A stretch of DNA of 54,501 bases from the NCBI RefSeq assembly GCF_001438845.1, contig NZ_JQCL01000008.1:1-54501 (forward strand). The letters are read 5' to 3'. Below, piece after piece: positions 1 through 54,501 of the stretch (positions are counted from its first letter, which is position 1; the number at the start of each line of letters is the position of its first letter). The stretch comes from Lactiplantibacillus xiangfangensis. GTDB lineage: Bacteria; Bacillota; Bacilli; Lactobacillales; Lactobacillaceae. The notes below the pieces were generated by a model. It did not search any database and was not told where the DNA came from. It saw only the letters and a program-made list of their open reading frames with translations. A program made the translations under genes and the position numbers.

Positions 1-53
1 TAGACCAATTGATAAGAATGGGTTGTGAGTGTTGCACTTGATTTGACAATTCA
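1..53. mobile_element. Probable terminus of an IS30-like insertion sequence at the contig edge
   Basis: The ABC transporter reading frame stops abruptly at 51-53. The remaining bases, read on the minus strand, begin TGAATTGTCAAATCAAGTGC and do not continue the expected nucleotide-binding domain. The sequence resembles terminal repeats of IS30-family elements of lactobacilli, but this is from memory. A contig ending inside an IS is typical of short-read assemblies. It could instead be ordinary sequence after a frameshift. Confidence 0.45.
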
Positions 54-1013
54 GGCACTTTTTTGGTTCAGTAATTCCATGACCCGGTCGTACGACGCGT
101 TCCCACGTTCCATCGTATTGAATAACATCCCAACCGCAAACATTGGCCAAACCATCATCCCTAAGTAAGTGATGAACGAGACCAAGTTACCGATCGTAAT
201 CACGTGATTGACCACGTAGAGGCCACCTAAAATAATGGTGGCTGCGTAAGAAACCGCAATGATAATGGTAATCGCCGGGTCAAAAAGTGAATCTAACGTA
301 TTAACGTGACGGTTGATTTTAATCGTTTGATCGATTTGTTCATTAAAATCATCCATATCCGCCTGTTCCTGGCCCAACGCTTTGATGACTTTGATCCCGC
401 TGATACTCTCTTGCGCCTTGTTATTCAACCGTGAAAAGGCAGCCTGTGAGGATCGAAACGCCACGTGGATTTTCTTTCCAAGGTAGCGGGAAACAACGGC
501 TAGTAATGGGAATGGGACTACCGCAATCAGCGTTAGTCGCCAATCGATCAACATCATCATCGCAATCAGCGTTGTGCCACCGGTAATAATGGAATCAGCA
601 AATTGCAAAATTCCACCTCCAGCGACCCGCTCAATCGCCGTTAAGTCGTTGGTCGCGTGGGCCATCAAATCACCCGTCCGGTACTTTTGATAAAAAGTCG
701 CGTCCATTTTCATAAAGTGCCAAAATAAACGCTCGCGTAACGTCCGTTCCAACCCAGCTGCACCGCCCCAAATCGCATTACGCCATAAGTAGCGGGCAAA
801 GTACTGGCCAACCGCCGCAGCCGCAATAATCCCCAAATAGACCGTTAACGAGTGCGCCGTTAAGTTATGCTGGTTGATTCCGTCGACCACGTCACCAATA
901 ATACGTGGGGGAATAATGCCAATAATAGCAGTCAAGATTAGACCCAGAACTCCCGCCAAGTAGAGTTTCCACTCCCGGCGAAAGTACCAGCCTAGTTTCA
1001 TAAATATACTCAC
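51..1013 (-). pseudogene. ABC multidrug exporter, N-terminal membrane half only
   Basis: The first 320 residues are the six-helix transmembrane domain of a type IV ABC exporter of the YheI/BmrC kind, including the conserved coupling-helix region around FQ/Y-RTGDLMAHATND. The usual product is about 580 residues and ends in an ATPase domain. Here the frame ends at TGA after LLNQKSA, exactly where the linker to the ATPase domain should start, so no Walker or signature motifs are present. The start chosen is GTG at 1013, because GAGAGG lies six bases upstream; an ATG at 1001 is the alternative. The truncation coincides with the IS-like contig edge, so disruption by insertion is the simplest reading. 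A partner half-transporter would be expected upstream or downstream but is outside the window. Confidence 0.75.
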
Positions 1014-1105
1014 TGCGCACCTCTCAATCATTTATTAAAATTAAATTAGACAACCATTAATAGTAACATACTTTTTAAATTATCCTCACTAATATGCTTG
1101 ACCGC

Positions 1106-1133
1106 AAAAAAGGACCGGGCAGTCGCCCGATCC
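1106..1133 (-). terminator. Rho-independent terminator after yhgE
   Basis: On the minus strand GGATCGGGC, loop GACT and GCCCGGTCC are followed by six T. It lies 18 bases past the yhgE stop codon. Confidence 0.85.
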
Positions 1134-1150
1134 TTCATTACAGCTTGTAA

Positions 1151-4100
1151 TTATTTGCCAGCTTTCATCTGAATTTCAGCTTCAGCGGGAACTTGAAGGT
1201 TCTTCTTTTTCAAGAAAACCATCGAAGCCCACAGTAGCACTAAACCTAAAATTGCAAAGATTGCGAGTACCCCAATCGATGACCAGTAGATTCCGTTACC
1301 CCAGCCACCCGTTAAGGATTGCCGGAACGCTTGAATCGAGTAAGTCAATGGCAAGAATGGATGAATTACGTTGAAGAAGTGGTTCGTAATTTCCATTGGG
1401 AAGGTCCCACCTGAGCCACCAAGTTGAAGCATCAGGAGAACCATCGCCAAGAACCGCCCTGGGTTATCTAGTAACATCGACAGGAACATGACAATGAACA
1501 TGGAAGCCAACGCAATCATGATCGCCGTTAAGAAGTAACCGCCCATACTGATTGGCTTCAAGCCAACAATCAGTAAAGCAACACATTCTATGATGGCCAT
1601 CAAGACAGCAACTGGTGCACCAACAGCGATTTTACTCAAGAACCACTGGGTTGGTGTCCCATCATCATCGGCAATCCGACGAATTGGGTAAGCAAAGTTG
1701 AAGACAATTGCCCCAACGTAAAGTGCTAACGACAAGACGTATGGTGCTAATGCGTGACCATAGTTTGGTACGTAGCTATAGTTAGAATGCGTTAAGTTTG
1801 AAGGTGCGGCAAACATATTCGCGTTAGAACTCGTCAACGGTGTGCCGTTGATCGTATCGGCACCACTTTGTAACGATTTTGCTAACGTTCCGTTTCCGTT
1901 CTTAACCTTCTTGTTACCGGCAAGCAACTTAGCCGAGTTTTGATCTAATTGGTCAGCACCATCGGCTAACTGTTTTACCCCACTGGTCAATTGACCAGTA
2001 CTGCCTTGGAGGGTTTGCAAGCCGGTGTTTAATTGACCAGCACCATTATCTAGTTTTTGAACCCCAGTTACTAAGGCTGGAATCTGACCGTTCATTGTGT
2101 TCAAACCACCAGATAACTGTTGGACGCCGCCAACTAATGCTGGAACCTTGCCGTTCAACGTGACAAGACCGCCAGTAACTTGGCTAGAACCTGATAGCAA
2201 TTGTTGAACACCACCAACTAATGCTGGGACCTGACCATTTAACGTTGTCAGCCCGGTCGTAACTTGTTTTGAACCATTTGCTAGCAAGCCAATTGATGAA
2301 ACGAGAACGGGTACTTGACCGTTTAAATCGGAAGTCCCGGTAGCCAACTTAGATGCACCACCAGTTAATTGACTAGAGTTGTCCGTTAACTGCTTAGCAC
2401 CGGCCGTTAACTGATTGATACCAGTGGTTAAAGCTGGTACTTGACCGTTCAACTGGGTTAACCCGCCTTGGAGTTCCCCCGCGCCAGCGTTCAACTTAGC
2501 AGAATTACCGTTTAGCTTAGTCGTTCCACTGGCAAGTCCAGCCGCACCATCAGCAACTTGTTGGGTTCCAGCTGTTAAGGCCGTTGTGTAACCCGATAAC
2601 TTATCAATACCACTGGTCATCCCAGGAACTTGCGCATTCATCTGTGTCAAACCAGTGCTGAGATCAGACGTCCCCTTCTGTAATGCGGTTAACCCGTTTG
2701 TGACCTTGGTTGAACCCGCATCAAGGCTGGATACGCTCGTTGCCATCGTATTGACATTAGTAATCAATGCGTTGACCCCAGTTTCAAGTTCCTTGAAGCT
2801 AGCTAATAGGCTAGTTTGTGAACCAGTTGTCGCCGCAGTATTAGCTTTCATCATCGTTTGAATTTGACCCATCGTGGCTTTCAAATCCGTTGCGGCTTGC
2901 GTCTTAGCGGCGTCATTATTAGTTTGACCAACACCGGCTAAACTACCTTCCAGTGCCTTAACCTGCTTATCCGTCAAACCTTCAGAATCCTTTAAGCCTT
3001 CAATTTTAGCGTTGATTTGGCTCGTCAAATCGGTTGTGTTGGTCGTCGCCGTTAACGCGGTAACGTCCTTTTGTGCGGTGGCCATTAAGCCAGCCACTTT
3101 ACTCGTATCCGTGGTATTCTGAGCGCTGGCCATCAATTTGTCGACGGATGCCAAGGCTGTTTCCATTTGGGCCATGCCAGTTTGTAATTCTTGAATCTGT
3201 TGCTGGCTTTCTTGGCTCGTGCTAGCCGCTGCCAACTTATTCAAGCCGTCAGAAACTTCGGCACTCCCACTTTTCAGTTGACCCAAATTCGTATTGATGT
3301 CGTTGGAACCAGCCGTCAGTTTGTTAACTGAATCTGGTAATGCGGCGGTCTGCTTCTTTAAATCTGAGACCCCAGCATTAATTCCTTGAGCACCAGTATT
3401 GGTTTGCTGAGCACCGGCATTTAATTTACCCGCGCCCGTGGTGGTTTGCGCAACCCCAGCCGTGTAATCTTTCAAACCACTAACTAATGCCGTTGAACCG
3501 GCCGTTAAGCGGGTCACACCAGAGGAAAGTTCCCCGGTCTTACTATTGATCGTCCGTAAACCGGTTGAAACCGTGTAAACACCGTTCGTGTAATCCACGA
3601 TTCCGACTTTCAGTGCCTTAGCACCATCGGCTAATTGAACCACACCATCGGATAAGGCACCGGTTTTGCTGTTTAACGTGGTTAAGCCGTTGCTGACCTG
3701 TGTCGAGCCACTCGTTAATTGACTAACGCCGCTCGCTAACTGACCAGTTTTTCCATTTAATTGGCTGAGTCCCGTCGTAACTTGACCAGAACCATCCGTC
3801 AATTGACTGACGCCACTGGCTAACTGACCAGCACCGCTATTCAGTTGGTTAGCACCATTGGCGAGTTTGGAAACGCCACTTGCCAACGGGCCCGTTTGAC
3901 CATTTAATTGATCTAAACCAACCTTCAAAGCGCTACCGCCGTTTGCCAGCTGCGCAATCCCGGCTGGTAATTGTTGAACCTTCGTGTTTAACTCAGTCGT
4001 CCCATTTTTTAACGTGTGAACGCCCGTCGTATAAGTTGTTAACCCATCTTGAAGTTCAACGCCACCATCTTTAAGCTTCGTGGCCCCATCCGCTGCTTTT

Positions 4101-4639
4101 TGGTAGCCTTTGCCGGCAGTCTTAACCTGTTTAAACATGGCTAAGGCGTAAGCTTTGGTTACTTCTGAACGGACATTAGCATTTAACTGAGTGGCCCCAG
4201 TATCACTAATGACCTTCCCAATGTAGTTCAGCGAAGCGTTGGTGGAGTAATGCAACTTCATCTTTTGCGGATTAGTGCTCGTGACCGTCGTCGCATGCTT
4301 CGAAAAATTGCTTGGAATCGTGACGACCATGTAGTACTTACGATCTTTCATCCCCTGTTTGGCTTTTTCCGCCGAAACGAAACGCCAACCGAGTTGTTTA
4401 TTCTTTTTAATGTTGGTAACCATTTGTTCACCAACTGCAAGCCTTTTGCCTTGATAGTTAACTGGCTTATCGTTGTTAACAACAGCCACCGGTAAATGCT
4501 TGGTTTCCCCATAAGGATCCCAGACAGATGTCAGAAAGAAGACACTGTATAAAAACGGGATCAAAATCATAACTGAAACTGAAATCCATAAAATTTTGCT
4601 ATGACGAATGGACTTCCATTCATCGCGAATCATTTTCAC
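1151..4639 (-). CDS. YhgE/Pip family membrane protein with a very long periplasm-facing stalk
   Basis: The 1162-residue protein has one membrane helix near residues 20-42, a YhgE/Pip N-terminal domain to about residue 170, then about 800 residues of glycine-spaced repeats of the form L-x2-G-x3-L-x-G-x3-L, and a C-terminal block of five or six membrane helices. The topology matches the ABC-2-like YhgE/Pip family (phage infection protein; related to the T7-secretion EsaA protein), whose biochemical role is not settled. Family members are usually 700-900 residues, so this stalk is long. The start is taken as GTG at 4639, preceded by AAGGAAGG ten bases upstream; ATG at 4633 is possible and the TTG at 4660 sits before the ribosome site. 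It lies 26 bp after the TetR gene, so the two are probably one operon under TetR control. Confidence 0.85.
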   Translation of the reverse strand: MKMIRDEWKSIRHSKILWISVSVMILIPFLYSVFFLTSVWDPYGETKHLPVAVVNNDKPVNYQGKRLAVGEQMVTNIKKNKQLGWRFVSAEKAKQGMKDRKYYMVVTIPSNFSKHATTVTSTNPQKMKLHYSTNASLNYIGKVISDTGATQLNANVRSEVTKAYALAMFKQVKTAGKGYQKAADGATKLKDGGVELQDGLTTYTTGVHTLKNGTTELNTKVQQLPAGIAQLANGGSALKVGLDQLNGQTGPLASGVSKLANGANQLNSGAGQLASGVSQLTDGSGQVTTGLSQLNGKTGQLASGVSQLTSGSTQVSNGLTTLNSKTGALSDGVVQLADGAKALKVGIVDYTNGVYTVSTGLRTINSKTGELSSGVTRLTAGSTALVSGLKDYTAGVAQTTTGAGKLNAGAQQTNTGAQGINAGVSDLKKQTAALPDSVNKLTAGSNDINTNLGQLKSGSAEVSDGLNKLAAASTSQESQQQIQELQTGMAQMETALASVDKLMASAQNTTDTSKVAGLMATAQKDVTALTATTNTTDLTSQINAKIEGLKDSEGLTDKQVKALEGSLAGVGQTNNDAAKTQAATDLKATMGQIQTMMKANTAATTGSQTSLLASFKELETGVNALITNVNTMATSVSSLDAGSTKVTNGLTALQKGTSDLSTGLTQMNAQVPGMTSGIDKLSGYTTALTAGTQQVADGAAGLASGTTKLNGNSAKLNAGAGELQGGLTQLNGQVPALTTGINQLTAGAKQLTDNSSQLTGGASKLATGTSDLNGQVPVLVSSIGLLANGSKQVTTGLTTLNGQVPALVGGVQQLLSGSSQVTGGLVTLNGKVPALVGGVQQLSGGLNTMNGQIPALVTGVQKLDNGAGQLNTGLQTLQGSTGQLTSGVKQLADGADQLDQNSAKLLAGNKKVKNGNGTLAKSLQSGADTINGTPLTSSNANMFAAPSNLTHSNYSYVPNYGHALAPYVLSLALYVGAIVFNFAYPIRRIADDDGTPTQWFLSKIAVGAPVAVLMAIIECVALLIVGLKPISMGGYFLTAIMIALASMFIVMFLSMLLDNPGRFLAMVLLMLQLGGSGGTFPMEITNHFFNVIHPFLPLTYSIQAFRQSLTGGWGNGIYWSSIGVLAIFAILGLVLLWASMVFLKKKNLQVPAEAEIQMKAGK

Positions 4640-4665
4640 TGACCTGAAACCTTCCTTCAAAGTAA

Positions 4666-5223
4666 TTAAACTGAATGTTGCTCAAGCGAGAACACCGTTG
4701 CTAGTGTTGCCCGAATCGTGGCTTGGGTACTTTCGGCTTGACCATCACGTCCGCTGTTACTCAACCATTGCACAATACTCATGACGACCCCACTTACCAG
4801 ATACGCCGTTAGATCTGGATGTTGAGACTGGCGGATCGTGATAAACACCCGATCCGTTTCCTCCGTCTGCGCTAGGGTCACAAAACAATCATTAATGACC
4901 CGCTGTGAACGGCTATTGTCACCCTCTGGATTCGTTACTAACAAATGCCGTAATATCTGCGTGTGGGTGCCGATAAAACGGGCCATGATTGCCGAACCAG
5001 TTGCGTCCGTGCGCTCCGCGGCTAGTAACTCTTCTAAAGCGTGCATCACCATTTGGTAAAGTAAATCGAACTTATCAGTGTAGTACCGATAAAAACTACT
5101 GCGATGTATAAATGCCTGTGTACATATTTGTTCAACCGTAATTTGCGAGATTGAACGTTGCTCCAACAATTGGTACATCGCCCGCTGTAAATCTAGCTCC
5201 GTACGAATTGAAATTATAACCAC
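4666..5223 (-). CDS. TetR/AcrR family regulator upstream of yhgE
   Basis: The 185-residue protein starts with a TetR helix-turn-helix (residues 13-55, with ITVEQICTQAFIHRSSFYRYY) followed by an all-helical ligand domain without recognisable specificity. It is probably a local repressor of the downstream yhgE gene, as is common for YhgE/Pip loci. The start is uncertain. The GTG at 5223 is separated by a single base from AAGGGG. In-frame ATA and ATT codons at 5217 and 5214 would sit at normal spacing. The first in-frame ATG, at 5178, would cut into the first helix. I list the GTG but do not regard it as settled. Confidence 0.85.
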   Translation of the reverse strand: MVIISIRTELDLQRAMYQLLEQRSISQITVEQICTQAFIHRSSFYRYYTDKFDLLYQMVMHALEELLAAERTDATGSAIMARFIGTHTQILRHLLVTNPEGDNSRSQRVINDCFVTLAQTEETDRVFITIRQSQHPDLTAYLVSGVVMSIVQWLSNSGRDGQAESTQATIRATLATVFSLEQHSV

Positions 5224-5368
5224 TCCCCTTTTAAATTCTTATACTGAACGCAAAAATATAGTTCCCGTAAATCACCGTTACACCCGCGCTTCAACCATTA
5301 AGCTAGTGCTAGTCACAAAACTAGCGTCTTCAAATTAAGTTGACCGCCATGCGCTTCTGAATTCTTTT

Positions 5369-5384
5369 ATTCGAATACACGAAT
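5369..5384. promoter_or_regulatory. Palindrome matching the arsR operator candidate
   Basis: The sequence ATTCGAATACACGAAT lies in the gap between arsR and the TetR gene. It shares the pattern ATTC-N-AATA-N3-GAAT with the palindrome in front of arsR. This suggests that the ArsR-type protein also controls the TetR-yhgE unit. No experimental support is available from sequence. Confidence 0.35.
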
Positions 5385-5442
5385 GCTTATGTCGTAAAAA
5401 CACCGCTGCACCTAGACGCAACGATTTTTCATAACGATTCAA

Positions 5443-5772
5443 TTAGCGTAAGTACGGTTTTAACTCTAAATCAGCCTTCAACGTATGAATCAAATGTTCC
5501 ACTTTGTTTAGCGGCGCATCAAAAGTAATGTGATAAAAGTTCCGCGTCCCTTGATGTTCTACCGAAACAAAATGATGATCCTTCAACGTCTTCAGTTGAT
5601 GGGAAACTGCTGGTTGCGAGATATGCATGATCTTAGTCAACTCGCCCACGGTCAACCCGTGTGCATGTTTAGTTAGTTCAATCATAATCTGCTGCCGACG
5701 TTCATCCGCTAAAACTTCAAAAATCGGAATCGTTTCGCGGAATTCCTTGAGCGCTTCTTCACTGCTAACCAT
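5443..5772 (-). CDS. ArsR/SmtB family winged-helix regulator
   Basis: The 109-residue protein is a single winged-helix domain. The recognition region SQPAVSHQLKTLKDHHFV (residues 52-69) and the wing HQGTRNFYHI are clear. There is no CxC or typical metal-binding cysteine, so it may be one of the non-metal ArsR regulators. GGGAGG lies eight bases before the ATG. A palindrome in its promoter suggests autoregulation. It is a single gene, with the TetR-yhgE pair downstream on the same strand after 219 bp. Confidence 0.85.
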   Translation of the reverse strand: MVSSEEALKEFRETIPIFEVLADERRQQIMIELTKHAHGLTVGELTKIMHISQPAVSHQLKTLKDHHFVSVEHQGTRNFYHITFDAPLNKVEHLIHTLKADLELKPYLR

Positions 5773-5798
5773 GTTTTACGGCCTCCCTATATTCTTTC

Positions 5799-5815
5799 AT
5801 TCTAATATTTGAATG
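5799..5815. promoter_or_regulatory. Candidate ArsR operator in the arsR promoter
   Basis: CATTC and GAATG flank eight bases (CATTCTAATATTTGAATG, ending 5816 at most), 27 bp upstream of the arsR start codon. ArsR proteins bind imperfect AT-rich palindromes in their own promoters, so autoregulation is likely. Confidence 0.45.
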
Positions 5816-5934
5816 TATCAATGATAAACCATTTATTTTTCATTTGCAACACCCTTTTGTTAATGTCTGATTTCAATACAATTCCATAGTAATAGTCTTC
5901 ACCACGAGGTAGAAAGCGGTCATACTAATGGTCT

Positions 5935-6403
5935 TTAATCTACTAGCTTTGGATAAAGTGAATGTAGTTTTACCCGGGCATCCTTGGTCGTAACTTGCCA
6001 ATCTGCGGAGAGCTTCTTTTCATTCCGTTCGCGACACCAAGTTTCTAATTCTTGTCGTAACTTGCCAATTTCTGGAATGCGTCGGTTAAGACATTGTCGT
6101 GTTAATAAGTTCAAGCCAACTTCAGCTATATTTAGCCAACTACCATGTTTGGGTGTGTAATGAATCTCAAGTTTACTTGCTAGGTGTCGTGCTTCGGCTG
6201 GTTTAAATCGCCGGTACAATGATCCGAGTTTATGGATGTTTAAGTTATCCATCGCTAATACAATTTTTTCAGCCGTTGGATATAATGTATCAACCAACCA
6301 CTTGATAACCTCCGCAAAGTCGCGTTAGGAATTTATTAAGGTAGGTCGTTTGTTTATCAGATAGTGTGATGTGGTCTCTAACTGGTCTAATGTTTGAAGT
6401 CAT
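5935..6403 (-). pseudogene. IS630-family transposase remnant with internal deletion and frameshift
   Basis: The C-terminal 120 residues (5935-6297) contain the second and third parts of an IS630 DDE domain: MDNLNIH with the second Asp and WLNIAEVGLN with the Glu. Upstream in another frame is an N-terminal piece starting at ATG 6403 behind AAAAGGA, which runs MTSNIRPVRDHITL and stops at 6290. The region between, including the first catalytic Asp, is missing. The joined remnant covers about 155 codons instead of about 350. No clear terminal repeats remain, so the element should be immobile. Confidence 0.8.
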
Positions 6404-6557
6404 AGGAATATCCTTTTACTACAATATCGGCAGACTACCATCATGAAAGCTACGTCTCACTAGTACCAAGCGTAAAAAGATTTTAATTTATTCCCGCCAG
6501 CAATATTATTTTTAGCCAACATTACAAACGTTGTTTAACGAACACAACCATTTTTAA

Positions 6558-6571
6558 TGTAAGCGTTTACA
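6558..6571. promoter_or_regulatory. Perfect catabolite-responsive element (cre)
   Basis: TGTAAGCGTTTACA is a full match to the Gram-positive cre consensus TGWAANCGNTNWCA and is an exact palindrome around the central CG. It lies 67 bp before the glycerol facilitator start codon, so CcpA repression of glycerol uptake is predicted. Confidence 0.8.
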
Positions 6572-6637
6572 CTACTGCCGTTTTCCTGTATATTTCAAGG
6601 TGTACAACTAATTAATCCATAACTAGGAGGATGCATT

Positions 6638-7390
6638 ATGAGTGGTACCTGGGATGCACGTTACGCTGCTGAATTTTTTGGTACTTTAATGTTAGTTTTA
6701 TTTGGGAACGGGGCGGTTGCCAACTCGTTTCTAAAAGCCACCACGGCTAATGGTGACGAAGGGCAAGCGAATGGGGGTTGGATCTTCATTGCGTTTGGCT
6801 TCGGCTTCGGGGTCATGCTACCAGCGATGATGTTCGGCGCCATTTCGGGTTGTCATATTAACCCGGCAATGACGATTGCCCAAGCCTTAGCAGGAATCTT
6901 TCCGTGGTCACATGTGGCCGGTTACTTATTCTGGCAGTTTGTCGGCGCGATCGTGGGGCAATTATTAATCGTGGCAATCTATGCCCCACATTACAAACGT
7001 ACCGATGACGCGGGTCGAATCTTAGCGACCTTTGCGACTGGCGACGCGACTGATAGTAAGTTTAATGGCTTTGTCACTGAAACGATTGGGACGGGTTTCT
7101 TGGCATTCGGAGCAATGGGCCTTTACCGGGGCGTCTTTTTCCACAACAATGTGGATATTGCCAACATTGGAGTCGGGCTGTTAATCATGACAATGGTCAT
7201 TGCTTTAGGTGGTGCCACCGGGCCAGCCTTGAACCCCGCTCGAGATCTGGGTCCACGGCTCGTTCACGCCATTTTGCCAATTACCCACAAAGGCTCTTCT
7301 CACTGGGACTACAGTTGGGTACCCGTGCTCGCACCAATTACCGGCGCCATTATCGGTGTTTTCACTTATAAAATTTTCTTTGGGTTATAG
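6638..7390 (+). CDS. glpF: Aquaglyceroporin (GlpF-type glycerol/small-solute channel)
   Basis: This 250-residue member of the major intrinsic protein family has both pore motifs: NPA at 75-77 (HINPAMT) and NPARD at 199-203. The Asp after the second NPAR motif is typical of glycerol facilitators rather than water channels. Six membrane segments are visible. AGGAGG sits six bases before the ATG. L. plantarum has several such paralogues, one of which (LarD) carries lactate in the lar operon; no lar genes are near, so glycerol is the more likely substrate. It is monocistronic, has a perfect cre upstream and a terminator at 7409. Confidence 0.88.
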   Translation: MSGTWDARYAAEFFGTLMLVLFGNGAVANSFLKATTANGDEGQANGGWIFIAFGFGFGVMLPAMMFGAISGCHINPAMTIAQALAGIFPWSHVAGYLFWQFVGAIVGQLLIVAIYAPHYKRTDDAGRILATFATGDATDSKFNGFVTETIGTGFLAFGAMGLYRGVFFHNNVDIANIGVGLLIMTMVIALGGATGPALNPARDLGPRLVHAILPITHKGSSHWDYSWVPVLAPITGAIIGVFTYKIFFGL

Positions 7391-7408
7391 CATTTATTCA
7401 GGAACGAC

Positions 7409-7435
7409 AAAAACCGCGATTACTCGCGGTTTTTC
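7409..7435 (+). terminator. Terminator of the glycerol facilitator gene
   Basis: CCGCGA and TCGCGG form a hairpin flanked by A5 and T5. It may work in both directions. Confidence 0.8.
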
Positions 7436-7447
7436 TTTGTCCTTAAA

Positions 7448-7564
7448 TTAAGCTTCACGTTGCTTTGCTTCCGGCGCTGGCTGTTTCGCGGCATGCAACA
7501 CTAATACCCGCTGACAAGCAATTTGATGAGTGTTGATTTGGACCGGTTGATCAAGTTGAGCTGG
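7448..7564 (-). pseudogene. C-terminal fragment of an unidentified protein
   Basis: A 38-codon open stretch on the minus strand begins right after a stop codon and ends VLVLHAAKQPAPEAKQREA before TAA at 7448. It has no start codon or ribosome site. The pattern LDQPVQIN-x-HQIACQRVLVLH looks like the final beta-sheet domain of a glycosidase, but I cannot identify the family. It is probably the leftover end of a deleted gene. Confidence 0.4.
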
Positions 7565-7769
7565 TTAGTCGTTCAATTATTGCTATTACCAAATGCGATT
7601 CACCAAAATACGATGGTACTCAACTATTCAGGTTACGCCCTGATTGCGCTAATTCTCATCATTTACCTTAGTTGATGCTTACCGGGGCGTTGTTCACCAA
7701 CTGGACCGGTGCTTTATCGGGATCGATTTTGTCACCTTAATTGCCGTTAGTTTGCTTTTACTACTATAA
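7564..7769 (+). pseudogene. Frameshifted 3' end of a small membrane protein gene
   Basis: One frame reads LNYSGYALIALILIIYLS and stops at 7675. The next frame continues immediately with AYRGVVHQLD and a hydrophobic end, stopping at 7769, five bases before a strong terminator. Joined by a frameshift, the two pieces look like the last two membrane helices of a membrane protein with no surviving N-terminus. The fragment abuts another gene end on the opposite strand, so a deletion joined two gene ends here. Confidence 0.45.
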
Positions 7770-7773
7770 TCTA

Positions 7774-7805
7774 AGCCGCCCGCTCATCAGTCGGGCGGCT
7801 TTTTA
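7774..7805 (+). terminator. Terminator of the decayed membrane protein gene
   Basis: AGCCGCCCG and CGGGCGGCT form a nine-base-pair stem followed by T5. Confidence 0.85.
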
Positions 7806-7811
7806 CGGCAC

Positions 7812-8029
7812 AAAAAAACGTCCAACCACGCAGTTGGACGTCTCAAGGGTAATTAGTACTAACAATCAAACAAACGATTGGTTAGCAATAACGTGGTTGG
7901 GAGCCGACGTTATTGTATGGAAAAATCACAGGCACTTGGGAAGGAACCCGTTCATTCAGGTCTTTACAAACGCTACTTGTTAATATAATTGAGAAAAATA
8001 GCAATTAACGGCGGTTAAGCAACGTTTAT
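7812..8029 (-). ncRNA. Possible structured small RNA (about 218 nt)
   Basis: This region has no credible gene. On the minus strand a TATACT box (8041-8036) is followed about 220 bases later by a strong terminator (ACGTCCAAC/GTTGGACGT with T7 at 7812). Between them are two good hairpins: CAATAACG/CGTTATTG (7886-7915) and CTAACCAATC/GATTGTTAG (7859-7885). The size would fit 6S RNA, but I do not recognise its conserved core, and the -35 is poor. It could instead be a long 3' untranslated region of the nuclease gene at 8126. Confidence 0.35.
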
Positions 8030-8125
8030 GCTATCAGTATAGCGCCTATCCTATCGTTTACCAGTCTGCTTTGGCCCGGTTGTCTTGGAATAGGACAATT
8101 TTCATAGATTGTACCAGTCTTTCAT

Positions 8126-9061
8126 TTAATTGTTCAAGTGCTTCTTAACGTACTTATAGCCGTAGCGGTAAAGCTCTTTTTCCACTTGCTTAGAAGTCGT
8201 CGGCTTTTTAGAATAATGCCGTGATTGAATAGTATTAGCACTGCTGTTCACTTTATCAGCCCCAGCAACTTGCATGGTACTATCAGCCTTGCCCCGGCCA
8301 GTCGCATAGTCAAAGCTGACCCCGGGCTCAACGTTCCAGATATACACGTTAAAGTTAACGCTGCCGTCAGTTGACACTGCTTGAGACCAATAGCCCCGTG
8401 GCATTAATTCGTCGCCCCGAAAGACCGTCGTCACTTTATAAATGACCTTCTTCCCTTGTTCCATGGCCGTACGCACCTGATCTTCATAAATCTGCATCGT
8501 CTTTTGGTTCGAGTACGCCGTTTGCGTTGCCAAGTTTTTAGGATTGTCCAAGCTACCATCCTCCCCTGAACGGTACTTCCCGGTATTGGTCAGGTTAAAT
8601 GACAACGTGTAGGCAATCAGATGGCCACGGTTTTGCGGGTAAACCCGCTTCCCATTGACCTTGATCGGTTGGTTATGCCAACCAGTCGGACTCCACGTCT
8701 GCGCAGTCCGACCAGCTGACCGACCTAAGTTAGCTTTACTCAAATAAGCGGTATCCGTCGTGGTTCGGTTGAGCCGGTCCAAATTACCGTAGTCAATTTT
8801 GGAATTCTTCCATTGACTCGCTTTTAAGGTACTTTTCCCACTATTAACCTTAATGGCCGCTGCCCCACCAGACTGATAAGTCATTTTAGCTAACTGTTGA
8901 TACGTTTGTTGCTGATTGCCAGCTGTCTTTGTCTCACCGGCAGTCGTTGCCGACTGACCTGATTCGGTATTAGTCGTGCTAGTGACCGTACTACAGCCAC
9001 CCAGTAATAACCCTAAACTCATTACGCCCGCTGCCAACGCGCGTCGTGTCCATTTTCTCAT
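8126..9061 (-). CDS. DNA/RNA non-specific endonuclease, lipoprotein
   Basis: The 311-residue protein has a lipobox LLGGC (Cys23), so it is predicted to be anchored on the outer face of the membrane. A Thr/Ser/Gln-rich linker precedes the beta-beta-alpha-metal nuclease fold. The active-site motif is QNRGH with His147 as the general base (the family form is DRGH; Asn replaces Asp) and Asn185 in YSNQKTMQIYED is the likely metal ligand. Family members degrade extracellular DNA or process incoming DNA in competence (EndA). No competence genes are nearby. The start fits an AAGAGAG site; a terminator lies far downstream at 7812. Confidence 0.85.
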   Translation of the reverse strand: MRKWTRRALAAGVMSLGLLLGGCSTVTSTTNTESGQSATTAGETKTAGNQQQTYQQLAKMTYQSGGAAAIKVNSGKSTLKASQWKNSKIDYGNLDRLNRTTTDTAYLSKANLGRSAGRTAQTWSPTGWHNQPIKVNGKRVYPQNRGHLIAYTLSFNLTNTGKYRSGEDGSLDNPKNLATQTAYSNQKTMQIYEDQVRTAMEQGKKVIYKVTTVFRGDELMPRGYWSQAVSTDGSVNFNVYIWNVEPGVSFDYATGRGKADSTMQVAGADKVNSSANTIQSRHYSKKPTTSKQVEKELYRYGYKYVKKHLNN

Positions 9062-9173
9062 GCTCTCTTCGCCCCATCTTTTTTAGAATACTCCTATATC
9101 ATACCGTACTTTTGATAGGGGAACAAACGTTTTATTTTTTCTGAATTTTAAATTTAATCCGCCAAATTGGCCT

Positions 9174-9206
9174 AAAAAAAGGTAACCACCAAATGTAGTT
9201 ACCTTT
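9174..9206 (-). terminator. Minus-strand terminator between repeat copy A and the nuclease gene
   Basis: AAAGGTAAC and GTTACC form a stem followed by T7 on the minus strand. It would end minus-strand transcription coming from the exporter at 9632 and through repeat copy A. The rest of 9062-9330 shows nothing further apart from a possible plus-strand promoter, TTGATT-17-TAGACT, at 9245-9273. Confidence 0.7.
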
Positions 9207-9329
9207 CTAATCATTCATTAAAGATTGAAAATTAAATTTAAAGATTGATTACTGTTGTATCAATATTTAGACTAGTACAGATTCACTACTTATGAGTGAG
9301 TCCGGTTATCAAAATAGTAAGACTGCTTT

Positions 9330-9518
9330 GAGTGCAGTCGGGTAGTCTTGGTGTGCTGTGTCGGCAAGATTGGCAGAAGTTTCTTATCTGCCAATCTTGC
9401 AGGGCGATTTAAAGACGCGAGTTATCGGCTTTGAATTGAGGGAGCAGACCGCACTTCGGCTGCGACCGTCCCCCATAGCACACCAGGGCTACCCGACGGA
9501 GCGGATAATTTAGGAATG
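9330..9518 (+). repeat. Structured intergenic repeat, copy A
   Basis: Copy A of a three-copy family. The closing helix pairs CGGGTAG (9339-9345) with CTACCCG (9489-9495) and TGGTGTGCT (9349-9357) with AGCACACCA (9477-9485). Inside are a perfect 14-bp hairpin (9364-9400), a helix pairing CGATTTAAAG (9405-9414) with CTTTGAATTG (9429-9438), and a small hairpin GCAG/CTGC (9444-9463) with loop ACCGCACTTCGG. Helices covary with copies B and C. The sequence after it (to about 9556) resembles the flank of copy B. It lies 114 bp past the stop of the exporter gene. Function is unknown. Confidence 0.85.
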
Positions 9519-9631
9519 ACTGTCACTACTGTAACGGTGTTAATAACAGTTTTGGACTTTTCAACCTTTAAGCATTTATTATAAACGCTAGCTAGACCAG
9601 TCTTGTTGACCAATTTTTAACTAACATTATT

Positions 9632-11146
9632 TTATTGATTCAAATCATGACGGACACCCAGTGCTGACCACCAATGGTGCGCTGGCTTTGATTTTGGTGC
9701 ACAAAAGCCCCAGATGTTAACGGCCAAACCAATGACTAATAAGACTAAGGCGACACCCATAATGTGGTGTAACCCAGTATGCAAAATCGTCCGCATGGCG
9801 GGCAATAGGTGCGCCGGCAACTTGCTAGCGCTGGTCGCGTCACTGAGCTCATTCATCATGTTCATCGTAATTTGTCCACCCGACTTAGCGACCCCCGTCG
9901 TTAACGCGTGGTTCAACACGATACTATAAATCGACGCCATAAACGTCTGACCAAGCATCCGAACTAATAAGCTAAACGACGTCGCAATCGGTACGTCTTG
10001 GTGGCGCGCCTGCTGCTGAACACTGACTTGCAATACGGTAAAACAAATTCCAATCCCGCATCCCTGAAACGCACTCGCCAACAATAAAAAGCCGTAGTTC
10101 GTCTGACGCCCAGCCAAAGCTAGTAGGCCACAGGCAATCAACATGCCCCCAAAGCCAATCATCACAACGGTTCGGGTCGACCACCGACGTTCCATGTTGC
10201 CACTCCACTGCGCCCCCAAGAAGTTCGTCACGGAACCAGGAATCTGAGTAACCCCCCCGATAACGGCCGTCGTTCCAAGGAGCCCCTGTGCCCACATTGG
10301 CACGTAGACGTTAAACCCAACGAAGAAACCGTAAATGAGGAAGAACATGACAAACGCCGCCAATAGGTACCGATTTTTAAAGAGTCGCAACGGAATAATC
10401 GGATCACTTGCCCGGCGTTCGACCATTGTTAGCGCAACTAGTAGGCTAATGGCGAGTAAAATAATCAATCCAATAATAGCGGCTGGTAGCTTGCCAATCA
10501 TTTCAATGCCGACTAATAGACTCACGAGGCCACCGCTTAGTAAAACGGCGCCCAAGTAATCGACCTTATCCGTCGCGGGTTTAACAGCTGGTGCCCGGTA
10601 TAGCCACTGAATAATGGCAATCGACGCCAACCCAATCGGCACGTTAATGTAAAATACCCAGTGCCAACCAAAGTTATCCACAATAAAGCCACCGACTAAT
10701 GGGCCAATAATTGCAGCGGTACTAAAGCTGGCCGTCACGTAGCCAAAGACTTTTCCACGCTTGACCGGATCTTTGTAAATCTCAGCGTAGATGATATAGG
10801 GAATTGCGGTCATCCCGCCACTCCCAATCCCCATCACGGTCCGCGCCGCAATGAGAAAGATAATATTTGGTGCCAAACCTTCAAGGAGGGCACCGAGTAC
10901 AAAAATCAACGTGGAAATTTGATAGGCAGACTTATTGCCAATTCGTTCCCCTAACTTACTCCAGAGTGGCGTCGTTACCGCACCACCCAATAGGAATACC
11001 GCAACGATCCACCCCATTAGCTGCAGCCCGTGCAGGTCACTAATGATGGCCGGCAACGCCGTACTAATAATGGTACTATCTAAACCGTTCATTGCGTTGG
11101 ATAATAGCAACGCAATCGTTACGATCATAATGACTTTTTTCGACAC
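9632..11146 (-). CDS. MFS drug:H+ antiporter, DHA2 (14-helix) family
   Basis: The 504-residue protein has fourteen hydrophobic segments. It carries the DHA2 helix-1 motif GLDSTIISTALPAI, the loop 2-3 motif GERIGNKSAY and the helix-5 motif GPLVGGFIVDNFGWHWVFYIN. It resembles EmrB/QacA/LmrB-type exporters, so proton-driven efflux of a toxic or antibiotic compound is inferred; the substrate is unknown. The start is GTG at 11146, because GGAGG lies seven bases upstream; an upstream in-frame extension lacks a ribosome site. There is no neighbouring regulator. No terminator lies immediately after it: copy A of the structured repeat comes first, then a terminator at 9174. Confidence 0.88.
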   Translation of the reverse strand: MSKKVIMIVTIALLLSNAMNGLDSTIISTALPAIISDLHGLQLMGWIVAVFLLGGAVTTPLWSKLGERIGNKSAYQISTLIFVLGALLEGLAPNIIFLIAARTVMGIGSGGMTAIPYIIYAEIYKDPVKRGKVFGYVTASFSTAAIIGPLVGGFIVDNFGWHWVFYINVPIGLASIAIIQWLYRAPAVKPATDKVDYLGAVLLSGGLVSLLVGIEMIGKLPAAIIGLIILLAISLLVALTMVERRASDPIIPLRLFKNRYLLAAFVMFFLIYGFFVGFNVYVPMWAQGLLGTTAVIGGVTQIPGSVTNFLGAQWSGNMERRWSTRTVVMIGFGGMLIACGLLALAGRQTNYGFLLLASAFQGCGIGICFTVLQVSVQQQARHQDVPIATSFSLLVRMLGQTFMASIYSIVLNHALTTGVAKSGGQITMNMMNELSDATSASKLPAHLLPAMRTILHTGLHHIMGVALVLLVIGLAVNIWGFCAPKSKPAHHWWSALGVRHDLNQ

Positions 11147-11250
11147 CGAAATTCCTCCAAAATATGTAAAAACTGATTGTAAAATAAACACCTTCTTTTA
11201 GCCTACACTACTTTTCTGAAGGTGACCACGGTCTTTTCAGAAAAGGCCAC

Positions 11251-11287
11251 AAAAAAACACCCCGTTCCGGCTGAAGGAACGGGGTGT
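11251..11287 (-). terminator. Terminator of the GNAT gene
   Basis: ACACCCCGTTCC and GGAACGGGGTGT form a perfect 12-bp stem followed by T7 on the minus strand. Confidence 0.9.
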
Positions 11288-11368
11288 CAAATCTAAAGCG
11301 TGTTTATTTTGTTGTTGTCGAGTGGCTAACTCAACAAATTGAGTATAAAACCTGAAACCCGTTACAGG

Positions 11369-11896
11369 TCAAGCACTTTTTACACGTAGCCATTCATTTT
11401 TATTCAAGGCGTACGCCATCACATGAATTAGTTCGCCAGTCGGTAACGTAAACGTTTGGAGTTCCCCTTCATCACGCATGCCTAATTTTGCCATCACTCG
11501 CCCAGAACGCGGGTTCACGCTCGCATAGTGCGCTTCGATGCGGGTCAGCCCTAGATTTTCAAATCCGTACGTCATCATTTTTTGACCGGCTTCTGCGACG
11601 TAGCCGTGGCCCCACGCTGCCGGGCTCAGTGCATACGTCAGTTCACCCGTTTGCGCATCGACGTGAAACTCGTAAAACCCGATTAATTGGTGATCCCGTT
11701 TACGTTCCAGTCCGAAGGTTGTCGTCGAATCTGCCAAGAAGTGAGTCTTAAAGGCATCGTCGAACTCAGCCGGCGTCTCAAGCGTGCGATAGCGCAAATA
11801 AGCCACCACTCGGGGGTCTAAAATCATCGCTTGCAACGCATCGTGATCACTGGCCCGAATTGGGCGAATCAATAAACGTTCCGTTTCAAATTGCAT
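11369..11896 (-). CDS. GNAT N-acetyltransferase, RimJ/RimL type
   Basis: The 175-residue protein opens with FETERLLIRPI, the standard first strand of RimJ/RimL/SpeG-like acetyltransferases, and has the acetyl-CoA loop region AAWGHGYVAEAGQKMM and the late motif ENLGLTRIEAHYASVNPRSGRVMAKLGM. It transfers an acetyl group from acetyl-CoA to an amine, often a ribosomal protein N-terminus or a small molecule; the substrate cannot be told. The start is ATG at 11896, eight bases after AGAGAGG. It is a single gene between two terminators. Confidence 0.85.
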   Translation of the reverse strand: MQFETERLLIRPIRASDHDALQAMILDPRVVAYLRYRTLETPAEFDDAFKTHFLADSTTTFGLERKRDHQLIGFYEFHVDAQTGELTYALSPAAWGHGYVAEAGQKMMTYGFENLGLTRIEAHYASVNPRSGRVMAKLGMRDEGELQTFTLPTGELIHVMAYALNKNEWLRVKSA

Positions 11897-11993
11897 CTCA
11901 GTATCCTCTCTTAGTTCCACTTAATTTACTTTGTCAGTATAGTCATAAAATGGCAAATGTAAATTATTTTGCCTGTTTTCAATACGACTCGAA

Positions 11994-12044
11994 TCGCAAA
12001 AAGAGGGGCTCAAGAAAAAATTCTCAAGCACCCTCTTTTTGCGA
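11994..12044 (-). terminator. Terminator of the suf operon
   Basis: A long hairpin with arms AAAAAGAGGG-x-GCTTGAGAA and TTCTTGAGC-x-CCTCTTTTT lies 13 bases after the sufB stop. Arms rich in A and T let it work in both directions. Confidence 0.9.
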
Positions 12045-12056
12045 TTTCAGGATTCC

Positions 12057-13472
12057 TTAACCGATGGACCCTTCCATTTCAAAACTAATCAAACGGTTTA
12101 ATTCCACCGCGTATTCCATTGGTAACTGCTTCGTAAATGGTTCCACAAAGCCCATAATAATCATTTCAGTGGCCTTTTGTTCCGAAATCCCCCGACTCAT
12201 CAAGTAATAGAGTTGGGCTTCTGAAACTTTAGACACCTTCGCTTCGTGTTCCATAGAGACATTACCATTCAAAATTTCATTATATGGAATCGTATCACTG
12301 GATGATAAGTCATCCATAATGATGGTGTCACATTCAACGTGGGCAAAGGACCCGTCGGAGTGGCGACCAAAGCGCACGGTCCCCCGATAATCAACTGCAC
12401 CACCATCCTTAGCAATCGACTTTGAAACGATGGACGACGTCGTATTCTTCGCGTTATGGATCATCCGCGCCCCGGTATCCTGATCAACGTTTTGACCAGC
12501 CACCGCGATTGACAACATCGTGCCGTGAGCGCCCTGACCATTCAAATAGACGGATGGGTACTTCATCGTAATTTTAGAACCTAAATTACCGTCGACCCAT
12601 TCCATCGTGGCATTTTCCATTGCTTGAGCGCGCTTCGTCTCCAAGCTGTACACGTTGTTCGACCAGTTTTGAATGGTCGTGTAACGGCAAGTCGCATTCG
12701 CTAAAACATTAACTTCAACGACCGCGGCGTGCAAACTGTCTGAATCGTAGTTGGGTGCGGTACAGCCTTCCACGTAATTAACGCTGGCCCCTTCGTCCAC
12801 GATGATCAAAGTTCGTTCAAACTGGCCGGTGTTTTCCGCGTTAATCCGGAAGTATGACTGGATTGGCGTCGTAACCGTCACACCCTTTGGCACGTAAATA
12901 AACGTCCCACCAGACCAAACCGCACAGTTCAACGCAGCGTACTTGTTCGTGTCAGCCGGAACGAGTTTCCCAAACCACTTTTTAAAGAGTTCCGGGTACT
13001 TTTGAAGGGCGGTATCGGTATCCGTAAAGATGATTCCCGTCTTTTCAAACGTTTCTTGCATCCGGTGATAAACTACTTCGGACTCATACTGGGCACTTGA
13101 ACCCGCGAGGTACTTACGTTCTGCTTCCGGTACCCCTAAGCGATCAAACGTCTGCTTGATTTTATCCGGCACATCATTCCAGTCACGGTACTTTTTGTCG
13201 GTCGCTTTCTGGAAATATTTCATGTGCACTAAATCCAGACCGCTCAAATCTGGCCCGACTTTAGGTTCTGGTAATTTCTGATAAATTTTATAAGCCTTTA
13301 ACCGGTAATCTAACATCCACTGTGGTTCGTGTTTTTCGGCTGAAATCTGACGAACAATGTCTTCATTCAAGCCTTCCCCCGTTGAATAGACCGGCGTCAC
13401 ATCGTCGTGAAACCCGTATTCATAACTCTCCGTTCCAGCGGTAACTTCTTGGGCCTTATTTGGTTTTGTCAT
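12057..13472 (-). CDS. sufB: Fe-S cluster scaffold subunit SufB
   Basis: The 471-residue protein is a full-length SufB, with the long beta-helix core and the C-terminal region around [22 protein letters not shown]. In the SufBC2D complex it receives sulfur and assembles a 4Fe-4S cluster. The ATG at 13472 is chosen because GGGGG lies nine bases upstream; the ATG at 13481 abuts that site. It overlaps sufU by 17 bases and is the last gene of sufC-D-S-U-B, the usual Firmicutes order. Confidence 0.95.
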
Positions 13473-13914
13473 CAGCGTCATCCCCCATCGTTAATAATTG
13501 ATCCGCGGCGTGCCACGCAAGCGTTGCACACTTGATGCGGGTCGGAAATTCGGCAACCGTTGCTAAGACCGCGGCGTCGCCGAGTGCATGCTGATCAGCA
13601 TCATTCAACGAATCACCCGTAATCAAATCTGAAAAGTCGGTTAGCCGTTTTTGGGCTTCTGTAACGGTTTGCCCTTTTAAAACGTCGGTCATAATGCTAG
13701 CTGACGCCTGTGAAATGGTACACCCACTGCCCGTAAACATAATCTGATCAATAACGTCATCCTTAATCAGCATCTGAACATTGATTTCATCCCCACAAGT
13801 GGGATTATGCAGTGTGACCGTCTTCGCATTCGGAAGCGTCCCAAAGTGGTGTGGCGCCTGCGCATTCTCCAAGATCACGGTCTGGTAGAGGGCTTTTAGT
13901 CTTAATAAACTCAT
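13456..13914 (-). CDS. sufU: Zinc-dependent sulfurtransferase SufU
   Basis: The 152-residue protein has the three SufU cysteines: Cys40 (NPTCGDE), Cys65 (GSGCTIS) and Cys129 (RIKCATL), with the conserved Asp after Cys40. SufU binds zinc through these and accepts persulfide from SufS, replacing SufE. It is in the IscU-like fold family, but the extra region between the second and third Cys is typical of SufU. Its ATG overlaps the sufS stop in ATGA, so translation is coupled. Confidence 0.95.
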
Positions 13915-15134
13915 GATTCAAAGAACTCCTTTACCGATTCCAACGCCGTTAAGAGCCGATCCACGTCATCGGAATTATTATAGAGGCCGACACTCGCACG
14001 AACGGTCGCATTAACGTGCAAATAACGCATCAACGGTTGGGCACAGTGGTGACCCGCTCGAATTTCCACCCCAGCTAAGTCTAGTCCGGTCGCAATATCG
14101 TGCGCGTGAACGTTGTCGACATTAAACGCAACAACGGGGCCGTGTAATTCTGGTGACTCTGGCCCGTAGACGGTGATGCCCGGCATCGCAATCAGTCCAG
14201 TTAAGAGCTGCTTGGTCAGCCGCTGTTCAATCGCTTGCGCCGTGTCCAACCCGACACTCTGCAAGTAGGTCAGTGCAGCACCTAAGCCAATGACGCCACA
14301 AATATTCGGCGTCCCGGCTTCAAACCGTTCTGGAATTGCAGCAAATTCAGTTGTTTGCCAGTCAACATCACTGATCATCTCGCCACCAAATTGGGCGGGC
14401 GTTAATTGGGACAATAAGTCATATTTACCATATAACACGCCCACTCCGGTTGGACCATAGATTTTATGCGCTGAAAAGGCATAAAAATCCGCGTCGAGGT
14501 CCTGCACATCAACTGCCATGTGGGCAATTGATTGGGCACCATCGACAACCAAGATGGCGTTCTGAGCGTGGGCAATTTGGGCCAACTGCTTGATTGGGTT
14601 CGTCACACCTAAGACGTTTGACGCCTGTGCAACCGCCACCACTTTGGTCTTTGCCGTAATCTGTTTGCGCGCATCCGCTAGGTCTAACTGACCATCCGCC
14701 GTTAACCCAATGTACTTTAAGGTCGCACCCTTCCGGTGGGCCAACTGTTGCCACGGCACTAAGTTACTGTGATGTTCCATCACGGTCACGACGATTTCAT
14801 CGCCGGCCGTCACGAACTGCTCACCGTAAGTTTGGACCACCCAGTTCAGACTATCCGTCGTTGAGCGGGTAAAAAAGACCTCTTCGCGTCGTGCAGCATT
14901 GAGCCACTGCGCAACTTGGTCACGAACAACTTCGTAACGGTCCGTCGCTTGTGCGGCTAACGTATATACACCCCGGTGAACGTTCGCGTTGCCGTGTGCA
15001 TAAAAGTCCGCCATTGCATCAATAACCGCCTGTGGTTTTTGGCTGGTCGCCGCGTTGTCCAAATAAGTTAATGGTTCATCATTAATTTTAGTTTGTAAGA
15101 TTGGAAAATCTTGGCGATACTCATTCGTTGTCAT
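13911..15134 (-). CDS. sufS: Cysteine desulfurase SufS
   Basis: This 407-residue class V aminotransferase-fold enzyme uses pyridoxal phosphate to take sulfur from L-cysteine. The PLP lysine is Lys224 (SAHKIYGP), the nearby VDGAQS motif holds the cofactor, and the catalytic Cys364 lies in AGHHCAQP, the group II (SufS) arrangement with a short active-site loop. It passes the persulfide to SufU, encoded next. It overlaps sufD by 14 bases. Confidence 0.95.
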   Translation of the reverse strand: MTTNEYRQDFPILQTKINDEPLTYLDNAATSQKPQAVIDAMADFYAHGNANVHRGVYTLAAQATDRYEVVRDQVAQWLNAARREEVFFTRSTTDSLNWVVQTYGEQFVTAGDEIVVTVMEHHSNLVPWQQLAHRKGATLKYIGLTADGQLDLADARKQITAKTKVVAVAQASNVLGVTNPIKQLAQIAHAQNAILVVDGAQSIAHMAVDVQDLDADFYAFSAHKIYGPTGVGVLYGKYDLLSQLTPAQFGGEMISDVDWQTTEFAAIPERFEAGTPNICGVIGLGAALTYLQSVGLDTAQAIEQRLTKQLLTGLIAMPGITVYGPESPELHGPVVAFNVDNVHAHDIATGLDLAGVEIRAGHHCAQPLMRYLHVNATVRASVGLYNNSDDVDRLLTALESVKEFFES

Positions 15135-16404
15135 CTGCTAATCGCCTCTCAATCAAGTTCATAAGACTCTTGCGTAGCCGTGGTGAACGTAACTCAGTCA
15201 CTACGCCAGCTAAGAATCCGCGGATGACTAAGCGTTGTGCGACTGGTTCGGGAATGCCCCGGCTCAATAAGTAGTACATTTGTTGCTCGTCAACCCGGCC
15301 AACACTAGCCGCGTGACCCGCTTCAACGTCGTTTTCATCAATTAATAAGATTGGGTTTGCATCACCACGGGCTTCTGACGATAACATCAGTAACCGGTTC
15401 TCTTGATCTGCTTTCGAGCCGTGCGCACCGTGTACAATGTGACCGATACCGTTAAAGATCAACGTAGCTTCATCTAAGATGACGCCCCGTTGCACAATGT
15501 TGGCCACCGAATTAGGGCCGTAGTTCGTGACCCGGGTATCCATCCCCTGTGTCTGTTGCTGATTAGCCACCGCAATCGTCTTCACGTTGGCTTCCGAGCC
15601 GCGACCACGCAGTTCGGTATCAAAGTCAGCAATCACTTGTCCAGCATTCATTTCCGCAAGTTCCCAGTTCAAATGGGCATCTGGGCTGAGCACCCCACGC
15701 CGGTTCAAGTAAGCCGTTGTATTAGCCGCCAAATTGTCAATACCAGCAAAGCTGACGTGACTGTTGGCACCCGCCACGACCTCCACGACCATGTGGACAA
15801 TTGCGGCGTTCGTTCCCACGCTACCTAAGCGTTGGACAATCTCAACCTGACTACTTGGTTCAGTCACAACTAAGTTATGCTGAACAAAATTTTGTGATTG
15901 CCGTTGATCGACTAATTGCAAAATCTCTAACGGTTCCTTGAGGACTACGTTAGCGGGCACGTAAAGAAAGAAGCCGTTGGTCATCAGCGCTGCGTTTAGC
16001 GCCGTCAACTTATCACTGTCAGCCTTGAGTGCCTGATTAAAGAGATTGGCTTTGACCAAATCACCATGTTCACGGATAGCCGTTTTCAAGTCGCATAAAA
16101 TAACGCCTTGCGCACGTGCGGCTTTTGGCAAGTTAACCCGCACCGTGGTATCGCCCAAGCTGTAAAAGTTGGTCTGTTCCCCACGAGCACTGAGGTCGGC
16201 GGTCACTTCAGGCTCATCGCTCACTTGTGGTGCGGTGACGTCGAGTAGTGGCCAAGAGCGATAATTGATTTTTTCAAACACTGGTAGGGGTAACGTCGCG
16301 TAGTTCGCCACGGCCTGCGTACGTAATTTCGTCAACCAACCAGGTTCTGCCTGCGTTTCACTATAGTCTTGAACGCCGGCTAACATCGTTGCTGTTTGCA
16401 TCAT
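15121..16404 (-). CDS. sufD: Fe-S cluster assembly subunit SufD
   Basis: The 427-residue protein is a SufB paralogue with the same beta-helix core and the C-terminal pattern DENDVEAGHAASVGRVDEQQMYYLLSRG broken by small changes. The conserved His in EAGHAAS is part of the SufB-SufD interface where the cluster forms. AGGGGG precedes two adjacent ATG codons. It begins eight bases after sufC. Confidence 0.93.
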   Translation of the reverse strand: MMQTATMLAGVQDYSETQAEPGWLTKLRTQAVANYATLPLPVFEKINYRSWPLLDVTAPQVSDEPEVTADLSARGEQTNFYSLGDTTVRVNLPKAARAQGVILCDLKTAIREHGDLVKANLFNQALKADSDKLTALNAALMTNGFFLYVPANVVLKEPLEILQLVDQRQSQNFVQHNLVVTEPSSQVEIVQRLGSVGTNAAIVHMVVEVVAGANSHVSFAGIDNLAANTTAYLNRRGVLSPDAHLNWELAEMNAGQVIADFDTELRGRGSEANVKTIAVANQQQTQGMDTRVTNYGPNSVANIVQRGVILDEATLIFNGIGHIVHGAHGSKADQENRLLMLSSEARGDANPILLIDENDVEAGHAASVGRVDEQQMYYLLSRGIPEPVAQRLVIRGFLAGVVTELRSPRLRKSLMNLIERRLADDNE

Positions 16405-16412
16405 ACCGCCCC

Positions 16413-17201
16413 CTACTCGTCATCCGTCAAAGAAACGTCAAGGTGCAGTTCATCACGCAAACCTGCGTAACCTTCCGCTTCCAACTTGTTTGCTAAGTCG
16501 GCGTCGCCGGTTTTCACAATTCGGCCACCCATCATGACGTGTACGTAGTCGGGGACGATGTAATTCAATAACCGTTGGTAGTGGGTAATCATGAGCGTCC
16601 CAAAATCAGGATTTTTGAGGGCGTTAACCCCTTTAGCAACGACTTGTAACGCATCAATATCCAAGCCAGAGTCAATTTCGTCTAAAATGGCAAATTTTGG
16701 TTTAATCATCAAGAGCTGTAAAATTTCGTTGCGTTTCTTTTCACCGCCTGAGAAGCCTTCGTTTAAGTACCGTTCAGCCATTTCATCGGTCATGTTTAAT
16801 AGTTCCAAATTATGGTCTAAGTCAGCCAAAAAGTCCGTGACGCTGATTGGATCATCCTTATCACGACGCGCGTTTACCGCAGCTCGTAAGAATTCAACGT
16901 TAGTAACCCCTTTGATTTCAGCTGGGTATTGCATGGCTAAAAATAGGCCAGCCCGCGCCCGTTGATCGACCGTTTGACTTAACAAGTCTTTACCGTCTAA
17001 CGTCACAGAACCACTGACAACGTGATACGCTGGATTCCCCATAATCGTTTCCGATAACGTTGATTTTCCCGTTCCGTTCGGACCCATGATGGCATGAGTT
17101 TCCCCCGTATGAAGCGTTAAATTAACACCCTTTAAAATTAAGTGTTCCTGTTCGTTTTCGGTTACACTGACCTTTAAATCTTTAATGACTAGTGTTGACA
17201 T
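16413..17201 (-). CDS. sufC: Fe-S assembly ATPase SufC
   Basis: The 262-residue ABC-type ATPase has Walker A GPNGTGKST (residues 40-48), signature FSGGEKKR and Walker B FAILDEIDSG. SufC drives the conformational change of the SufBC2D scaffold. It is the first gene of the operon, with GGGG eight bases before the ATG. Upstream (17202-17571) I see a TATACT box at 17291-17296 on the minus strand but no convincing -35, and nothing else. Confidence 0.95.
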   Translation of the reverse strand: MSTLVIKDLKVSVTENEQEHLILKGVNLTLHTGETHAIMGPNGTGKSTLSETIMGNPAYHVVSGSVTLDGKDLLSQTVDQRARAGLFLAMQYPAEIKGVTNVEFLRAAVNARRDKDDPISVTDFLADLDHNLELLNMTDEMAERYLNEGFSGGEKKRNEILQLLMIKPKFAILDEIDSGLDIDALQVVAKGVNALKNPDFGTLMITHYQRLLNYIVPDYVHVMMGGRIVKTGDADLANKLEAEGYAGLRDELHLDVSLTDDE

Positions 17202-17571
17202 GTCGTTACCCCATTTCTTCCAAATTACACTACATTTAGACTGTCATTTATGTAAAAACACAACTGATAGTGTTCGTAGCTATTAATCTTAGTATACGTT
17301 ATTCCGCACTAAGATGGTGATTCAATTGTGGTCAAACTTTTGAACCCGATTTCATCGGGGCTGACAGCGGTTTCAATTCAATGCATATGAAAACCACATT
17401 CAAAAACTAACACCACCCCGTAATGACTAAACACCGGGTCGCAATCATTCGCACTTGGTGTAAATGACTGCAAGTCCCTTTCCTTGTCCAGTACCCAAAT
17501 TATAGCATGCCAAGTCCAATAAAGTGAACGAGCTTTTCATAAATGGTAGCGGTTTTCAAAAATCAATCGAC

Positions 17572-17770
17572 AAAAAAGGAACTCACCTAAGCGAATCCCT
17601 TTTGATCGGTTTGCAAGTCTGAAACTTGCTTCATTATGTGCCTCGTCATGGACCCAGCCCATCCCGAGAGGTATTTATGCTTACTAGACTTAAGATTCAC
17701 CCAACTGAGCTACTTTCCATCGATGCTAACCAAGCGTGATGTCCTGAAAAAGTAAACCGATCCGGCTCCC
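17572..17770 (-). ncRNA. Possible structured small RNA upstream of sufC
   Basis: There is no gene between 17202 and 18029. On the minus strand GATCGGTTT (17762-17754) pairs perfectly with AAACCGATC (17612-17604), closing a domain of about 160 nt that contains the hairpin GCAAGT-TTCAG-ACTTGC and a G-rich hairpin around GGATGGGCTGGGTCC. A terminator-like hairpin with T6 follows directly (17604-17572). A closed domain plus terminator suggests an independent small RNA rather than a suf leader, since sufC starts 370 bases later. I cannot assign it to a family; 6S RNA is one possibility. The remaining bases to 18029 show nothing. Confidence 0.4.
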
Positions 17771-18029
17771 AACTATGAATCAACCTAGTCAAGCGTATGT
17801 AAATTTAAATTAGCTCACATATCTGACGTAAGTATAACGAGCTGGCGTTGCGTTTAGATAACACGAAGATTACAAACTTGTTACAAACGGTATAATTCAG
17901 TTATCAGTTGGGTCAAAGCGATGAAAATCAACCTTTAATAAGCTAATTAATCGCAACCAATAAATCAACGATATAGCGTTATTTTTACGAACATTTTGGT
18001 TTTATATCATTAGTACGTTCGTATATATT

Positions 18030-19235
18030 TTAAATAAACCGTAGTCCCTGATCAACCCGTTGCAGAATCACTTTCCGCCGTGCACCCGTCAGGAAGAAAA
18101 TCGTCAAGCCACCAAATACCACGAAGGTTAGCCCAATCGTTTGCCATTCAAACGCACCCGGTACGGCCATCGTCTGTGATCCAGAAGCCATCATACTCAG
18201 GCTATCGACGGCTGCGTGGATCGCCATCGGGACAAGAATACTGCCAGAGTACAAGTAAGCAACCGCTAGGAACCAACCTAATGTCGCTGCAAAGACAATC
18301 TGTTCACCCGTTGCCGACAACGACTGCCCCACAAAAGCGTTAGTAAAGTGCCAAAGCCCGAACAAAGCACCACTTAACCCAACGCTCCAAGCTAATTGAA
18401 ACCGCCGTTTTTGAAAAGCTGCCAATAACAACGTTAAGACAGCGTAGCGATAGAGCCACTCTTCGGCAATTCCTGGCTCTAGTCCACTCAAGAACATCTT
18501 CCAAGTCGCATTGTGTAGACTAAAGTCCCACTGCGTGAAGGTCGTCGCCCAATTAGCACCGGTGCTAAACGCATTCCACAGGCTAAAAAGAAGACCCGCT
18601 AATATAATTAAACTAACCAAACTTGTTTTTGCCTGGTGATCAAAACGCCAACTGACGCCGTGAAATCCCCACGCCCGCATCAGTACGGCAACGGTCAGAA
18701 CAAACCCGACGGCACCTAAAATCCCCGTTTCACCAATCATATTAAAGGCAGCCGGTACTTTTAATACCGGTAAGACAAACAGGGTAATTTGGGCACCAGT
18801 TAAACCGCTAAAAATAGCTGAAATCAGAACCAAGATGCGGCCAACTAATGATTGAATCTTAGCCGTGACCACGTAACCAATCGGAATAAAACCGACAACT
18901 AAGTACGCCATCCCCACGGCGATTAACCCTTGTTCGTCCAATGGTGTTAATTTGATAACCAAATCAATTAGGTTTCCCACCATGATTGGTAGCAACATGA
19001 ACTGTAAGACCGTTTGAACGTAGTAATTAACGTGGCGCAGACGCCGCCAATCTTGCTGTTGATCCTCAATCGCCGGCCATAAGGCATTTAGAAGCCAAAT
19101 AATCATCAACATCCCGCCACCAGGAAAGGCGACCCCTTGGTTAGTCAGCAACAGCTGAATCAGCGTAACCACTAATATAAGGACTAATTGCCCAATGTAC
19201 CAGCGACGTAACATTTGATCAAATTCTGGCGCCAT
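18030..19235 (-). CDS. CPBP family intramembrane metalloprotease
   Basis: The 401-residue membrane protein contains the three CPBP (Rce1/Abi) motifs: EEWLYR with Glu258, Glu259 and Arg263, GLWHF with His296, and HAAVD with His340. About ten membrane helices are visible, including an N-terminal block longer than the usual 220-residue CPBP protein. In lactobacilli such proteins are linked to bacteriocin self-immunity or to processing of membrane proteins; there is no bacteriocin gene next to it. The ATG at 19235 is preceded by GGGGGG ten bases upstream, so the longer upstream frame is not used. Confidence 0.85.
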   Translation of the reverse strand: MAPEFDQMLRRWYIGQLVLILVVTLIQLLLTNQGVAFPGGGMLMIIWLLNALWPAIEDQQQDWRRLRHVNYYVQTVLQFMLLPIMVGNLIDLVIKLTPLDEQGLIAVGMAYLVVGFIPIGYVVTAKIQSLVGRILVLISAIFSGLTGAQITLFVLPVLKVPAAFNMIGETGILGAVGFVLTVAVLMRAWGFHGVSWRFDHQAKTSLVSLIILAGLLFSLWNAFSTGANWATTFTQWDFSLHNATWKMFLSGLEPGIAEEWLYRYAVLTLLLAAFQKRRFQLAWSVGLSGALFGLWHFTNAFVGQSLSATGEQIVFAATLGWFLAVAYLYSGSILVPMAIHAAVDSLSMMASGSQTMAVPGAFEWQTIGLTFVVFGGLTIFFLTGARRKVILQRVDQGLRFI

Positions 19236-19391
19236 ATGCAAAAATCCCCCCATCTCGTATGTATTTATCATACCAGACTGGGAGGATTTATTAGTGATGA
19301 AAGTCACCAACTAGATTTTTTACTAAAGATTGAAATTCAAACGCGTCATAATAGTTAGCATATTAACCGTTGTAACTGAAATAGCTACTAC

Positions 19392-19424
19392 GTTAGGCAG
19401 AATTGGTGTGCTATGGAGGACACC
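19392..19424 (-). repeat. Truncated remnant of the structured repeat family
   Basis: TTGGTGTGCTATGGAGGAC (19403-19421) matches the 3' arm of copies A and B (CTGGTGTGCTATGGGGGAC) at 17 of 19 positions, in reversed orientation. No matching second arm is present. It sits just past the stop codon of the ABC-F gene. It is short enough that chance cannot be fully excluded. Confidence 0.5.
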
Positions 19425-19439
19425 GGATTTACAACCTAA

Positions 19440-21062
19440 TTAATATAAGTCTTCAACGCGTCCCTGCGTTGCTTCGTGGGCCAAGTATTCATCGTAAGTT
19501 GTATCCCCACGATCAACGACCCCTTTCGCACTAACTTCTACGATGTGGTCGGCAATCGTTTGAATGAACTCGTGGTCATGGGAAGTGAAAATAATGGCAC
19601 TGTTAAACGCAACTAACGCGTCGTTTAAGGCCGTAATTGATTCAAGATCCAAGTGGTTGGTTGGGTCGTCTAATAATAAGACGTTGGCCCGGCTTAACAT
19701 CATCTTAGATAACATTCCCCGGACTTTTTCGCCCCCGGATAACACATTGACGGGCCGTTCAACGTCACTACCAGAGAAGAGCATCTTACCCAAGAAGCCC
19801 CGTAAGAAAGTATTGTCACTTTCTTCCTTCGAAGCAAACTGCCGTAACCAATCAATGATTGGCATGTCACTACCATCAAAGGCTTCATTAATATCTTTTG
19901 GTAAGTAAGTCCGTGCAGTCGTTTGTCCCCAAATAACCTCACCACTATCTGGTTTCACGTCGCCAGCAATAATTTGCATCAACGTTGTCGTGGCCAAATC
20001 GTTCCGGCTAATTAAAGCGGTTTTTTCCGTTGGGCGTAAGGTAAAGCTAATATTATCAAGAATTTTGACGCCTTCAATGGTCTTCGAAACGTTTTCGACC
20101 CGTAATAAGTCGTTACCAAGTTCCCGTTCAGGGGTGAACTTGATGAATGGGTACTTACGTGACGAAGGTTTAATATCGTCTAACGTAATCTTTTCAAGTT
20201 GCTTCTTCCGTGAAGTGGCCTGCTTCGACTTCGAAGCGTTGGCACTAAACCGCGCCACGAAAGCTTGTAATTCTTTAATTTGATCAGCTTTTTTCGCATT
20301 GGCATTGGCTTGTAACTTGGTGGCTAATTGGCTTGATTCCATCCAGAAATCATAGTTACCAACGAACAGCGTGATCTTACCAAAGTCGACGTCACACATG
20401 TGCGTACATACTTGGTTCAAGAAATGCCGGTCATGGGAAACAACGATGACGGTATTTTGATAACTGGCTAAAAAGTCTTCTAGCCAGCTGATCGATTGGA
20501 CGTCTAACCCGTTGGTCGGTTCGTCCAATAACAATACGTCAGGATTACCAAACAAAGCTTGCCCCAACAAAACTTTAACCTTCTGTGGTTCAGTTAGTTC
20601 GCTCATCTTCATGTGTTGCATCGATTCATCGATACCCAAGTCTTGTAACAGCTGGTCAGCTTCCGATTCGGCGTTCCAACCATCCATTTCGGCAAAGTCG
20701 CCTTCAAGTTCAGCCGCCCGAATCCCATCTTCATCACTGAAATCTGGTTTCGCGTATAACGCATCCTTTTCAACCATGATATCGTAGAGCTTTTCATGCC
20801 CCCGGATAACCGTAGCTAAAACTTCTTCATCTTCAAAGGCAAAGTGGTTTTGGTTCAGGCTGGACATCCGCTCGTTAGGTCCCATGGATACTGACCCCGT
20901 CGTTGGATGAAGCTTACCTTCCAAAATCTTCAAAAACGTTGATTTTCCCGCCCCGTTGGCGCCAATGACACCATAGCAGTTTCCTGGCGTAAATTTTAAA
21001 TTAACATCTTCATAAAGTTTGCGAGTTGAAAATTGCATACTAACATTACTTACGGTGAGCAT
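19440..21062 (-). CDS. ABC-F family ATPase, YkpA/YbiT type
   Basis: The 540-residue soluble protein has two ABC domains joined by the ABC-F linker. Domain 1 has Walker A GANGAGKST and Walker B VLLLDEPTN, but its signature region reads MSELTEPQKVK instead of LSGGE/Q. Domain 2 has a good signature NVLSGGEKVR and Walker B VLLLDDPTNHLD, but its Walker A region is ISRNDLATTT, with the P-loop Lys lost. ABC-F proteins act on the ribosome as translation factors; this subgroup is related to EttA-like rather than antibiotic-resistance members. AGAGG lies seven bases before the ATG. Confidence 0.88.
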   Translation of the reverse strand: MLTVSNVSMQFSTRKLYEDVNLKFTPGNCYGVIGANGAGKSTFLKILEGKLHPTTGSVSMGPNERMSSLNQNHFAFEDEEVLATVIRGHEKLYDIMVEKDALYAKPDFSDEDGIRAAELEGDFAEMDGWNAESEADQLLQDLGIDESMQHMKMSELTEPQKVKVLLGQALFGNPDVLLLDEPTNGLDVQSISWLEDFLASYQNTVIVVSHDRHFLNQVCTHMCDVDFGKITLFVGNYDFWMESSQLATKLQANANAKKADQIKELQAFVARFSANASKSKQATSRKKQLEKITLDDIKPSSRKYPFIKFTPERELGNDLLRVENVSKTIEGVKILDNISFTLRPTEKTALISRNDLATTTLMQIIAGDVKPDSGEVIWGQTTARTYLPKDINEAFDGSDMPIIDWLRQFASKEESDNTFLRGFLGKMLFSGSDVERPVNVLSGGEKVRGMLSKMMLSRANVLLLDDPTNHLDLESITALNDALVAFNSAIIFTSHDHEFIQTIADHIVEVSAKGVVDRGDTTYDEYLAHEATQGRVEDLY

Positions 21063-21103
21063 TTAAATACCTCTACTTTTTTTGTCATGAGTTGTAACAT
21101 ACA

Positions 21104-21141
21104 GAAAAGAGGTCGGGATTAAACCTCCCAGCCTCCTGTGC
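21104..21141 (-). terminator. Terminator of the HAD phosphatase gene
   Basis: GAGGCTGGGA and TCCCGACCTC form an imperfect stem followed by a T-rich tract on the minus strand. Confidence 0.7.
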
Positions 21142-21216
21142 CGTTAATCATATAAGTAAATAGTAGCACGGTTACCGCAACTTTGGCAATCAAAACCATT
21201 GCTAGTTTTCAGAAAA

Positions 21217-22020
21217 CTAGTGTGATATTTCCAAAACTGCCCGTTCAATGTAGTTCAACACACCACTATCCAAGTTCGTCCCCGTGACCGCCGTCGCGTT
21301 TGCTTTCACACTCGCCGGCGCATTTTGCATGGCCACGCCCGTCTTGACATAATGGAACATTTCTAAATCATTGGTGCCATCGCCAAACGCGATCATTTCA
21401 CTGGGAAGAACGTGCAAGCGTTCTCCCAGTCGCTTCAACGCGCGACCCTTGTGCATGCCCGGTTGAATCAGGTCCATACTTCCCTGTCCACCAGAAACTG
21501 GGACGGCGATACCAGCTAGTTTAGGCTTTAATTCATATACAATTTGATTCGTCTTTTCAGGCGCACAAATAATATCGAACTTCACGACCGGATCCGTGAC
21601 CGCGTTCAAGTCCGTACACGTTTCTAGTTGATAATAATAATCTCGCATTTGCGCAATAAAGTTGGGGTTGGCGTGTTGTGACACGTGTACCGTTTGGGTC
21701 CCACACAGCGCAATCTGTAATTCCGGGTACGCACTAAGAACTTTCAGGATTTGGGCCGTTGCTACTGACGTAAACGTTTCAGCGCTGAGTCCCACCCGTG
21801 CGTTCATCAATTCGGCACCGTTACCCCCGATAAACCACATATCCGGATAGTCCGCGAAATAATCCGCTAATTCGCTGGCTTGGTGCCCACTGGCAATAAC
21901 AAAGTAAATGCCACGTTTGTGTAATTCTTGGTAAATTTTAGCAAACCGTGGGCGATCGTATTCCCCGTGATTATCCAAGAATGTCCCGTCCATATCAGTT
22001 GCAATTAGTTTTATTGTCAT
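21217..22020 (-). CDS. HAD phosphatase, Cof/YidA subfamily
   Basis: This 267-residue protein carries HAD motif I DMDGTFL with nucleophile Asp9 and acid/base Asp11, motif II in FVIASG, motif III with Lys in HKGRALKRLG and motif IV GDGTNDLEMF. The C2B cap between motifs II and III is typical of the Cof family, which dephosphorylates sugar phosphates, flavin mononucleotide or pyridoxal phosphate; specificity is not predictable. It is monocistronic with its own terminator. Confidence 0.9.
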   Translation of the reverse strand: MTIKLIATDMDGTFLDNHGEYDRPRFAKIYQELHKRGIYFVIASGHQASELADYFADYPDMWFIGGNGAELMNARVGLSAETFTSVATAQILKVLSAYPELQIALCGTQTVHVSQHANPNFIAQMRDYYYQLETCTDLNAVTDPVVKFDIICAPEKTNQIVYELKPKLAGIAVPVSGGQGSMDLIQPGMHKGRALKRLGERLHVLPSEMIAFGDGTNDLEMFHYVKTGVAMQNAPASVKANATAVTGTNLDSGVLNYIERAVLEISH

Positions 22021-22105
22021 CTATAAATCATCCATTCTATGTAAGCCTTACCACCTAAGGTTACCGATAAAAGTCCGTAAGTACAACCCCCTGCACTTTA
22101 AAATT

Positions 22106-22141
22106 AAAAAAAGAGCTCCGACTGACAAAGTCGCAAGCTCT
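22106..22141 (-). terminator. Terminator of the DUF2207 gene
   Basis: AGAGCT-x-GCGACT and AGTCGGAGCTCT form a stem followed by T7 on the minus strand. Confidence 0.85.
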
Positions 22142-22173
22142 AAATCTAAATTATCTTTTAACCGATCCGGAGG

Positions 22174-24006
22174 TTAAAACGCCCCACCGCCGGAACCGCC
22201 CCCAAAGCCACCGGAACTACCGCCTGAGAAGCCACCGGAGCCTCCAGATGGCGAACTAGCACTGTCCGAAGCTCCAATCGCACCACTAAAGCTATGATCG
22301 ATAATATCGGAGAAATCAAAGTTAGCCCCGCCATTACCGTAAAACAGTGGGTAGTAAATCACTAATCCCGCGGCTAAGGCTTCCGTTCCAAAGTCAATGG
22401 CTAATTGGGACGTGACCTTGTCAGCCAAGCCAAATACCGCTGCGTAAGGCAATAATTGTTCCCATAAGATTAAGTCGCCCACTTCCGCCGTGTTAAAGTG
22501 GCCGATATCCTTAAGCGTGCGCCGAAGCCCACTAATCTGGTTAATCTGCTGTAAACCTTCGTCGGTGTTAAAGACGACCCGTTGCCGACGTAACGCCCAC
22601 GCAATCCAGAAAGCAATCGCAACGACGAGTGCGACACCGCCCATCATCATCGCAATCGTTGGACTAACGAGTAGCCCCAAGCCACTAACGATTGCTCCAG
22701 CAACGGTCACAATGATGGCCCCACTTACCGAGTACTGGCGAATATTATAGTTAGTTTCATCCTGAAACGGCGCAACCGCTTCATCAACTTCTCGTTGCCA
22801 ATTGCCAAACCAACTTCGCATCCGGCCCTTTTTATCACGATCACCGTAGGCTTTTAATGCGCTTAAACTCAAAACGCCATCGGGTGCCACCGTCGTAAAA
22901 CAGTGTGCTAAAAAGCTGTTACTGATTGGCTTTAATTTCGTCAACACAACGACTGGTTTACGGCGCCCAGTTTCCGTCGTGATTTGAAGTTCATGCTCAG
23001 CCGCTGCTCGTAAGATTTCACCCGTCAGCCCCTTCGTATCTGGCGACCTATTTTCCAATAGCGCCTGCGCCACTGCGGGGGCGACTGTCGGGACGTCAAA
23101 CGAGTGGTTGATTGGAATGGGTTGTTGATGCCGGTTAGCTGGGTGGTTATGAAACCACCAGATGTAACTAACCACCAGAACTAACCAGACTAACCCGGCC
23201 AGCCCAACAACCAGTTGCTTAATTAAGCGCGCACGTTGCCGCTTTTGATTGGCTTGTTTAGCCAGTTGTGCTTCTTGATTTTGCACCGCGGCCAGCCTTT
23301 TTTTCGAACTCGTCTTCTGATTAGTAGCCGTTACACTGGTTGGAAATACTAAATGACTTTCAACAAACTGCTTTGCGGGGTTCCGTTTAACCGTCATTAT
23401 GACCCGGCCCCGCTTACGATCCACCGTGGTGTGTCCACTCAACGGACCGTGCGTCCAAGCTTGAAGTTTTCCCACGTCCTTTTCAGGCAATTGAATGGTC
23501 ACTTTCACACCATGCAACGCCACGTCCCAGCCACTACCGATGACGCGCCAATTCAACTCCGCGGTATCCGCATAGTTGGTGACCACACCGTAAAGTCGGT
23601 ACTGATAACGCACCTGTAACTTATCATTATTACGCGCTCGCTGATATAACTTAACGCGCATCCGATCAGCATTTTGGGACAATTGATAGGTGTTATCGGT
23701 GCCCGCATCACTTTTACGCGCCGTTTTCGATGAACCGTTATTCAGGCGCGTCGTCACTTTTTCTAACTTAGCGCCCTGAATGCCACGCAAATCCTGAACG
23801 TTAAATACACCATGGTAGTCGTCATCAAAATCATAGCGCATCGTCTGTGTCACCTGCGCACTACCATCCTTTTGCACGTCCACCTTCACGTGATAATTAT
23901 CAATCCGATAATCCGCATGGACATTCAACACAAGCGCGAACCAGCTCACCAATACGACGACGCTCATCATCAGCAATTCGCCACTAAACCGTTTTCTTTT
24001 ACGCAT
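22174..24006 (-). CDS. DUF2207 membrane protein with glycine-rich tail
   Basis: The 610-residue protein has a signal or anchor helix (residues 10-31), an extracellular DUF2207 beta-domain to about residue 220, a charged segment, a membrane helix near 265-285, a cytoplasmic region, two helices near 430-475 and a C-terminal tail GGSGGFSGGSSGGFGGGSGG-GAF in small-residue repeats. This is the standard layout of DUF2207 proteins, whose function is unknown. GAGGGGG precedes the ATG. The gene follows the DUF915 hydrolase gene by 88 bp on the same strand. Confidence 0.88.
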   Translation of the reverse strand: MRKRKRFSGELLMMSVVVLVSWFALVLNVHADYRIDNYHVKVDVQKDGSAQVTQTMRYDFDDDYHGVFNVQDLRGIQGAKLEKVTTRLNNGSSKTARKSDAGTDNTYQLSQNADRMRVKLYQRARNNDKLQVRYQYRLYGVVTNYADTAELNWRVIGSGWDVALHGVKVTIQLPEKDVGKLQAWTHGPLSGHTTVDRKRGRVIMTVKRNPAKQFVESHLVFPTSVTATNQKTSSKKRLAAVQNQEAQLAKQANQKRQRARLIKQLVVGLAGLVWLVLVVSYIWWFHNHPANRHQQPIPINHSFDVPTVAPAVAQALLENRSPDTKGLTGEILRAAAEHELQITTETGRRKPVVVLTKLKPISNSFLAHCFTTVAPDGVLSLSALKAYGDRDKKGRMRSWFGNWQREVDEAVAPFQDETNYNIRQYSVSGAIIVTVAGAIVSGLGLLVSPTIAMMMGGVALVVAIAFWIAWALRRQRVVFNTDEGLQQINQISGLRRTLKDIGHFNTAEVGDLILWEQLLPYAAVFGLADKVTSQLAIDFGTEALAAGLVIYYPLFYGNGGANFDFSDIIDHSFSGAIGASDSASSPSGGSGGFSGGSSGGFGGGSGGGAF

Positions 24007-24094
24007 GGCCTCATCCCCCTCAACTTCTCTTTAGTTGGTTTTAAGTTTACCATACAGCTGATTGGGACGGGAAACTTGGTCTGCTACATCAAAT

Positions 24095-24943
24095 TTACTT
24101 ATGCCAAATAAACTTGATTAATGCCTGATCAACTTGGGTGTTTTCATGTAGCTTGCTGTGTTGCGCGTTGGCGCCAAGAATCCGTTTTTCACGGTACGAT
24201 TTTGCCCGTGCCGCTACTAAGTACCGTAGCGATTGTGATGAAGCGTTGCTGACCCGCCCATCCGAATGGGTACCGTCATTCTTATCGCCATAAATATTAA
24301 GGACATCGATCTGTCCCTTAGGATACCGCTGACGTAACTTTAGTAACTGGCGATAGCTACGATTCATCTTAGTTGGTTGCCCGTTTTCTTTGAACTTCAC
24401 CTGATTAGGCTTGTCATCCATCCCTAAGATGCCGTTAAAGTGACCCGCGATGTCGACTTGCTTTTTGACTGGCGGTAAATCCTTATCCTGACCATATTGT
24501 AGCAAGTAGTACGCGATTGCCATGTTGCCCATCGAGTGCCCAACAACGTTGATAGCTTTAATGTGGTAACGACGTTGTAAAGCCGTGATGACGTTTTTAA
24601 CCCACTGCCCTGATTGCCGATAATTCGTATTTTGGTTATTCGTAAACCCGACCTCGACAATCGGGTGGACATTTCCCGGTTTAAACGTCCCCTTTAACTG
24701 AACCCGACCATCATCCGCAACGACAGCTTGAACGACCGTTCGTGTCACGCCCGCGCGAACCGCCGCGTTGGCCATGTGCGTTTCCGCGTTGATACTGCTC
24801 CCATAACCATGGAAAAACAAGGTTGGCACGTACGCACCGTTAACATGACTAACCTTATTTTTAGTCGTCCCCCGTGCCTGACACCCGCTTAATAATAAAA
24901 CCATACCGATAATGATCCCTAACCATTCAAACCGTCTCTTCAT
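24095..24943 (-). CDS. DUF915 alpha/beta hydrolase lipoprotein
   Basis: The 282-residue protein has a lipobox LLLSGC near residue 21 and an alpha/beta-hydrolase domain of the DUF915 type, which is common as a cell-surface hydrolase in lactobacilli. The oxyanion region is LFFHGYGSS, the nucleophile lies in VVGHSMGNMA, the acid is probably in IYGDKNDGTHSDG and the His in QHSKLHEN. The substrate is unknown. The ATG at 24943 is chosen because GGGGG lies five bases upstream; the frame continues upstream without a ribosome site. Repeat copy B sits about 110 bp upstream of it. Confidence 0.88.
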   Translation of the reverse strand: MKRRFEWLGIIIGMVLLLSGCQARGTTKNKVSHVNGAYVPTLFFHGYGSSINAETHMANAAVRAGVTRTVVQAVVADDGRVQLKGTFKPGNVHPIVEVGFTNNQNTNYRQSGQWVKNVITALQRRYHIKAINVVGHSMGNMAIAYYLLQYGQDKDLPPVKKQVDIAGHFNGILGMDDKPNQVKFKENGQPTKMNRSYRQLLKLRQRYPKGQIDVLNIYGDKNDGTHSDGRVSNASSQSLRYLVAARAKSYREKRILGANAQHSKLHENTQVDQALIKFIWHK

Positions 24944-25051
24944 GACGTTCCCCCACTTGCTTTTCTTGATATCGGTTTCATTATACATTTTGGCCTTGCT
25001 TTTCAAAAAAATAAGCACATCTTCAATGTGTAACTTATTTGCAAGAACATA

Positions 25052-25240
25052 TTATTTAGCACAGGCGGGTAGGATTGGTGTGCTGTGTCGGCAATATCAG
25101 ATAGCGTTTTAGGCTGTCTGATATTGCGGGGCAATTCAAAGACGCGGGCTATCGGCTTTAAATTGAGGGGCCAGACCGCACTTTGGCTGGGTCCGCCCCC
25201 CATAGCACACCAGTTCTACCCGCCGGAGCGGCTAATTTAG
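25052..25240 (+). repeat. Structured intergenic repeat, copy B
   Basis: The closing helix pairs GGCGGGTAG (25064-25072) with CTACCCGCC (25216-25224) and continues through GGTGTGCT/AGCACACC. Inside are a hairpin GCAATATCAGA/TCTGATATTGC (25091-25127), CAATTCAAAG/CTTTAAATTG (25132-25165) and CCAG/CTGG (25171-25190) with loop ACCGCACTTTGG. A short hairpin with GCCAACGC and GCATTGGC follows (about 25240-25270) before an AT-rich tract. A minus-strand terminator separates the copy from the transporter gene at 25333, so minus-strand readthrough is not its obvious source. Confidence 0.88.
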
Positions 25241-25285
25241 CCAACGCCAGTATCGCTGTTACAGCATTGGCAATAATTTTAAAAG

Positions 25286-25330
25286 TAAAAAGCACTTTCC
25301 AGAAATTTTACATCTCTAAAAAGTGCTTTA
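25286..25330 (-). terminator. Terminator of the transporter-phosphodiesterase operon
   Basis: AAAGCACTTT and AAAGTGCTTT flank a loop and are followed by a T tract on the minus strand, immediately after the stop codon at 25333. Confidence 0.8.
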
Positions 25331-25332
25331 AC

Positions 25333-26583
25333 TTAAACTGATTTAGTTTGATTCAGATGTGGCAACGCTAGGAAAATAACGAGTCCAATTAAGAATAGGA
25401 TACTTAATGAGGCGGCACCAATCGTCGACCGACCAGTCATCTGGGTCACAATTCCTACGAGCACTGGTCCCATGACGGCTGAAAACTTGCCTAAAATATT
25501 ATAGAAGCCAAAGAATTCGCTCCCACTCTTCTTAGGAATTAACCGACCAAAGTACGACCGACTCAGCGCCTGAATACCTCCTTGGCTCGTTCCCACTAAC
25601 ACGGCGAGCACCCAGAAATCCGTCACCGACTGTAGATGCAGGGCGTAAAGGCAAATACCCAAGTAAATCAAAATGCCTAACAAAATTCCCGTTCGCGTTG
25701 AGGTTTTATTAGCCAACCAACCGTATAGTAACGAGAATGGGAAAGCGACTAGTTGAACGACTAATAGGACCAACATTAACGTCGTGGTCGTGATCCCCAT
25801 GTCCATACCAATGGAAGTGGCCATGGTAAAAATCGTATCGACCCCGTCAATGTAGAAGAAGTAAGCCACCAAGAACCAGGCCGCTGCCCGGTAATTGCGA
25901 ATATGTTTTAACGTCGTCCATACCCGCTGAAAGCTAGCCCGAACTGGATGCGCATTCGGGGCTAACGCGTACTTCTGGTGAACATTTTTCAACAATGGAA
26001 TGTAGAAGATGATCCACCAAACCGCCGCGAGGACAAAGCTCCACCGTGCGACCCCGTAACTTGATAACAGCCCAAAGCCACTGGTTAATTGCAAGACCAA
26101 GAATAGGATGAAGGCTAAGACACCACCCAAGTAGCCAAAACCGTAACCATATGAAGATAGCCGGTCCATCTGGTTATCCGGGGCAACGTCCGTTAAGAAA
26201 CTGTCGTAGAACAAGTTTCCGCCGGAATATCCGATAATCGATAAAATATAAATTCCGAGCAACCACTTCCACGCACTGGGCGGCGCAATGCTTAACCCTA
26301 AGGTCATTAGCATCCCGACCATCGAAAAAATGTTGAGCATCCGCTTTTTAGCACGCGGATAGTCCGCCAGCGCCCCTAGAACTGGCGCTAGAATTGAAAC
26401 GAGTAGCGTCCCAATACTATTCGCGTAGCCCCAGTACGCCGTTGCATTAGCAGGGGTGACCCCACTGGCTTGCGCGACCGCCTTAAAGTAAACCGGTAAA
26501 ACAGCGGTCGTCACAATGATGCCATAACCAGAGTTGGCCCAATCATAAAAGATCCAACCCCACTGTTGCTTATTAAATTTCAT
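25333..26583 (-). CDS. MFS transporter, UMF1/Atg22-like family
   Basis: This 416-residue protein with about twelve membrane helices begins QQWGWIFYDWANSGYG, the hallmark of the UMF1 family, and has the loop motif GALADYPRAKKR. Bacterial members are little characterised; nucleoside, amino-acid or bile-related export has been suggested for relatives. It starts 11 bases after the phosphodiesterase gene, so the two are co-transcribed. That may mean it imports the product released by the enzyme, which is inference. Confidence 0.85.
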   Translation of the reverse strand: MKFNKQQWGWIFYDWANSGYGIIVTTAVLPVYFKAVAQASGVTPANATAYWGYANSIGTLLVSILAPVLGALADYPRAKKRMLNIFSMVGMLMTLGLSIAPPSAWKWLLGIYILSIIGYSGGNLFYDSFLTDVAPDNQMDRLSSYGYGFGYLGGVLAFILFLVLQLTSGFGLLSSYGVARWSFVLAAVWWIIFYIPLLKNVHQKYALAPNAHPVRASFQRVWTTLKHIRNYRAAAWFLVAYFFYIDGVDTIFTMATSIGMDMGITTTTLMLVLLVVQLVAFPFSLLYGWLANKTSTRTGILLGILIYLGICLYALHLQSVTDFWVLAVLVGTSQGGIQALSRSYFGRLIPKKSGSEFFGFYNILGKFSAVMGPVLVGIVTQMTGRSTIGAASLSILFLIGLVIFLALPHLNQTKSV

Positions 26584-26594
26584 TCAAGTTCCCC

Positions 26595-27884
26595 TTAACT
26601 AAATATGCCGTTTAAACTGTGTCCGGGCATCGGGCCGTCAAAATGCAGACCGAGTAACCGGGCAAAGGTTGGTGCTTCGTCAACTAAGTTAGCCTTTTCA
26701 ATCGTAACGCCCGCCTTAACCGCTGGCCCGTTAAAGAGTAACGTGGTTTGATAATCTGGCTTGGTTGGGTCGTACCCGTGAACACCGTGGTAACGATCTG
26801 GTTGGCCTAACGTCGCCGGGTGGACTGGTTCAACAACTAATGGCCGCCGACTTTCATCGGTAAAGTAATAGCCTTCCTTGGCTTCAACCATCAATGCACA
26901 CGCGGGGTCCGCCCCACGTTTGGCGGCGGCCTGCCCATCAATCACGGCTTCAACGCCTTCAACTGAACTGACAAGTTCTTTTAACGCGTCAAGCTCACTG
27001 AAATTGCGCGTATAAATATACGTTGACCCGTCGGCCGTTTTAGCCATGACTTGCCAATCATCTTCAAACGTCTGGTCTTGCCGAGGCGTCAACCAGCCAC
27101 GCTGTGCAAATAACGTGTTGAGATGGATCATGTGGTCAACGTTGATCTGATAATGGTCGCCCAGAATCACAAAGTTCGTATCGTCAAAGGTCCCCGCCGC
27201 TTTAGTCGCGTTAATGACTTGCCCAACGTGTCGATCCAACCGGTGCAACGCTTGCATCGCCTCTTTAGATCGCACGCCATAACGGTGCCGCATACTATCC
27301 ATATCAACCAGATGCAGCATCGTCAAATTAGGCCGTTTATTAGTCAGCGTATCAACCGCACACGCCGTGATAAAATCATCCAACTGGGGCTGTTTAATTC
27401 CCCGACGAAGATGCCCATACTTATGGTTCATCTCTAATAAGAATAATGGCGAACTCGCTTTGATTGAGACGAGTACTTGGTTCGTCCAGATTCGGTTTGG
27501 AAAAATTTCGGCCAAATTATATGTAATCTTACTCCCCGCAGTAACGGGCCATAAAAAGGCCGCCGTCGTCATTTTTTGTTGCCGTGCCAAATCATAGAGC
27601 GTTGGCACTTTCACATCTTTTTGGTACCAATACCAATCAGGTGAACGTCGCTTGGGCTGAATCTTGGTATTGTTCACAATTCCGTGCACGTTCGGATACT
27701 GGCCAGTGATAATGGTCGTATGTGATGGGTAAGTCAGGGTTGGGTAAATCCCCGTAACGGATTTGACCCATGCGCCCCCCGTCATCAACTGGTTCAACAC
27801 CGGTAATTCCGCCTGATGTTCGCGTAAATCTCGGAATCCAAGTGCATCCAATGAAATGATGACTAAGTGCTGGTTGGTCGCCAT
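26595..27884 (-). CDS. Nucleotide pyrophosphatase/phosphodiesterase family protein
   Basis: The 429-residue protein belongs to the alkaline-phosphatase superfamily. Asp13 in SLDALG, Thr51 in PTLTYPSHTT (nucleophile), Asp and His in HLVDMDSMRH, Asp-His in LGDHYQ and His in YHGVHGYDP make up the two-metal site. There is no signal peptide, so it is probably cytoplasmic. It hydrolyses phosphodiester or pyrophosphate bonds; the substrate is unknown. It is the first gene of a pair with the UMF1 transporter. Confidence 0.87.
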   Translation of the reverse strand: MATNQHLVIISLDALGFRDLREHQAELPVLNQLMTGGAWVKSVTGIYPTLTYPSHTTIITGQYPNVHGIVNNTKIQPKRRSPDWYWYQKDVKVPTLYDLARQQKMTTAAFLWPVTAGSKITYNLAEIFPNRIWTNQVLVSIKASSPLFLLEMNHKYGHLRRGIKQPQLDDFITACAVDTLTNKRPNLTMLHLVDMDSMRHRYGVRSKEAMQALHRLDRHVGQVINATKAAGTFDDTNFVILGDHYQINVDHMIHLNTLFAQRGWLTPRQDQTFEDDWQVMAKTADGSTYIYTRNFSELDALKELVSSVEGVEAVIDGQAAAKRGADPACALMVEAKEGYYFTDESRRPLVVEPVHPATLGQPDRYHGVHGYDPTKPDYQTTLLFNGPAVKAGVTIEKANLVDEAPTFARLLGLHFDGPMPGHSLNGIFS

Positions 27885-27995
27885 AATAAATCGCTTCCTC
27901 TATTGATTATTCGTACCTAAAATTATACCGCAGAATTTTGCGCCACGTCATGGGTAAATTTTATCCAACCCAAATAACGCGTCTGGGACAAACTC

Positions 27996-28028
27996 AAAAA
28001 GCCAATCAGAAATTTTCTGGTTGGCTTC
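27996..28028 (-). terminator. Terminator of the esterase gene
   Basis: AAGCCAA-x-CCAGAAA and TTTCTG-x-TTGGCTT form a stem followed by T5 on the minus strand. Confidence 0.85.
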
Positions 28029-28095
28029 TCCTATTACTATGATTGAAACGTACGCCAAAAGGCAATTTGTTCTACTCTGCTCAAACTTTATACGT

Positions 28096-28929
28096 TTAAA
28101 ATTCCCCGGCCAGTAGTCCTTCTTGTTGCAACCACTGCGTTGCTAAGTTGACCCACTGACTTGCCGCCTTATTTAAGTACTTAGACTTAGTTGGCTTCTC
28201 AGTCACGTGGTTAGCCAACGCTAAACCGTGAATCCCGCTACCATAAAGGTGGTATTCTACATCAACGTCATTTGCCATCAGTGCCTGAACGTATAACATC
28301 GAGTTTTGCGCCGGGACCAATTCATCAGTCGCCGTTTGCCAGACAAACGCCGGCTTAGTCGCCTTAGAAACCAATTTTTGGGCCGCCCACAGCTGTTCGT
28401 CCGCGGTCACCAATTTTTTATCAGCGTCGCTGGTTGGAAAGCCCGCGTTCAAATCAATAACCGGATACCCCAAAATAACGGCAGCGTGTTCTCCAGCATA
28501 ATCATCCAGACCATATTGTTGACGCAATTCAGGATCAGTTGCGACCGCGTTATATAAGGCCACCACGTGTCCCCCCGCAGAAAAGCCCGTCAAAAAGATC
28601 CGGTCAGTAGCGACGTGGCGTTTCTGCGCATGCGCCGTGACCCACGCGATGGTTTGCGCTACTTGTTGTAAAGCCCACGGGTAAACTGACTCGTCTTCGG
28701 TTTCCAACTGATAGTTGAGTATGATCGTATGCATACCTTCCGCGTTAAACCGGGTTGCAATTGGCGCCTCTTCCCGTCCAGAATGGTAAGTAAAGCCACC
28801 ACCCGGACAAATGATCATGACTGGATAGTCCACGTTCTCTTCAAAATCTGAGATTTGATCAAGCCAGTATGCAGTCACCTGAAACGGGTGCTGGTTTGCA
28901 CTTAATGTTTGGTGTTCTACTTGCATCAT
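28096..28929 (-). CDS. Alpha/beta-hydrolase esterase
   Basis: The 277-residue protein resembles BD-FAE/acetyl-esterase-like hydrolases. It has the oxyanion motif CPGGGF, the nucleophile Ser117 in TGFSAGGH, an Asp in TATDELVP and the catalytic His in SGIHGLA. Relatives deacetylate carbohydrates or cleave short acyl or phenolic esters. Two adjacent ATG codons (28929, 28926) follow GGGGAT; the ATG at 28941 lies before the ribosome site. The gene is divergent from a GntR regulator, which probably controls it. Confidence 0.85.
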   Translation of the reverse strand: MMQVEHQTLSANQHPFQVTAYWLDQISDFEENVDYPVMIICPGGGFTYHSGREEAPIATRFNAEGMHTIILNYQLETEDESVYPWALQQVAQTIAWVTAHAQKRHVATDRIFLTGFSAGGHVVALYNAVATDPELRQQYGLDDYAGEHAAVILGYPVIDLNAGFPTSDADKKLVTADEQLWAAQKLVSKATKPAFVWQTATDELVPAQNSMLYVQALMANDVDVEYHLYGSGIHGLALANHVTEKPTKSKYLNKAASQWVNLATQWLQQEGLLAGEF

Positions 28930-28975
28930 GTTATCCCCCATATTTCCATCGAATTAATTACTACGTCCATTATAA

Positions 28976-29029
28976 AGAAAGCGTTTAACCCCTGTCAATT
29001 TTATTCGAACAAATTTGAGAATTTATTCG
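28976..29029. promoter_or_regulatory. Intergenic control region of the esterase and gntR genes
   Basis: A cre-like half match AGAAAGCGTTTAAC lies at 28976-28989. Two related motifs, ATTCGAACAAAT at 29003 and ATTCGTTTATTT at 29025, occur in tandem. The first is nearly identical to ATTCGAATAAAT at 29957, in front of the orphan transcription unit. These are candidate GntR operators. Confidence 0.35.
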
Positions 29030-29100
29030 TTTATTTATTAAACAGGCAAATAATTTGTTATAATGGGTTCAACAATAACAACGCTTATGAGGGTGACAAC

Positions 29101-29823
29101 ATGGAAAAAGTAACGTTTGAAACCATCTATCAAACTTTGAAAAAACGGATTCTGGCAGGAAAATATAGTATTAAAATGCGTCTGCCAATTGAAGACGACT
29201 TAATTCAAGAATTTAACGGCAGTCGCTACGCGGTGCGCAAAGCCATTAAAAAGCTGGCTGCGGAAGGCCTCGTTTACAGTGTTAAAGGCCGCGGTGTCGT
29301 ACTACTGGAGCACTCACCACAGACACAGAAGTTCAACCTAGACCTTGGTAACACCAACGGGGTCAAGCAACTAAACAGTGGCCGCGCACTCACGTACGAA
29401 ACCAACGTGGTCAGCTTTAAACAGGTCATGGTCGATCCAGAATTGAGCGCTAAGACGGCCTTTGAAGTTGGTATTCCAGTCTATGCGATTCAACGTTTGC
29501 GACTTATCAACGGTACCCGGGCCGTCATTGATATCAACTACTTTAACGCCCAGTTAACACCGGGAATTACGCCCGCAATCGCTAAAAAATCAATTTATCA
29601 CTACCTGAAAAAAGATCTCAAAATCAAAATTGCCGTCGTTAAACGGATGTTGCGGGTCGATTCCGCCAGCGAACTCGATATTGCGCATCTAGATTTAGGG
29701 CAAAATAACTGTGTCGGTAACATGATCAGTATTTCCTTTAACGATGACGGCCGTCAATTTGAATACACCGAATCACACTTCATTCCTAATGAATTTAACT
29801 TCAACCAATTGATTCGTAACTAA
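29101..29823 (+). CDS. GntR family regulator, HutC subfamily
   Basis: The 240-residue protein has an N-terminal winged helix (residues 5-70, with LPIEDDLIQEFNGSRYAVRKAIKKLAAEG split across the recognition helix) and a C-terminal UTRA ligand domain of the HutC/TreR type, which usually senses a sugar or sugar phosphate. GAGGGTG lies five bases before the ATG. Its position opposite the esterase gene suggests local control, perhaps by a carbohydrate ester product. A terminator follows. Confidence 0.88.
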   Translation: MEKVTFETIYQTLKKRILAGKYSIKMRLPIEDDLIQEFNGSRYAVRKAIKKLAAEGLVYSVKGRGVVLLEHSPQTQKFNLDLGNTNGVKQLNSGRALTYETNVVSFKQVMVDPELSAKTAFEVGIPVYAIQRLRLINGTRAVIDINYFNAQLTPGITPAIAKKSIYHYLKKDLKIKIAVVKRMLRVDSASELDIAHLDLGQNNCVGNMISISFNDDGRQFEYTESHFIPNEFNFNQLIRN

Positions 29824-29840
29824 ACCTTACCAACCGTTCG

Positions 29841-29877
29841 ACCACCAATGACGAAAACGTTATTGGTGGTTTTTTCC
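29841..29877 (+). terminator. Terminator of gntR
   Basis: ACCACCAATGACG, loop AAAA and CGTTATTGGTGGT are followed by T6. Confidence 0.9.
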
Positions 29878-29956
29878 GTCCTATTAAGCTTTAGACCAAT
29901 TTGAAAATTAACCCTAGTACGCTTTTAAAATTAATTGAAATTACTTTTAAAAATAT

Positions 29957-29997
29957 ATTCGAATAAATATTGACTATTAATGTCAATCATTTATAAT
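29957..29997 (+). promoter_or_regulatory. Promoter with an overlapping candidate GntR site
   Basis: TTGACT (29970-29975), a 16-base spacer and TATAAT (29992-29997) make a near-consensus sigma-A promoter. ATTCGAATAAAT (29957-29968) sits directly upstream of the -35 and resembles motifs in the gntR promoter region. Confidence 0.7.
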
Positions 29998-30003
29998 AAT
30001 AGT

Positions 30004-30137
30004 TGTAAAAGCTAATGGGGGTTAGCGATTACACCGCTCAGTCGAGTGGACAGAACGGGGTCAAAGGATTAGGCATGGTCATGGAGTAAGAATGATTCGG
30101 TGTCACTAGACCAATTAATGTCTGGTGACTTTTTTTA
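30004..30137 (+). ncRNA. Orphan short transcript, candidate regulatory RNA
   Basis: A strong promoter is followed about 100 bases later by a perfect terminator (GTCACTAGAC/GTCTGGTGAC with T7, 30102-30137), giving an RNA of about 130 nt. The interior folds locally: GCTAA-TGGGGG-TTAGC, then CCGCTC-AGTC-GAGTGG. The only ORF is 24 codons from ATG 30015 (MGVSDYTAQSSGQNG and nine more), without a good ribosome site. It may be a small RNA or encode a peptide. I do not recognise a family. Confidence 0.55.
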
Positions 30138-30189
30138 TTGGCACTTGAATTCATCAAATAAACAGTAGCCGTGACGACACCGTTGGGAT

Positions 30190-30223
30190 AAAAAAGTGGT
30201 TCCCACAAAATGTGGAAACCACT
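30190..30223 (-). terminator. Terminator of the choice-of-anchor A surface protein gene
   Basis: AGTGGTTTCCACA and TGTGGGAACCACT form a stem followed by T6 on the minus strand. Confidence 0.9.
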
Positions 30224-30286
30224 ACTACCATCACTAAAATCAGAATGGTCATTATTTTTAATGAGCAGACGCCCTTTTGCGCTTGC

Positions 30287-32572
30287 TTAAACGTTTTGCT
30301 TACGACGTAACCCATACACTGCTAGAACTAAGCTGCTTGCTAAGGCAATCCCAGCTAAGCTAAGCCATTGAGCCTGACCTTCATCCGTTTGTGGTAATCC
30401 TTGCCCATGTGCAGCTAAGGCACCAACCACTTGGGTACGTAAGCCTTCCAACTTAGTCACTAAACGATCGTTATGTTGTTCCTTGGCCTGTTGAATCGCG
30501 TAATCAATCAGATTTAACAACGTCTCTTCTTCAGCTGCTTGCTCATTAACCGGTTCCTTTTGAATCTCGTCAAAAGCCGTTTCTAGTTCGTCAGCTGTTT
30601 CATCCGTGACGGCATTGTTATCAATTTCTTTTTCAACTTCGTCTTCAATCTCATCCACGATTTCATCAGGATCAACACCTTCATTGATCTCTTCGTCGAT
30701 TTCTTCTTCAAACTCTTCTTCAGGTTCCTCAACTTCGTTAGGTTGTTCGGGCGTTTCGACGTCACCCGGTTCTTCAGGTTCACCAGGCTGTTCCGGTTCC
30801 TCAACATCCCCTGGTTCTTCAGGTTCCTCGGGTTCTTTCGGTTCTTCAATGTCTCCTGGCTCTTCCGGTTCACCTGGTTCTTCGGGCTCTTTAGGTTCCT
30901 CAGTCTCACCAGGCTGTTCTGGTTCTTCAGGTTCCTCGGGTTCTTCAGGTTCCTCGGGTTCTTCAGGTTCCTCGGGCTCCTCAATCTCATCTGGCTTTTC
31001 AGGTTCTTCCGGTTCTTCAGGCTCACCAGGTTGTTCTGGTTGTTCTGGCTCTTCCGGTTCCTCAACGTCCACCGGTTCCTCTGGTTCGGGATCTTTTTTG
31101 TTATCAACGTTATCTTGTAAATCCCAACGGTGGGTTTCAGCGTTAACAACGACTTTATCCGCAATGATGTTGCCATCAACATTTTGGTTAGCATCAACTT
31201 CCGCCTTAGGAGCTAAGACGCTTCCTTGGAATGGCCGGTCGATTGAGATGACACCCGTAGCTAATTGATCGCTTGCCGTTGAATCGTAGAAGTTCCACAA
31301 TAAATGGTTATCCCCAAAGTCTTCAGTTTCCTTGTTATCACGACCACTGCCATCATCGTAAATGACCTTAATTTGCGAATTGATATGGTAATCTTGATTA
31401 CCCTCGGTGTCCACGTTAATGATGACCGTGTTCCCATCCTTATCGGCGGATAACCCTTGGATCGTTAGCGGCGTGCTACCATTTAGAACGTCCGCTGACA
31501 GGTTAATGATAATATGACCATTTTCATCAGGCTCTAGGTCGGTGATATCAATGACCCGATTATTCATATCACTGAAATGACTGTTCGTGTAATTAACGTG
31601 TGGTTTCTGATTGCTCATGCTACCACTTAGTTTTTCTAACTTAGCAAATTCCTTATCAAAATCAAGATAAACGTTGCCGTTTTTATCTTGATAGACTTCT
31701 GAAGCAAGTAGGTGATCAATATCGGTCCCATTTATCTTTGGCCGGTTGGGGTTCGAAATGTCGATATCGACATTCTGACCGAAAATAACCTTATTGACCC
31801 GGGTATCACCGGCGGAAACAAATGAACTGTTCGCAATATTATCAATGTTTTGAATATATGAAATATCTTTATCCAATAATTCTTCAATAATATTGGTCCC
31901 AAAGTTGACTTTTCCTGAGAGTGTCCCGACAGCAATATTTCCGTTCGTATGTGCATTCAGTTCAGCTTCGCGTGCAAAAATATGAAATTGAGAAGAAATC
32001 CCTAGAATGTTATGTAAATCTGCATAATCGTCTTCAACGTTTCCACCATCTTGAACAGCCTCATTATCAGCCTTAACTGAATCCGTCGCTTTAACCGGTT
32101 GCGGCGTGGTATCCGGTGTTTTTGACTCCTGATCAGCTGAAGCATCTAATTTCTGGTCCGTTGCCATGGGCTTTTTATCCACGTGACTACTTTGTGACGT
32201 TGCGTCGTCTTTATCACCGGTCTCACCGTTTGTGTCACTACCTTCTGAATCGCCTTGCTTAACTGCATTGGGATCAGTTTTAGGTGCTGACACCGTCTTG
32301 GTTTGTTTTGCACCGATTGTTTTAGTTTGTTGTTCTGACGTCATATCGGCATCGTTTTGTGACTGTGATAACCGATTCGAATCTTGTGACGACGCTTTCG
32401 ACTGACTTTCACTGCTTACCGAACTAGAACTAATGCTTTCAGCATTTTTGGCACCGTTGTCATCCGCACGTGCCGTTAATGTCGCGCCCCCTAATGCTAA
32501 AATGATTGCGCAGGCAAAGGCCCAACGACGACCAATTTTATACATTTTAAAATGCGTTTGTTTCTGTTCCAT
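30287..32572 (-). CDS. LPQTDE-anchored surface protein with a choice-of-anchor A domain
   Basis: The 761-residue protein has a KxYKxGxxW-type signal peptide (FKMYKIGRRWAFACA), a Ser/Gln/Asp-rich spacer to about residue 190, a choice-of-anchor A domain (about 190-490, starting LHNILGISSQFHIFAREAEL) with repeated short Asn/Asp turns, an EEPEEPEQP-rich wall-spanning stretch (about 500-620), an acidic helical segment and the sortase signal LPQTDE at 726-731 with a hydrophobic helix and RRKQNV tail. Such domains occur in adhesins and ice-binding-like surface proteins; the ligand is unknown. The ATG at 32572 follows GGTGGG; the GTG at 32584 overlaps that site. It is monocistronic. Confidence 0.88.
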   Translation of the reverse strand: MEQKQTHFKMYKIGRRWAFACAIILALGGATLTARADDNGAKNAESISSSSVSSESQSKASSQDSNRLSQSQNDADMTSEQQTKTIGAKQTKTVSAPKTDPNAVKQGDSEGSDTNGETGDKDDATSQSSHVDKKPMATDQKLDASADQESKTPDTTPQPVKATDSVKADNEAVQDGGNVEDDYADLHNILGISSQFHIFAREAELNAHTNGNIAVGTLSGKVNFGTNIIEELLDKDISYIQNIDNIANSSFVSAGDTRVNKVIFGQNVDIDISNPNRPKINGTDIDHLLASEVYQDKNGNVYLDFDKEFAKLEKLSGSMSNQKPHVNYTNSHFSDMNNRVIDITDLEPDENGHIIINLSADVLNGSTPLTIQGLSADKDGNTVIINVDTEGNQDYHINSQIKVIYDDGSGRDNKETEDFGDNHLLWNFYDSTASDQLATGVISIDRPFQGSVLAPKAEVDANQNVDGNIIADKVVVNAETHRWDLQDNVDNKKDPEPEEPVDVEEPEEPEQPEQPGEPEEPEEPEKPDEIEEPEEPEEPEEPEEPEEPEEPEQPGETEEPKEPEEPGEPEEPGDIEEPKEPEEPEEPGDVEEPEQPGEPEEPGDVETPEQPNEVEEPEEEFEEEIDEEINEGVDPDEIVDEIEDEVEKEIDNNAVTDETADELETAFDEIQKEPVNEQAAEEETLLNLIDYAIQQAKEQHNDRLVTKLEGLRTQVVGALAAHGQGLPQTDEGQAQWLSLAGIALASSLVLAVYGLRRKQNV
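30725..31095 (-). repeat. Low-complexity Glu-Glu-Pro repeat inside the surface protein gene
   Basis: Degenerate nine-base units encode EEP, EQP and GEP tripeptides. Codon choice is varied between units (GAA GAA CCn, GAG CCT and so on), and the alternative frames stay open, producing long false ORFs on both strands. Confidence 0.85.
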
Positions 32573-32922
32573 TATCAATCCCACCCATAATTATTTTTAT
32601 CAACATTCCTTCGATTCATCTCTATTTTCACGCAGTTTCAGTCAATCTTCAACCTCGATAATAATATATTTTATATTCTTTCAGAAACCATTAAAGTGTC
32701 CTAAGTGTTGATGTATCAACGGTTTATCCGTTTAACCATTTTAACTCAATCCCCATTGCTATCCTGATAACATCAATTAAGTTTTGCCGTTTGATCAGCA
32801 ATTTTCAGAAAACAAAAACCGTTCAGGAATTTTAACTATTCCCGAACGGTTTAACCGATGATTATAATCGAAACGCACACCCAAAAGCAGTTTGCACCGC
32901 CCCTTGACTCACGCTCGTTTGC
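32573..32922. other. Intergenic region with a terminator
   Basis: It holds the upstream region of the surface protein gene, and a minus-strand terminator for the DUF2798 gene at 32815-32852 (AAACCGTTCGGGA/TCCTGAACGGTTT with T tract). I see no gene. Confidence 0.7.
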
Positions 32923-33426
32923 TTAGTCTTCTTCAGTTTTAGCAGCCGCTTCAGTTTTGGCAGTTGCTTGCTGCATTTTACCCAGTACGCCGCGGGCAAT
33001 TGGCCCTACGATCAATAACTGTAACGGTAACGCAACGATCAAGTTAAAAATCCAAGTATGGCCGTACGTTGCAAGAACGTGTCCCCCGGCCAGCTTACCT
33101 TCCACCGTAATCCCAAATAGGGACATACAAGTTACCATGCCGAGTACCATCAAAACGGAAATCGTGATTCCGATTAAAACGGTCCTTTTACGCATGTAAT
33201 CATTAATGATATATTTGAAAGCTAATCCTTTGGCAATTGGTCCTACGACCAATAAATCTAAGATGATAGCAACAACTAAACCAAGCGGGTACCCACTTAA
33301 GATTGCCATGATTAAACCATTACTAAAGCCCTGCGCCATCGCAACGTTATACGCTGTCATAACCAGCACCATCAATCCTGCCATAATGGCTGTAAACACA
33401 ACTTCTTCTTTTAAATTCCGTGGCAT
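32923..33426 (-). CDS. DUF2798 membrane protein
   Basis: The 167-residue protein has four membrane helices arranged as two DUF2798 repeats, each ending with a similar motif (LLVVGPIAKGL at about residue 58 and LLIVGPIARGV at about 138). Function is unknown. AGGAGG lies eight bases before the ATG. It is a single gene with its own terminator at 32815. Confidence 0.88.
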   Translation of the reverse strand: MPRNLKEEVVFTAIMAGLMVLVMTAYNVAMAQGFSNGLIMAILSGYPLGLVVAIILDLLVVGPIAKGLAFKYIINDYMRKRTVLIGITISVLMVLGMVTCMSLFGITVEGKLAGGHVLATYGHTWIFNLIVALPLQLLIVGPIARGVLGKMQQATAKTEAAAKTEED

Positions 33427-33515
33427 ATATAAACCCTCCTAGTTTGTGTATCGAGTGTTCACTATAGCACGCCGAATTGTCCGTTCGTAAGTTACGTTTT
33501 GATGATAATTGTATT

Positions 33516-33543
33516 AAAAAAGGCGGAGAATCGCTTCCCGCCT
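33516..33543 (-). terminator. Terminator of the cytochrome b5-like gene
   Basis: GGCGGGAAGCGA and TTCTCCGCC form a stem followed by T6 on the minus strand. Confidence 0.8.
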
Positions 33544-33610
33544 GATAGTTCGTTTAACTGATTTTGTATGCTTAATTGACTAACAATGATTAGCCATTGC
33601 GACATCATAC

Positions 33611-33850
33611 TTAGTCCGCAACGTACTGACCAACCACGGTTAACTTTTTGAGAACGCCACGGCCGTGTGGTGATTTGGTATCAATGATGTCCGTCAATTC
33701 TTGACCAGCCAAATTACCATGATGCTTGCCACCCGCCCAAGCAGCAACACCCGTCACGTCATAAACAACGCCATCAACGGCAACGTAGGCCGGTTGACCA
33801 GCTTGACCATCGTACTTTGCTAATTCAGTTTGATTAAAAGTCTTACTCAT
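33611..33850 (-). CDS. Cytochrome b5-like haem/steroid-binding domain protein
   Basis: This 79-residue single-domain protein begins FNQTELAKYDGQAGQPAYVAVDG and has the expected histidines: HHG at 43-45 and SPHGRG with His62. The pattern matches short bacterial cytochrome b5-like proteins. Lactobacilli take up haem rather than make it, so haem binding is plausible but not shown; the redox partner is unknown. AAGGAG lies nine bases before the ATG. Confidence 0.85.
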   Translation of the reverse strand: MSKTFNQTELAKYDGQAGQPAYVAVDGVVYDVTGVAAWAGGKHHGNLAGQELTDIIDTKSPHGRGVLKKLTVVGQYVAD

Positions 33851-34182
33851 TACAAATCACTCCTTCACAGTTTAAACTAAGCTTAAACTGGACTGCCAAG
33901 TAAAAGCAAGTAATCCGCTTTCAAATCCGACCTAATCCTATTTGTTTTTACTGATAGCAACGACGCCCACTCAGTTTTACTTTCGACCTAAAGCTGAGCC
34001 AAAAGATCACACCTAACTATTCGACCACGTAATCAGTTCGAACCGTACTCAAATGCACTACCGGTCTTTTCCATATTGATAAGTCACATTTCAGCAACAC
34101 CGGATTCCAAACCAGTATTGCTAACCAATTAATCTAAATGTCACCCACCAACCATCAGCGACGCTAGCAAAACCGTCACAAA

Positions 34183-34376
34183 CTAGCGACCTTGTGAACT
34201 AGCGCTGACCAAGTTCGTTAGCACTGCCCCAATGGTCTTTGGCCATTCATCCTTAGCCACTGCAATTTTTTAAACTACCGGCAGTTTAATGCTTAAAGTC
34301 GATAGTCCAGTCATTACGGCGGCCCAATATTTTTAGCGGCCCGACTTTTCATCAGTCCCCACAAGTGTCCCATCAT
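34183..34376 (-). pseudogene. Possible decayed small protein gene
   Basis: A 20-codon frame MMGHLWGLMKSRAAKNIGPP begins at 34376 after AGGGAG and stops at 34314. A second frame, MTGLSTLSIKLPVV, starts there, hits one TAA, then reads KIAVAKDEWPKTIGAVLTNL and stops at 34183. Bridging one frameshift and one stop gives a basic protein of about 64 residues. I cannot identify it; chance is possible. Confidence 0.3.
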
Positions 34377-34686
34377 TTCACTCCCTATCAATTGACGCCC
34401 AGCTTACATTGAGCAATTAATCACAATACATTCAAATTCACTCAATGGCTAGTTTAATTTTATTATAAAGACATTTTCATCATAGACTTTACCATATTCT
34501 TCGTAAATTGGCAGTGTAATCCACTAACATTGTTAACTTTTACACTTGTTATCGTTCATTCGTAAAACCAATGAACAAACATTTCTAGCAACAACCCAAC
34601 GGCAAACTTTCCGGGGGCAACTAATCCAGCGCTCTCATTAGTTCTTTAACTTAACCGGGCGTTCGTAAAAAAAACGCTATATTTTT

Positions 34687-34702
34687 AAGTTATCCCTAAC
34701 TT
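34687..34702. promoter_or_regulatory. Palindrome upstream of mntH
   Basis: AAGTTATCCCTAACTT is a perfect six-base inverted repeat around four bases, 68 bp before the mntH start. A metal regulator such as MntR commonly binds palindromes in this position, but the sequence does not match a consensus I can cite. A TACAAT box follows at 34729. Confidence 0.4.
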
Positions 34703-34769
34703 TTATTTAATGATTGGTTAAATGAAGCTACAATGTAACCAGTTTTTAAAGAAAGGCGGTTATATTATC

Positions 34770-36350
34770 ATGAACAGCACTCCATTGAAGAAGCGGCAAC
34801 ACAAGCTTATTGAGTACGCTAACGGTCCTTCACTAGAAGAAATCAACGGCACAATTAGCGTACCCAAGGACATCGGGTTCTGGCGAACACTCCTTGCCTA
34901 CTCGGGGCCTGGTGCTTTAGTGGCAGTCGGTTATATGGATCCCGGGAACTGGTCCACTTCCATTACTGGAGGTCAAAACTTTTCATACCTGTTAATGTCC
35001 GTGATCTTGATCTCAAGTTTGATTGCGATGTTGCTCCAATACATGGCGGCTAAACTTGGTATCGTGACACAGATGGACTTGGCCCAAGCGATTCGTGCCC
35101 GCACGAGTAAATCCCTTGGGATCGTTTTATGGATTTTAACCGAATTTGCCATTATGGCAACGGACATTGCGGAAGTCATCGGTGCCGCAATCGCCCTGTA
35201 CCTTTTATTCAAGATTCCCTTAGTCATCGCAGTCTTCATTACGGTCTTTGACGTATTACTCTTGCTATTATTGACCAAAATTGGCTTCCGTAAGATTGAA
35301 GCCATCGTCGTCTGCTTAATTCTCGTTATCTTGTTAGTCTTCGTTTACCAAGTCGTCCTTTCAAGTCCCAACTGGGGGCAAGTCTTTGCTGGTCTGGTTC
35401 CTACTAGTGAAACCTTTTCCAACAGCCGGACAGTTGCCGGCATGACACCGCTAAGTGGCGCCTTAGGTATTATCGGTGCGACCGTCATGCCCCATAACTT
35501 GTACCTGCACTCAGCCATCTCACAAACCCGGAAGACTGATCACCATGATGAAGAGGCGGTTGCGCGGACCGTTAAATTTGCCAGTCTCGATTCCAACATT
35601 CAATTAACGGCCGCCTTCTTTGTCAACGCCCTACTCCTTATCACGGGAGTGGCCGTTTTCAAAACGGGTGCCGTTAAAGATCCTTCATTCTTCGGCCTGT
35701 ATCAAGCCCTCTCAAACACTGCATCCCTTAGTAACGGTGTTCTAATTAGTGTCGCTCGGTCTGGTATCTTGTCATCGCTATTTGCCGTTGCCCTGTTAGC
35801 TTCCGGGCAAAACTCCACGATCACCGGGACCTTAACTGGTCAAGTTATTATGGAAGGCTTCATCCACATGCGGATGCCACTCTGGTTACGGCGGTTAGTC
35901 ACCCGGTTATTATCCGTCATTCCCGTCCTGATCTGTGTGTTACTGACCAGTGGCAAGAGTGCGATTGACGAGCACGTGGCACTCAACGATTTAATGAATA
36001 ATTCTCAAGTCTTCTTGGCCTTTGCACTGCCATTCTCAATGCTACCGCTACTAATGATGACCGATAGTTCCGCTGAAATGGGCCAACGGTTCAAAAATAG
36101 CTGGTGGATCAAGGGGCTCGGCTGGTTCTCAGTGATTGCGCTAACCGGGTTAAACATGTACGGTCTCGCGCCACAAATTGCTGGGTTCTTCGGTGATAAC
36201 CCAACTAAGTCACAATTGGCATGGTCTAACTGGATTGCTGCTATTTTGATTGCAATTATCATTGCCCTACTCGCATGGACAATCATTGAATTACGGCGTG
36301 GCAATCAGCAGTACTTGGCACGCAAAGAACAATCTACTAGCGAATCCTAG
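34770..36350 (+). CDS. mntH: NRAMP family manganese transporter MntH
   Basis: The 526-residue protein has eleven or twelve membrane helices, the helix-1 motif MDPGNWSTS and the helix-6 motif MPHNLYLHS, which together form the metal site. It imports Mn2+ (and Fe2+, Cd2+) with protons. L. plantarum depends on very high internal manganese, using several MntH paralogues. The ATG at 34770 follows AAAGGCGG; the frame opens earlier without a ribosome site. It is convergent with a VIT-type transporter that could export or store the same metals. Confidence 0.93.
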
Positions 36351-36355
36351 CCAAA

Positions 36356-36395
36356 TGAAAAAGGCGTTGCGATAAAAATCACAACGCCTTTTTCA
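36356..36395. terminator. Bidirectional terminator between mntH and the VIT gene
   Basis: GAAAAAGGCGTTG and CAACGCCTTTTTC flank a 12-base loop, giving T runs on both strands between convergent genes. Confidence 0.9.
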
Positions 36396-36419
36396 TTTAT
36401 AAATATTAGTATTTGATAT

Positions 36420-37019
36420 TTAAACAGCGCCGCCTAATAACGACCCCATGACAAAGGTGACAAAAGCCGTGACCAAGCCAATCGTAATGTTACGCAACAC
36501 CACTTTGCGAATCGAGATTGCCCCCCGTTGCGCACTAATTGTCGCGTTTAACGTTAATGCAATCACCATGGCAATCAGCGTGTTCGTTAATCGCCATGCT
36601 GGCGTTGACAAACTGATGGCCAAAAGTGGAATCAGGGCCCCCAGCATGAACGAGACAAATGACATAACCGCCGCATGTAACGGATTCATTAAGTCGATCT
36701 CTTGAATTTTAGTCTGATAAGCTTCAGAGTTTCGAGATTCTGGTGCGATTTGATTATTTAAACAGCTGACTTGAACGTCTTTTTGTGCACTTACCGAGAC
36801 GTATTCGCCACCAGCCATGGAGCAAGCGCCTGCAAGCATTCCAGAGATCCCACTGATAAACAATGTTTGATTGCTCATATTTGCGCCCACCGCGCCCAAT
36901 ACAATTCCTGAAACCGAGATAATCCCATCGTTTGCCCCCAAAATACCGGCGCGCAAGACGTTCAGTCGATCCCAAAAGTGAAAGTAGCGCGTCTGAAAAC
37001 GTTTAATAATTGTTAACAT
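36420..37019 (-). CDS. VIT1/CCC1 family metal transporter
   Basis: The 199-residue protein has the family opening LRAGILGANDGIISVSGIVLGV-like segment, GACSMAGGEYVSVSAQKD after helix 2, a charged cytoplasmic metal-binding stretch and three C-terminal helices. VIT/CCC1 proteins move Fe2+ or Mn2+ out of the cytoplasm. It is somewhat shorter than the usual 225-230 residues. Its place opposite mntH suggests a role in balancing manganese or iron. Confidence 0.88.
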   Translation of the reverse strand: MLTIIKRFQTRYFHFWDRLNVLRAGILGANDGIISVSGIVLGAVGANMSNQTLFISGISGMLAGACSMAGGEYVSVSAQKDVQVSCLNNQIAPESRNSEAYQTKIQEIDLMNPLHAAVMSFVSFMLGALIPLLAISLSTPAWRLTNTLIAMVIALTLNATISAQRGAISIRKVVLRNITIGLVTAFVTFVMGSLLGGAV

Positions 37020-37054
37020 TGTTATTCAATCCTTCCATATCCCCAGTATGATGC

Positions 37055-37090
37055 CAAAAAGGGTTGGGGCACGTGCTCCAACCCTTTTTG
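37055..37090 (-). terminator. Terminator of the nrdDG operon
   Basis: AAAAAGGGTTGGAGCAC pairs with GTGCCCCAACCC and is followed by T5 on the minus strand. Confidence 0.85.
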
Positions 37091-37241
37091 TTTAACGATC
37101 GTGTTTTTGCTTATCGTGCCTAGTGTCATTTTATTAGTTTTACTTGAATGTTGATAATTGAGCAAATTCAAACCGGCATATAAACAGCCATCTTTGAAAA
37201 CGCTGTCATACCTTAAGCCTTATTATACACGACTAATTTGC

Positions 37242-37790
37242 TTAACGCACTAGCTTATCCCAAATAACCACTTGACCACTAGCTAACGACTTAGGGACGT
37301 CGATAATTCGCTGATTAGAACTTCCACGAAATTGCAATTTTAGGTCCATTTTGTCTTTCAAAAAGCGCCCATCGACTAGAATATCAATTAATGACAACAT
37401 TTTTAATTTATCTTCAGAATCCTTTTGTAGCTCTTCCCACGTATAGCCGGACCACGACCAGATGTCCTTATCATGGCCAAATTCTTGGCGGACGCGTTCG
37501 CAAATTCGAATCCCAACTTGCGTATTTAAGAACGGTTCACCGCCTAATAGTGTCAATCCCTGAACATAATCTTGACTTAAATCTTCAATGATTTGGTCTT
37601 CCAAGTCTTGGGTATACGGTTGCCCATAATGGAAATTCTGCGCAGCGACGTTGTAACAACCCGGACAATGAAACGGACAGCCACTCAAATAGAGACTACA
37701 CCGGACCCCTTCACCATCAACAAAATTAAACGCCTTATAATCAGCAACGTATTGTTCACTTAAGTCCTCTGCCAGCCATTCTTTGGGCAT
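37242..37790 (-). CDS. nrdG: Anaerobic ribonucleotide reductase activating enzyme NrdG
   Basis: This 182-residue radical-SAM enzyme has the 4Fe-4S ligands Cys38, Cys42 and Cys45 (GCPFHCPGC), with Cys31 upstream, and the GGEPF motif for S-adenosylmethionine binding. It creates the glycyl radical on NrdD. The ATG at 37790 follows GAAAGGA and overlaps the nrdD end by 35 bases; the ATG at 37823 would overlap by 68. Coupled translation with nrdD is expected. Confidence 0.93.
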   Translation of the reverse strand: MPKEWLAEDLSEQYVADYKAFNFVDGEGVRCSLYLSGCPFHCPGCYNVAAQNFHYGQPYTQDLEDQIIEDLSQDYVQGLTLLGGEPFLNTQVGIRICERVRQEFGHDKDIWSWSGYTWEELQKDSEDKLKMLSLIDILVDGRFLKDKMDLKLQFRGSSNQRIIDVPKSLASGQVVIWDKLVR

Positions 37791-39978
37791 CGGATTGTTT
37801 GGTCCTTTCGTAGCGCGCGGCATTCTTAATCATCTCCGAAGACATATTTTTAGCACGGGACGCGATTTCAACGTGACGCCCGTGAACCATTGGGCGCTGT
37901 TGCGGATTACCTAAGTATCCACACGTCCGTTTAACAACATCACAATATTTGGGGTCATGGTTGCCACATTCAGGGCAAACAAACCCGCGGGCGGTTGCGG
38001 TAAACTCGCCCTTAAACCCACATTTAAAGCACTGATCAATCGCCGTATTGGTCCCTAAGTAGCCCACGTGATCGTAAGCCCAGTCCCAAACCGCTTCTAG
38101 GGCTTTCGGGTTTTGAGTCAAGTTAGGATATTCACAGTAGTGGATGAAACCACCCGAAGCGTATTTTGGAAAACGTTCTTCCAACGTGAGCTTTTCAAAT
38201 GGTGTTGGGTGCTTGCGAACATCGTAGTGAAAACTATTCGTGTAGTACTCCTTGTCCGTAATATCAGCGACCTTACCGAATTTAGCAATGTCATCACGGC
38301 AGAACGTGTCCGTTAACGATTCAGCGGGTGTGGAATACAAACTGTAGTGATAGCCACTTTCCTTAGCCCACTGCGCACACTTGTCCCGCAACGCCTTAAC
38401 CACATCTTCGGCAAACGTTAACGCGTGCTCATCTTTTTCCCAATCCGGGCCAAAGAACGTCGTGCAAACTTCGTATAAACCGATGTAACCTAAGGAAACC
38501 GTCGCCCGCTGATTCTTGAAGAGGTCGTCCACGTTCCCACCGGCAGGTAGCCGTTTGCCAAACGCCCCGTACATGTAAAGTAACGGTGCGTTTTCGGGCT
38601 TAGCTTCCTTCGTACGTTCAACGCGGTAAGCCAACGCTTGGTGACACGTCGCCATGCGTTCGTCAAAAATTTCCCAGAACAAGCCCTGATCCCCATGCGC
38701 GGATAAGGCAATCCGTGGCAAATTAACGGTCACAACGCCCAGGTTCATCCGACCGGAGTTGACTTCACGGCCATTTTCATCTTTCCAACCTTGCAGGAAG
38801 GAACGGCACCCCATTGGTGTCTTAAAGCTCCCCGTCAATTCTTTGATTTTATCGTACATCAAAAGATCGGGGTACATCCGCTTAGTGGCACACTCAATTG
38901 CCAACTCTTTAATATCGTAATTAGGATCATCAGGACTTAAGTTAAGTCCCCGCTTCATGGTGAAAATCAACTTAGGGAAAATTGCCGTCCGTTGTTCCTT
39001 ACCAAGCCCCTTAATCCGAATCTGTAAAATGGCCCGTTGAATTTCACGTTCAATCCAGCTCGTTCCCAGGCCAAAGTTAACCGTCGTAAACGGCGTTTGT
39101 CCCTGTGATGAGTAGAGCGTGTTGATCTCGTATTCCAACGCCTGCATTGCATCATAAATGTCTTTTTTCGTTTTTGTCTTGGCATAAGCGTTCCGCTGAT
39201 CTTCAGCGACCCACTTTTCAGCATCCTTCATGTGCTTTTGGAAGTTGATTTCAGCATAGGGTGCCAACAACTGATCCACCCGGTTAGCGGAACACCCGCC
39301 ATACTGAAGGGATGCCACGTTGGCAATAATCTGGGCCATTTGCGCCGTTGCCGTTTGAATAGAACGCGGCGAAACGACCTCGGCATTGCCAATCTTATAG
39401 CCGTTTTTAAACATTCCGTCAAAATCAATCAAGCAACAGTTGGTTTCAGGCGTGACGGGTGAATAGTCCAAGTCGTGCCAGTGCAAGTCACCACGTAAAT
39501 GGGCCTTAGCCACAATATCTGGTAGCATTTTTAGCCCGAGTGCCCGGCTAGCTGCGCCGGCTTCAAGGTCCCGTTGCGTATTAAAGACGGTACTATCCTT
39601 ATTGGCGTTTTCGTGAACCACGTCGGCATCCCGATTAAACAGTTTTTCAATCCGCCCCTTAACGTTCGTTGCGGCCGCAAATCTTTCCTGCTCCGCAATA
39701 AAATAATCCTGATACCGCTTGGCAGCATCCGTGAATCCGAGGTCGTTAAAAATGGCGATGAGTGCGGGACGTAACTCACGCGTTTCCACCTGATCGGATT
39801 GGTGATAGTGCGCCACAATCGCTTCTTTTACCGCTTCTTGGTCCTTGGGATCCTCTAATAATTGTGCCAAAACAAAGTTAATTTTATAAGGGTGAAACTT
39901 GGTTTGCGTTCCGCCCCGTTTGATTACGGGTAAGGTTCTTAATTGGTCTAAAATATCACCTGTTGACGTTGTTAACAT
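37756..39978 (-). CDS. nrdD: Anaerobic (class III) ribonucleoside triphosphate reductase NrdD
   Basis: The 740-residue enzyme has an N-terminal ATP cone (VIKRGGTQTKFHPYKIN), the ten-stranded barrel, a zinc knuckle CFKCGFKG...CPECG near 650-680 and the glycyl-radical motif RTCGYLG with Gly near 687. It reduces NTPs to dNTPs without oxygen. The tail after the radical loop is about 53 residues and overlaps nrdG. The ATG at 39978 follows GGGG; the GTG four codons earlier overlaps that site. A Fur-like and an NrdR-like box lie upstream. Confidence 0.95.
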   Translation of the reverse strand: MLTTSTGDILDQLRTLPVIKRGGTQTKFHPYKINFVLAQLLEDPKDQEAVKEAIVAHYHQSDQVETRELRPALIAIFNDLGFTDAAKRYQDYFIAEQERFAAATNVKGRIEKLFNRDADVVHENANKDSTVFNTQRDLEAGAASRALGLKMLPDIVAKAHLRGDLHWHDLDYSPVTPETNCCLIDFDGMFKNGYKIGNAEVVSPRSIQTATAQMAQIIANVASLQYGGCSANRVDQLLAPYAEINFQKHMKDAEKWVAEDQRNAYAKTKTKKDIYDAMQALEYEINTLYSSQGQTPFTTVNFGLGTSWIEREIQRAILQIRIKGLGKEQRTAIFPKLIFTMKRGLNLSPDDPNYDIKELAIECATKRMYPDLLMYDKIKELTGSFKTPMGCRSFLQGWKDENGREVNSGRMNLGVVTVNLPRIALSAHGDQGLFWEIFDERMATCHQALAYRVERTKEAKPENAPLLYMYGAFGKRLPAGGNVDDLFKNQRATVSLGYIGLYEVCTTFFGPDWEKDEHALTFAEDVVKALRDKCAQWAKESGYHYSLYSTPAESLTDTFCRDDIAKFGKVADITDKEYYTNSFHYDVRKHPTPFEKLTLEERFPKYASGGFIHYCEYPNLTQNPKALEAVWDWAYDHVGYLGTNTAIDQCFKCGFKGEFTATARGFVCPECGNHDPKYCDVVKRTCGYLGNPQQRPMVHGRHVEIASRAKNMSSEMIKNAARYERTKQSDAQRMAGRGLK

Positions 39979-40046
39979 GCGTATCCCCACTTTTTAAATT
40001 TATAGTTTAAAGGTTGACCTTGATAAACTGGTCATCATTGCCGCTA

Positions 40047-40061
40047 TGATAACGATTATCG
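40047..40061. promoter_or_regulatory. Fur-family box candidate upstream of nrdD
   Basis: TGATAACGATTATCG matches the 7-1-7 Fur consensus TGATAATnATTATCA at 12 of 14 specified positions. It lies 69 bp before the nrdD start. Fur, PerR and Zur boxes are similar, so the regulator cannot be chosen from sequence. Confidence 0.4.
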
Positions 40062-40139
40062 CTATTGGGGTCTTTTCAGCCTTTAGTTTATGTATCATTA
40101 AAGTACCGCTACAACCAATGGTACTAGTTGTTGTAAGTA

Positions 40140-40155
40140 ACACTATATATAGTAG
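40140..40155. promoter_or_regulatory. NrdR box candidate upstream of nrdD
   Basis: ACACTATATATAGTAG matches the NrdR consensus acaCwAtATaTwGtgt except at the last bases. It lies about 160 bp before nrdD. NrdR boxes usually come in pairs and I find only one. The rest of 39979-40532 holds the promoter of the lipoprotein gene (TATAAT at about 40479) and no gene. Confidence 0.45.
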
Positions 40156-40532
40156 CCTATTCTGGCCAAAAAGCCATCCTAGGTCAGGGGCCTTAAATTT
40201 ATTTGTGCTCAACAAACGTCCTTGCTAACAACGTTTGCTCATTCTAAGCCACTTTTAAAATTATCTTTTGTATCATTTCGTATATAAAATGGGAATTTTT
40301 AATCAAGTTCGTTAACCATCGAACAACGTCTGTTCCCGTCTGCTTTCAATCTTTTTTCATAGTGAAATTTAGCGGGATTCAATCGTGCTAAATTAGTCTT
40401 AAAACAATTCAATTAAAAATGACCCAACCAAAGTATAAAAATTAATCGCATCAGTTTAACTTAACTGTCACTTTCGTTATAATAGAACTTATGTCTTAAT
40501 AACGGGAATTAGGACGCTGGAGGAGATTATGT

Positions 40533-41009
40533 ATGCAAAAAATATGGGGATTCGGAATGGCGATTGCACTAACCGGATTAATTGCAGGGTGCCAATCAAC
40601 ACCCCGTCATACGGTTCGCACGGTGCAAACGACTAAGTCAACGGTCAACGCAGTCAGTCGTTATAGCGCCGCCGACTTTATGGGGCGCTGGGTCAGTCCA
40701 AGACCAGCGACAAGTGTCTACTTAAACACACACCATCAATTGGTCATGTTCCGCCGCAATCAGCACACGATTCGGGAACACTTCACTATTAAACTGGTCA
40801 ATAACCGGGCGACTTTAACGGTTAATAATCACCACGCAATTAAATTAGATTTAGATGATGCTAATAATATGACCATACACCAAAATAACCTGACGACGAA
40901 ATTAACTAAGGATCCCAACTGGTCAGCACAACGCAGTGAGATTCCAACTAACCGAACCGTCGCTCTAAAAAAATCTAGTCTGACCCCTGCGTTTAAACCT
41001 AGCTACTAA
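40533..41009 (+). CDS. Small lipoprotein of unknown function
   Basis: The 158-residue protein has a signal peptide with lipobox LIAGC (Cys20), a Thr-rich linker and a basic beta-rich domain starting SAADFMGRWVSPRPATSVYL, a pattern like lipocalin-type or DUF-style small lipoproteins that measure a GxW fold. I do not recognise the family. GGAGGAG lies seven bases before the ATG. It is monocistronic between nrdD and a terminator. Confidence 0.75.
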   Translation: MQKIWGFGMAIALTGLIAGCQSTPRHTVRTVQTTKSTVNAVSRYSAADFMGRWVSPRPATSVYLNTHHQLVMFRRNQHTIREHFTIKLVNNRATLTVNNHHAIKLDLDDANNMTIHQNNLTTKLTKDPNWSAQRSEIPTNRTVALKKSSLTPAFKPSY

Positions 41010-41027
41010 CGCACCGCACGGGTTAGC

Positions 41028-41067
41028 AAAAAAACGTTTGCGAATTTTTATCGCAAACGTTTTTTAA
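41028..41067. terminator. Bidirectional terminator after the lipoprotein gene
   Basis: AAACGTTTGCGA and TCGCAAACGTTT flank a seven-base loop, with A7 before and T6 after. Confidence 0.9.
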
Positions 41068-41105
41068 TTCCACTATTTTTAATTTTTAGGTCAAAAGACA
41101 ATTCA

Positions 41106-43055
41106 CTAATGACTATCCAACGCTTTTTCAGTCCGCATTTTATCGGAAAAGCCAAAGAAGTAAACGGCCACCATGGCAATCAAAAGCGTCCCGTAATGAG
41201 AAATCAAGTAACCATAAAAATTACTACCAATTCCAACGTCAGGTGTAATAAACGCTGGAAATCCAATTAGAGCACCGGATAACGCGTAGTTATTGACCCG
41301 TAGTAATCCCGTCAATAATCCACCTAACGCACTGGCAATGCTGCCGACAATGAAGACCCGCTTATACTTCAAGTTGACCCCGTAAATTGCCGGTTCGGTA
41401 ACTCCACAAAATGCTGAGACGGCCGCAGCTAATGATAATCGTTTTAACTTACGATGGCGGGTCTTTAAAGCAACGGCTAACGCGGCACCACCCTGCGCGA
41501 CCATTGTCACTGAAATGAGTGCGTTTAAGTAACTGTGACCATTAGTCGCCAAATCGTTGACCACAATTGGGACGAGGCCCCAGTGCAACCCAAAAATCAC
41601 CATCAACTGATAGAGGCCCCCAACGACGAGTCCGGATAGTGCGGGACTGAAATTATACGTCGCAAGGATGGCGTCGGCTAAGACCTGACTGACAACCGTC
41701 ATCAGGGGACCGACGATTCCCAAAATCACTAACCCTAAAACTAACGCTTCGATGATTGGTGAAAAGACGCCCCGTAAAGCAACTGGCAACAGTTTTTTCA
41801 ACCCTTTTTCAACGTAAACACCTAACCAGGCCGCAAGAATAATGGGAAAGACTGAGGCGGAATAAGTCATCAGGTGGACTGGCAATCCAAATACCGTAAT
41901 TTGAGCAGTCGCCGCCTTACCTGCCGCACTAATTAACGACGGGTAAACTAGAATTCCCCCGACCACCGCTAAGACAATGGGATTCGAGCCTAAGCGTTTC
42001 GCCGCTGTAAACCCTAAGATAATCGGCAAAAAGTAAAACACCGCGTCGCCCACCGCGTTGAGTACCATGTACGTCCCATCCGTTGGGTTCAAAATTTTGA
42101 ATCCCGTAAGTGCCGCCAGAATCCCCTTTAGAATCCCGGAACCCGCTAAGATACCGATCACCGGAATCATCGAAGCGGTCATCACGCCAATGAGACTGTT
42201 CAAGCTTTGTTTAATTACCCCTAACAACGATTTCGACTTTTGCTTAGGTGGTTCGACCACGGCTTCAGTGTTCTCACCCATAAATTGCGGTCCTAATTGG
42301 GCCATCACAGCATCGTAGACGTCATTCACGGCGGACCCAATCACCACTTGCAACTGGTCAGCCGCGTGCGCCACGTCAATCACTCCCGACAATTCGGTCA
42401 ACTGGGTCCGCTGCACCAATGTCTCATCTTTCAAATAAAACCGTAGCCGCGTAATACAGTGGATCACACTGGTGACGTTGTCTCGTCCACCGACCCCTTG
42501 AATAATTTGCGTCGCTAACTGAGTGTACGCTCCCGTTTGTCCAGTAGCCGAACTTGTCATGGCTGGTGAAGCTTCTTCTAAAGTCGTCACCATCGCTACC
42601 GGCACGTGCGGTTGCACCAACCCCGCTTCTGATTTTAAGAAAAGCTGCGCCTGTAGGGCCGTACTATTAGTCACAACCGTTATAACGGTCGGTACTTTAT
42701 GTACTTCCTTGATCATCGTCAAATCCATTCTCACCAGGACTTGTCCCGCCACAACTTGCTCGCCCACTTTGACCATGAGTTCAAAAGGACGACCATCAAG
42801 TTCGACCGTGTCGATACCCAAATGTAATAACACTTCCACCCCAGTTACCGTTCTAAGACCGACCGCGTGCTTGGTTTTAGCTACCATGGTCACTTTGCCA
42901 CTGACCGGTGCGTAGACTCGTCCATCAGTTGGTTCAATCGCAAAGCCAACCCCCATCAGCCCCTGCGAAAAGACTGGATCATCCATTACTTTTAACTCAT
43001 GTAACCGTCCCGCGACCGGCGCGCACAGCGTTGTCATAACTGTTTCTGCCGCCAT
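41106..43055 (-). CDS. PTS glucoside-family permease, EIIA-EIIB-EIIC fusion
   Basis: The 649-residue protein has a glucose-type EIIA domain first (His78 in EVLLHLGID), then EIIB (Cys200 in SVIHCITRLRF) and an EIIC membrane domain (about 275-640, with GVTEPAIYGVN). It phosphorylates a glucoside or disaccharide during uptake. The order A-B-C differs from the common B-C-A of beta-glucoside permeases. GGAGG lies nine bases before ATG 43055; the ATG at 43064 abuts it. No glycosidase or antiterminator gene is adjacent, so the sugar cannot be inferred from context. Confidence 0.9.
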   Translation of the reverse strand: MAAETVMTTLCAPVAGRLHELKVMDDPVFSQGLMGVGFAIEPTDGRVYAPVSGKVTMVAKTKHAVGLRTVTGVEVLLHLGIDTVELDGRPFELMVKVGEQVVAGQVLVRMDLTMIKEVHKVPTVITVVTNSTALQAQLFLKSEAGLVQPHVPVAMVTTLEEASPAMTSSATGQTGAYTQLATQIIQGVGGRDNVTSVIHCITRLRFYLKDETLVQRTQLTELSGVIDVAHAADQLQVVIGSAVNDVYDAVMAQLGPQFMGENTEAVVEPPKQKSKSLLGVIKQSLNSLIGVMTASMIPVIGILAGSGILKGILAALTGFKILNPTDGTYMVLNAVGDAVFYFLPIILGFTAAKRLGSNPIVLAVVGGILVYPSLISAAGKAATAQITVFGLPVHLMTYSASVFPIILAAWLGVYVEKGLKKLLPVALRGVFSPIIEALVLGLVILGIVGPLMTVVSQVLADAILATYNFSPALSGLVVGGLYQLMVIFGLHWGLVPIVVNDLATNGHSYLNALISVTMVAQGGAALAVALKTRHRKLKRLSLAAAVSAFCGVTEPAIYGVNLKYKRVFIVGSIASALGGLLTGLLRVNNYALSGALIGFPAFITPDVGIGSNFYGYLISHYGTLLIAMVAVYFFGFSDKMRTEKALDSH

Positions 43056-43081
43056 CTTGCTCATCCTCCATTTTTTGAACT

Positions 43082-43095
43082 TGTTATCGTTTTAT
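43082..43095. promoter_or_regulatory. Weak cre-like site before the PTS gene
   Basis: On the minus strand ATAAAACGATAACA matches the cre consensus apart from the first two bases. It lies about 27 bp upstream of the start codon. Carbon catabolite control of this permease would be expected, but the match is partial. Confidence 0.3.
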
Positions 43096-43243
43096 TTTGA
43101 TCGCACTACTATCTAAATTGTTTTCTATTAAGCAACCAGCTTTATTACTTTGGTTACAGCCCGCTCGATTTGATTTTAACGAACATTTCATACTTTGAAC
43201 ACCATTTCACATTTATTGATAGGTCACCTTACTAACTAAGAAC

Positions 43244-43273
43244 TTGCGCGATGTCACGTAAAACTTCTATAAT
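43244..43273 (+). promoter_or_regulatory. Promoter of the deformylase-apbE unit
   Basis: TTGCGC (43244-43249), 18 bases and TATAAT (43268-43273) lie 28 bp before the start codon. Confidence 0.6.
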
Positions 43274-43301
43274 GAAAGCATTATCAAGAGGAGGCTTTTT
43301 C

Positions 43302-43712
43302 ATGATCAAACCCGTTGTCCACGACCCAGCGGCGTTACAAACACCAGCGCAAGCTGCGACCCGTGCTGATTTGCCAACCGTTACCAACTTACTAGACACA
43401 CTTTCAGCGAATAGCGATTCCTGCGTTGGGATGGCCGCCAACATGATTGGCGTCAACAAACGCATCATTGTCGTTCAAATGGGACCATTAGCCGTTCCAA
43501 TGATCAATCCTCAAATCATTAACAAGACCGGATCTTATCAGACGAGCGAAGGGTGTTTATCCTTAAGCGGTGAACGGCCGACAACGCGTTATCACCAGAT
43601 TACGGTCAAGTTCGTTAACCAGAATTTTGCCCCCCAACAACAGACTTTTCGTGACTTCGTTGCCCAAATCATTCAACACGAAGTCGATCATTGTAACGGT
43701 ATCCTAATTTAA
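43302..43712 (+). CDS. Short peptide deformylase-like protein
   Basis: The 136-residue protein has motif 2 EGCLS with Cys85 and motif 3 QHEVDH with His126, Glu127 and His130, the full metal site of peptide deformylase. Motif 1 reads GMAANM (43-48) instead of GxGLAAxQ, so the Gln that positions the substrate is missing. It is shorter than housekeeping deformylases (about 185 residues). It is probably a second, specialised deformylase; the main def gene should be elsewhere. GAGGAGG lies seven bases before the ATG at 43302. apbE follows after 25 bases. Confidence 0.8.
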   Translation: MIKPVVHDPAALQTPAQAATRADLPTVTNLLDTLSANSDSCVGMAANMIGVNKRIIVVQMGPLAVPMINPQIINKTGSYQTSEGCLSLSGERPTTRYHQITVKFVNQNFAPQQQTFRDFVAQIIQHEVDHCNGILI

Positions 43713-43737
43713 TTTTCCACAGATTGGACGGATTTTG

Positions 43738-44739
43738 ATGGCAACTCTTAATGACAATCAACAACCAGCCGTTGATAACTTAGCTAGTCAACGACGACAC
43801 CTCGCACACCACGCACTAGGAACTGATATCGACTTGACCTTACTCGGTAGCGACCGTTCGGACTACTTAACTCAAGCCTGTACCCTCATCGACCAGTACG
43901 AAGACCGGCTAACGGTCAACCGGTCGCATTCCGAAGTCATGGCGATCAATCAAGCCGCGGGACAACACCCCGTACAAGTCAGTGCTGCGACCTACAGCCT
44001 CGTTAAGCGAGCAGTGCAACTCAGTCAGCAGCACTTTGGCTTCAATGCGCTAATTGGCCCACTCGTCAAACTTTGGCGAATTGGCTTTTCAAACGCCCAC
44101 GTTCCTAGTGACGCGGAAATTCAGGACCGCTTACGACTCGTCGATCCCCAGCAAGTGGTGTGTCACGACGCCGATTTCAGCGTGTTTTTAAAAGTCGCTG
44201 GAATGGAGCTGGATCTCGGTGGTATCGCGAAGGGCTACATTGCCGATCGCATTCAGGACTACTGGGAAGCCTTTGGGCAACGCGCCGGCATGATTAATTT
44301 AGGCGGAAACCTATTGATGTATGGCGATTCGCCCTTACACGCTGACGGTCAGTGGCGGGTCGGCATCCAAAACCCACTGACACCCCGCGGAAATGCGATT
44401 GCCAGTGTTCAAATAGGGCCTTGTTCAGCCGTTACGAGTGGCATTTATGAACGTCACTTGGAATTTAACGGGAAATCCTACCATCATATTCTGGATTCTA
44501 AGACGGGCTATCCGCGTCAAAATGACCTTGAAAGTGTCACGATCTTTTCAAAAGCCTCCATTGACGGTGAGATTGAAACGACCCGGTTATTCTTTGCCGG
44601 CGGCCCACTTCCCGACTGGGGTAAAGACCGCCCAGACTTGTACGGCGCCATCTTCGTTAATAAGCAACGCCAGCTAAAAATTGTTGGCTTGCCCGTTGAA
44701 CGTGTCACCATCTTGGATGACAACTTTTCCATTCAGTAA
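43738..44739 (+). CDS. apbE: FAD:protein FMN transferase ApbE
   Basis: The 333-residue protein has ApbE motifs: LDLGGIAKGYIAD (about 158-170), MINLGGNLLMYG, a C-terminal SGIYERHLEFNGKSYHHILD segment and the Mg-binding DGEIETTRLF. It attaches FMN to a Thr/Ser of target proteins such as extracellular flavin reductases or fumarate-reductase-like proteins. There is no lipoprotein signal, so it is probably cytoplasmic. ATG 43738 follows GGACGGA; the TTG just before it is less likely. Co-transcribed with the deformylase-like gene. Confidence 0.9.
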   Translation: MATLNDNQQPAVDNLASQRRHLAHHALGTDIDLTLLGSDRSDYLTQACTLIDQYEDRLTVNRSHSEVMAINQAAGQHPVQVSAATYSLVKRAVQLSQQHFGFNALIGPLVKLWRIGFSNAHVPSDAEIQDRLRLVDPQQVVCHDADFSVFLKVAGMELDLGGIAKGYIADRIQDYWEAFGQRAGMINLGGNLLMYGDSPLHADGQWRVGIQNPLTPRGNAIASVQIGPCSAVTSGIYERHLEFNGKSYHHILDSKTGYPRQNDLESVTIFSKASIDGEIETTRLFFAGGPLPDWGKDRPDLYGAIFVNKQRQLKIVGLPVERVTILDDNFSIQ

Positions 44740-44781
44740 AGTTACCGGTCACAAATGGACTTAAAGTTCATCATTTTAAAC

Positions 44782-44825
44782 ACAAAGAACGCTTTGAGCT
44801 GTGCATGGCTCAAAGCGTTCTTTGT
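44782..44825. terminator. Bidirectional terminator between apbE and the MucBP protein gene
   Basis: ACAAAGAACGCTTTGAGC and GCTCAAAGCGTTCTTTGT form a perfect 18-bp stem between convergent genes. Confidence 0.9.
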
Positions 44826-44857
44826 TGTGATCATTCTTTAATTTGGAAGTGAAGTAA

Positions 44858-47554
44858 TTAGTGGCGCTTACGGAACACGACTAGTCCGGCCATTAACCCG
44901 GCTAGTGCGAGTCCCCATCGTTGCGCGCGTGGGGCAACTTGTTCATCAGTCTGTGGTAACGTTTGCCGTTTAGTCCCCATCGTGGCTGGTTTTGATGCGG
45001 GACGGCGCTTCTTTAAGTCCCGTTTAGAATGCTGGAACTGCTTTATGGCTAAAGGTGCCTTGCCACTCGGATTGGTTAATTTCGAATTGGGCGTTGGTAC
45101 TGGTTGGGAATCCGGCGTTGGCTCCGGATTTGGTTTGGGTTTTGAATCTGAGTCTGGTTCAGGTACTGGATCGGCCTCTTGTCCCAGATCTGGTTCCGGT
45201 GCTGGTTCTGGCTCTGGCTCTGGCTTTGGTTCAGGTTTGGGCTCTGGTTCCGGTTCAGGTTCGGGCTCTGGCTCTGGTTCCGGTGCTGGTTCAGGTTCAG
45301 GTTCCGGTGCTGGTTCAGGTTCAGGTTCAGGTTCAGGCTCAGGCTCCGGTGCTGGTTCAGGTTCAGGATTCGGTTCAGGATTCGGTTCAGGTTCTGGTTC
45401 TGGTTCTGGTTCCGGCTCCGGCTCTGGTTCCGGCTCTGGTTCTGGTTTCGGCTCTGGTTCTGGTTCTGGTTCCGGTGCTGGCTCTGGTTCCGGATCTGGT
45501 TCCGGTTCGGGTTCCGGTTCTACAGGAACCTCTTCCCGTTCATAAATAAACGTCACTTCTTGTTCACCATTGCCATACTGTCCGTATTCGTTCCCATCAA
45601 CGGCCGTCAAGTGCCAACCTTCAATGGTTACATGCGCCACCGTATAACTAGTCCCTAACTTACCCTCGAGCGTTTGACTGGGACGTAACGGCTTGTTATC
45701 CGTATCAACATAGTGCACCGTCACTTTTCCAATTCTCTTACGGTAGTTGAGCACAATGTTGACATCCTGATCGCCAAACTTTCCCGTTAGTTGGCCGTCT
45801 GCTGCCGTTAGCTCTTGACCATCCTGTTCCGCAGAAACAAAGTCGTACCCCGGCATAACTGGAACGTCAATCGTCCAATCCGATCCGGGGACTCCGGTTG
45901 GGGCCGTTACCGGTACATCGGCAATGGGCTGTCCATCTTCATCCTTAGCTTCGACCGTCACTTTATGCTTGGTCTTTTCCAGCACAAACGTGACCGTATT
46001 TAATTGCTCGCCAACAATCCAATTAGTGTCTCCCTGAACGGTTTTAAGACTGTAACCTTTCTTGCTCAGTTCCTCGAGGGCGGCGGTCACTTGCGAATTT
46101 TTTGTCAAGTCCTGGGTCTGCCCGATTTGATCAAATAAGTTTAACGCTTGCGTCAAGGCGTTGCCGTCTTCATCGACAAAATTAACTTGGGCGTTGCCAG
46201 CCTGATCATCAATTAAATAATGAATCACAACATTGCCATTAAACGGATACGACGATGTTGACCCGTTAATCCCCACCGTCTTAAATTGCATCACTAACAT
46301 GCCTTGCGGGGACTGGAAGTTTTGCCACTCAATTTCATAATCGTTAAGGTTAACACCGGTCGCCGTCGCAAATTGCGTTGACGGTGTTAAGGCAACCCGG
46401 TTCCCGTTAAGATCAATGATGTAGGCCGACGTTGTATACTTGCCCGTCTTTGGGTCAACGTGGATGCGAATTGGCGGCAAGTTGATTTGCTGGTTCCCCA
46501 CTGGGTATCCTTCGCCATCCAGTGACTGAACCGCATCGTGAATCACACTAATATCACTGACATAGTTATGTGAAACTGACAGTTCTTTTAAATGCCGCAT
46601 CCCCGCAATGGGCGTCAGATCACTGACCGACGTATCCTGGAGAATCAGCTCGGTCAAATCCATGCCTTGTAACGCACTAATGTCTTTCAGCTTACTCCGT
46701 CCCCGATTATACGGATAACCATGGTCGTCTAAAGCATCCAAAGAAATCGTAACCGTAAACCGTTTGAGATTTTTAGCGTACTCTAGTCCTTTTAAGCTCT
46801 CTAAATTTAATGACGCATCCAAATACGCCTTATCGTCACTTTGGTAATTAATATCCGTCGACCAATTATCATCCAGGTCCGCTAACATTTGTTTAGTAAT
46901 CTGACTAACATCTGTAAGCTGTAAATGCTGATTGTGTTGCAAATTATACAAGACGATGTACTGCAGATTTTTATCCGGCATCCACACATTAATATCTTCG
47001 GGTGCTTCCGTGGTGCGAGCAAGGGGCACGGGTGCGGTTGCCGCGGGAGCCGGTGTCTTGTCCTGTTCGTCAATCAAACTGTCCGTGTCAGTTTCTGAGT
47101 GTTCTAAAACCGCTGCTGAGTCCGGTACCCCCTCATTATCTGATTCATGATTAGCTGATCCATCCGCAACCACTTGCGCTTCAGAATCGCTTTGTTCAGT
47201 AACGTTCGGTGTCTCCGCTTGTGACTCAACAACTGTCGCGTTAGACGCTGATACCGACTGGTCAGAAACTGGTGCCACGTCGTTTCCTGCTAGATTAATA
47301 TCGGAATCGGTTTCATTCGTCCCCGTACGGGTTGATTGGGTTTGATTGCGCGATGTTGTGAGTGTAATGGTCTTGTCAAAACTGCTTTCATCAGTTTTAG
47401 CGCTTACAGTATCCTGCGTTTCGGTCATAGGTTCAGTCGTGTCCGCTTGAACCTCCAATTGATTGTAAACACCAACCATCAGGATTGTTGCTCCTGCAGT
47501 CAGCCATTTTTTACCACTTTTGTACATTTTGTAATGAACCTTTTCAGAATTCAT
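44858..47554 (-). CDS. LPQTDE-anchored LRR and MucBP surface protein
   Basis: The 898-residue protein has a KxYKxGKxW signal ([15 protein letters not shown]), a Ser/Thr/Glu-rich spacer, an internalin-like leucine-rich region (about 195-340, with [20 protein letters not shown]), two or three MucBP domains (about 440-700, each with VxFVDEDGN- or VHYVDTDNK-like starts), a PEPEPE wall-spanning stretch (about 705-810) and LPQTDE at 866-871. MucBP domains bind mucus or host glycans, so adhesion is inferred. AAAGGAG lies 12 bases before the ATG. Its sorting signal is the same as that of the protein at 30287. Confidence 0.9.
45180..45535 (-). repeat. Low-complexity Pro-Glu repeat inside the MucBP protein gene
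   Basis: Six-base units encode PE, AP and KP dipeptides. The opposite strand reads as an open Gly-Ser repeat and is not a gene. The tract is prone to length change and to misassembly. Confidence 0.85.
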
Positions 47555-47647
47555 ATCAGGGATAAACTCCTTTCCGTGTTGCCTATTTTTTATCGCACAT
47601 CGGAGTATACGGGAAGCATCCTAATTCGTAAAGTACCCAAATTAAGC

Positions 47648-47689
47648 AAAAAGCCACTCAAGCTGATTTTTCGTCAGTCGTTGAGTGGC
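47648..47689 (-). terminator. Terminator of the dihydrouridine synthase gene
   Basis: GCCACTCAA and TTGAGTGGC flank a loop and are followed by T5 on the minus strand. Confidence 0.85.
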
Positions 47690-47710
47690 ACGCGTTATTT
47701 TCTTAAGTGC

Positions 47711-48706
47711 TTATAAATCGCGTTCTAATCGGTCTACAATGGCTCGCACATCATCGGTTGTCTTTGTTTGCATTAATTCGTTACGAATTTCAGCTGCGTG
47801 CCGCATCCCGCGGACGTAAATTTTAAAGAACCGTTGTAAGGGTGCGAAGTGTCCTTGTAAACCTAAGGCAACAAATTGATCATATAGATCGACTTGGTAA
47901 CGTAAGAGTTCTAATAAATCCTTAGCGGAATGTTCTTTAGGCTCCGCTTCAAAAGCGTAGGGATTTTGGAAAATTCCACGCCCAATCATGATCCCATCGA
48001 CACCTGGGTGCTGTTCAGCTAACTGAATTCCCGCTTGATAGTCTAGGATGTCCCCATTGATTTGCAATAACGTATCCGGTGCGATGGTGTCTCGCATCTG
48101 AACCAAGTTATCGATCAGCTCATAGTGGGCTGGGACCCGACTCATTTCCATCTTAGTCCGCACGTGTACGGTTAAAACGGGAACTTGTTGTTTCAATAAG
48201 AATGGAATCCACGTCTCGTATTCTTCAACTGCGTCAAATCCTAACCGGGTCTTCACGCTGACGGGCAAATCTGCCTGCCGGGCGCCTTCGATAACTTCCT
48301 TGGCCCGATCGAAATGGCGGATAAGGTCACTCCCGCTGTGGTTTTTAATCACGGCCATGTCTGGGCATCCCATGTTTAAATCAATCGCCTGATAGCCTTT
48401 ACGAGCAACTTCGTGTGCCGCTTTGACGAAGTCTTCCTCCGAATTTCCCCATAGTTGCACAATTGGTTTCGGGTTTTCGGTAGGATCGACATAAAGTCGT
48501 CCCAAGGTCGTAAATTTGGCTTTGGGGTGGGTAATGCTTAAAGCGTTGGTAAATTCCGTATAAAATACATCTGGTGCGGCTGCCCGCATCACGACCCGCC
48601 GAAACACGGAGCCGGTGACCGCCTCCATGGGCGCTAAACTAAAAAACGGGCGGTGCGCTGCTTTTGCTTCTTTGACAACACCTTGCCAATAAGCCGACTG
48701 CGTCAT
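47711..48706 (-). CDS. tRNA-dihydrouridine synthase
   Basis: The 331-residue flavoenzyme has the TIM-barrel start FFSLAPMEAVTGSVFR, the catalytic Cys114 in DLNMGCPD and the FMN-binding GDI...GIMIGRGIFQNPYAF pattern. It reduces specific uridines in the tRNA D-loop with NADPH. Firmicutes carry two or three paralogues; which positions this one modifies is not clear. It is monocistronic. Confidence 0.92.
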   Translation of the reverse strand: MTQSAYWQGVVKEAKAAHRPFFSLAPMEAVTGSVFRRVVMRAAAPDVFYTEFTNALSITHPKAKFTTLGRLYVDPTENPKPIVQLWGNSEEDFVKAAHEVARKGYQAIDLNMGCPDMAVIKNHSGSDLIRHFDRAKEVIEGARQADLPVSVKTRLGFDAVEEYETWIPFLLKQQVPVLTVHVRTKMEMSRVPAHYELIDNLVQMRDTIAPDTLLQINGDILDYQAGIQLAEQHPGVDGIMIGRGIFQNPYAFEAEPKEHSAKDLLELLRYQVDLYDQFVALGLQGHFAPLQRFFKIYVRGMRHAAEIRNELMQTKTTDDVRAIVDRLERDL

Positions 48707-48883
48707 ATTATTGCCATTCCCTTCTAAAACATTTCTCTGTTAACACAATAAAACTATCATAGCGATTATTGCGAGTTCTGTACAATATTTTAATTGACCA
48801 TCCCAAAATTGAAAGATACAAATTGGTGACTTAATGGCCTAGCCTGATTGCCACTAGTCCTTTACTCTTATAGTATTGGCCAC

Positions 48884-48918
48884 AAAAAAAGGTAACGGAA
48901 AATGCCTTCCCGTTACCG
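48884..48918 (-). terminator. Terminator of the small membrane protein gene
   Basis: GGTAACGGGAA and TTCCGTTACC form a stem followed by T7 on the minus strand. It supports the small ORF at 48947 being a real transcribed gene. Confidence 0.85.
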
Positions 48919-48946
48919 CTAAAATAGCAAAATTGATTAAAATCGA

Positions 48947-49141
48947 TTATTTAAATAATAACAAAGCTAACATTAACAGTCCCACCATCAATAAGATGTT
49001 TAAAAATTCGGTCCGTAAGTTAGTTAACTTCAGCGAGCTGAATGTGACACCGGCGCCAGCATCCATATATCTGAAGAAAACCCCACTAAGTACGATACCA
49101 ACCATTAAGACAACTAAAAACAATACTCCCGTCATCAACAT
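48947..49141 (-). CDS. Small two-helix membrane protein
   Basis: The 64-residue protein has two membrane helices (about 3-25 and 45-63) joined by a short polar loop with FSSLKLTNLRTEF. GAGGAG lies 11 bases before the ATG and a strong terminator follows. I do not recognise a family. Its size and topology fit a holin-like, toxin or stress membrane peptide, but nothing in the neighbourhood decides. Confidence 0.7.
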   Translation of the reverse strand: MLMTGVLFLVVLMVGIVLSGVFFRYMDAGAGVTFSSLKLTNLRTEFLNILLMVGLLMLALLLFK

Positions 49142-49353
49142 TACAAACTCAACTCCTCATCCGGTAAAATTTTAGGCCCCTTTTCAGGCCACATTTATTG
49201 TGGACCTGCCCCCCTTTTCAAGCAAGTTTTTTCGGTTAAAAACACCGGCTTCTTAGCATTTTTTTATTAACAAAATCGCACCCAATTGAGCCACAAAATT
49301 GTGCGTGTTAAAATAAGCATTAACCTTAATGAACGGATGAAAGTGTGATTACG

Positions 49354-50247
49354 ATGACCATTAATGATCTCCAAGCGTTTACCATGGTGTACGAATTGCG
49401 CCACATTTCTAACGCTGCCGTGGAACTTCACCTCTCACAATCTGAGCTATCTAAACGGATGCACTCACTAGAAACTGAATTAAACATTAAGCTACTTGAT
49501 ACTTATAATAAACGGAATCTTAAAATCACACCCGCGGGCGAAACCTTTTATCATCACGCGCAAAAAATAATTGCCGATTACGAACAGATGCTTCAAGATC
49601 TAGCTACTAACCGGCCAACAACCTTCAAGCAACTCACAATCGGCTCGATACCAGTCTCTGGACAGTACAACATCGCGCAAAGGATCGGGGTATTTGACCA
49701 ACAACACCCGGAGATCGACCTTAAAGTGATTGAAGGCGAAGGTCATCAAATCGTGACCCAATTGCTGGCCGGCAAGTTGCAAGCAGCCATCATCCGGGAT
49801 ACCCAAACTTACCAGCTTCAACCAACGGATTTTGTCAAACAAACCTTACAACAAGATGAACTGATGATTATCCTGCCGGCAAACCACCCGCTGGCGACAC
49901 AGTCGACGATTCGAATCAAAGATCTCGCACATCAAAAAATTGCGACGCTGCCACCAGGTTCAGGTGTTTACGAACCTATTACCCAGCTCTTTGCACGTCA
50001 GAGCGTCACACCCCAGTTTTTCTTTGAAAGCACCCACATCGAAACCTTGCTCAGTATGCTGGGACAAAACAACGTCACCTTGCTGTTTAAGCAGTCAGCA
50101 CTCCCCTTTATGACCGACCAGTTCGTTATGCGGTCGTTAGCCATTCCATTCATGAGTCAATTAACCTTTGTGTATCCACAGCGCAGTGGCAACCAACTAC
50201 TGACTGATTTGATTGACTCTTTAGTGATTAGCCGGCACACCAATTAA
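49354..50247 (+). CDS. LysR family regulator, probable regulator of gallate metabolism
   Basis: The 297-residue protein has the LysR winged helix (residues 1-60, with ISNAAVELHLSQSELSKRMHSLE divided by the turn) and a periplasmic-binding-protein-like effector domain. The gene is convergent with lpdC. In L. plantarum a LysR protein (TanR) controls tannase, lpdC and the gallate permease genes, and its gene lies next to lpdC, so this is a likely TanR equivalent. The start ATG 49354 gives the usual LysR spacing to LQAF; GTG 49345 is possible. Confidence 0.85.
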   Translation: MTINDLQAFTMVYELRHISNAAVELHLSQSELSKRMHSLETELNIKLLDTYNKRNLKITPAGETFYHHAQKIIADYEQMLQDLATNRPTTFKQLTIGSIPVSGQYNIAQRIGVFDQQHPEIDLKVIEGEGHQIVTQLLAGKLQAAIIRDTQTYQLQPTDFVKQTLQQDELMIILPANHPLATQSTIRIKDLAHQKIATLPPGSGVYEPITQLFARQSVTPQFFFESTHIETLLSMLGQNNVTLLFKQSALPFMTDQFVMRSLAIPFMSQLTFVYPQRSGNQLLTDLIDSLVISRHTN

Positions 50248-50249
50248 TG

Positions 50250-50306
50250 AAAAATAGTCAGTTATCAGATTGGAAACACTTACTAATCTGATAACTGACT
50301 ATTTTT
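50250..50306. terminator. Bidirectional terminator after lysR
   Basis: AAAAATAGTCAGTTATCAGA and its exact complement form a 22-bp stem around a 13-base loop. It also lies downstream of repeat copy C on the minus strand. Confidence 0.92.
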
Positions 50307-50357
50307 CGCCTTAACTATCAAAAGCTAGCATTGAATTAATTCCAACATGACAACCGT

Positions 50358-50558
50358 ATTTAGCGAAGGCGGACAGAAACAATATGCTGTGTCGGCAATA
50401 ACAGCCGGCGTTTTCTTAGCCGGGAGTTATTGCGGGGTGACTCAAAGACGTGGTTTATCGGCTTTGAATCAAGGTTCCAGACCGCACTTTGGCTGGAGCC
50501 GTCCCCCATAGCATATCGTTTCTGTCCGACGAAGCGGTTTGAAAACACTTATTTCAAA
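50358..50558 (+). repeat. Structured intergenic repeat, copy C
   Basis: The closing helix pairs CGGACAGAAAC (50370-50380) with GTTTCTGTCCG (50518-50528), then ATATGCT with AGCATAT. Inside are a hairpin GCAATAAC/GTTATTGC with a CCGGC/GCCGG tip (50395-50433), TGACTCAAAG/CTTTGAATCA (50438-50471) and TCCAG/CTGGA (50476-50497) with loop ACCGCACTTTGG. Its arms differ from copies A and B yet stay paired. A short TTTGAAA/TTTCAAA hairpin (50538-50558) follows and overlaps the lpdC stop codon. Confidence 0.88.
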
Positions 50559-52018
50559 TACTTCTTCCAATCCGGCACTTCTTTGAACTTGGCCCGTTCA
50601 AATTGGTCCTTCATATCGAACGGAACGGTTCCATCGATGACTAACTTTGAACTCATGCCGCGGAAGCGAATGGACTTTGGATCGTATTCGGGGCGTTCGG
50701 ATGGATCCAGTGGATGATTGCGCATCCCGGGCAAGACCATTAAGTCTTGATCAGCTTGAAAGCGGGTATTCATCGTCCAAATCACATCGTTCATATCAAA
50801 AATATCAACGTCTTCATCCACTAAGATGACCGTCTTTAATTCTTTAAACGCGGCAAACGCCAGTAAGGCAGCTTGCCGTTGAATCCCTTCGTCTGCTTCG
50901 TTTTCCTTATGAATTTGCATAATGGTCATTAACTTCCCACCACCAGCGGGCGGATTATAAACATTCGTGACCTTACCAGGAATTGCACGGTCAACCAGCT
51001 GTAAGATACTAGCTTCGGTCGGAATTCCCGCCATGCTGACGTGTTCTTCCGAAGGGCCAATCACACTCTGCATAATCGGATGCTTACGGTGTGTGACCGC
51101 CGTGACTTTAATGACTTGTAACGCGGGGTTCGCATCTCCATCGTACCCTGGAAATTCGGGCATTGCTTTACCCGTATGGGTGTTGATGTCCTCTTGAATA
51201 CGCTCATTCGGCATGATGTAGCCTTCCAGCGTAAATTCAGAACGCGCGATTGCCTTTTCATCAACCGTCAGACCGTCCACTAATTGAACGGCTTGTTGCC
51301 GAATCGCACCCGCAACGCCTAATTCGTTATAACCAAACGGTGTGGTCGGTGGCTCAAAGGTTGCCCCAATGGTCACTGCGGGGTCTAACCCAATGTTGAT
51401 CGTAATGGGCATGGGTTCATTCACTTGCTCGTACTCTTCCGCAAACGCCCCGATGTGCCGACCACCAGGCATGATGTAAATGCCTAACGTATCCTTATCT
51501 TCTAAAACCATCCGGTGAATGGTCACGTCACTCTTAGACTTATCGCGATTGGAGCCCAGTACTACGCCAACCGTAATATAAGGTCCCGCATCAACTGGCG
51601 TATTAGTCGGTGCCGCAACGAGCTTTCGAATATCAAAACCTTCGTCCGTGGCCTTATAGACAACTTCATGCGCTGGAGCTGCATTTTCAGTGACCGTCTC
51701 TGGTTCAATCGGGTTCGAAACGGACTCATTTAAAAACTGTCCTAACGTTTGGTAGTCGTGGTGAAACATTTTACCGACCCGCCGCCGACTTGCCATCAAG
51801 CCGATTAGAACCCGGGTATCCGGGAATCCCTTGACGCGATTAAACATCATCGCTGGGCCTTCCTTAGTTGGCCGTTCAACGGTTCCACCCGCGCCAATGT
51901 AGCGGTAGACACCTGCAAGTTCAGCATCCGGATCGACTTCAACGTTTGTTTCATGATAACTCTGCGGATCATCCTTGATTTCATCAAGCACCCGTCGTAA
52001 ATCCCATGGTTGTTCCAC
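50549..52018 (-). CDS. lpdC: Gallate decarboxylase large subunit LpdC
   Basis: This 489-residue UbiD-family enzyme matches my memory of L. plantarum LpdC along its whole length, including TIHRMVLEDKDTLGIYIMPG, GLDPAVTIGATFEPPTTPFG and RFRGMSSKLVIDGTVPFDMK. It decarboxylates gallate to pyrogallol (and protocatechuate to catechol) using prenylated FMN supplied by LpdB. As in L. plantarum, lpdB and lpdD are not next to it. The start is GTG at 52018, preceded by AGGAG 11 bases upstream. It has its own promoter and a LysR site. It ends in the 3' hairpin of repeat copy C. Confidence 0.88.
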   Translation of the reverse strand: MEQPWDLRRVLDEIKDDPQSYHETNVEVDPDAELAGVYRYIGAGGTVERPTKEGPAMMFNRVKGFPDTRVLIGLMASRRRVGKMFHHDYQTLGQFLNESVSNPIEPETVTENAAPAHEVVYKATDEGFDIRKLVAAPTNTPVDAGPYITVGVVLGSNRDKSKSDVTIHRMVLEDKDTLGIYIMPGGRHIGAFAEEYEQVNEPMPITINIGLDPAVTIGATFEPPTTPFGYNELGVAGAIRQQAVQLVDGLTVDEKAIARSEFTLEGYIMPNERIQEDINTHTGKAMPEFPGYDGDANPALQVIKVTAVTHRKHPIMQSVIGPSEEHVSMAGIPTEASILQLVDRAIPGKVTNVYNPPAGGGKLMTIMQIHKENEADEGIQRQAALLAFAAFKELKTVILVDEDVDIFDMNDVIWTMNTRFQADQDLMVLPGMRNHPLDPSERPEYDPKSIRFRGMSSKLVIDGTVPFDMKDQFERAKFKEVPDWKKYLK

Positions 52019-52051
52019 TATTAAATCATCTCCTCATTAGTTTACAAGTTC

Positions 52052-52080
52052 ATCATACGGCCAGACCCAGAAAGCTTCAA
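52052..52080 (-). promoter_or_regulatory. lpdC promoter
   Basis: On the minus strand TTGAAG, 17 bases and TATGAT are followed by a predicted start near 52045, about 27 bases before the GTG. Confidence 0.65.
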
Positions 52081-52101
52081 TTCGAAAACGGACCGCCTAT
52101 T

Positions 52102-52116
52102 ATTCGCTAATCGAAT
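52102..52116. promoter_or_regulatory. LysR-type recognition site upstream of lpdC
   Basis: ATTCGCTAATCGAAT is a perfect ATTCG-N5-CGAAT palindrome containing T-N11-A. Its centre is about 64 bp before the predicted lpdC start point, the classical position of a LysR recognition site. The regulator at 49354 is the obvious candidate. Confidence 0.65.
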
Positions 52117-52140
52117 ATCAGACAAGATCCCTTACTCAAC

Positions 52141-52188
52141 AAAAAACGGGCGCATGAAAATTTTCACGTGACCGCCTTGGTACCACCT
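52141..52188 (-). terminator. Terminator with a T-box-like GTGGTACC motif
   Basis: On the minus strand GAGGTGGTACC (52190-52179) precedes a hairpin GGCG...CGCC containing CGTGAAAA/TTTTCATG, followed by CGT6. This resembles the 3' end of a T-box leader, but there is no room for a specifier stem since a small gene ends at 52206. It may be a relic that now works as the terminator of that gene. Confidence 0.55.
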
Positions 52189-52205
52189 CAAAATCTAAAT
52201 TATGG

Positions 52206-52328
52206 CTATGATCTATAATATCGCATTAATTTTCGCTTACACTGCCGGGCCGCTTGATAAAGGCCCACCATTGTAGCAATCAAGCTGCCCGCCGTGACAA
52301 TGGTTTGCATGATTGGTTTTAACCGCAT
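52206..52328 (-). CDS. Small membrane peptide (40 aa)
   Basis: AAGGGAG lies eight bases before ATG 52328. The product MRLKPIMQTIVTAGSLIATM and 20 more residues has one membrane helix and a strongly basic tail (RQCKRKLMRYYRS). It starts 13 bases after the upstream gene, so the two form an operon, and a terminator follows. The family is unknown; it could be a bacteriocin-associated or toxin-like peptide. Confidence 0.6.
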   Translation of the reverse strand: MRLKPIMQTIVTAGSLIATMVGLYQAARQCKRKLMRYYRS

Positions 52329-52341
52329 TGGGTTCACTCCC

Positions 52342-52632
52342 TTAAAACTGTGATGGGTCCGTGACAATCTCATTGTCCGCCCGTCGGCCAAGTGCCATCA
52401 ACTGACTTACTAGTAAATTTTGAGTTGCCGTCAATCGTAACTGCTTTGAAAAAATCGTATACGTGATGTAATTCGCCAAACGGCTAATCAAGGGTTCATC
52501 GATTTGTGATTGCCCCGTCAAATCGTGCTCACTCAAAAATAACGCCTGTCGAATTTCTTGAAAGCCGTGTGCGTCAGCCGTTGCCAACGTTTCAGCTAAC
52601 GCCCGTATAATCCCCCGTGCTTCATAACTCAT
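52342..52632 (-). CDS. Small helical protein resembling bacteriocin immunity proteins
   Basis: The 96-residue all-helical protein ends with LISRLANYITYTIF and LRLTATQNLLVSQLMALGR, which resembles the four-helix enterocin A/pediocin-type immunity family in spacing. ATG 52632 follows AGAGGGG; the upstream GTG abuts that site. No bacteriocin precursor is visible nearby. The call is tentative; a regulator or unrelated small helical protein is possible. It is divergent from a second similar-sized protein. Confidence 0.5.
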   Translation of the reverse strand: MSYEARGIIRALAETLATADAHGFQEIRQALFLSEHDLTGQSQIDEPLISRLANYITYTIFSKQLRLTATQNLLVSQLMALGRRADNEIVTDPSQF

Positions 52633-52697
52633 CCTTGTTGCCACCCCTCTTGGTTCAATTTTCAGTATAGTCTTTTTCAGAAAAAAATGAATGCTGC

Positions 52698-52725
52698 TTG
52701 CACCACTATCGACGAGGTGTAAACT
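52698..52725 (+). promoter_or_regulatory. Promoter of the gene at 52746
   Basis: TTGCAC, 16 bases and TAAACT lie 20 bp before the GTG start. Confidence 0.55.
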
Positions 52726-52745
52726 ATTAATGAGGGGGAATCAAC

Positions 52746-53045
52746 GTGTCAAAAGAAACAGATCAAGCAAATGTAACCGCATTACTTAAAGCCATCAGTA
52801 CGGCTTTTCAGGACCCACAAGTTCAGGGTGATGCAGATCTCAGTGCGTTATTAGTTAAAAATTCCAAACGACTGAGTGCATCGGGGGACTATCACAAGGC
52901 CGCTGCTGATTTAAATCAGGGCCTGCGCTATTGGGGAATGGCTCACTTACACGGCCCTAAGGTACTCAATGACCTTTACCAAGCCACCATTGACGGGACG
53001 CGTGGTCGGGCTTACCAGCGCCAACCAACCGGGTTCGACAACTAA
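52746..53045 (+). CDS. Small helical protein, bacteriocin-immunity-like
   Basis: The 99-residue protein starts at GTG behind GAGGGGG. Its pattern ISTAFQDPQVQ...LLVKNSKRLSASGDYHKAAADL resembles short immunity proteins of lactobacilli, which share the DP-V...LL-K-A--L...DYH spacing, but this is recalled and not verified. It has no membrane helix. It is divergent from the operon ending at 52206 and has its own terminator. Confidence 0.5.
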   Translation: MSKETDQANVTALLKAISTAFQDPQVQGDADLSALLVKNSKRLSASGDYHKAAADLNQGLRYWGMAHLHGPKVLNDLYQATIDGTRGRAYQRQPTGFDN

Positions 53046-53068
53046 ATAATCTTTAGTACTGCTCATAA

Positions 53069-53116
53069 CAAAACCGACCGTTGAAAATGACATCATTTTC
53101 AACGGTCGGTTTTGTT
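53069..53116. terminator. Bidirectional terminator
   Basis: AAAACCGACCGTTGAAAATG and its complement form a stem of about 20 bp between convergent genes, with T runs on both strands. Confidence 0.92.
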
Positions 53117-53141
53117 TTCTTCGGGCATCACACCCATCTAA

Positions 53142-54233
53142 CTAGACCACTTCCAACTGTAGTTGTTGTGATTCGACCCATTTAGCCGCAAGTAATACTC
53201 GGTATAACCCAACTGAGATCACGGCTGGGATAACGACACCCGTCACTAAGTAGACCATAAACATGTTCATATTTGTTGACGCTAACGTGATTGGGGCAAT
53301 CAAGGAATTTAACCCCAACCCAGCTAACTTGTAACTCGTGGAAAAATGAAAGACCAGGGTTGCAATGGGAGCTGAAACCACGGCGGCAATCATTGGTGGG
53401 ATGGCTAACCGGGGATTCACAAGCAAGTTAGGAAATTGCACTTTTGGTGTAATGATCCCCTGCGCAATGTTTGCACCCAAATTATTTTGCCGAAATGACA
53501 TTATAGTGAAGCCCACGAATTGTGCCGTTGTTCCGATCAAGGCTGCCCCTGAAGAAACGGGATCTAGCATCACCGCCACGGCTAAGGCCGCTGACGAAGC
53601 GGGCGTCATCAAGAACAGTGCCCAAGCTAAGGAAACGGCCATCGAACCGATCAACGGGTTGACCTTCATCGAAGTGGCAATGAACTGACTCAACCAAACT
53701 AAGGCTGGCGTCGTGACCGCCGCTAAGCCCAAGCCGACAACCGATCCGATAAAGGTCGCTGCTAGCGGCACGAGCATCATGTCCAGCGGTGTTTTCCCCG
53801 TCAAATAATTACCAACGAGTACGGCAACTAACCCGGCGGCAACCGCTGAAATGGGTTGCCCAGTCGTAAAGACCGTACTCTGCGCCGCTTGCGCCAGTGT
53901 ATGTCCGGTCGCCGTCACGCCGTTCGTAGTCGACTGTGAGAAGAACACCGCGTTGGCCCCAATGGTTGAAGAAATCATGGCACTAAACGTAACCAACGTG
54001 TTGCTTTTGAGCATCGTCGCGATGGCGACACCGAACGCTGGCCCTAATAAAACTTGGGCGATGGCGCCAACTTGATAGAGTGCGCCCCAATGTAAAAAAT
54101 TAGCCAATGATTGCAAAAGTAATCCAATTCCCAAACAAACTAAAATGGCATTTGAAACTCCGGCGGATACCTTATAAACGTAATCCATGGTTGTCATCTT
54201 ATGTGTCGCTTCTGCAGCGTGTGTGTTTTCCAT
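53142..54233 (-). CDS. PTS EIIC-like membrane protein (type 2, stand-alone)
   Basis: The 363-residue protein has about nine membrane helices and belongs to the PTS_EIIC_2-like family found as stand-alone proteins, without EIIA or EIIB partners. The motifs SNAILVCLGIGLLLQSL and LNSLIAPITLASTNMNMFM are typical. Whether it transports sugars by PTS or acts as a separate carrier is unclear. GGAGG lies seven bases before the ATG. Confidence 0.8.
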   Translation of the reverse strand: MENTHAAEATHKMTTMDYVYKVSAGVSNAILVCLGIGLLLQSLANFLHWGALYQVGAIAQVLLGPAFGVAIATMLKSNTLVTFSAMISSTIGANAVFFSQSTTNGVTATGHTLAQAAQSTVFTTGQPISAVAAGLVAVLVGNYLTGKTPLDMMLVPLAATFIGSVVGLGLAAVTTPALVWLSQFIATSMKVNPLIGSMAVSLAWALFLMTPASSAALAVAVMLDPVSSGAALIGTTAQFVGFTIMSFRQNNLGANIAQGIITPKVQFPNLLVNPRLAIPPMIAAVVSAPIATLVFHFSTSYKLAGLGLNSLIAPITLASTNMNMFMVYLVTGVVIPAVISVGLYRVLLAAKWVESQQLQLEVV

Positions 54234-54439
54234 ATGTATGCCTCCGTTTTAATTAATAACAATTAGATTAGAAATATGTGAGAATGCTATTATTTTGCCA
54301 TTACTTATGAAAACTGTCAACCCGTTTTTCATAATCAGTTTAAACACTTTGAATTAAAAAGAAAATTCAGTCTTTCATGCCCACTAATCCCTTAAATACT
54401 GAGGAAAATTAAGTCTAAATAAATCGTCCAATAAAAAAA

Positions 54440-54501
54440 TCACGCCTGCACTAGTCCCTGTCAAGTTGACAGATGAAATATTATAAAGTTAAATCTGTCT
54501 C
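54440..54501. mobile_element. Possible insertion-sequence end at the right contig edge
   Basis: The last bases contain TGCACTAGTCCCTGTCAAGT and an inverted pair GACAGAT/ATCTGTC around a TATAAT box. This resembles the end of IS3-family elements of lactobacilli from memory only. A contig edge here would fit a repeated sequence, but no transposase coding sequence is visible. Confidence 0.35.

What the first reader, a model, noticed from the sequence alone, without database searches (positions are those of the whole stretch)
9330..50558. Three-copy intergenic element with a covarying four-helix fold
Copies A (9339-9495), B (25064-25224) and C (50370-50528) share about 160 bp. The helices change sequence but stay paired. 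The closing helix is CGGGTAG/CTACCCG in A, GGCGGGTAG/CTACCCGCC in B and CGGACAGAAAC/GTTTCTGTCCG in C. The large hairpin is GCAAGATTGGCAGA in A, GCAATATCAGA in B and GCAATAAC plus CCGGC in C, each with its complement. The small hairpin is GCAG/CTGC, CCAG/CTGG and TCCAG/CTGGA. Unpaired segments are nearly invariant: GTGTCGG, ACGCGRGYTATCGG, ACCGCACTTYGG and CCGYCCCCCAT. This is the signature of a selected RNA structure, or of a mobile element whose folded form matters. I cannot match it to a known family.
Basis: partly seen in the sequence, partly recalled or inferred. Interest (0 to 1): 0.88.

Follow-up and report, generated by a model that had tools for sequence, protein, structure and literature searches.

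The report
Mobile DNA repeat carrying structured RNA
The repeat is a small, gene-less jumping element that has copied itself many times through Lactiplantibacillus genomes, apparently using the machinery of a known transposon type, and it carries one or two copies of a complex RNA-like fold whose shape has been preserved while its letters changed.

Summary
The three copies belong to a dispersed family: the core module (M1) lies at 83 distinct places in the own-genome stretches I fetched, with hits in 15 of 20 congeners. Elements with clear ends are 338-668 bp MITEs with terminal inverted repeats CTAAAG[AG]TTGAAA and 7-8 bp target duplications. One has an empty site in a relative. IS4-family insertion sequences with the same ends occur in relatives, two of them with exact 7-bp duplications; they fit the ISPepr1 subgroup. 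Inside the MITE lie one or two ~180-nt modules, M1 and an inverted paralogue M2. M1 has a branched fold in which 53 of 65 pairs show changes on both sides across species, no Rfam match and no coding signal. For M1, G-U exceeds A-C in the sense strand and the reverse holds in the antisense strand's own fold, so one strand, probably RNA, is selected; for M2 the strand is undecided. What the RNA does is not shown; a cis effect on read-through transcripts is my best guess. New variant of a known kind.

The parts
9331..9508 (+). Copy A, module M1 (four-helix fold)
   Evidence: CM R1 196.5 bits; closing helix 9337-9360/9474-9497 and hairpin 9364-9377/9387-9400
9219..9572 (+). Copy A, probable whole MITE: left TIR TAAAGATTGAAA at 9219, right TIR CTTTTCAACCTTTAAG ending 9572; module M2 absent
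   Evidence: TIR scan (L009 1384-1737, here shifted by one base by eye); sequence; flanks CATTCAT (9212-9218) and CATTTAT (9573-9579) agree at 6 of 7 bases, so the target duplication is imperfect
25058..25235 (+). Copy B, module M1
   Evidence: CM R1 191.7 bits; fold -97.5 kcal/mol, z -8.4
25236..25283 (+). Copy B, eroded right arm of the MITE (no recognisable TIR)
   Evidence: read by eye against the right arms of other copies; end approximate
50362..50541 (+). Copy C, module M1 without recognisable arms or TIR, between convergent LysR and UbiD-type genes
   Evidence: CM R1 170.7 bits; arms 50370-50391/50507-50528

Best explanation
The copies are members, some decayed, of a Lactiplantibacillus MITE family moved in trans by an IS4-family (ISPepr1-like) transposase. 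SHOWN by sequence: elements end in CTAAAG[AG]TTGAAA inverted repeats, make 7-8 bp target duplications, carry no gene, and share ends and duplication length with insertion sequences that encode a DDE transposase. SHOWN: they carry one or two ~180-nt modules, M1 on one strand and a diverged paralogue M2 on the other, head to head, and compensatory changes preserve the folds. SUPPORTED: for M1 the selected form is a single strand read in its sense direction, which fits RNA better than a duplex cruciform. UNDECIDED: the selected strand of M2. INFERRED: the modules act in cis on transcripts that run into the element. It sits mostly at gene 3' ends, and a transcript entering a two-module element from either side meets an antisense module and then a sense module, so a read-through RNA would end near one very stable folded domain. 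That domain would protect, process or bind something on the 3' end and make insertion tolerable. Which of these it does is not known.
For: Ends and duplications: 10 elements with exact 7-8 bp duplications. In a scan that did not assume the ends 19 of 137 copies pass, against 29 of 680 with swapped right flanks; by my reading 14 of the 19 have recognisable TIRs (two loosely) and 5 look like chance. TIR pattern in own genome: 38 rows against 1 for the reversed pattern, by my grouping 34 sites in 25 elements, of which 22 carry M1 or M2. Empty site: own TTATTTA-[378 bp]-TTATTTA, relative G004 one TTATTTC. IS: L211 1565 bp, NF049925 IS4 transposase E 2e-144; G019 and G020 copies with exact 7-bp duplications GACTTTA and ATAGGAG (the G020 one has an open frame of 466 aa, the G019 one is split over two frames). 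Fold. Strand of M1: G-U:A-C in the sense fold 72:18, 250:53 and 65:14 (31, 105 and 20 sequences), in the antisense strand's own fold 21:45, 59:138 and 13:37. Recent selection on M1: in 21 nearest-neighbour pairs above 93% identity one-sided changes leave both copies paired 41 times and one unpaired 31 times (33% kept expected), and all 8 two-sided changes keep pairing. Context: 39 convergent, 29 co-directional, 4 divergent, 12 at stretch ends, of 84 entries (83 places).
Against: No transcript data: expression is not shown. The M2 strand bias does not survive its control: 115:60 in the sense fold but also 81:63 in the antisense fold (56 sequences), 41:27 and 40:36 in 19, so M2 says nothing about strand and a single DNA strand (M1 sense, M2 antisense) is not excluded. 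M2 is also weaker among close copies: 7 kept, 6 broken and one broken two-sided change in 5 pairs above 93%; 67 kept, 80 broken at 87-93% against 35% expected. The cis role rests on position and symmetry; enrichment between convergent genes is also reported for pneumococcal repeats and IS elements (PMC3049150, passage), and this genome's background was not measured. An M1-only element moved without M2 (L056), so symmetry is not needed for movement. The G008 IS has no exact duplication, and no transposase was found in the own genome, so the MITE-IS link rests on relatives. Three TIR loci hold no module (L194, L195, L197). The null is home-made, not R-scape.
Confidence: 0.55

Rival explanations
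1. The fold acts as DNA: hairpins or cruciforms, or one exposed strand, are recognised by the transposase or a host protein, and selection at transposition keeps the arms complementary.
For: The element is mobile; 22 of 25 exact-TIR elements in the own genome keep a module; structure is kept even in recent M1 copies; M2 shows no clear strand preference, as a one-strand or duplex DNA model allows.
Against: A duplex cruciform predicts G-T and A-C intermediates equally; M1 shows a strong sense-strand bias that reverses in the antisense fold. IS4-type DDE transposition as generally described has no long single-stranded intermediate (recalled). The G008 IS has no room for the modules: 1377 of its 1565 bp are the open frame.
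Confidence: 0.22
2. M1/M2 is a trans-acting or ligand-binding RNA (sRNA or riboswitch-like) that the host uses; the MITE is only its vehicle.
For: Loops and bulges are conserved (e.g. AGACCG...GGCT, GACG...CGGC) while helices turn over; spread over much of a genus.
Against: No hit in 5 of 20 congeners (strict filters). Few copies between divergent genes, 4 of 84 entries. In one element scanned, promoter matches were 2 overlapping ones against 0.7 expected. Of 9 sites shared between 21 G004 loci and the fetched own loci, the G004 M1 had its site partner as best own match at 2 (L077/L003, L155/L106; one search stopped with an error after 8 of the 9 site pairs had at least M1 ranked), which suggests turnover rather than conserved host loci.
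Confidence: 0.15
3. An ordinary MITE whose folding is a by-product: hairpin arms are kept matching by template-switch (quasi-palindrome) correction or gene conversion, not by selection.
For: Such correction makes apparent compensatory changes in hairpins (general knowledge, recalled); in the P2 hairpin 14 of 14 pairs changed on both sides with 96.8% of cells paired.
Against: The closing helix, whose arms are 113-115 nt apart, covaries too: 19 of 23 pairs, 5 of the 8 significant pairs. Correction should make perfect arms and no strand bias, yet M1 has an excess of G-U in one strand, bulges are retained and loops are conserved.
Confidence: 0.08

Closest known systems
IS4 family, ISPepr1 subgroup (De Palmenaer 2008, PMC2266710; passages and table row seen)
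   Same: Partner IS 1559-1567 bp (table: 1500-1600), exact 7-bp duplications in 2 copies (table: 7-8), 5'-CT ends, AT-rich targets in most duplications seen, ends fit 7 of 8 listed positions of YT-AA-YTT---A, YREK spacing Y-2-R-3-E-6-K in L211 (read).
   Different: The MITE has no transposase and replaces the interior with folded modules absent from the IS. Position 7 of the end is G or A, not Y.
Pneumococcal BOX elements (PMC3049150; outline and passages seen)
   Same: Dispersed, modular, highly folded non-autonomous repeats, over-represented between convergent genes.
   Different: Sequences were not compared here; the text has no occurrence of 'covari' or 'compensat'. Here an inverted pair of a branched module lies on IS4-type ends.
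Bacillus cereus repeats bcr1-bcr18 (PMC3446304 passages)
   Same: MITE-like bcr1-3 often found in UTRs or operons; bcr10 and bcr18 said to have conserved secondary structure and to be transcribed; 84 of 165 and 62 of 155 repeat copies were part of mRNA.
   Different: There the MITE-like and the structured-RNA repeats are named as separate families; here one element is both. No shared sequence tested.
REP/BIME/REPIN elements of RAYT transposases (PMC2817692 and PMC3733652: search listings only)
   Same: High-copy extragenic palindromes, often in alternating orientation.
   Different: REPs are 20-40 bp (listing abstract); here ~180-nt modules inside TIRs with 7-bp duplications. RAYT genes were not searched.
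Correia/NEMIS and ERIC elements (PMC10969869 review, passages)
   Same: MITEs whose transcripts fold and are cut by RNase III or affect decay of the mRNA.
   Different: Different hosts; ends and core not compared; no branched covarying module described in the passages seen.

Membership tests
MITE (non-autonomous TIR element) | terminal inverted repeats | tested here: met
   CTAAAG[AG]TTGAAA ends, 38 rows vs 1 control in own genome; pairs. Window copy A has imperfect TIRs; B and C have none recognisable
MITE (non-autonomous TIR element) | target site duplication and empty site | tested here: met
   10 exact 7-8 bp duplications; empty site for L056 in G004
MITE (non-autonomous TIR element) | short, no transposase gene | tested here: met
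   338-668 bp; at most 26 of 105 M1 copies stop-free in any frame, lengths spread over all three phases
MITE (non-autonomous TIR element) | autonomous partner with the same ends | tested here: met
   IS in G008, G019, G020; none in own genome. Mobilisation itself not assayed
IS4 family, ISPepr1 subgroup (for the partner IS) | length 1500-1600 bp | tested here: met
   1565, 1559 and 1567 bp
IS4 family, ISPepr1 subgroup (for the partner IS) | duplication of 7-8 bp | tested here: met
   GACTTTA and ATAGGAG, exact, in 2 IS copies; the G008 and G017 copies have none exact
IS4 family, ISPepr1 subgroup (for the partner IS) | ends YT-AA-YTT---A | tested here: inconclusive
   CTAAAGGTTGAAA fits 7 of 8 positions; position 7 is G, not Y
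IS4 family, ISPepr1 subgroup (for the partner IS) | IS4-type DDE transposase with YREK | tested here: met
   NF049925 481.5 bits against a cutoff of 250; YGRRWQIECYFKVAK read
IS4 family, ISPepr1 subgroup (for the partner IS) | clusters with ISPepr1 in a transposase tree | not tested
   no ISPepr1 reference sequences were fetched
Any Rfam family | score above the gathering threshold | tested here: not met
   0 matches in the window; sub-threshold hits for copy B and 9 loci implausible
REP/BIME of RAYT | 20-40 bp palindrome with Y1 transposase partner | tested here: not met
   size and architecture differ: ~180-nt modules within TIRs and 7-bp duplications; RAYT genes not searched

The most novel reading that the evidence does not exclude
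A MITE family that spreads a true functional RNA domain with its own protein or ligand partner: the two head-to-head modules put one correctly folded copy at the exit of any transcript crossing the element from either side, making it an orientation-independent mobile 3'-end RNA device that has seeded gene ends across a genus.
Probability: 0.27. Interest if true: 0.82.

Novelty: new variant of a known kind. Interest (0 to 1): 0.62.

Why it matters
In the MITE papers and passages I saw, bacterial MITEs are described by their ends and a folded transcript; I saw no case there of a branched internal fold kept by compensatory change. Here one genus offers dozens of copies per genome in several species, with an identifiable transposase, so whether a transposon's internal fold is selected for transposition, for tolerance at gene ends, or for a host role can be tested directly. 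The module also looks like an RNA class absent from Rfam 15, in a genus used in food, and the repeats matter for annotating gene 3' ends.

Tried and rejected
Rejected: a known Rfam RNA; a coding element; a match of the MITE to plasmid or phage records (none for one 486-bp element at blastn sensitivity); inversion in place to explain the opposite orientation at sites shared with G004. Of the inverted pairs three were ranked for M1 and none is each other's closest copy: L129 vs L001 rank 43, L159 vs L107 rank 60, L161 vs L020 rank 6, so separate insertions or replacement fit better. One search ended in an error at the M2 step of L161, before the fourth inverted pair (L164/L002) was ranked.

For that reason I lowered the best explanation from 0.6 to 0.55 and the novel case from 0.3 to 0.27, and raised the DNA rival from 0.17 to 0.22. 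The copy number is now 83 places, because one of the 84 entries was counted twice.

Led nowhere: the first genome contigs pattern found nothing because I wrote it with a spacing error; the corrected one found 46 stretches, all from L. daoliensis and one MAG. Promoter and terminator scan of one element was uninformative. That is a statement about those searches in the open-licence PMC set only; no paper was read in full.

Corrections to my own notes: note 1 says 16 of 20 congeners; the table gives 15 of 20. The 119 matches are not a copy number: they include antisense echoes of the same copies and M2 modules.

Rows dropped: one search used copies with nhmmer score 60 or more; one search used near full-length copies only (105 M1, 56 M2, several species); one search took 20 hand-picked sequences, leaving out among others G015, the weak L073-L076 hits and M2. 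The duplications come from elements found through their modules; the TIR pattern count (22 of 25) is free of that bias but needs exact TIRs, and its grouping into 25 elements was done by hand. L193 counts as having a module on a weak M2 hit (49 bits).
Full report
WHAT IS THERE. The three copies are real and lie where stated; a covariance model built from 31 own-genome copies scores them at 171-197 bits. They are three of a large family. In the own genome (2.99 Mb, 103 contigs; genus Lactiplantibacillus, because congener G009 matches L. daoliensis contigs) M1 lies at 83 distinct places with nhmmer score 60 or more in the stretches that I fetched, and M2 at 40. In 60 genomes searched, the own one included, 17 have hits: the own genome, 15 of 20 congeners, 1 of 16 genomes of other genera of the family and 0 of 23 genomes of other families.

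THE ELEMENT. Aligning flanks shows that M1 often has upstream an inverted second module, M2; in 26 of 29 composites listed the gap is 17-50 bp. The two point away from each other. Beyond them run conserved arms that end in inverted repeats CTAAAG[AG]TTGAAA. A TIR-pair scan found 10 elements of 338-668 bp with exact 7-8 bp direct repeats, such as TTAATAA, TTATTTA and CTCAGAC. A scan that did not assume the ends found 19 of 137 copies against 29 of 680 with exchanged right flanks; 5 of the 19 look like chance hits with other ends. Four G015 elements show TAGTTGT, TAAATGA, ACAAACAA and TTGACTAA. The exact TIR pattern occurs in 38 rows against 1 for the reversed pattern; by my grouping these are 34 sites in 25 elements, of which 22 hold a module.

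INSERTION SHOWN. For the 378-bp M1-only element of L056 the relative G004 (flanks 92 and 95% identical) has the uninterrupted site: own AAAGG-TTATTTA-[element]-TTATTTA-TTTCATT, G004 AAAGG-TTATTTC-TTTCATT. So a single-module element appears to have moved in since these species parted (precise loss in G004 is the less likely alternative). At the site of copy B, G004 carries a full two-module element in the opposite orientation. Of 21 G004 loci compared, 9 share a site with a fetched own locus: 5 agree and 4 are opposite in orientation. The three opposite ones that were ranked are not closest relatives, so gene gaps are re-used.

THE TRANSPOSASE. Identical TIRs at contig ends in two congeners pointed to a longer repeat. 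G008 holds a 1565-bp insertion sequence with the same ends and a 459-aa open frame that scores 481 bits (cutoff 250) against NCBIfam NF049925, IS4 family transposase. Relatives occur in 7 of 21 genomes of the genus, several broken or fragments; none in the own genome and none in G018. In G019 and G020 the IS is flanked by exact 7-bp duplications; in G008 and G017 it is not. The table of De Palmenaer and colleagues (PMC2266710, passage) gives for the ISPepr1 subgroup 1500-1600 bp, 7-8 bp duplications, and the text 5'-CT ends and AT-rich targets, which fits; the end consensus fits at 7 of 8 positions. A plasmid of L. plantarum carries a 97% identical copy over 91% of the protein. The own genome may have lost its transposase, or it may sit in an assembly gap.

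THE FOLD. M1 is a closing helix of about 25 pairs, a variable hairpin, a G-rich/C-rich helix, and two hairpins with conserved loops and a bulged A. In 31 own copies 31 of 61 predicted pairs have a compensatory change. In 20 sequences from several species 53 of 65 do; 94.8% of cells are paired, and double-change cells number 262 against 70 in shuffles and at most 55 in slid controls. In a home-made tree-based test all significant pairs lie in the fold: 8 of 8 for M1 (105 sequences) and 2 of 2 for M2 (56 sequences). M2 has the same general architecture with different sequence; 24 of its 65 predicted pairs have a compensatory change in 19 copies.

WHICH FORM IS SELECTED. In pairs whose commonest state is Watson-Crick, G-U outnumbers A-C in the sense fold of M1: 72:18, 250:53 and 65:14. 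Because the folding program favours G-U, I folded the antisense strand too: there the ratio reverses to 21:45, 59:138 and 13:37. So the M1 bias is real. For M2 the sense fold gives 41:27 and 115:60 but the antisense fold gives 40:36 and 81:63, so M2 shows no clear preference; the counts of 119:79 should not be read as one. Copies are related, so these are not independent counts. Among 21 nearest-neighbour M1 pairs above 93% identity, one-sided changes left both copies paired 41 times and one unpaired 31 times (33% kept expected by chance), all 8 two-sided changes kept pairing, and paired positions differed at half the rate of unpaired ones. M2 has only 5 such pairs: 7 kept, 6 broken and one broken two-sided change; at 87-93% identity 67 kept and 80 broken. 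Selection on the M1 fold is therefore recent; the data do not separate selection at insertion from selection in place.

WHERE IT SITS. Of 84 entries for own M1 copies 39 lie between convergent genes, 29 between co-directional genes and 4 between divergent genes; 12 are at stretch ends, and 10 overlap a crude ORF of 100 aa or more. The genome's background was not measured, and the same trend is reported for other repeats and IS elements (PMC3049150, passage). No coding frame is kept.

HOW IT PROBABLY WORKS. Movement: IS4-type DDE transposition in trans (supported by shared ends, duplications and the empty site; not assayed). RNA: read-through transcripts carry the folded module (inferred; supported for M1 by its strand bias). 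Because M1 and M2 lie head to head, a transcript from either side would end with a sense module after an antisense one. I think that the stable domain protects or processes the 3' end, or binds a protein, so that insertion near gene ends is tolerated. This last step is inference with perhaps one chance in three of being right in detail. A DNA-level role at transposition is the main rival.

COMPARISON AND NOVELTY. The element is a MITE by each test made. It differs from the repeats I compared in carrying a branched, covarying module of riboswitch size, often as an inverted pair. Nine literature searches listed no paper on it; the library holds only open-licence papers. I file it as a new variant of a known kind, with an RNA-like domain that has no Rfam match.

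Noticed in passing
L126 747-1152, L123 786-1192, L118 474-880 (own genome): A third subfamily in which both modules have diverged from M1 and M2 but keep the same head-to-head arrangement.
   Followed up: partly
window 25019-25332 and G004:C20:4884-5356: The orthologous gap holds a solo M1 in one species and a full two-module element in the opposite orientation in the other; 4 of 9 shared sites have opposite orientation.
   Followed up: partly
G008 contigs C20, C22, C28, C52, C56; G018 contigs C7, C26, C35, C44, C48, C55: Contigs end within about 80 bp of one identical TIR, so some multi-copy repeat with this end breaks these assemblies; G018 has no transposase match, so it need not be the IS.
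   Followed up: no
NZ_CP035114.1 67963-69205 (L287): An IS4-type transposase 97% identical to the partner IS lies on an L. plantarum plasmid in two pieces, with no gene listed there in the PLSDB table, which is incomplete.
   Followed up: no
L228 759-1137 (G020): A 379-bp element with M2 but M1 missing, as if M1 can be lost as a unit.
   Followed up: no
window 50249-50307: A strong hairpin with 28-nt arms, A/T-rich at its foot, right after the LysR gene and beside copy C, like a two-way terminator.
   Followed up: no
window 49345-52018: LysR regulator and UbiD/VdcC-type hydroxyaryl acid decarboxylase, a phenolic-acid locus as in L. plantarum (recalled).
   Followed up: no
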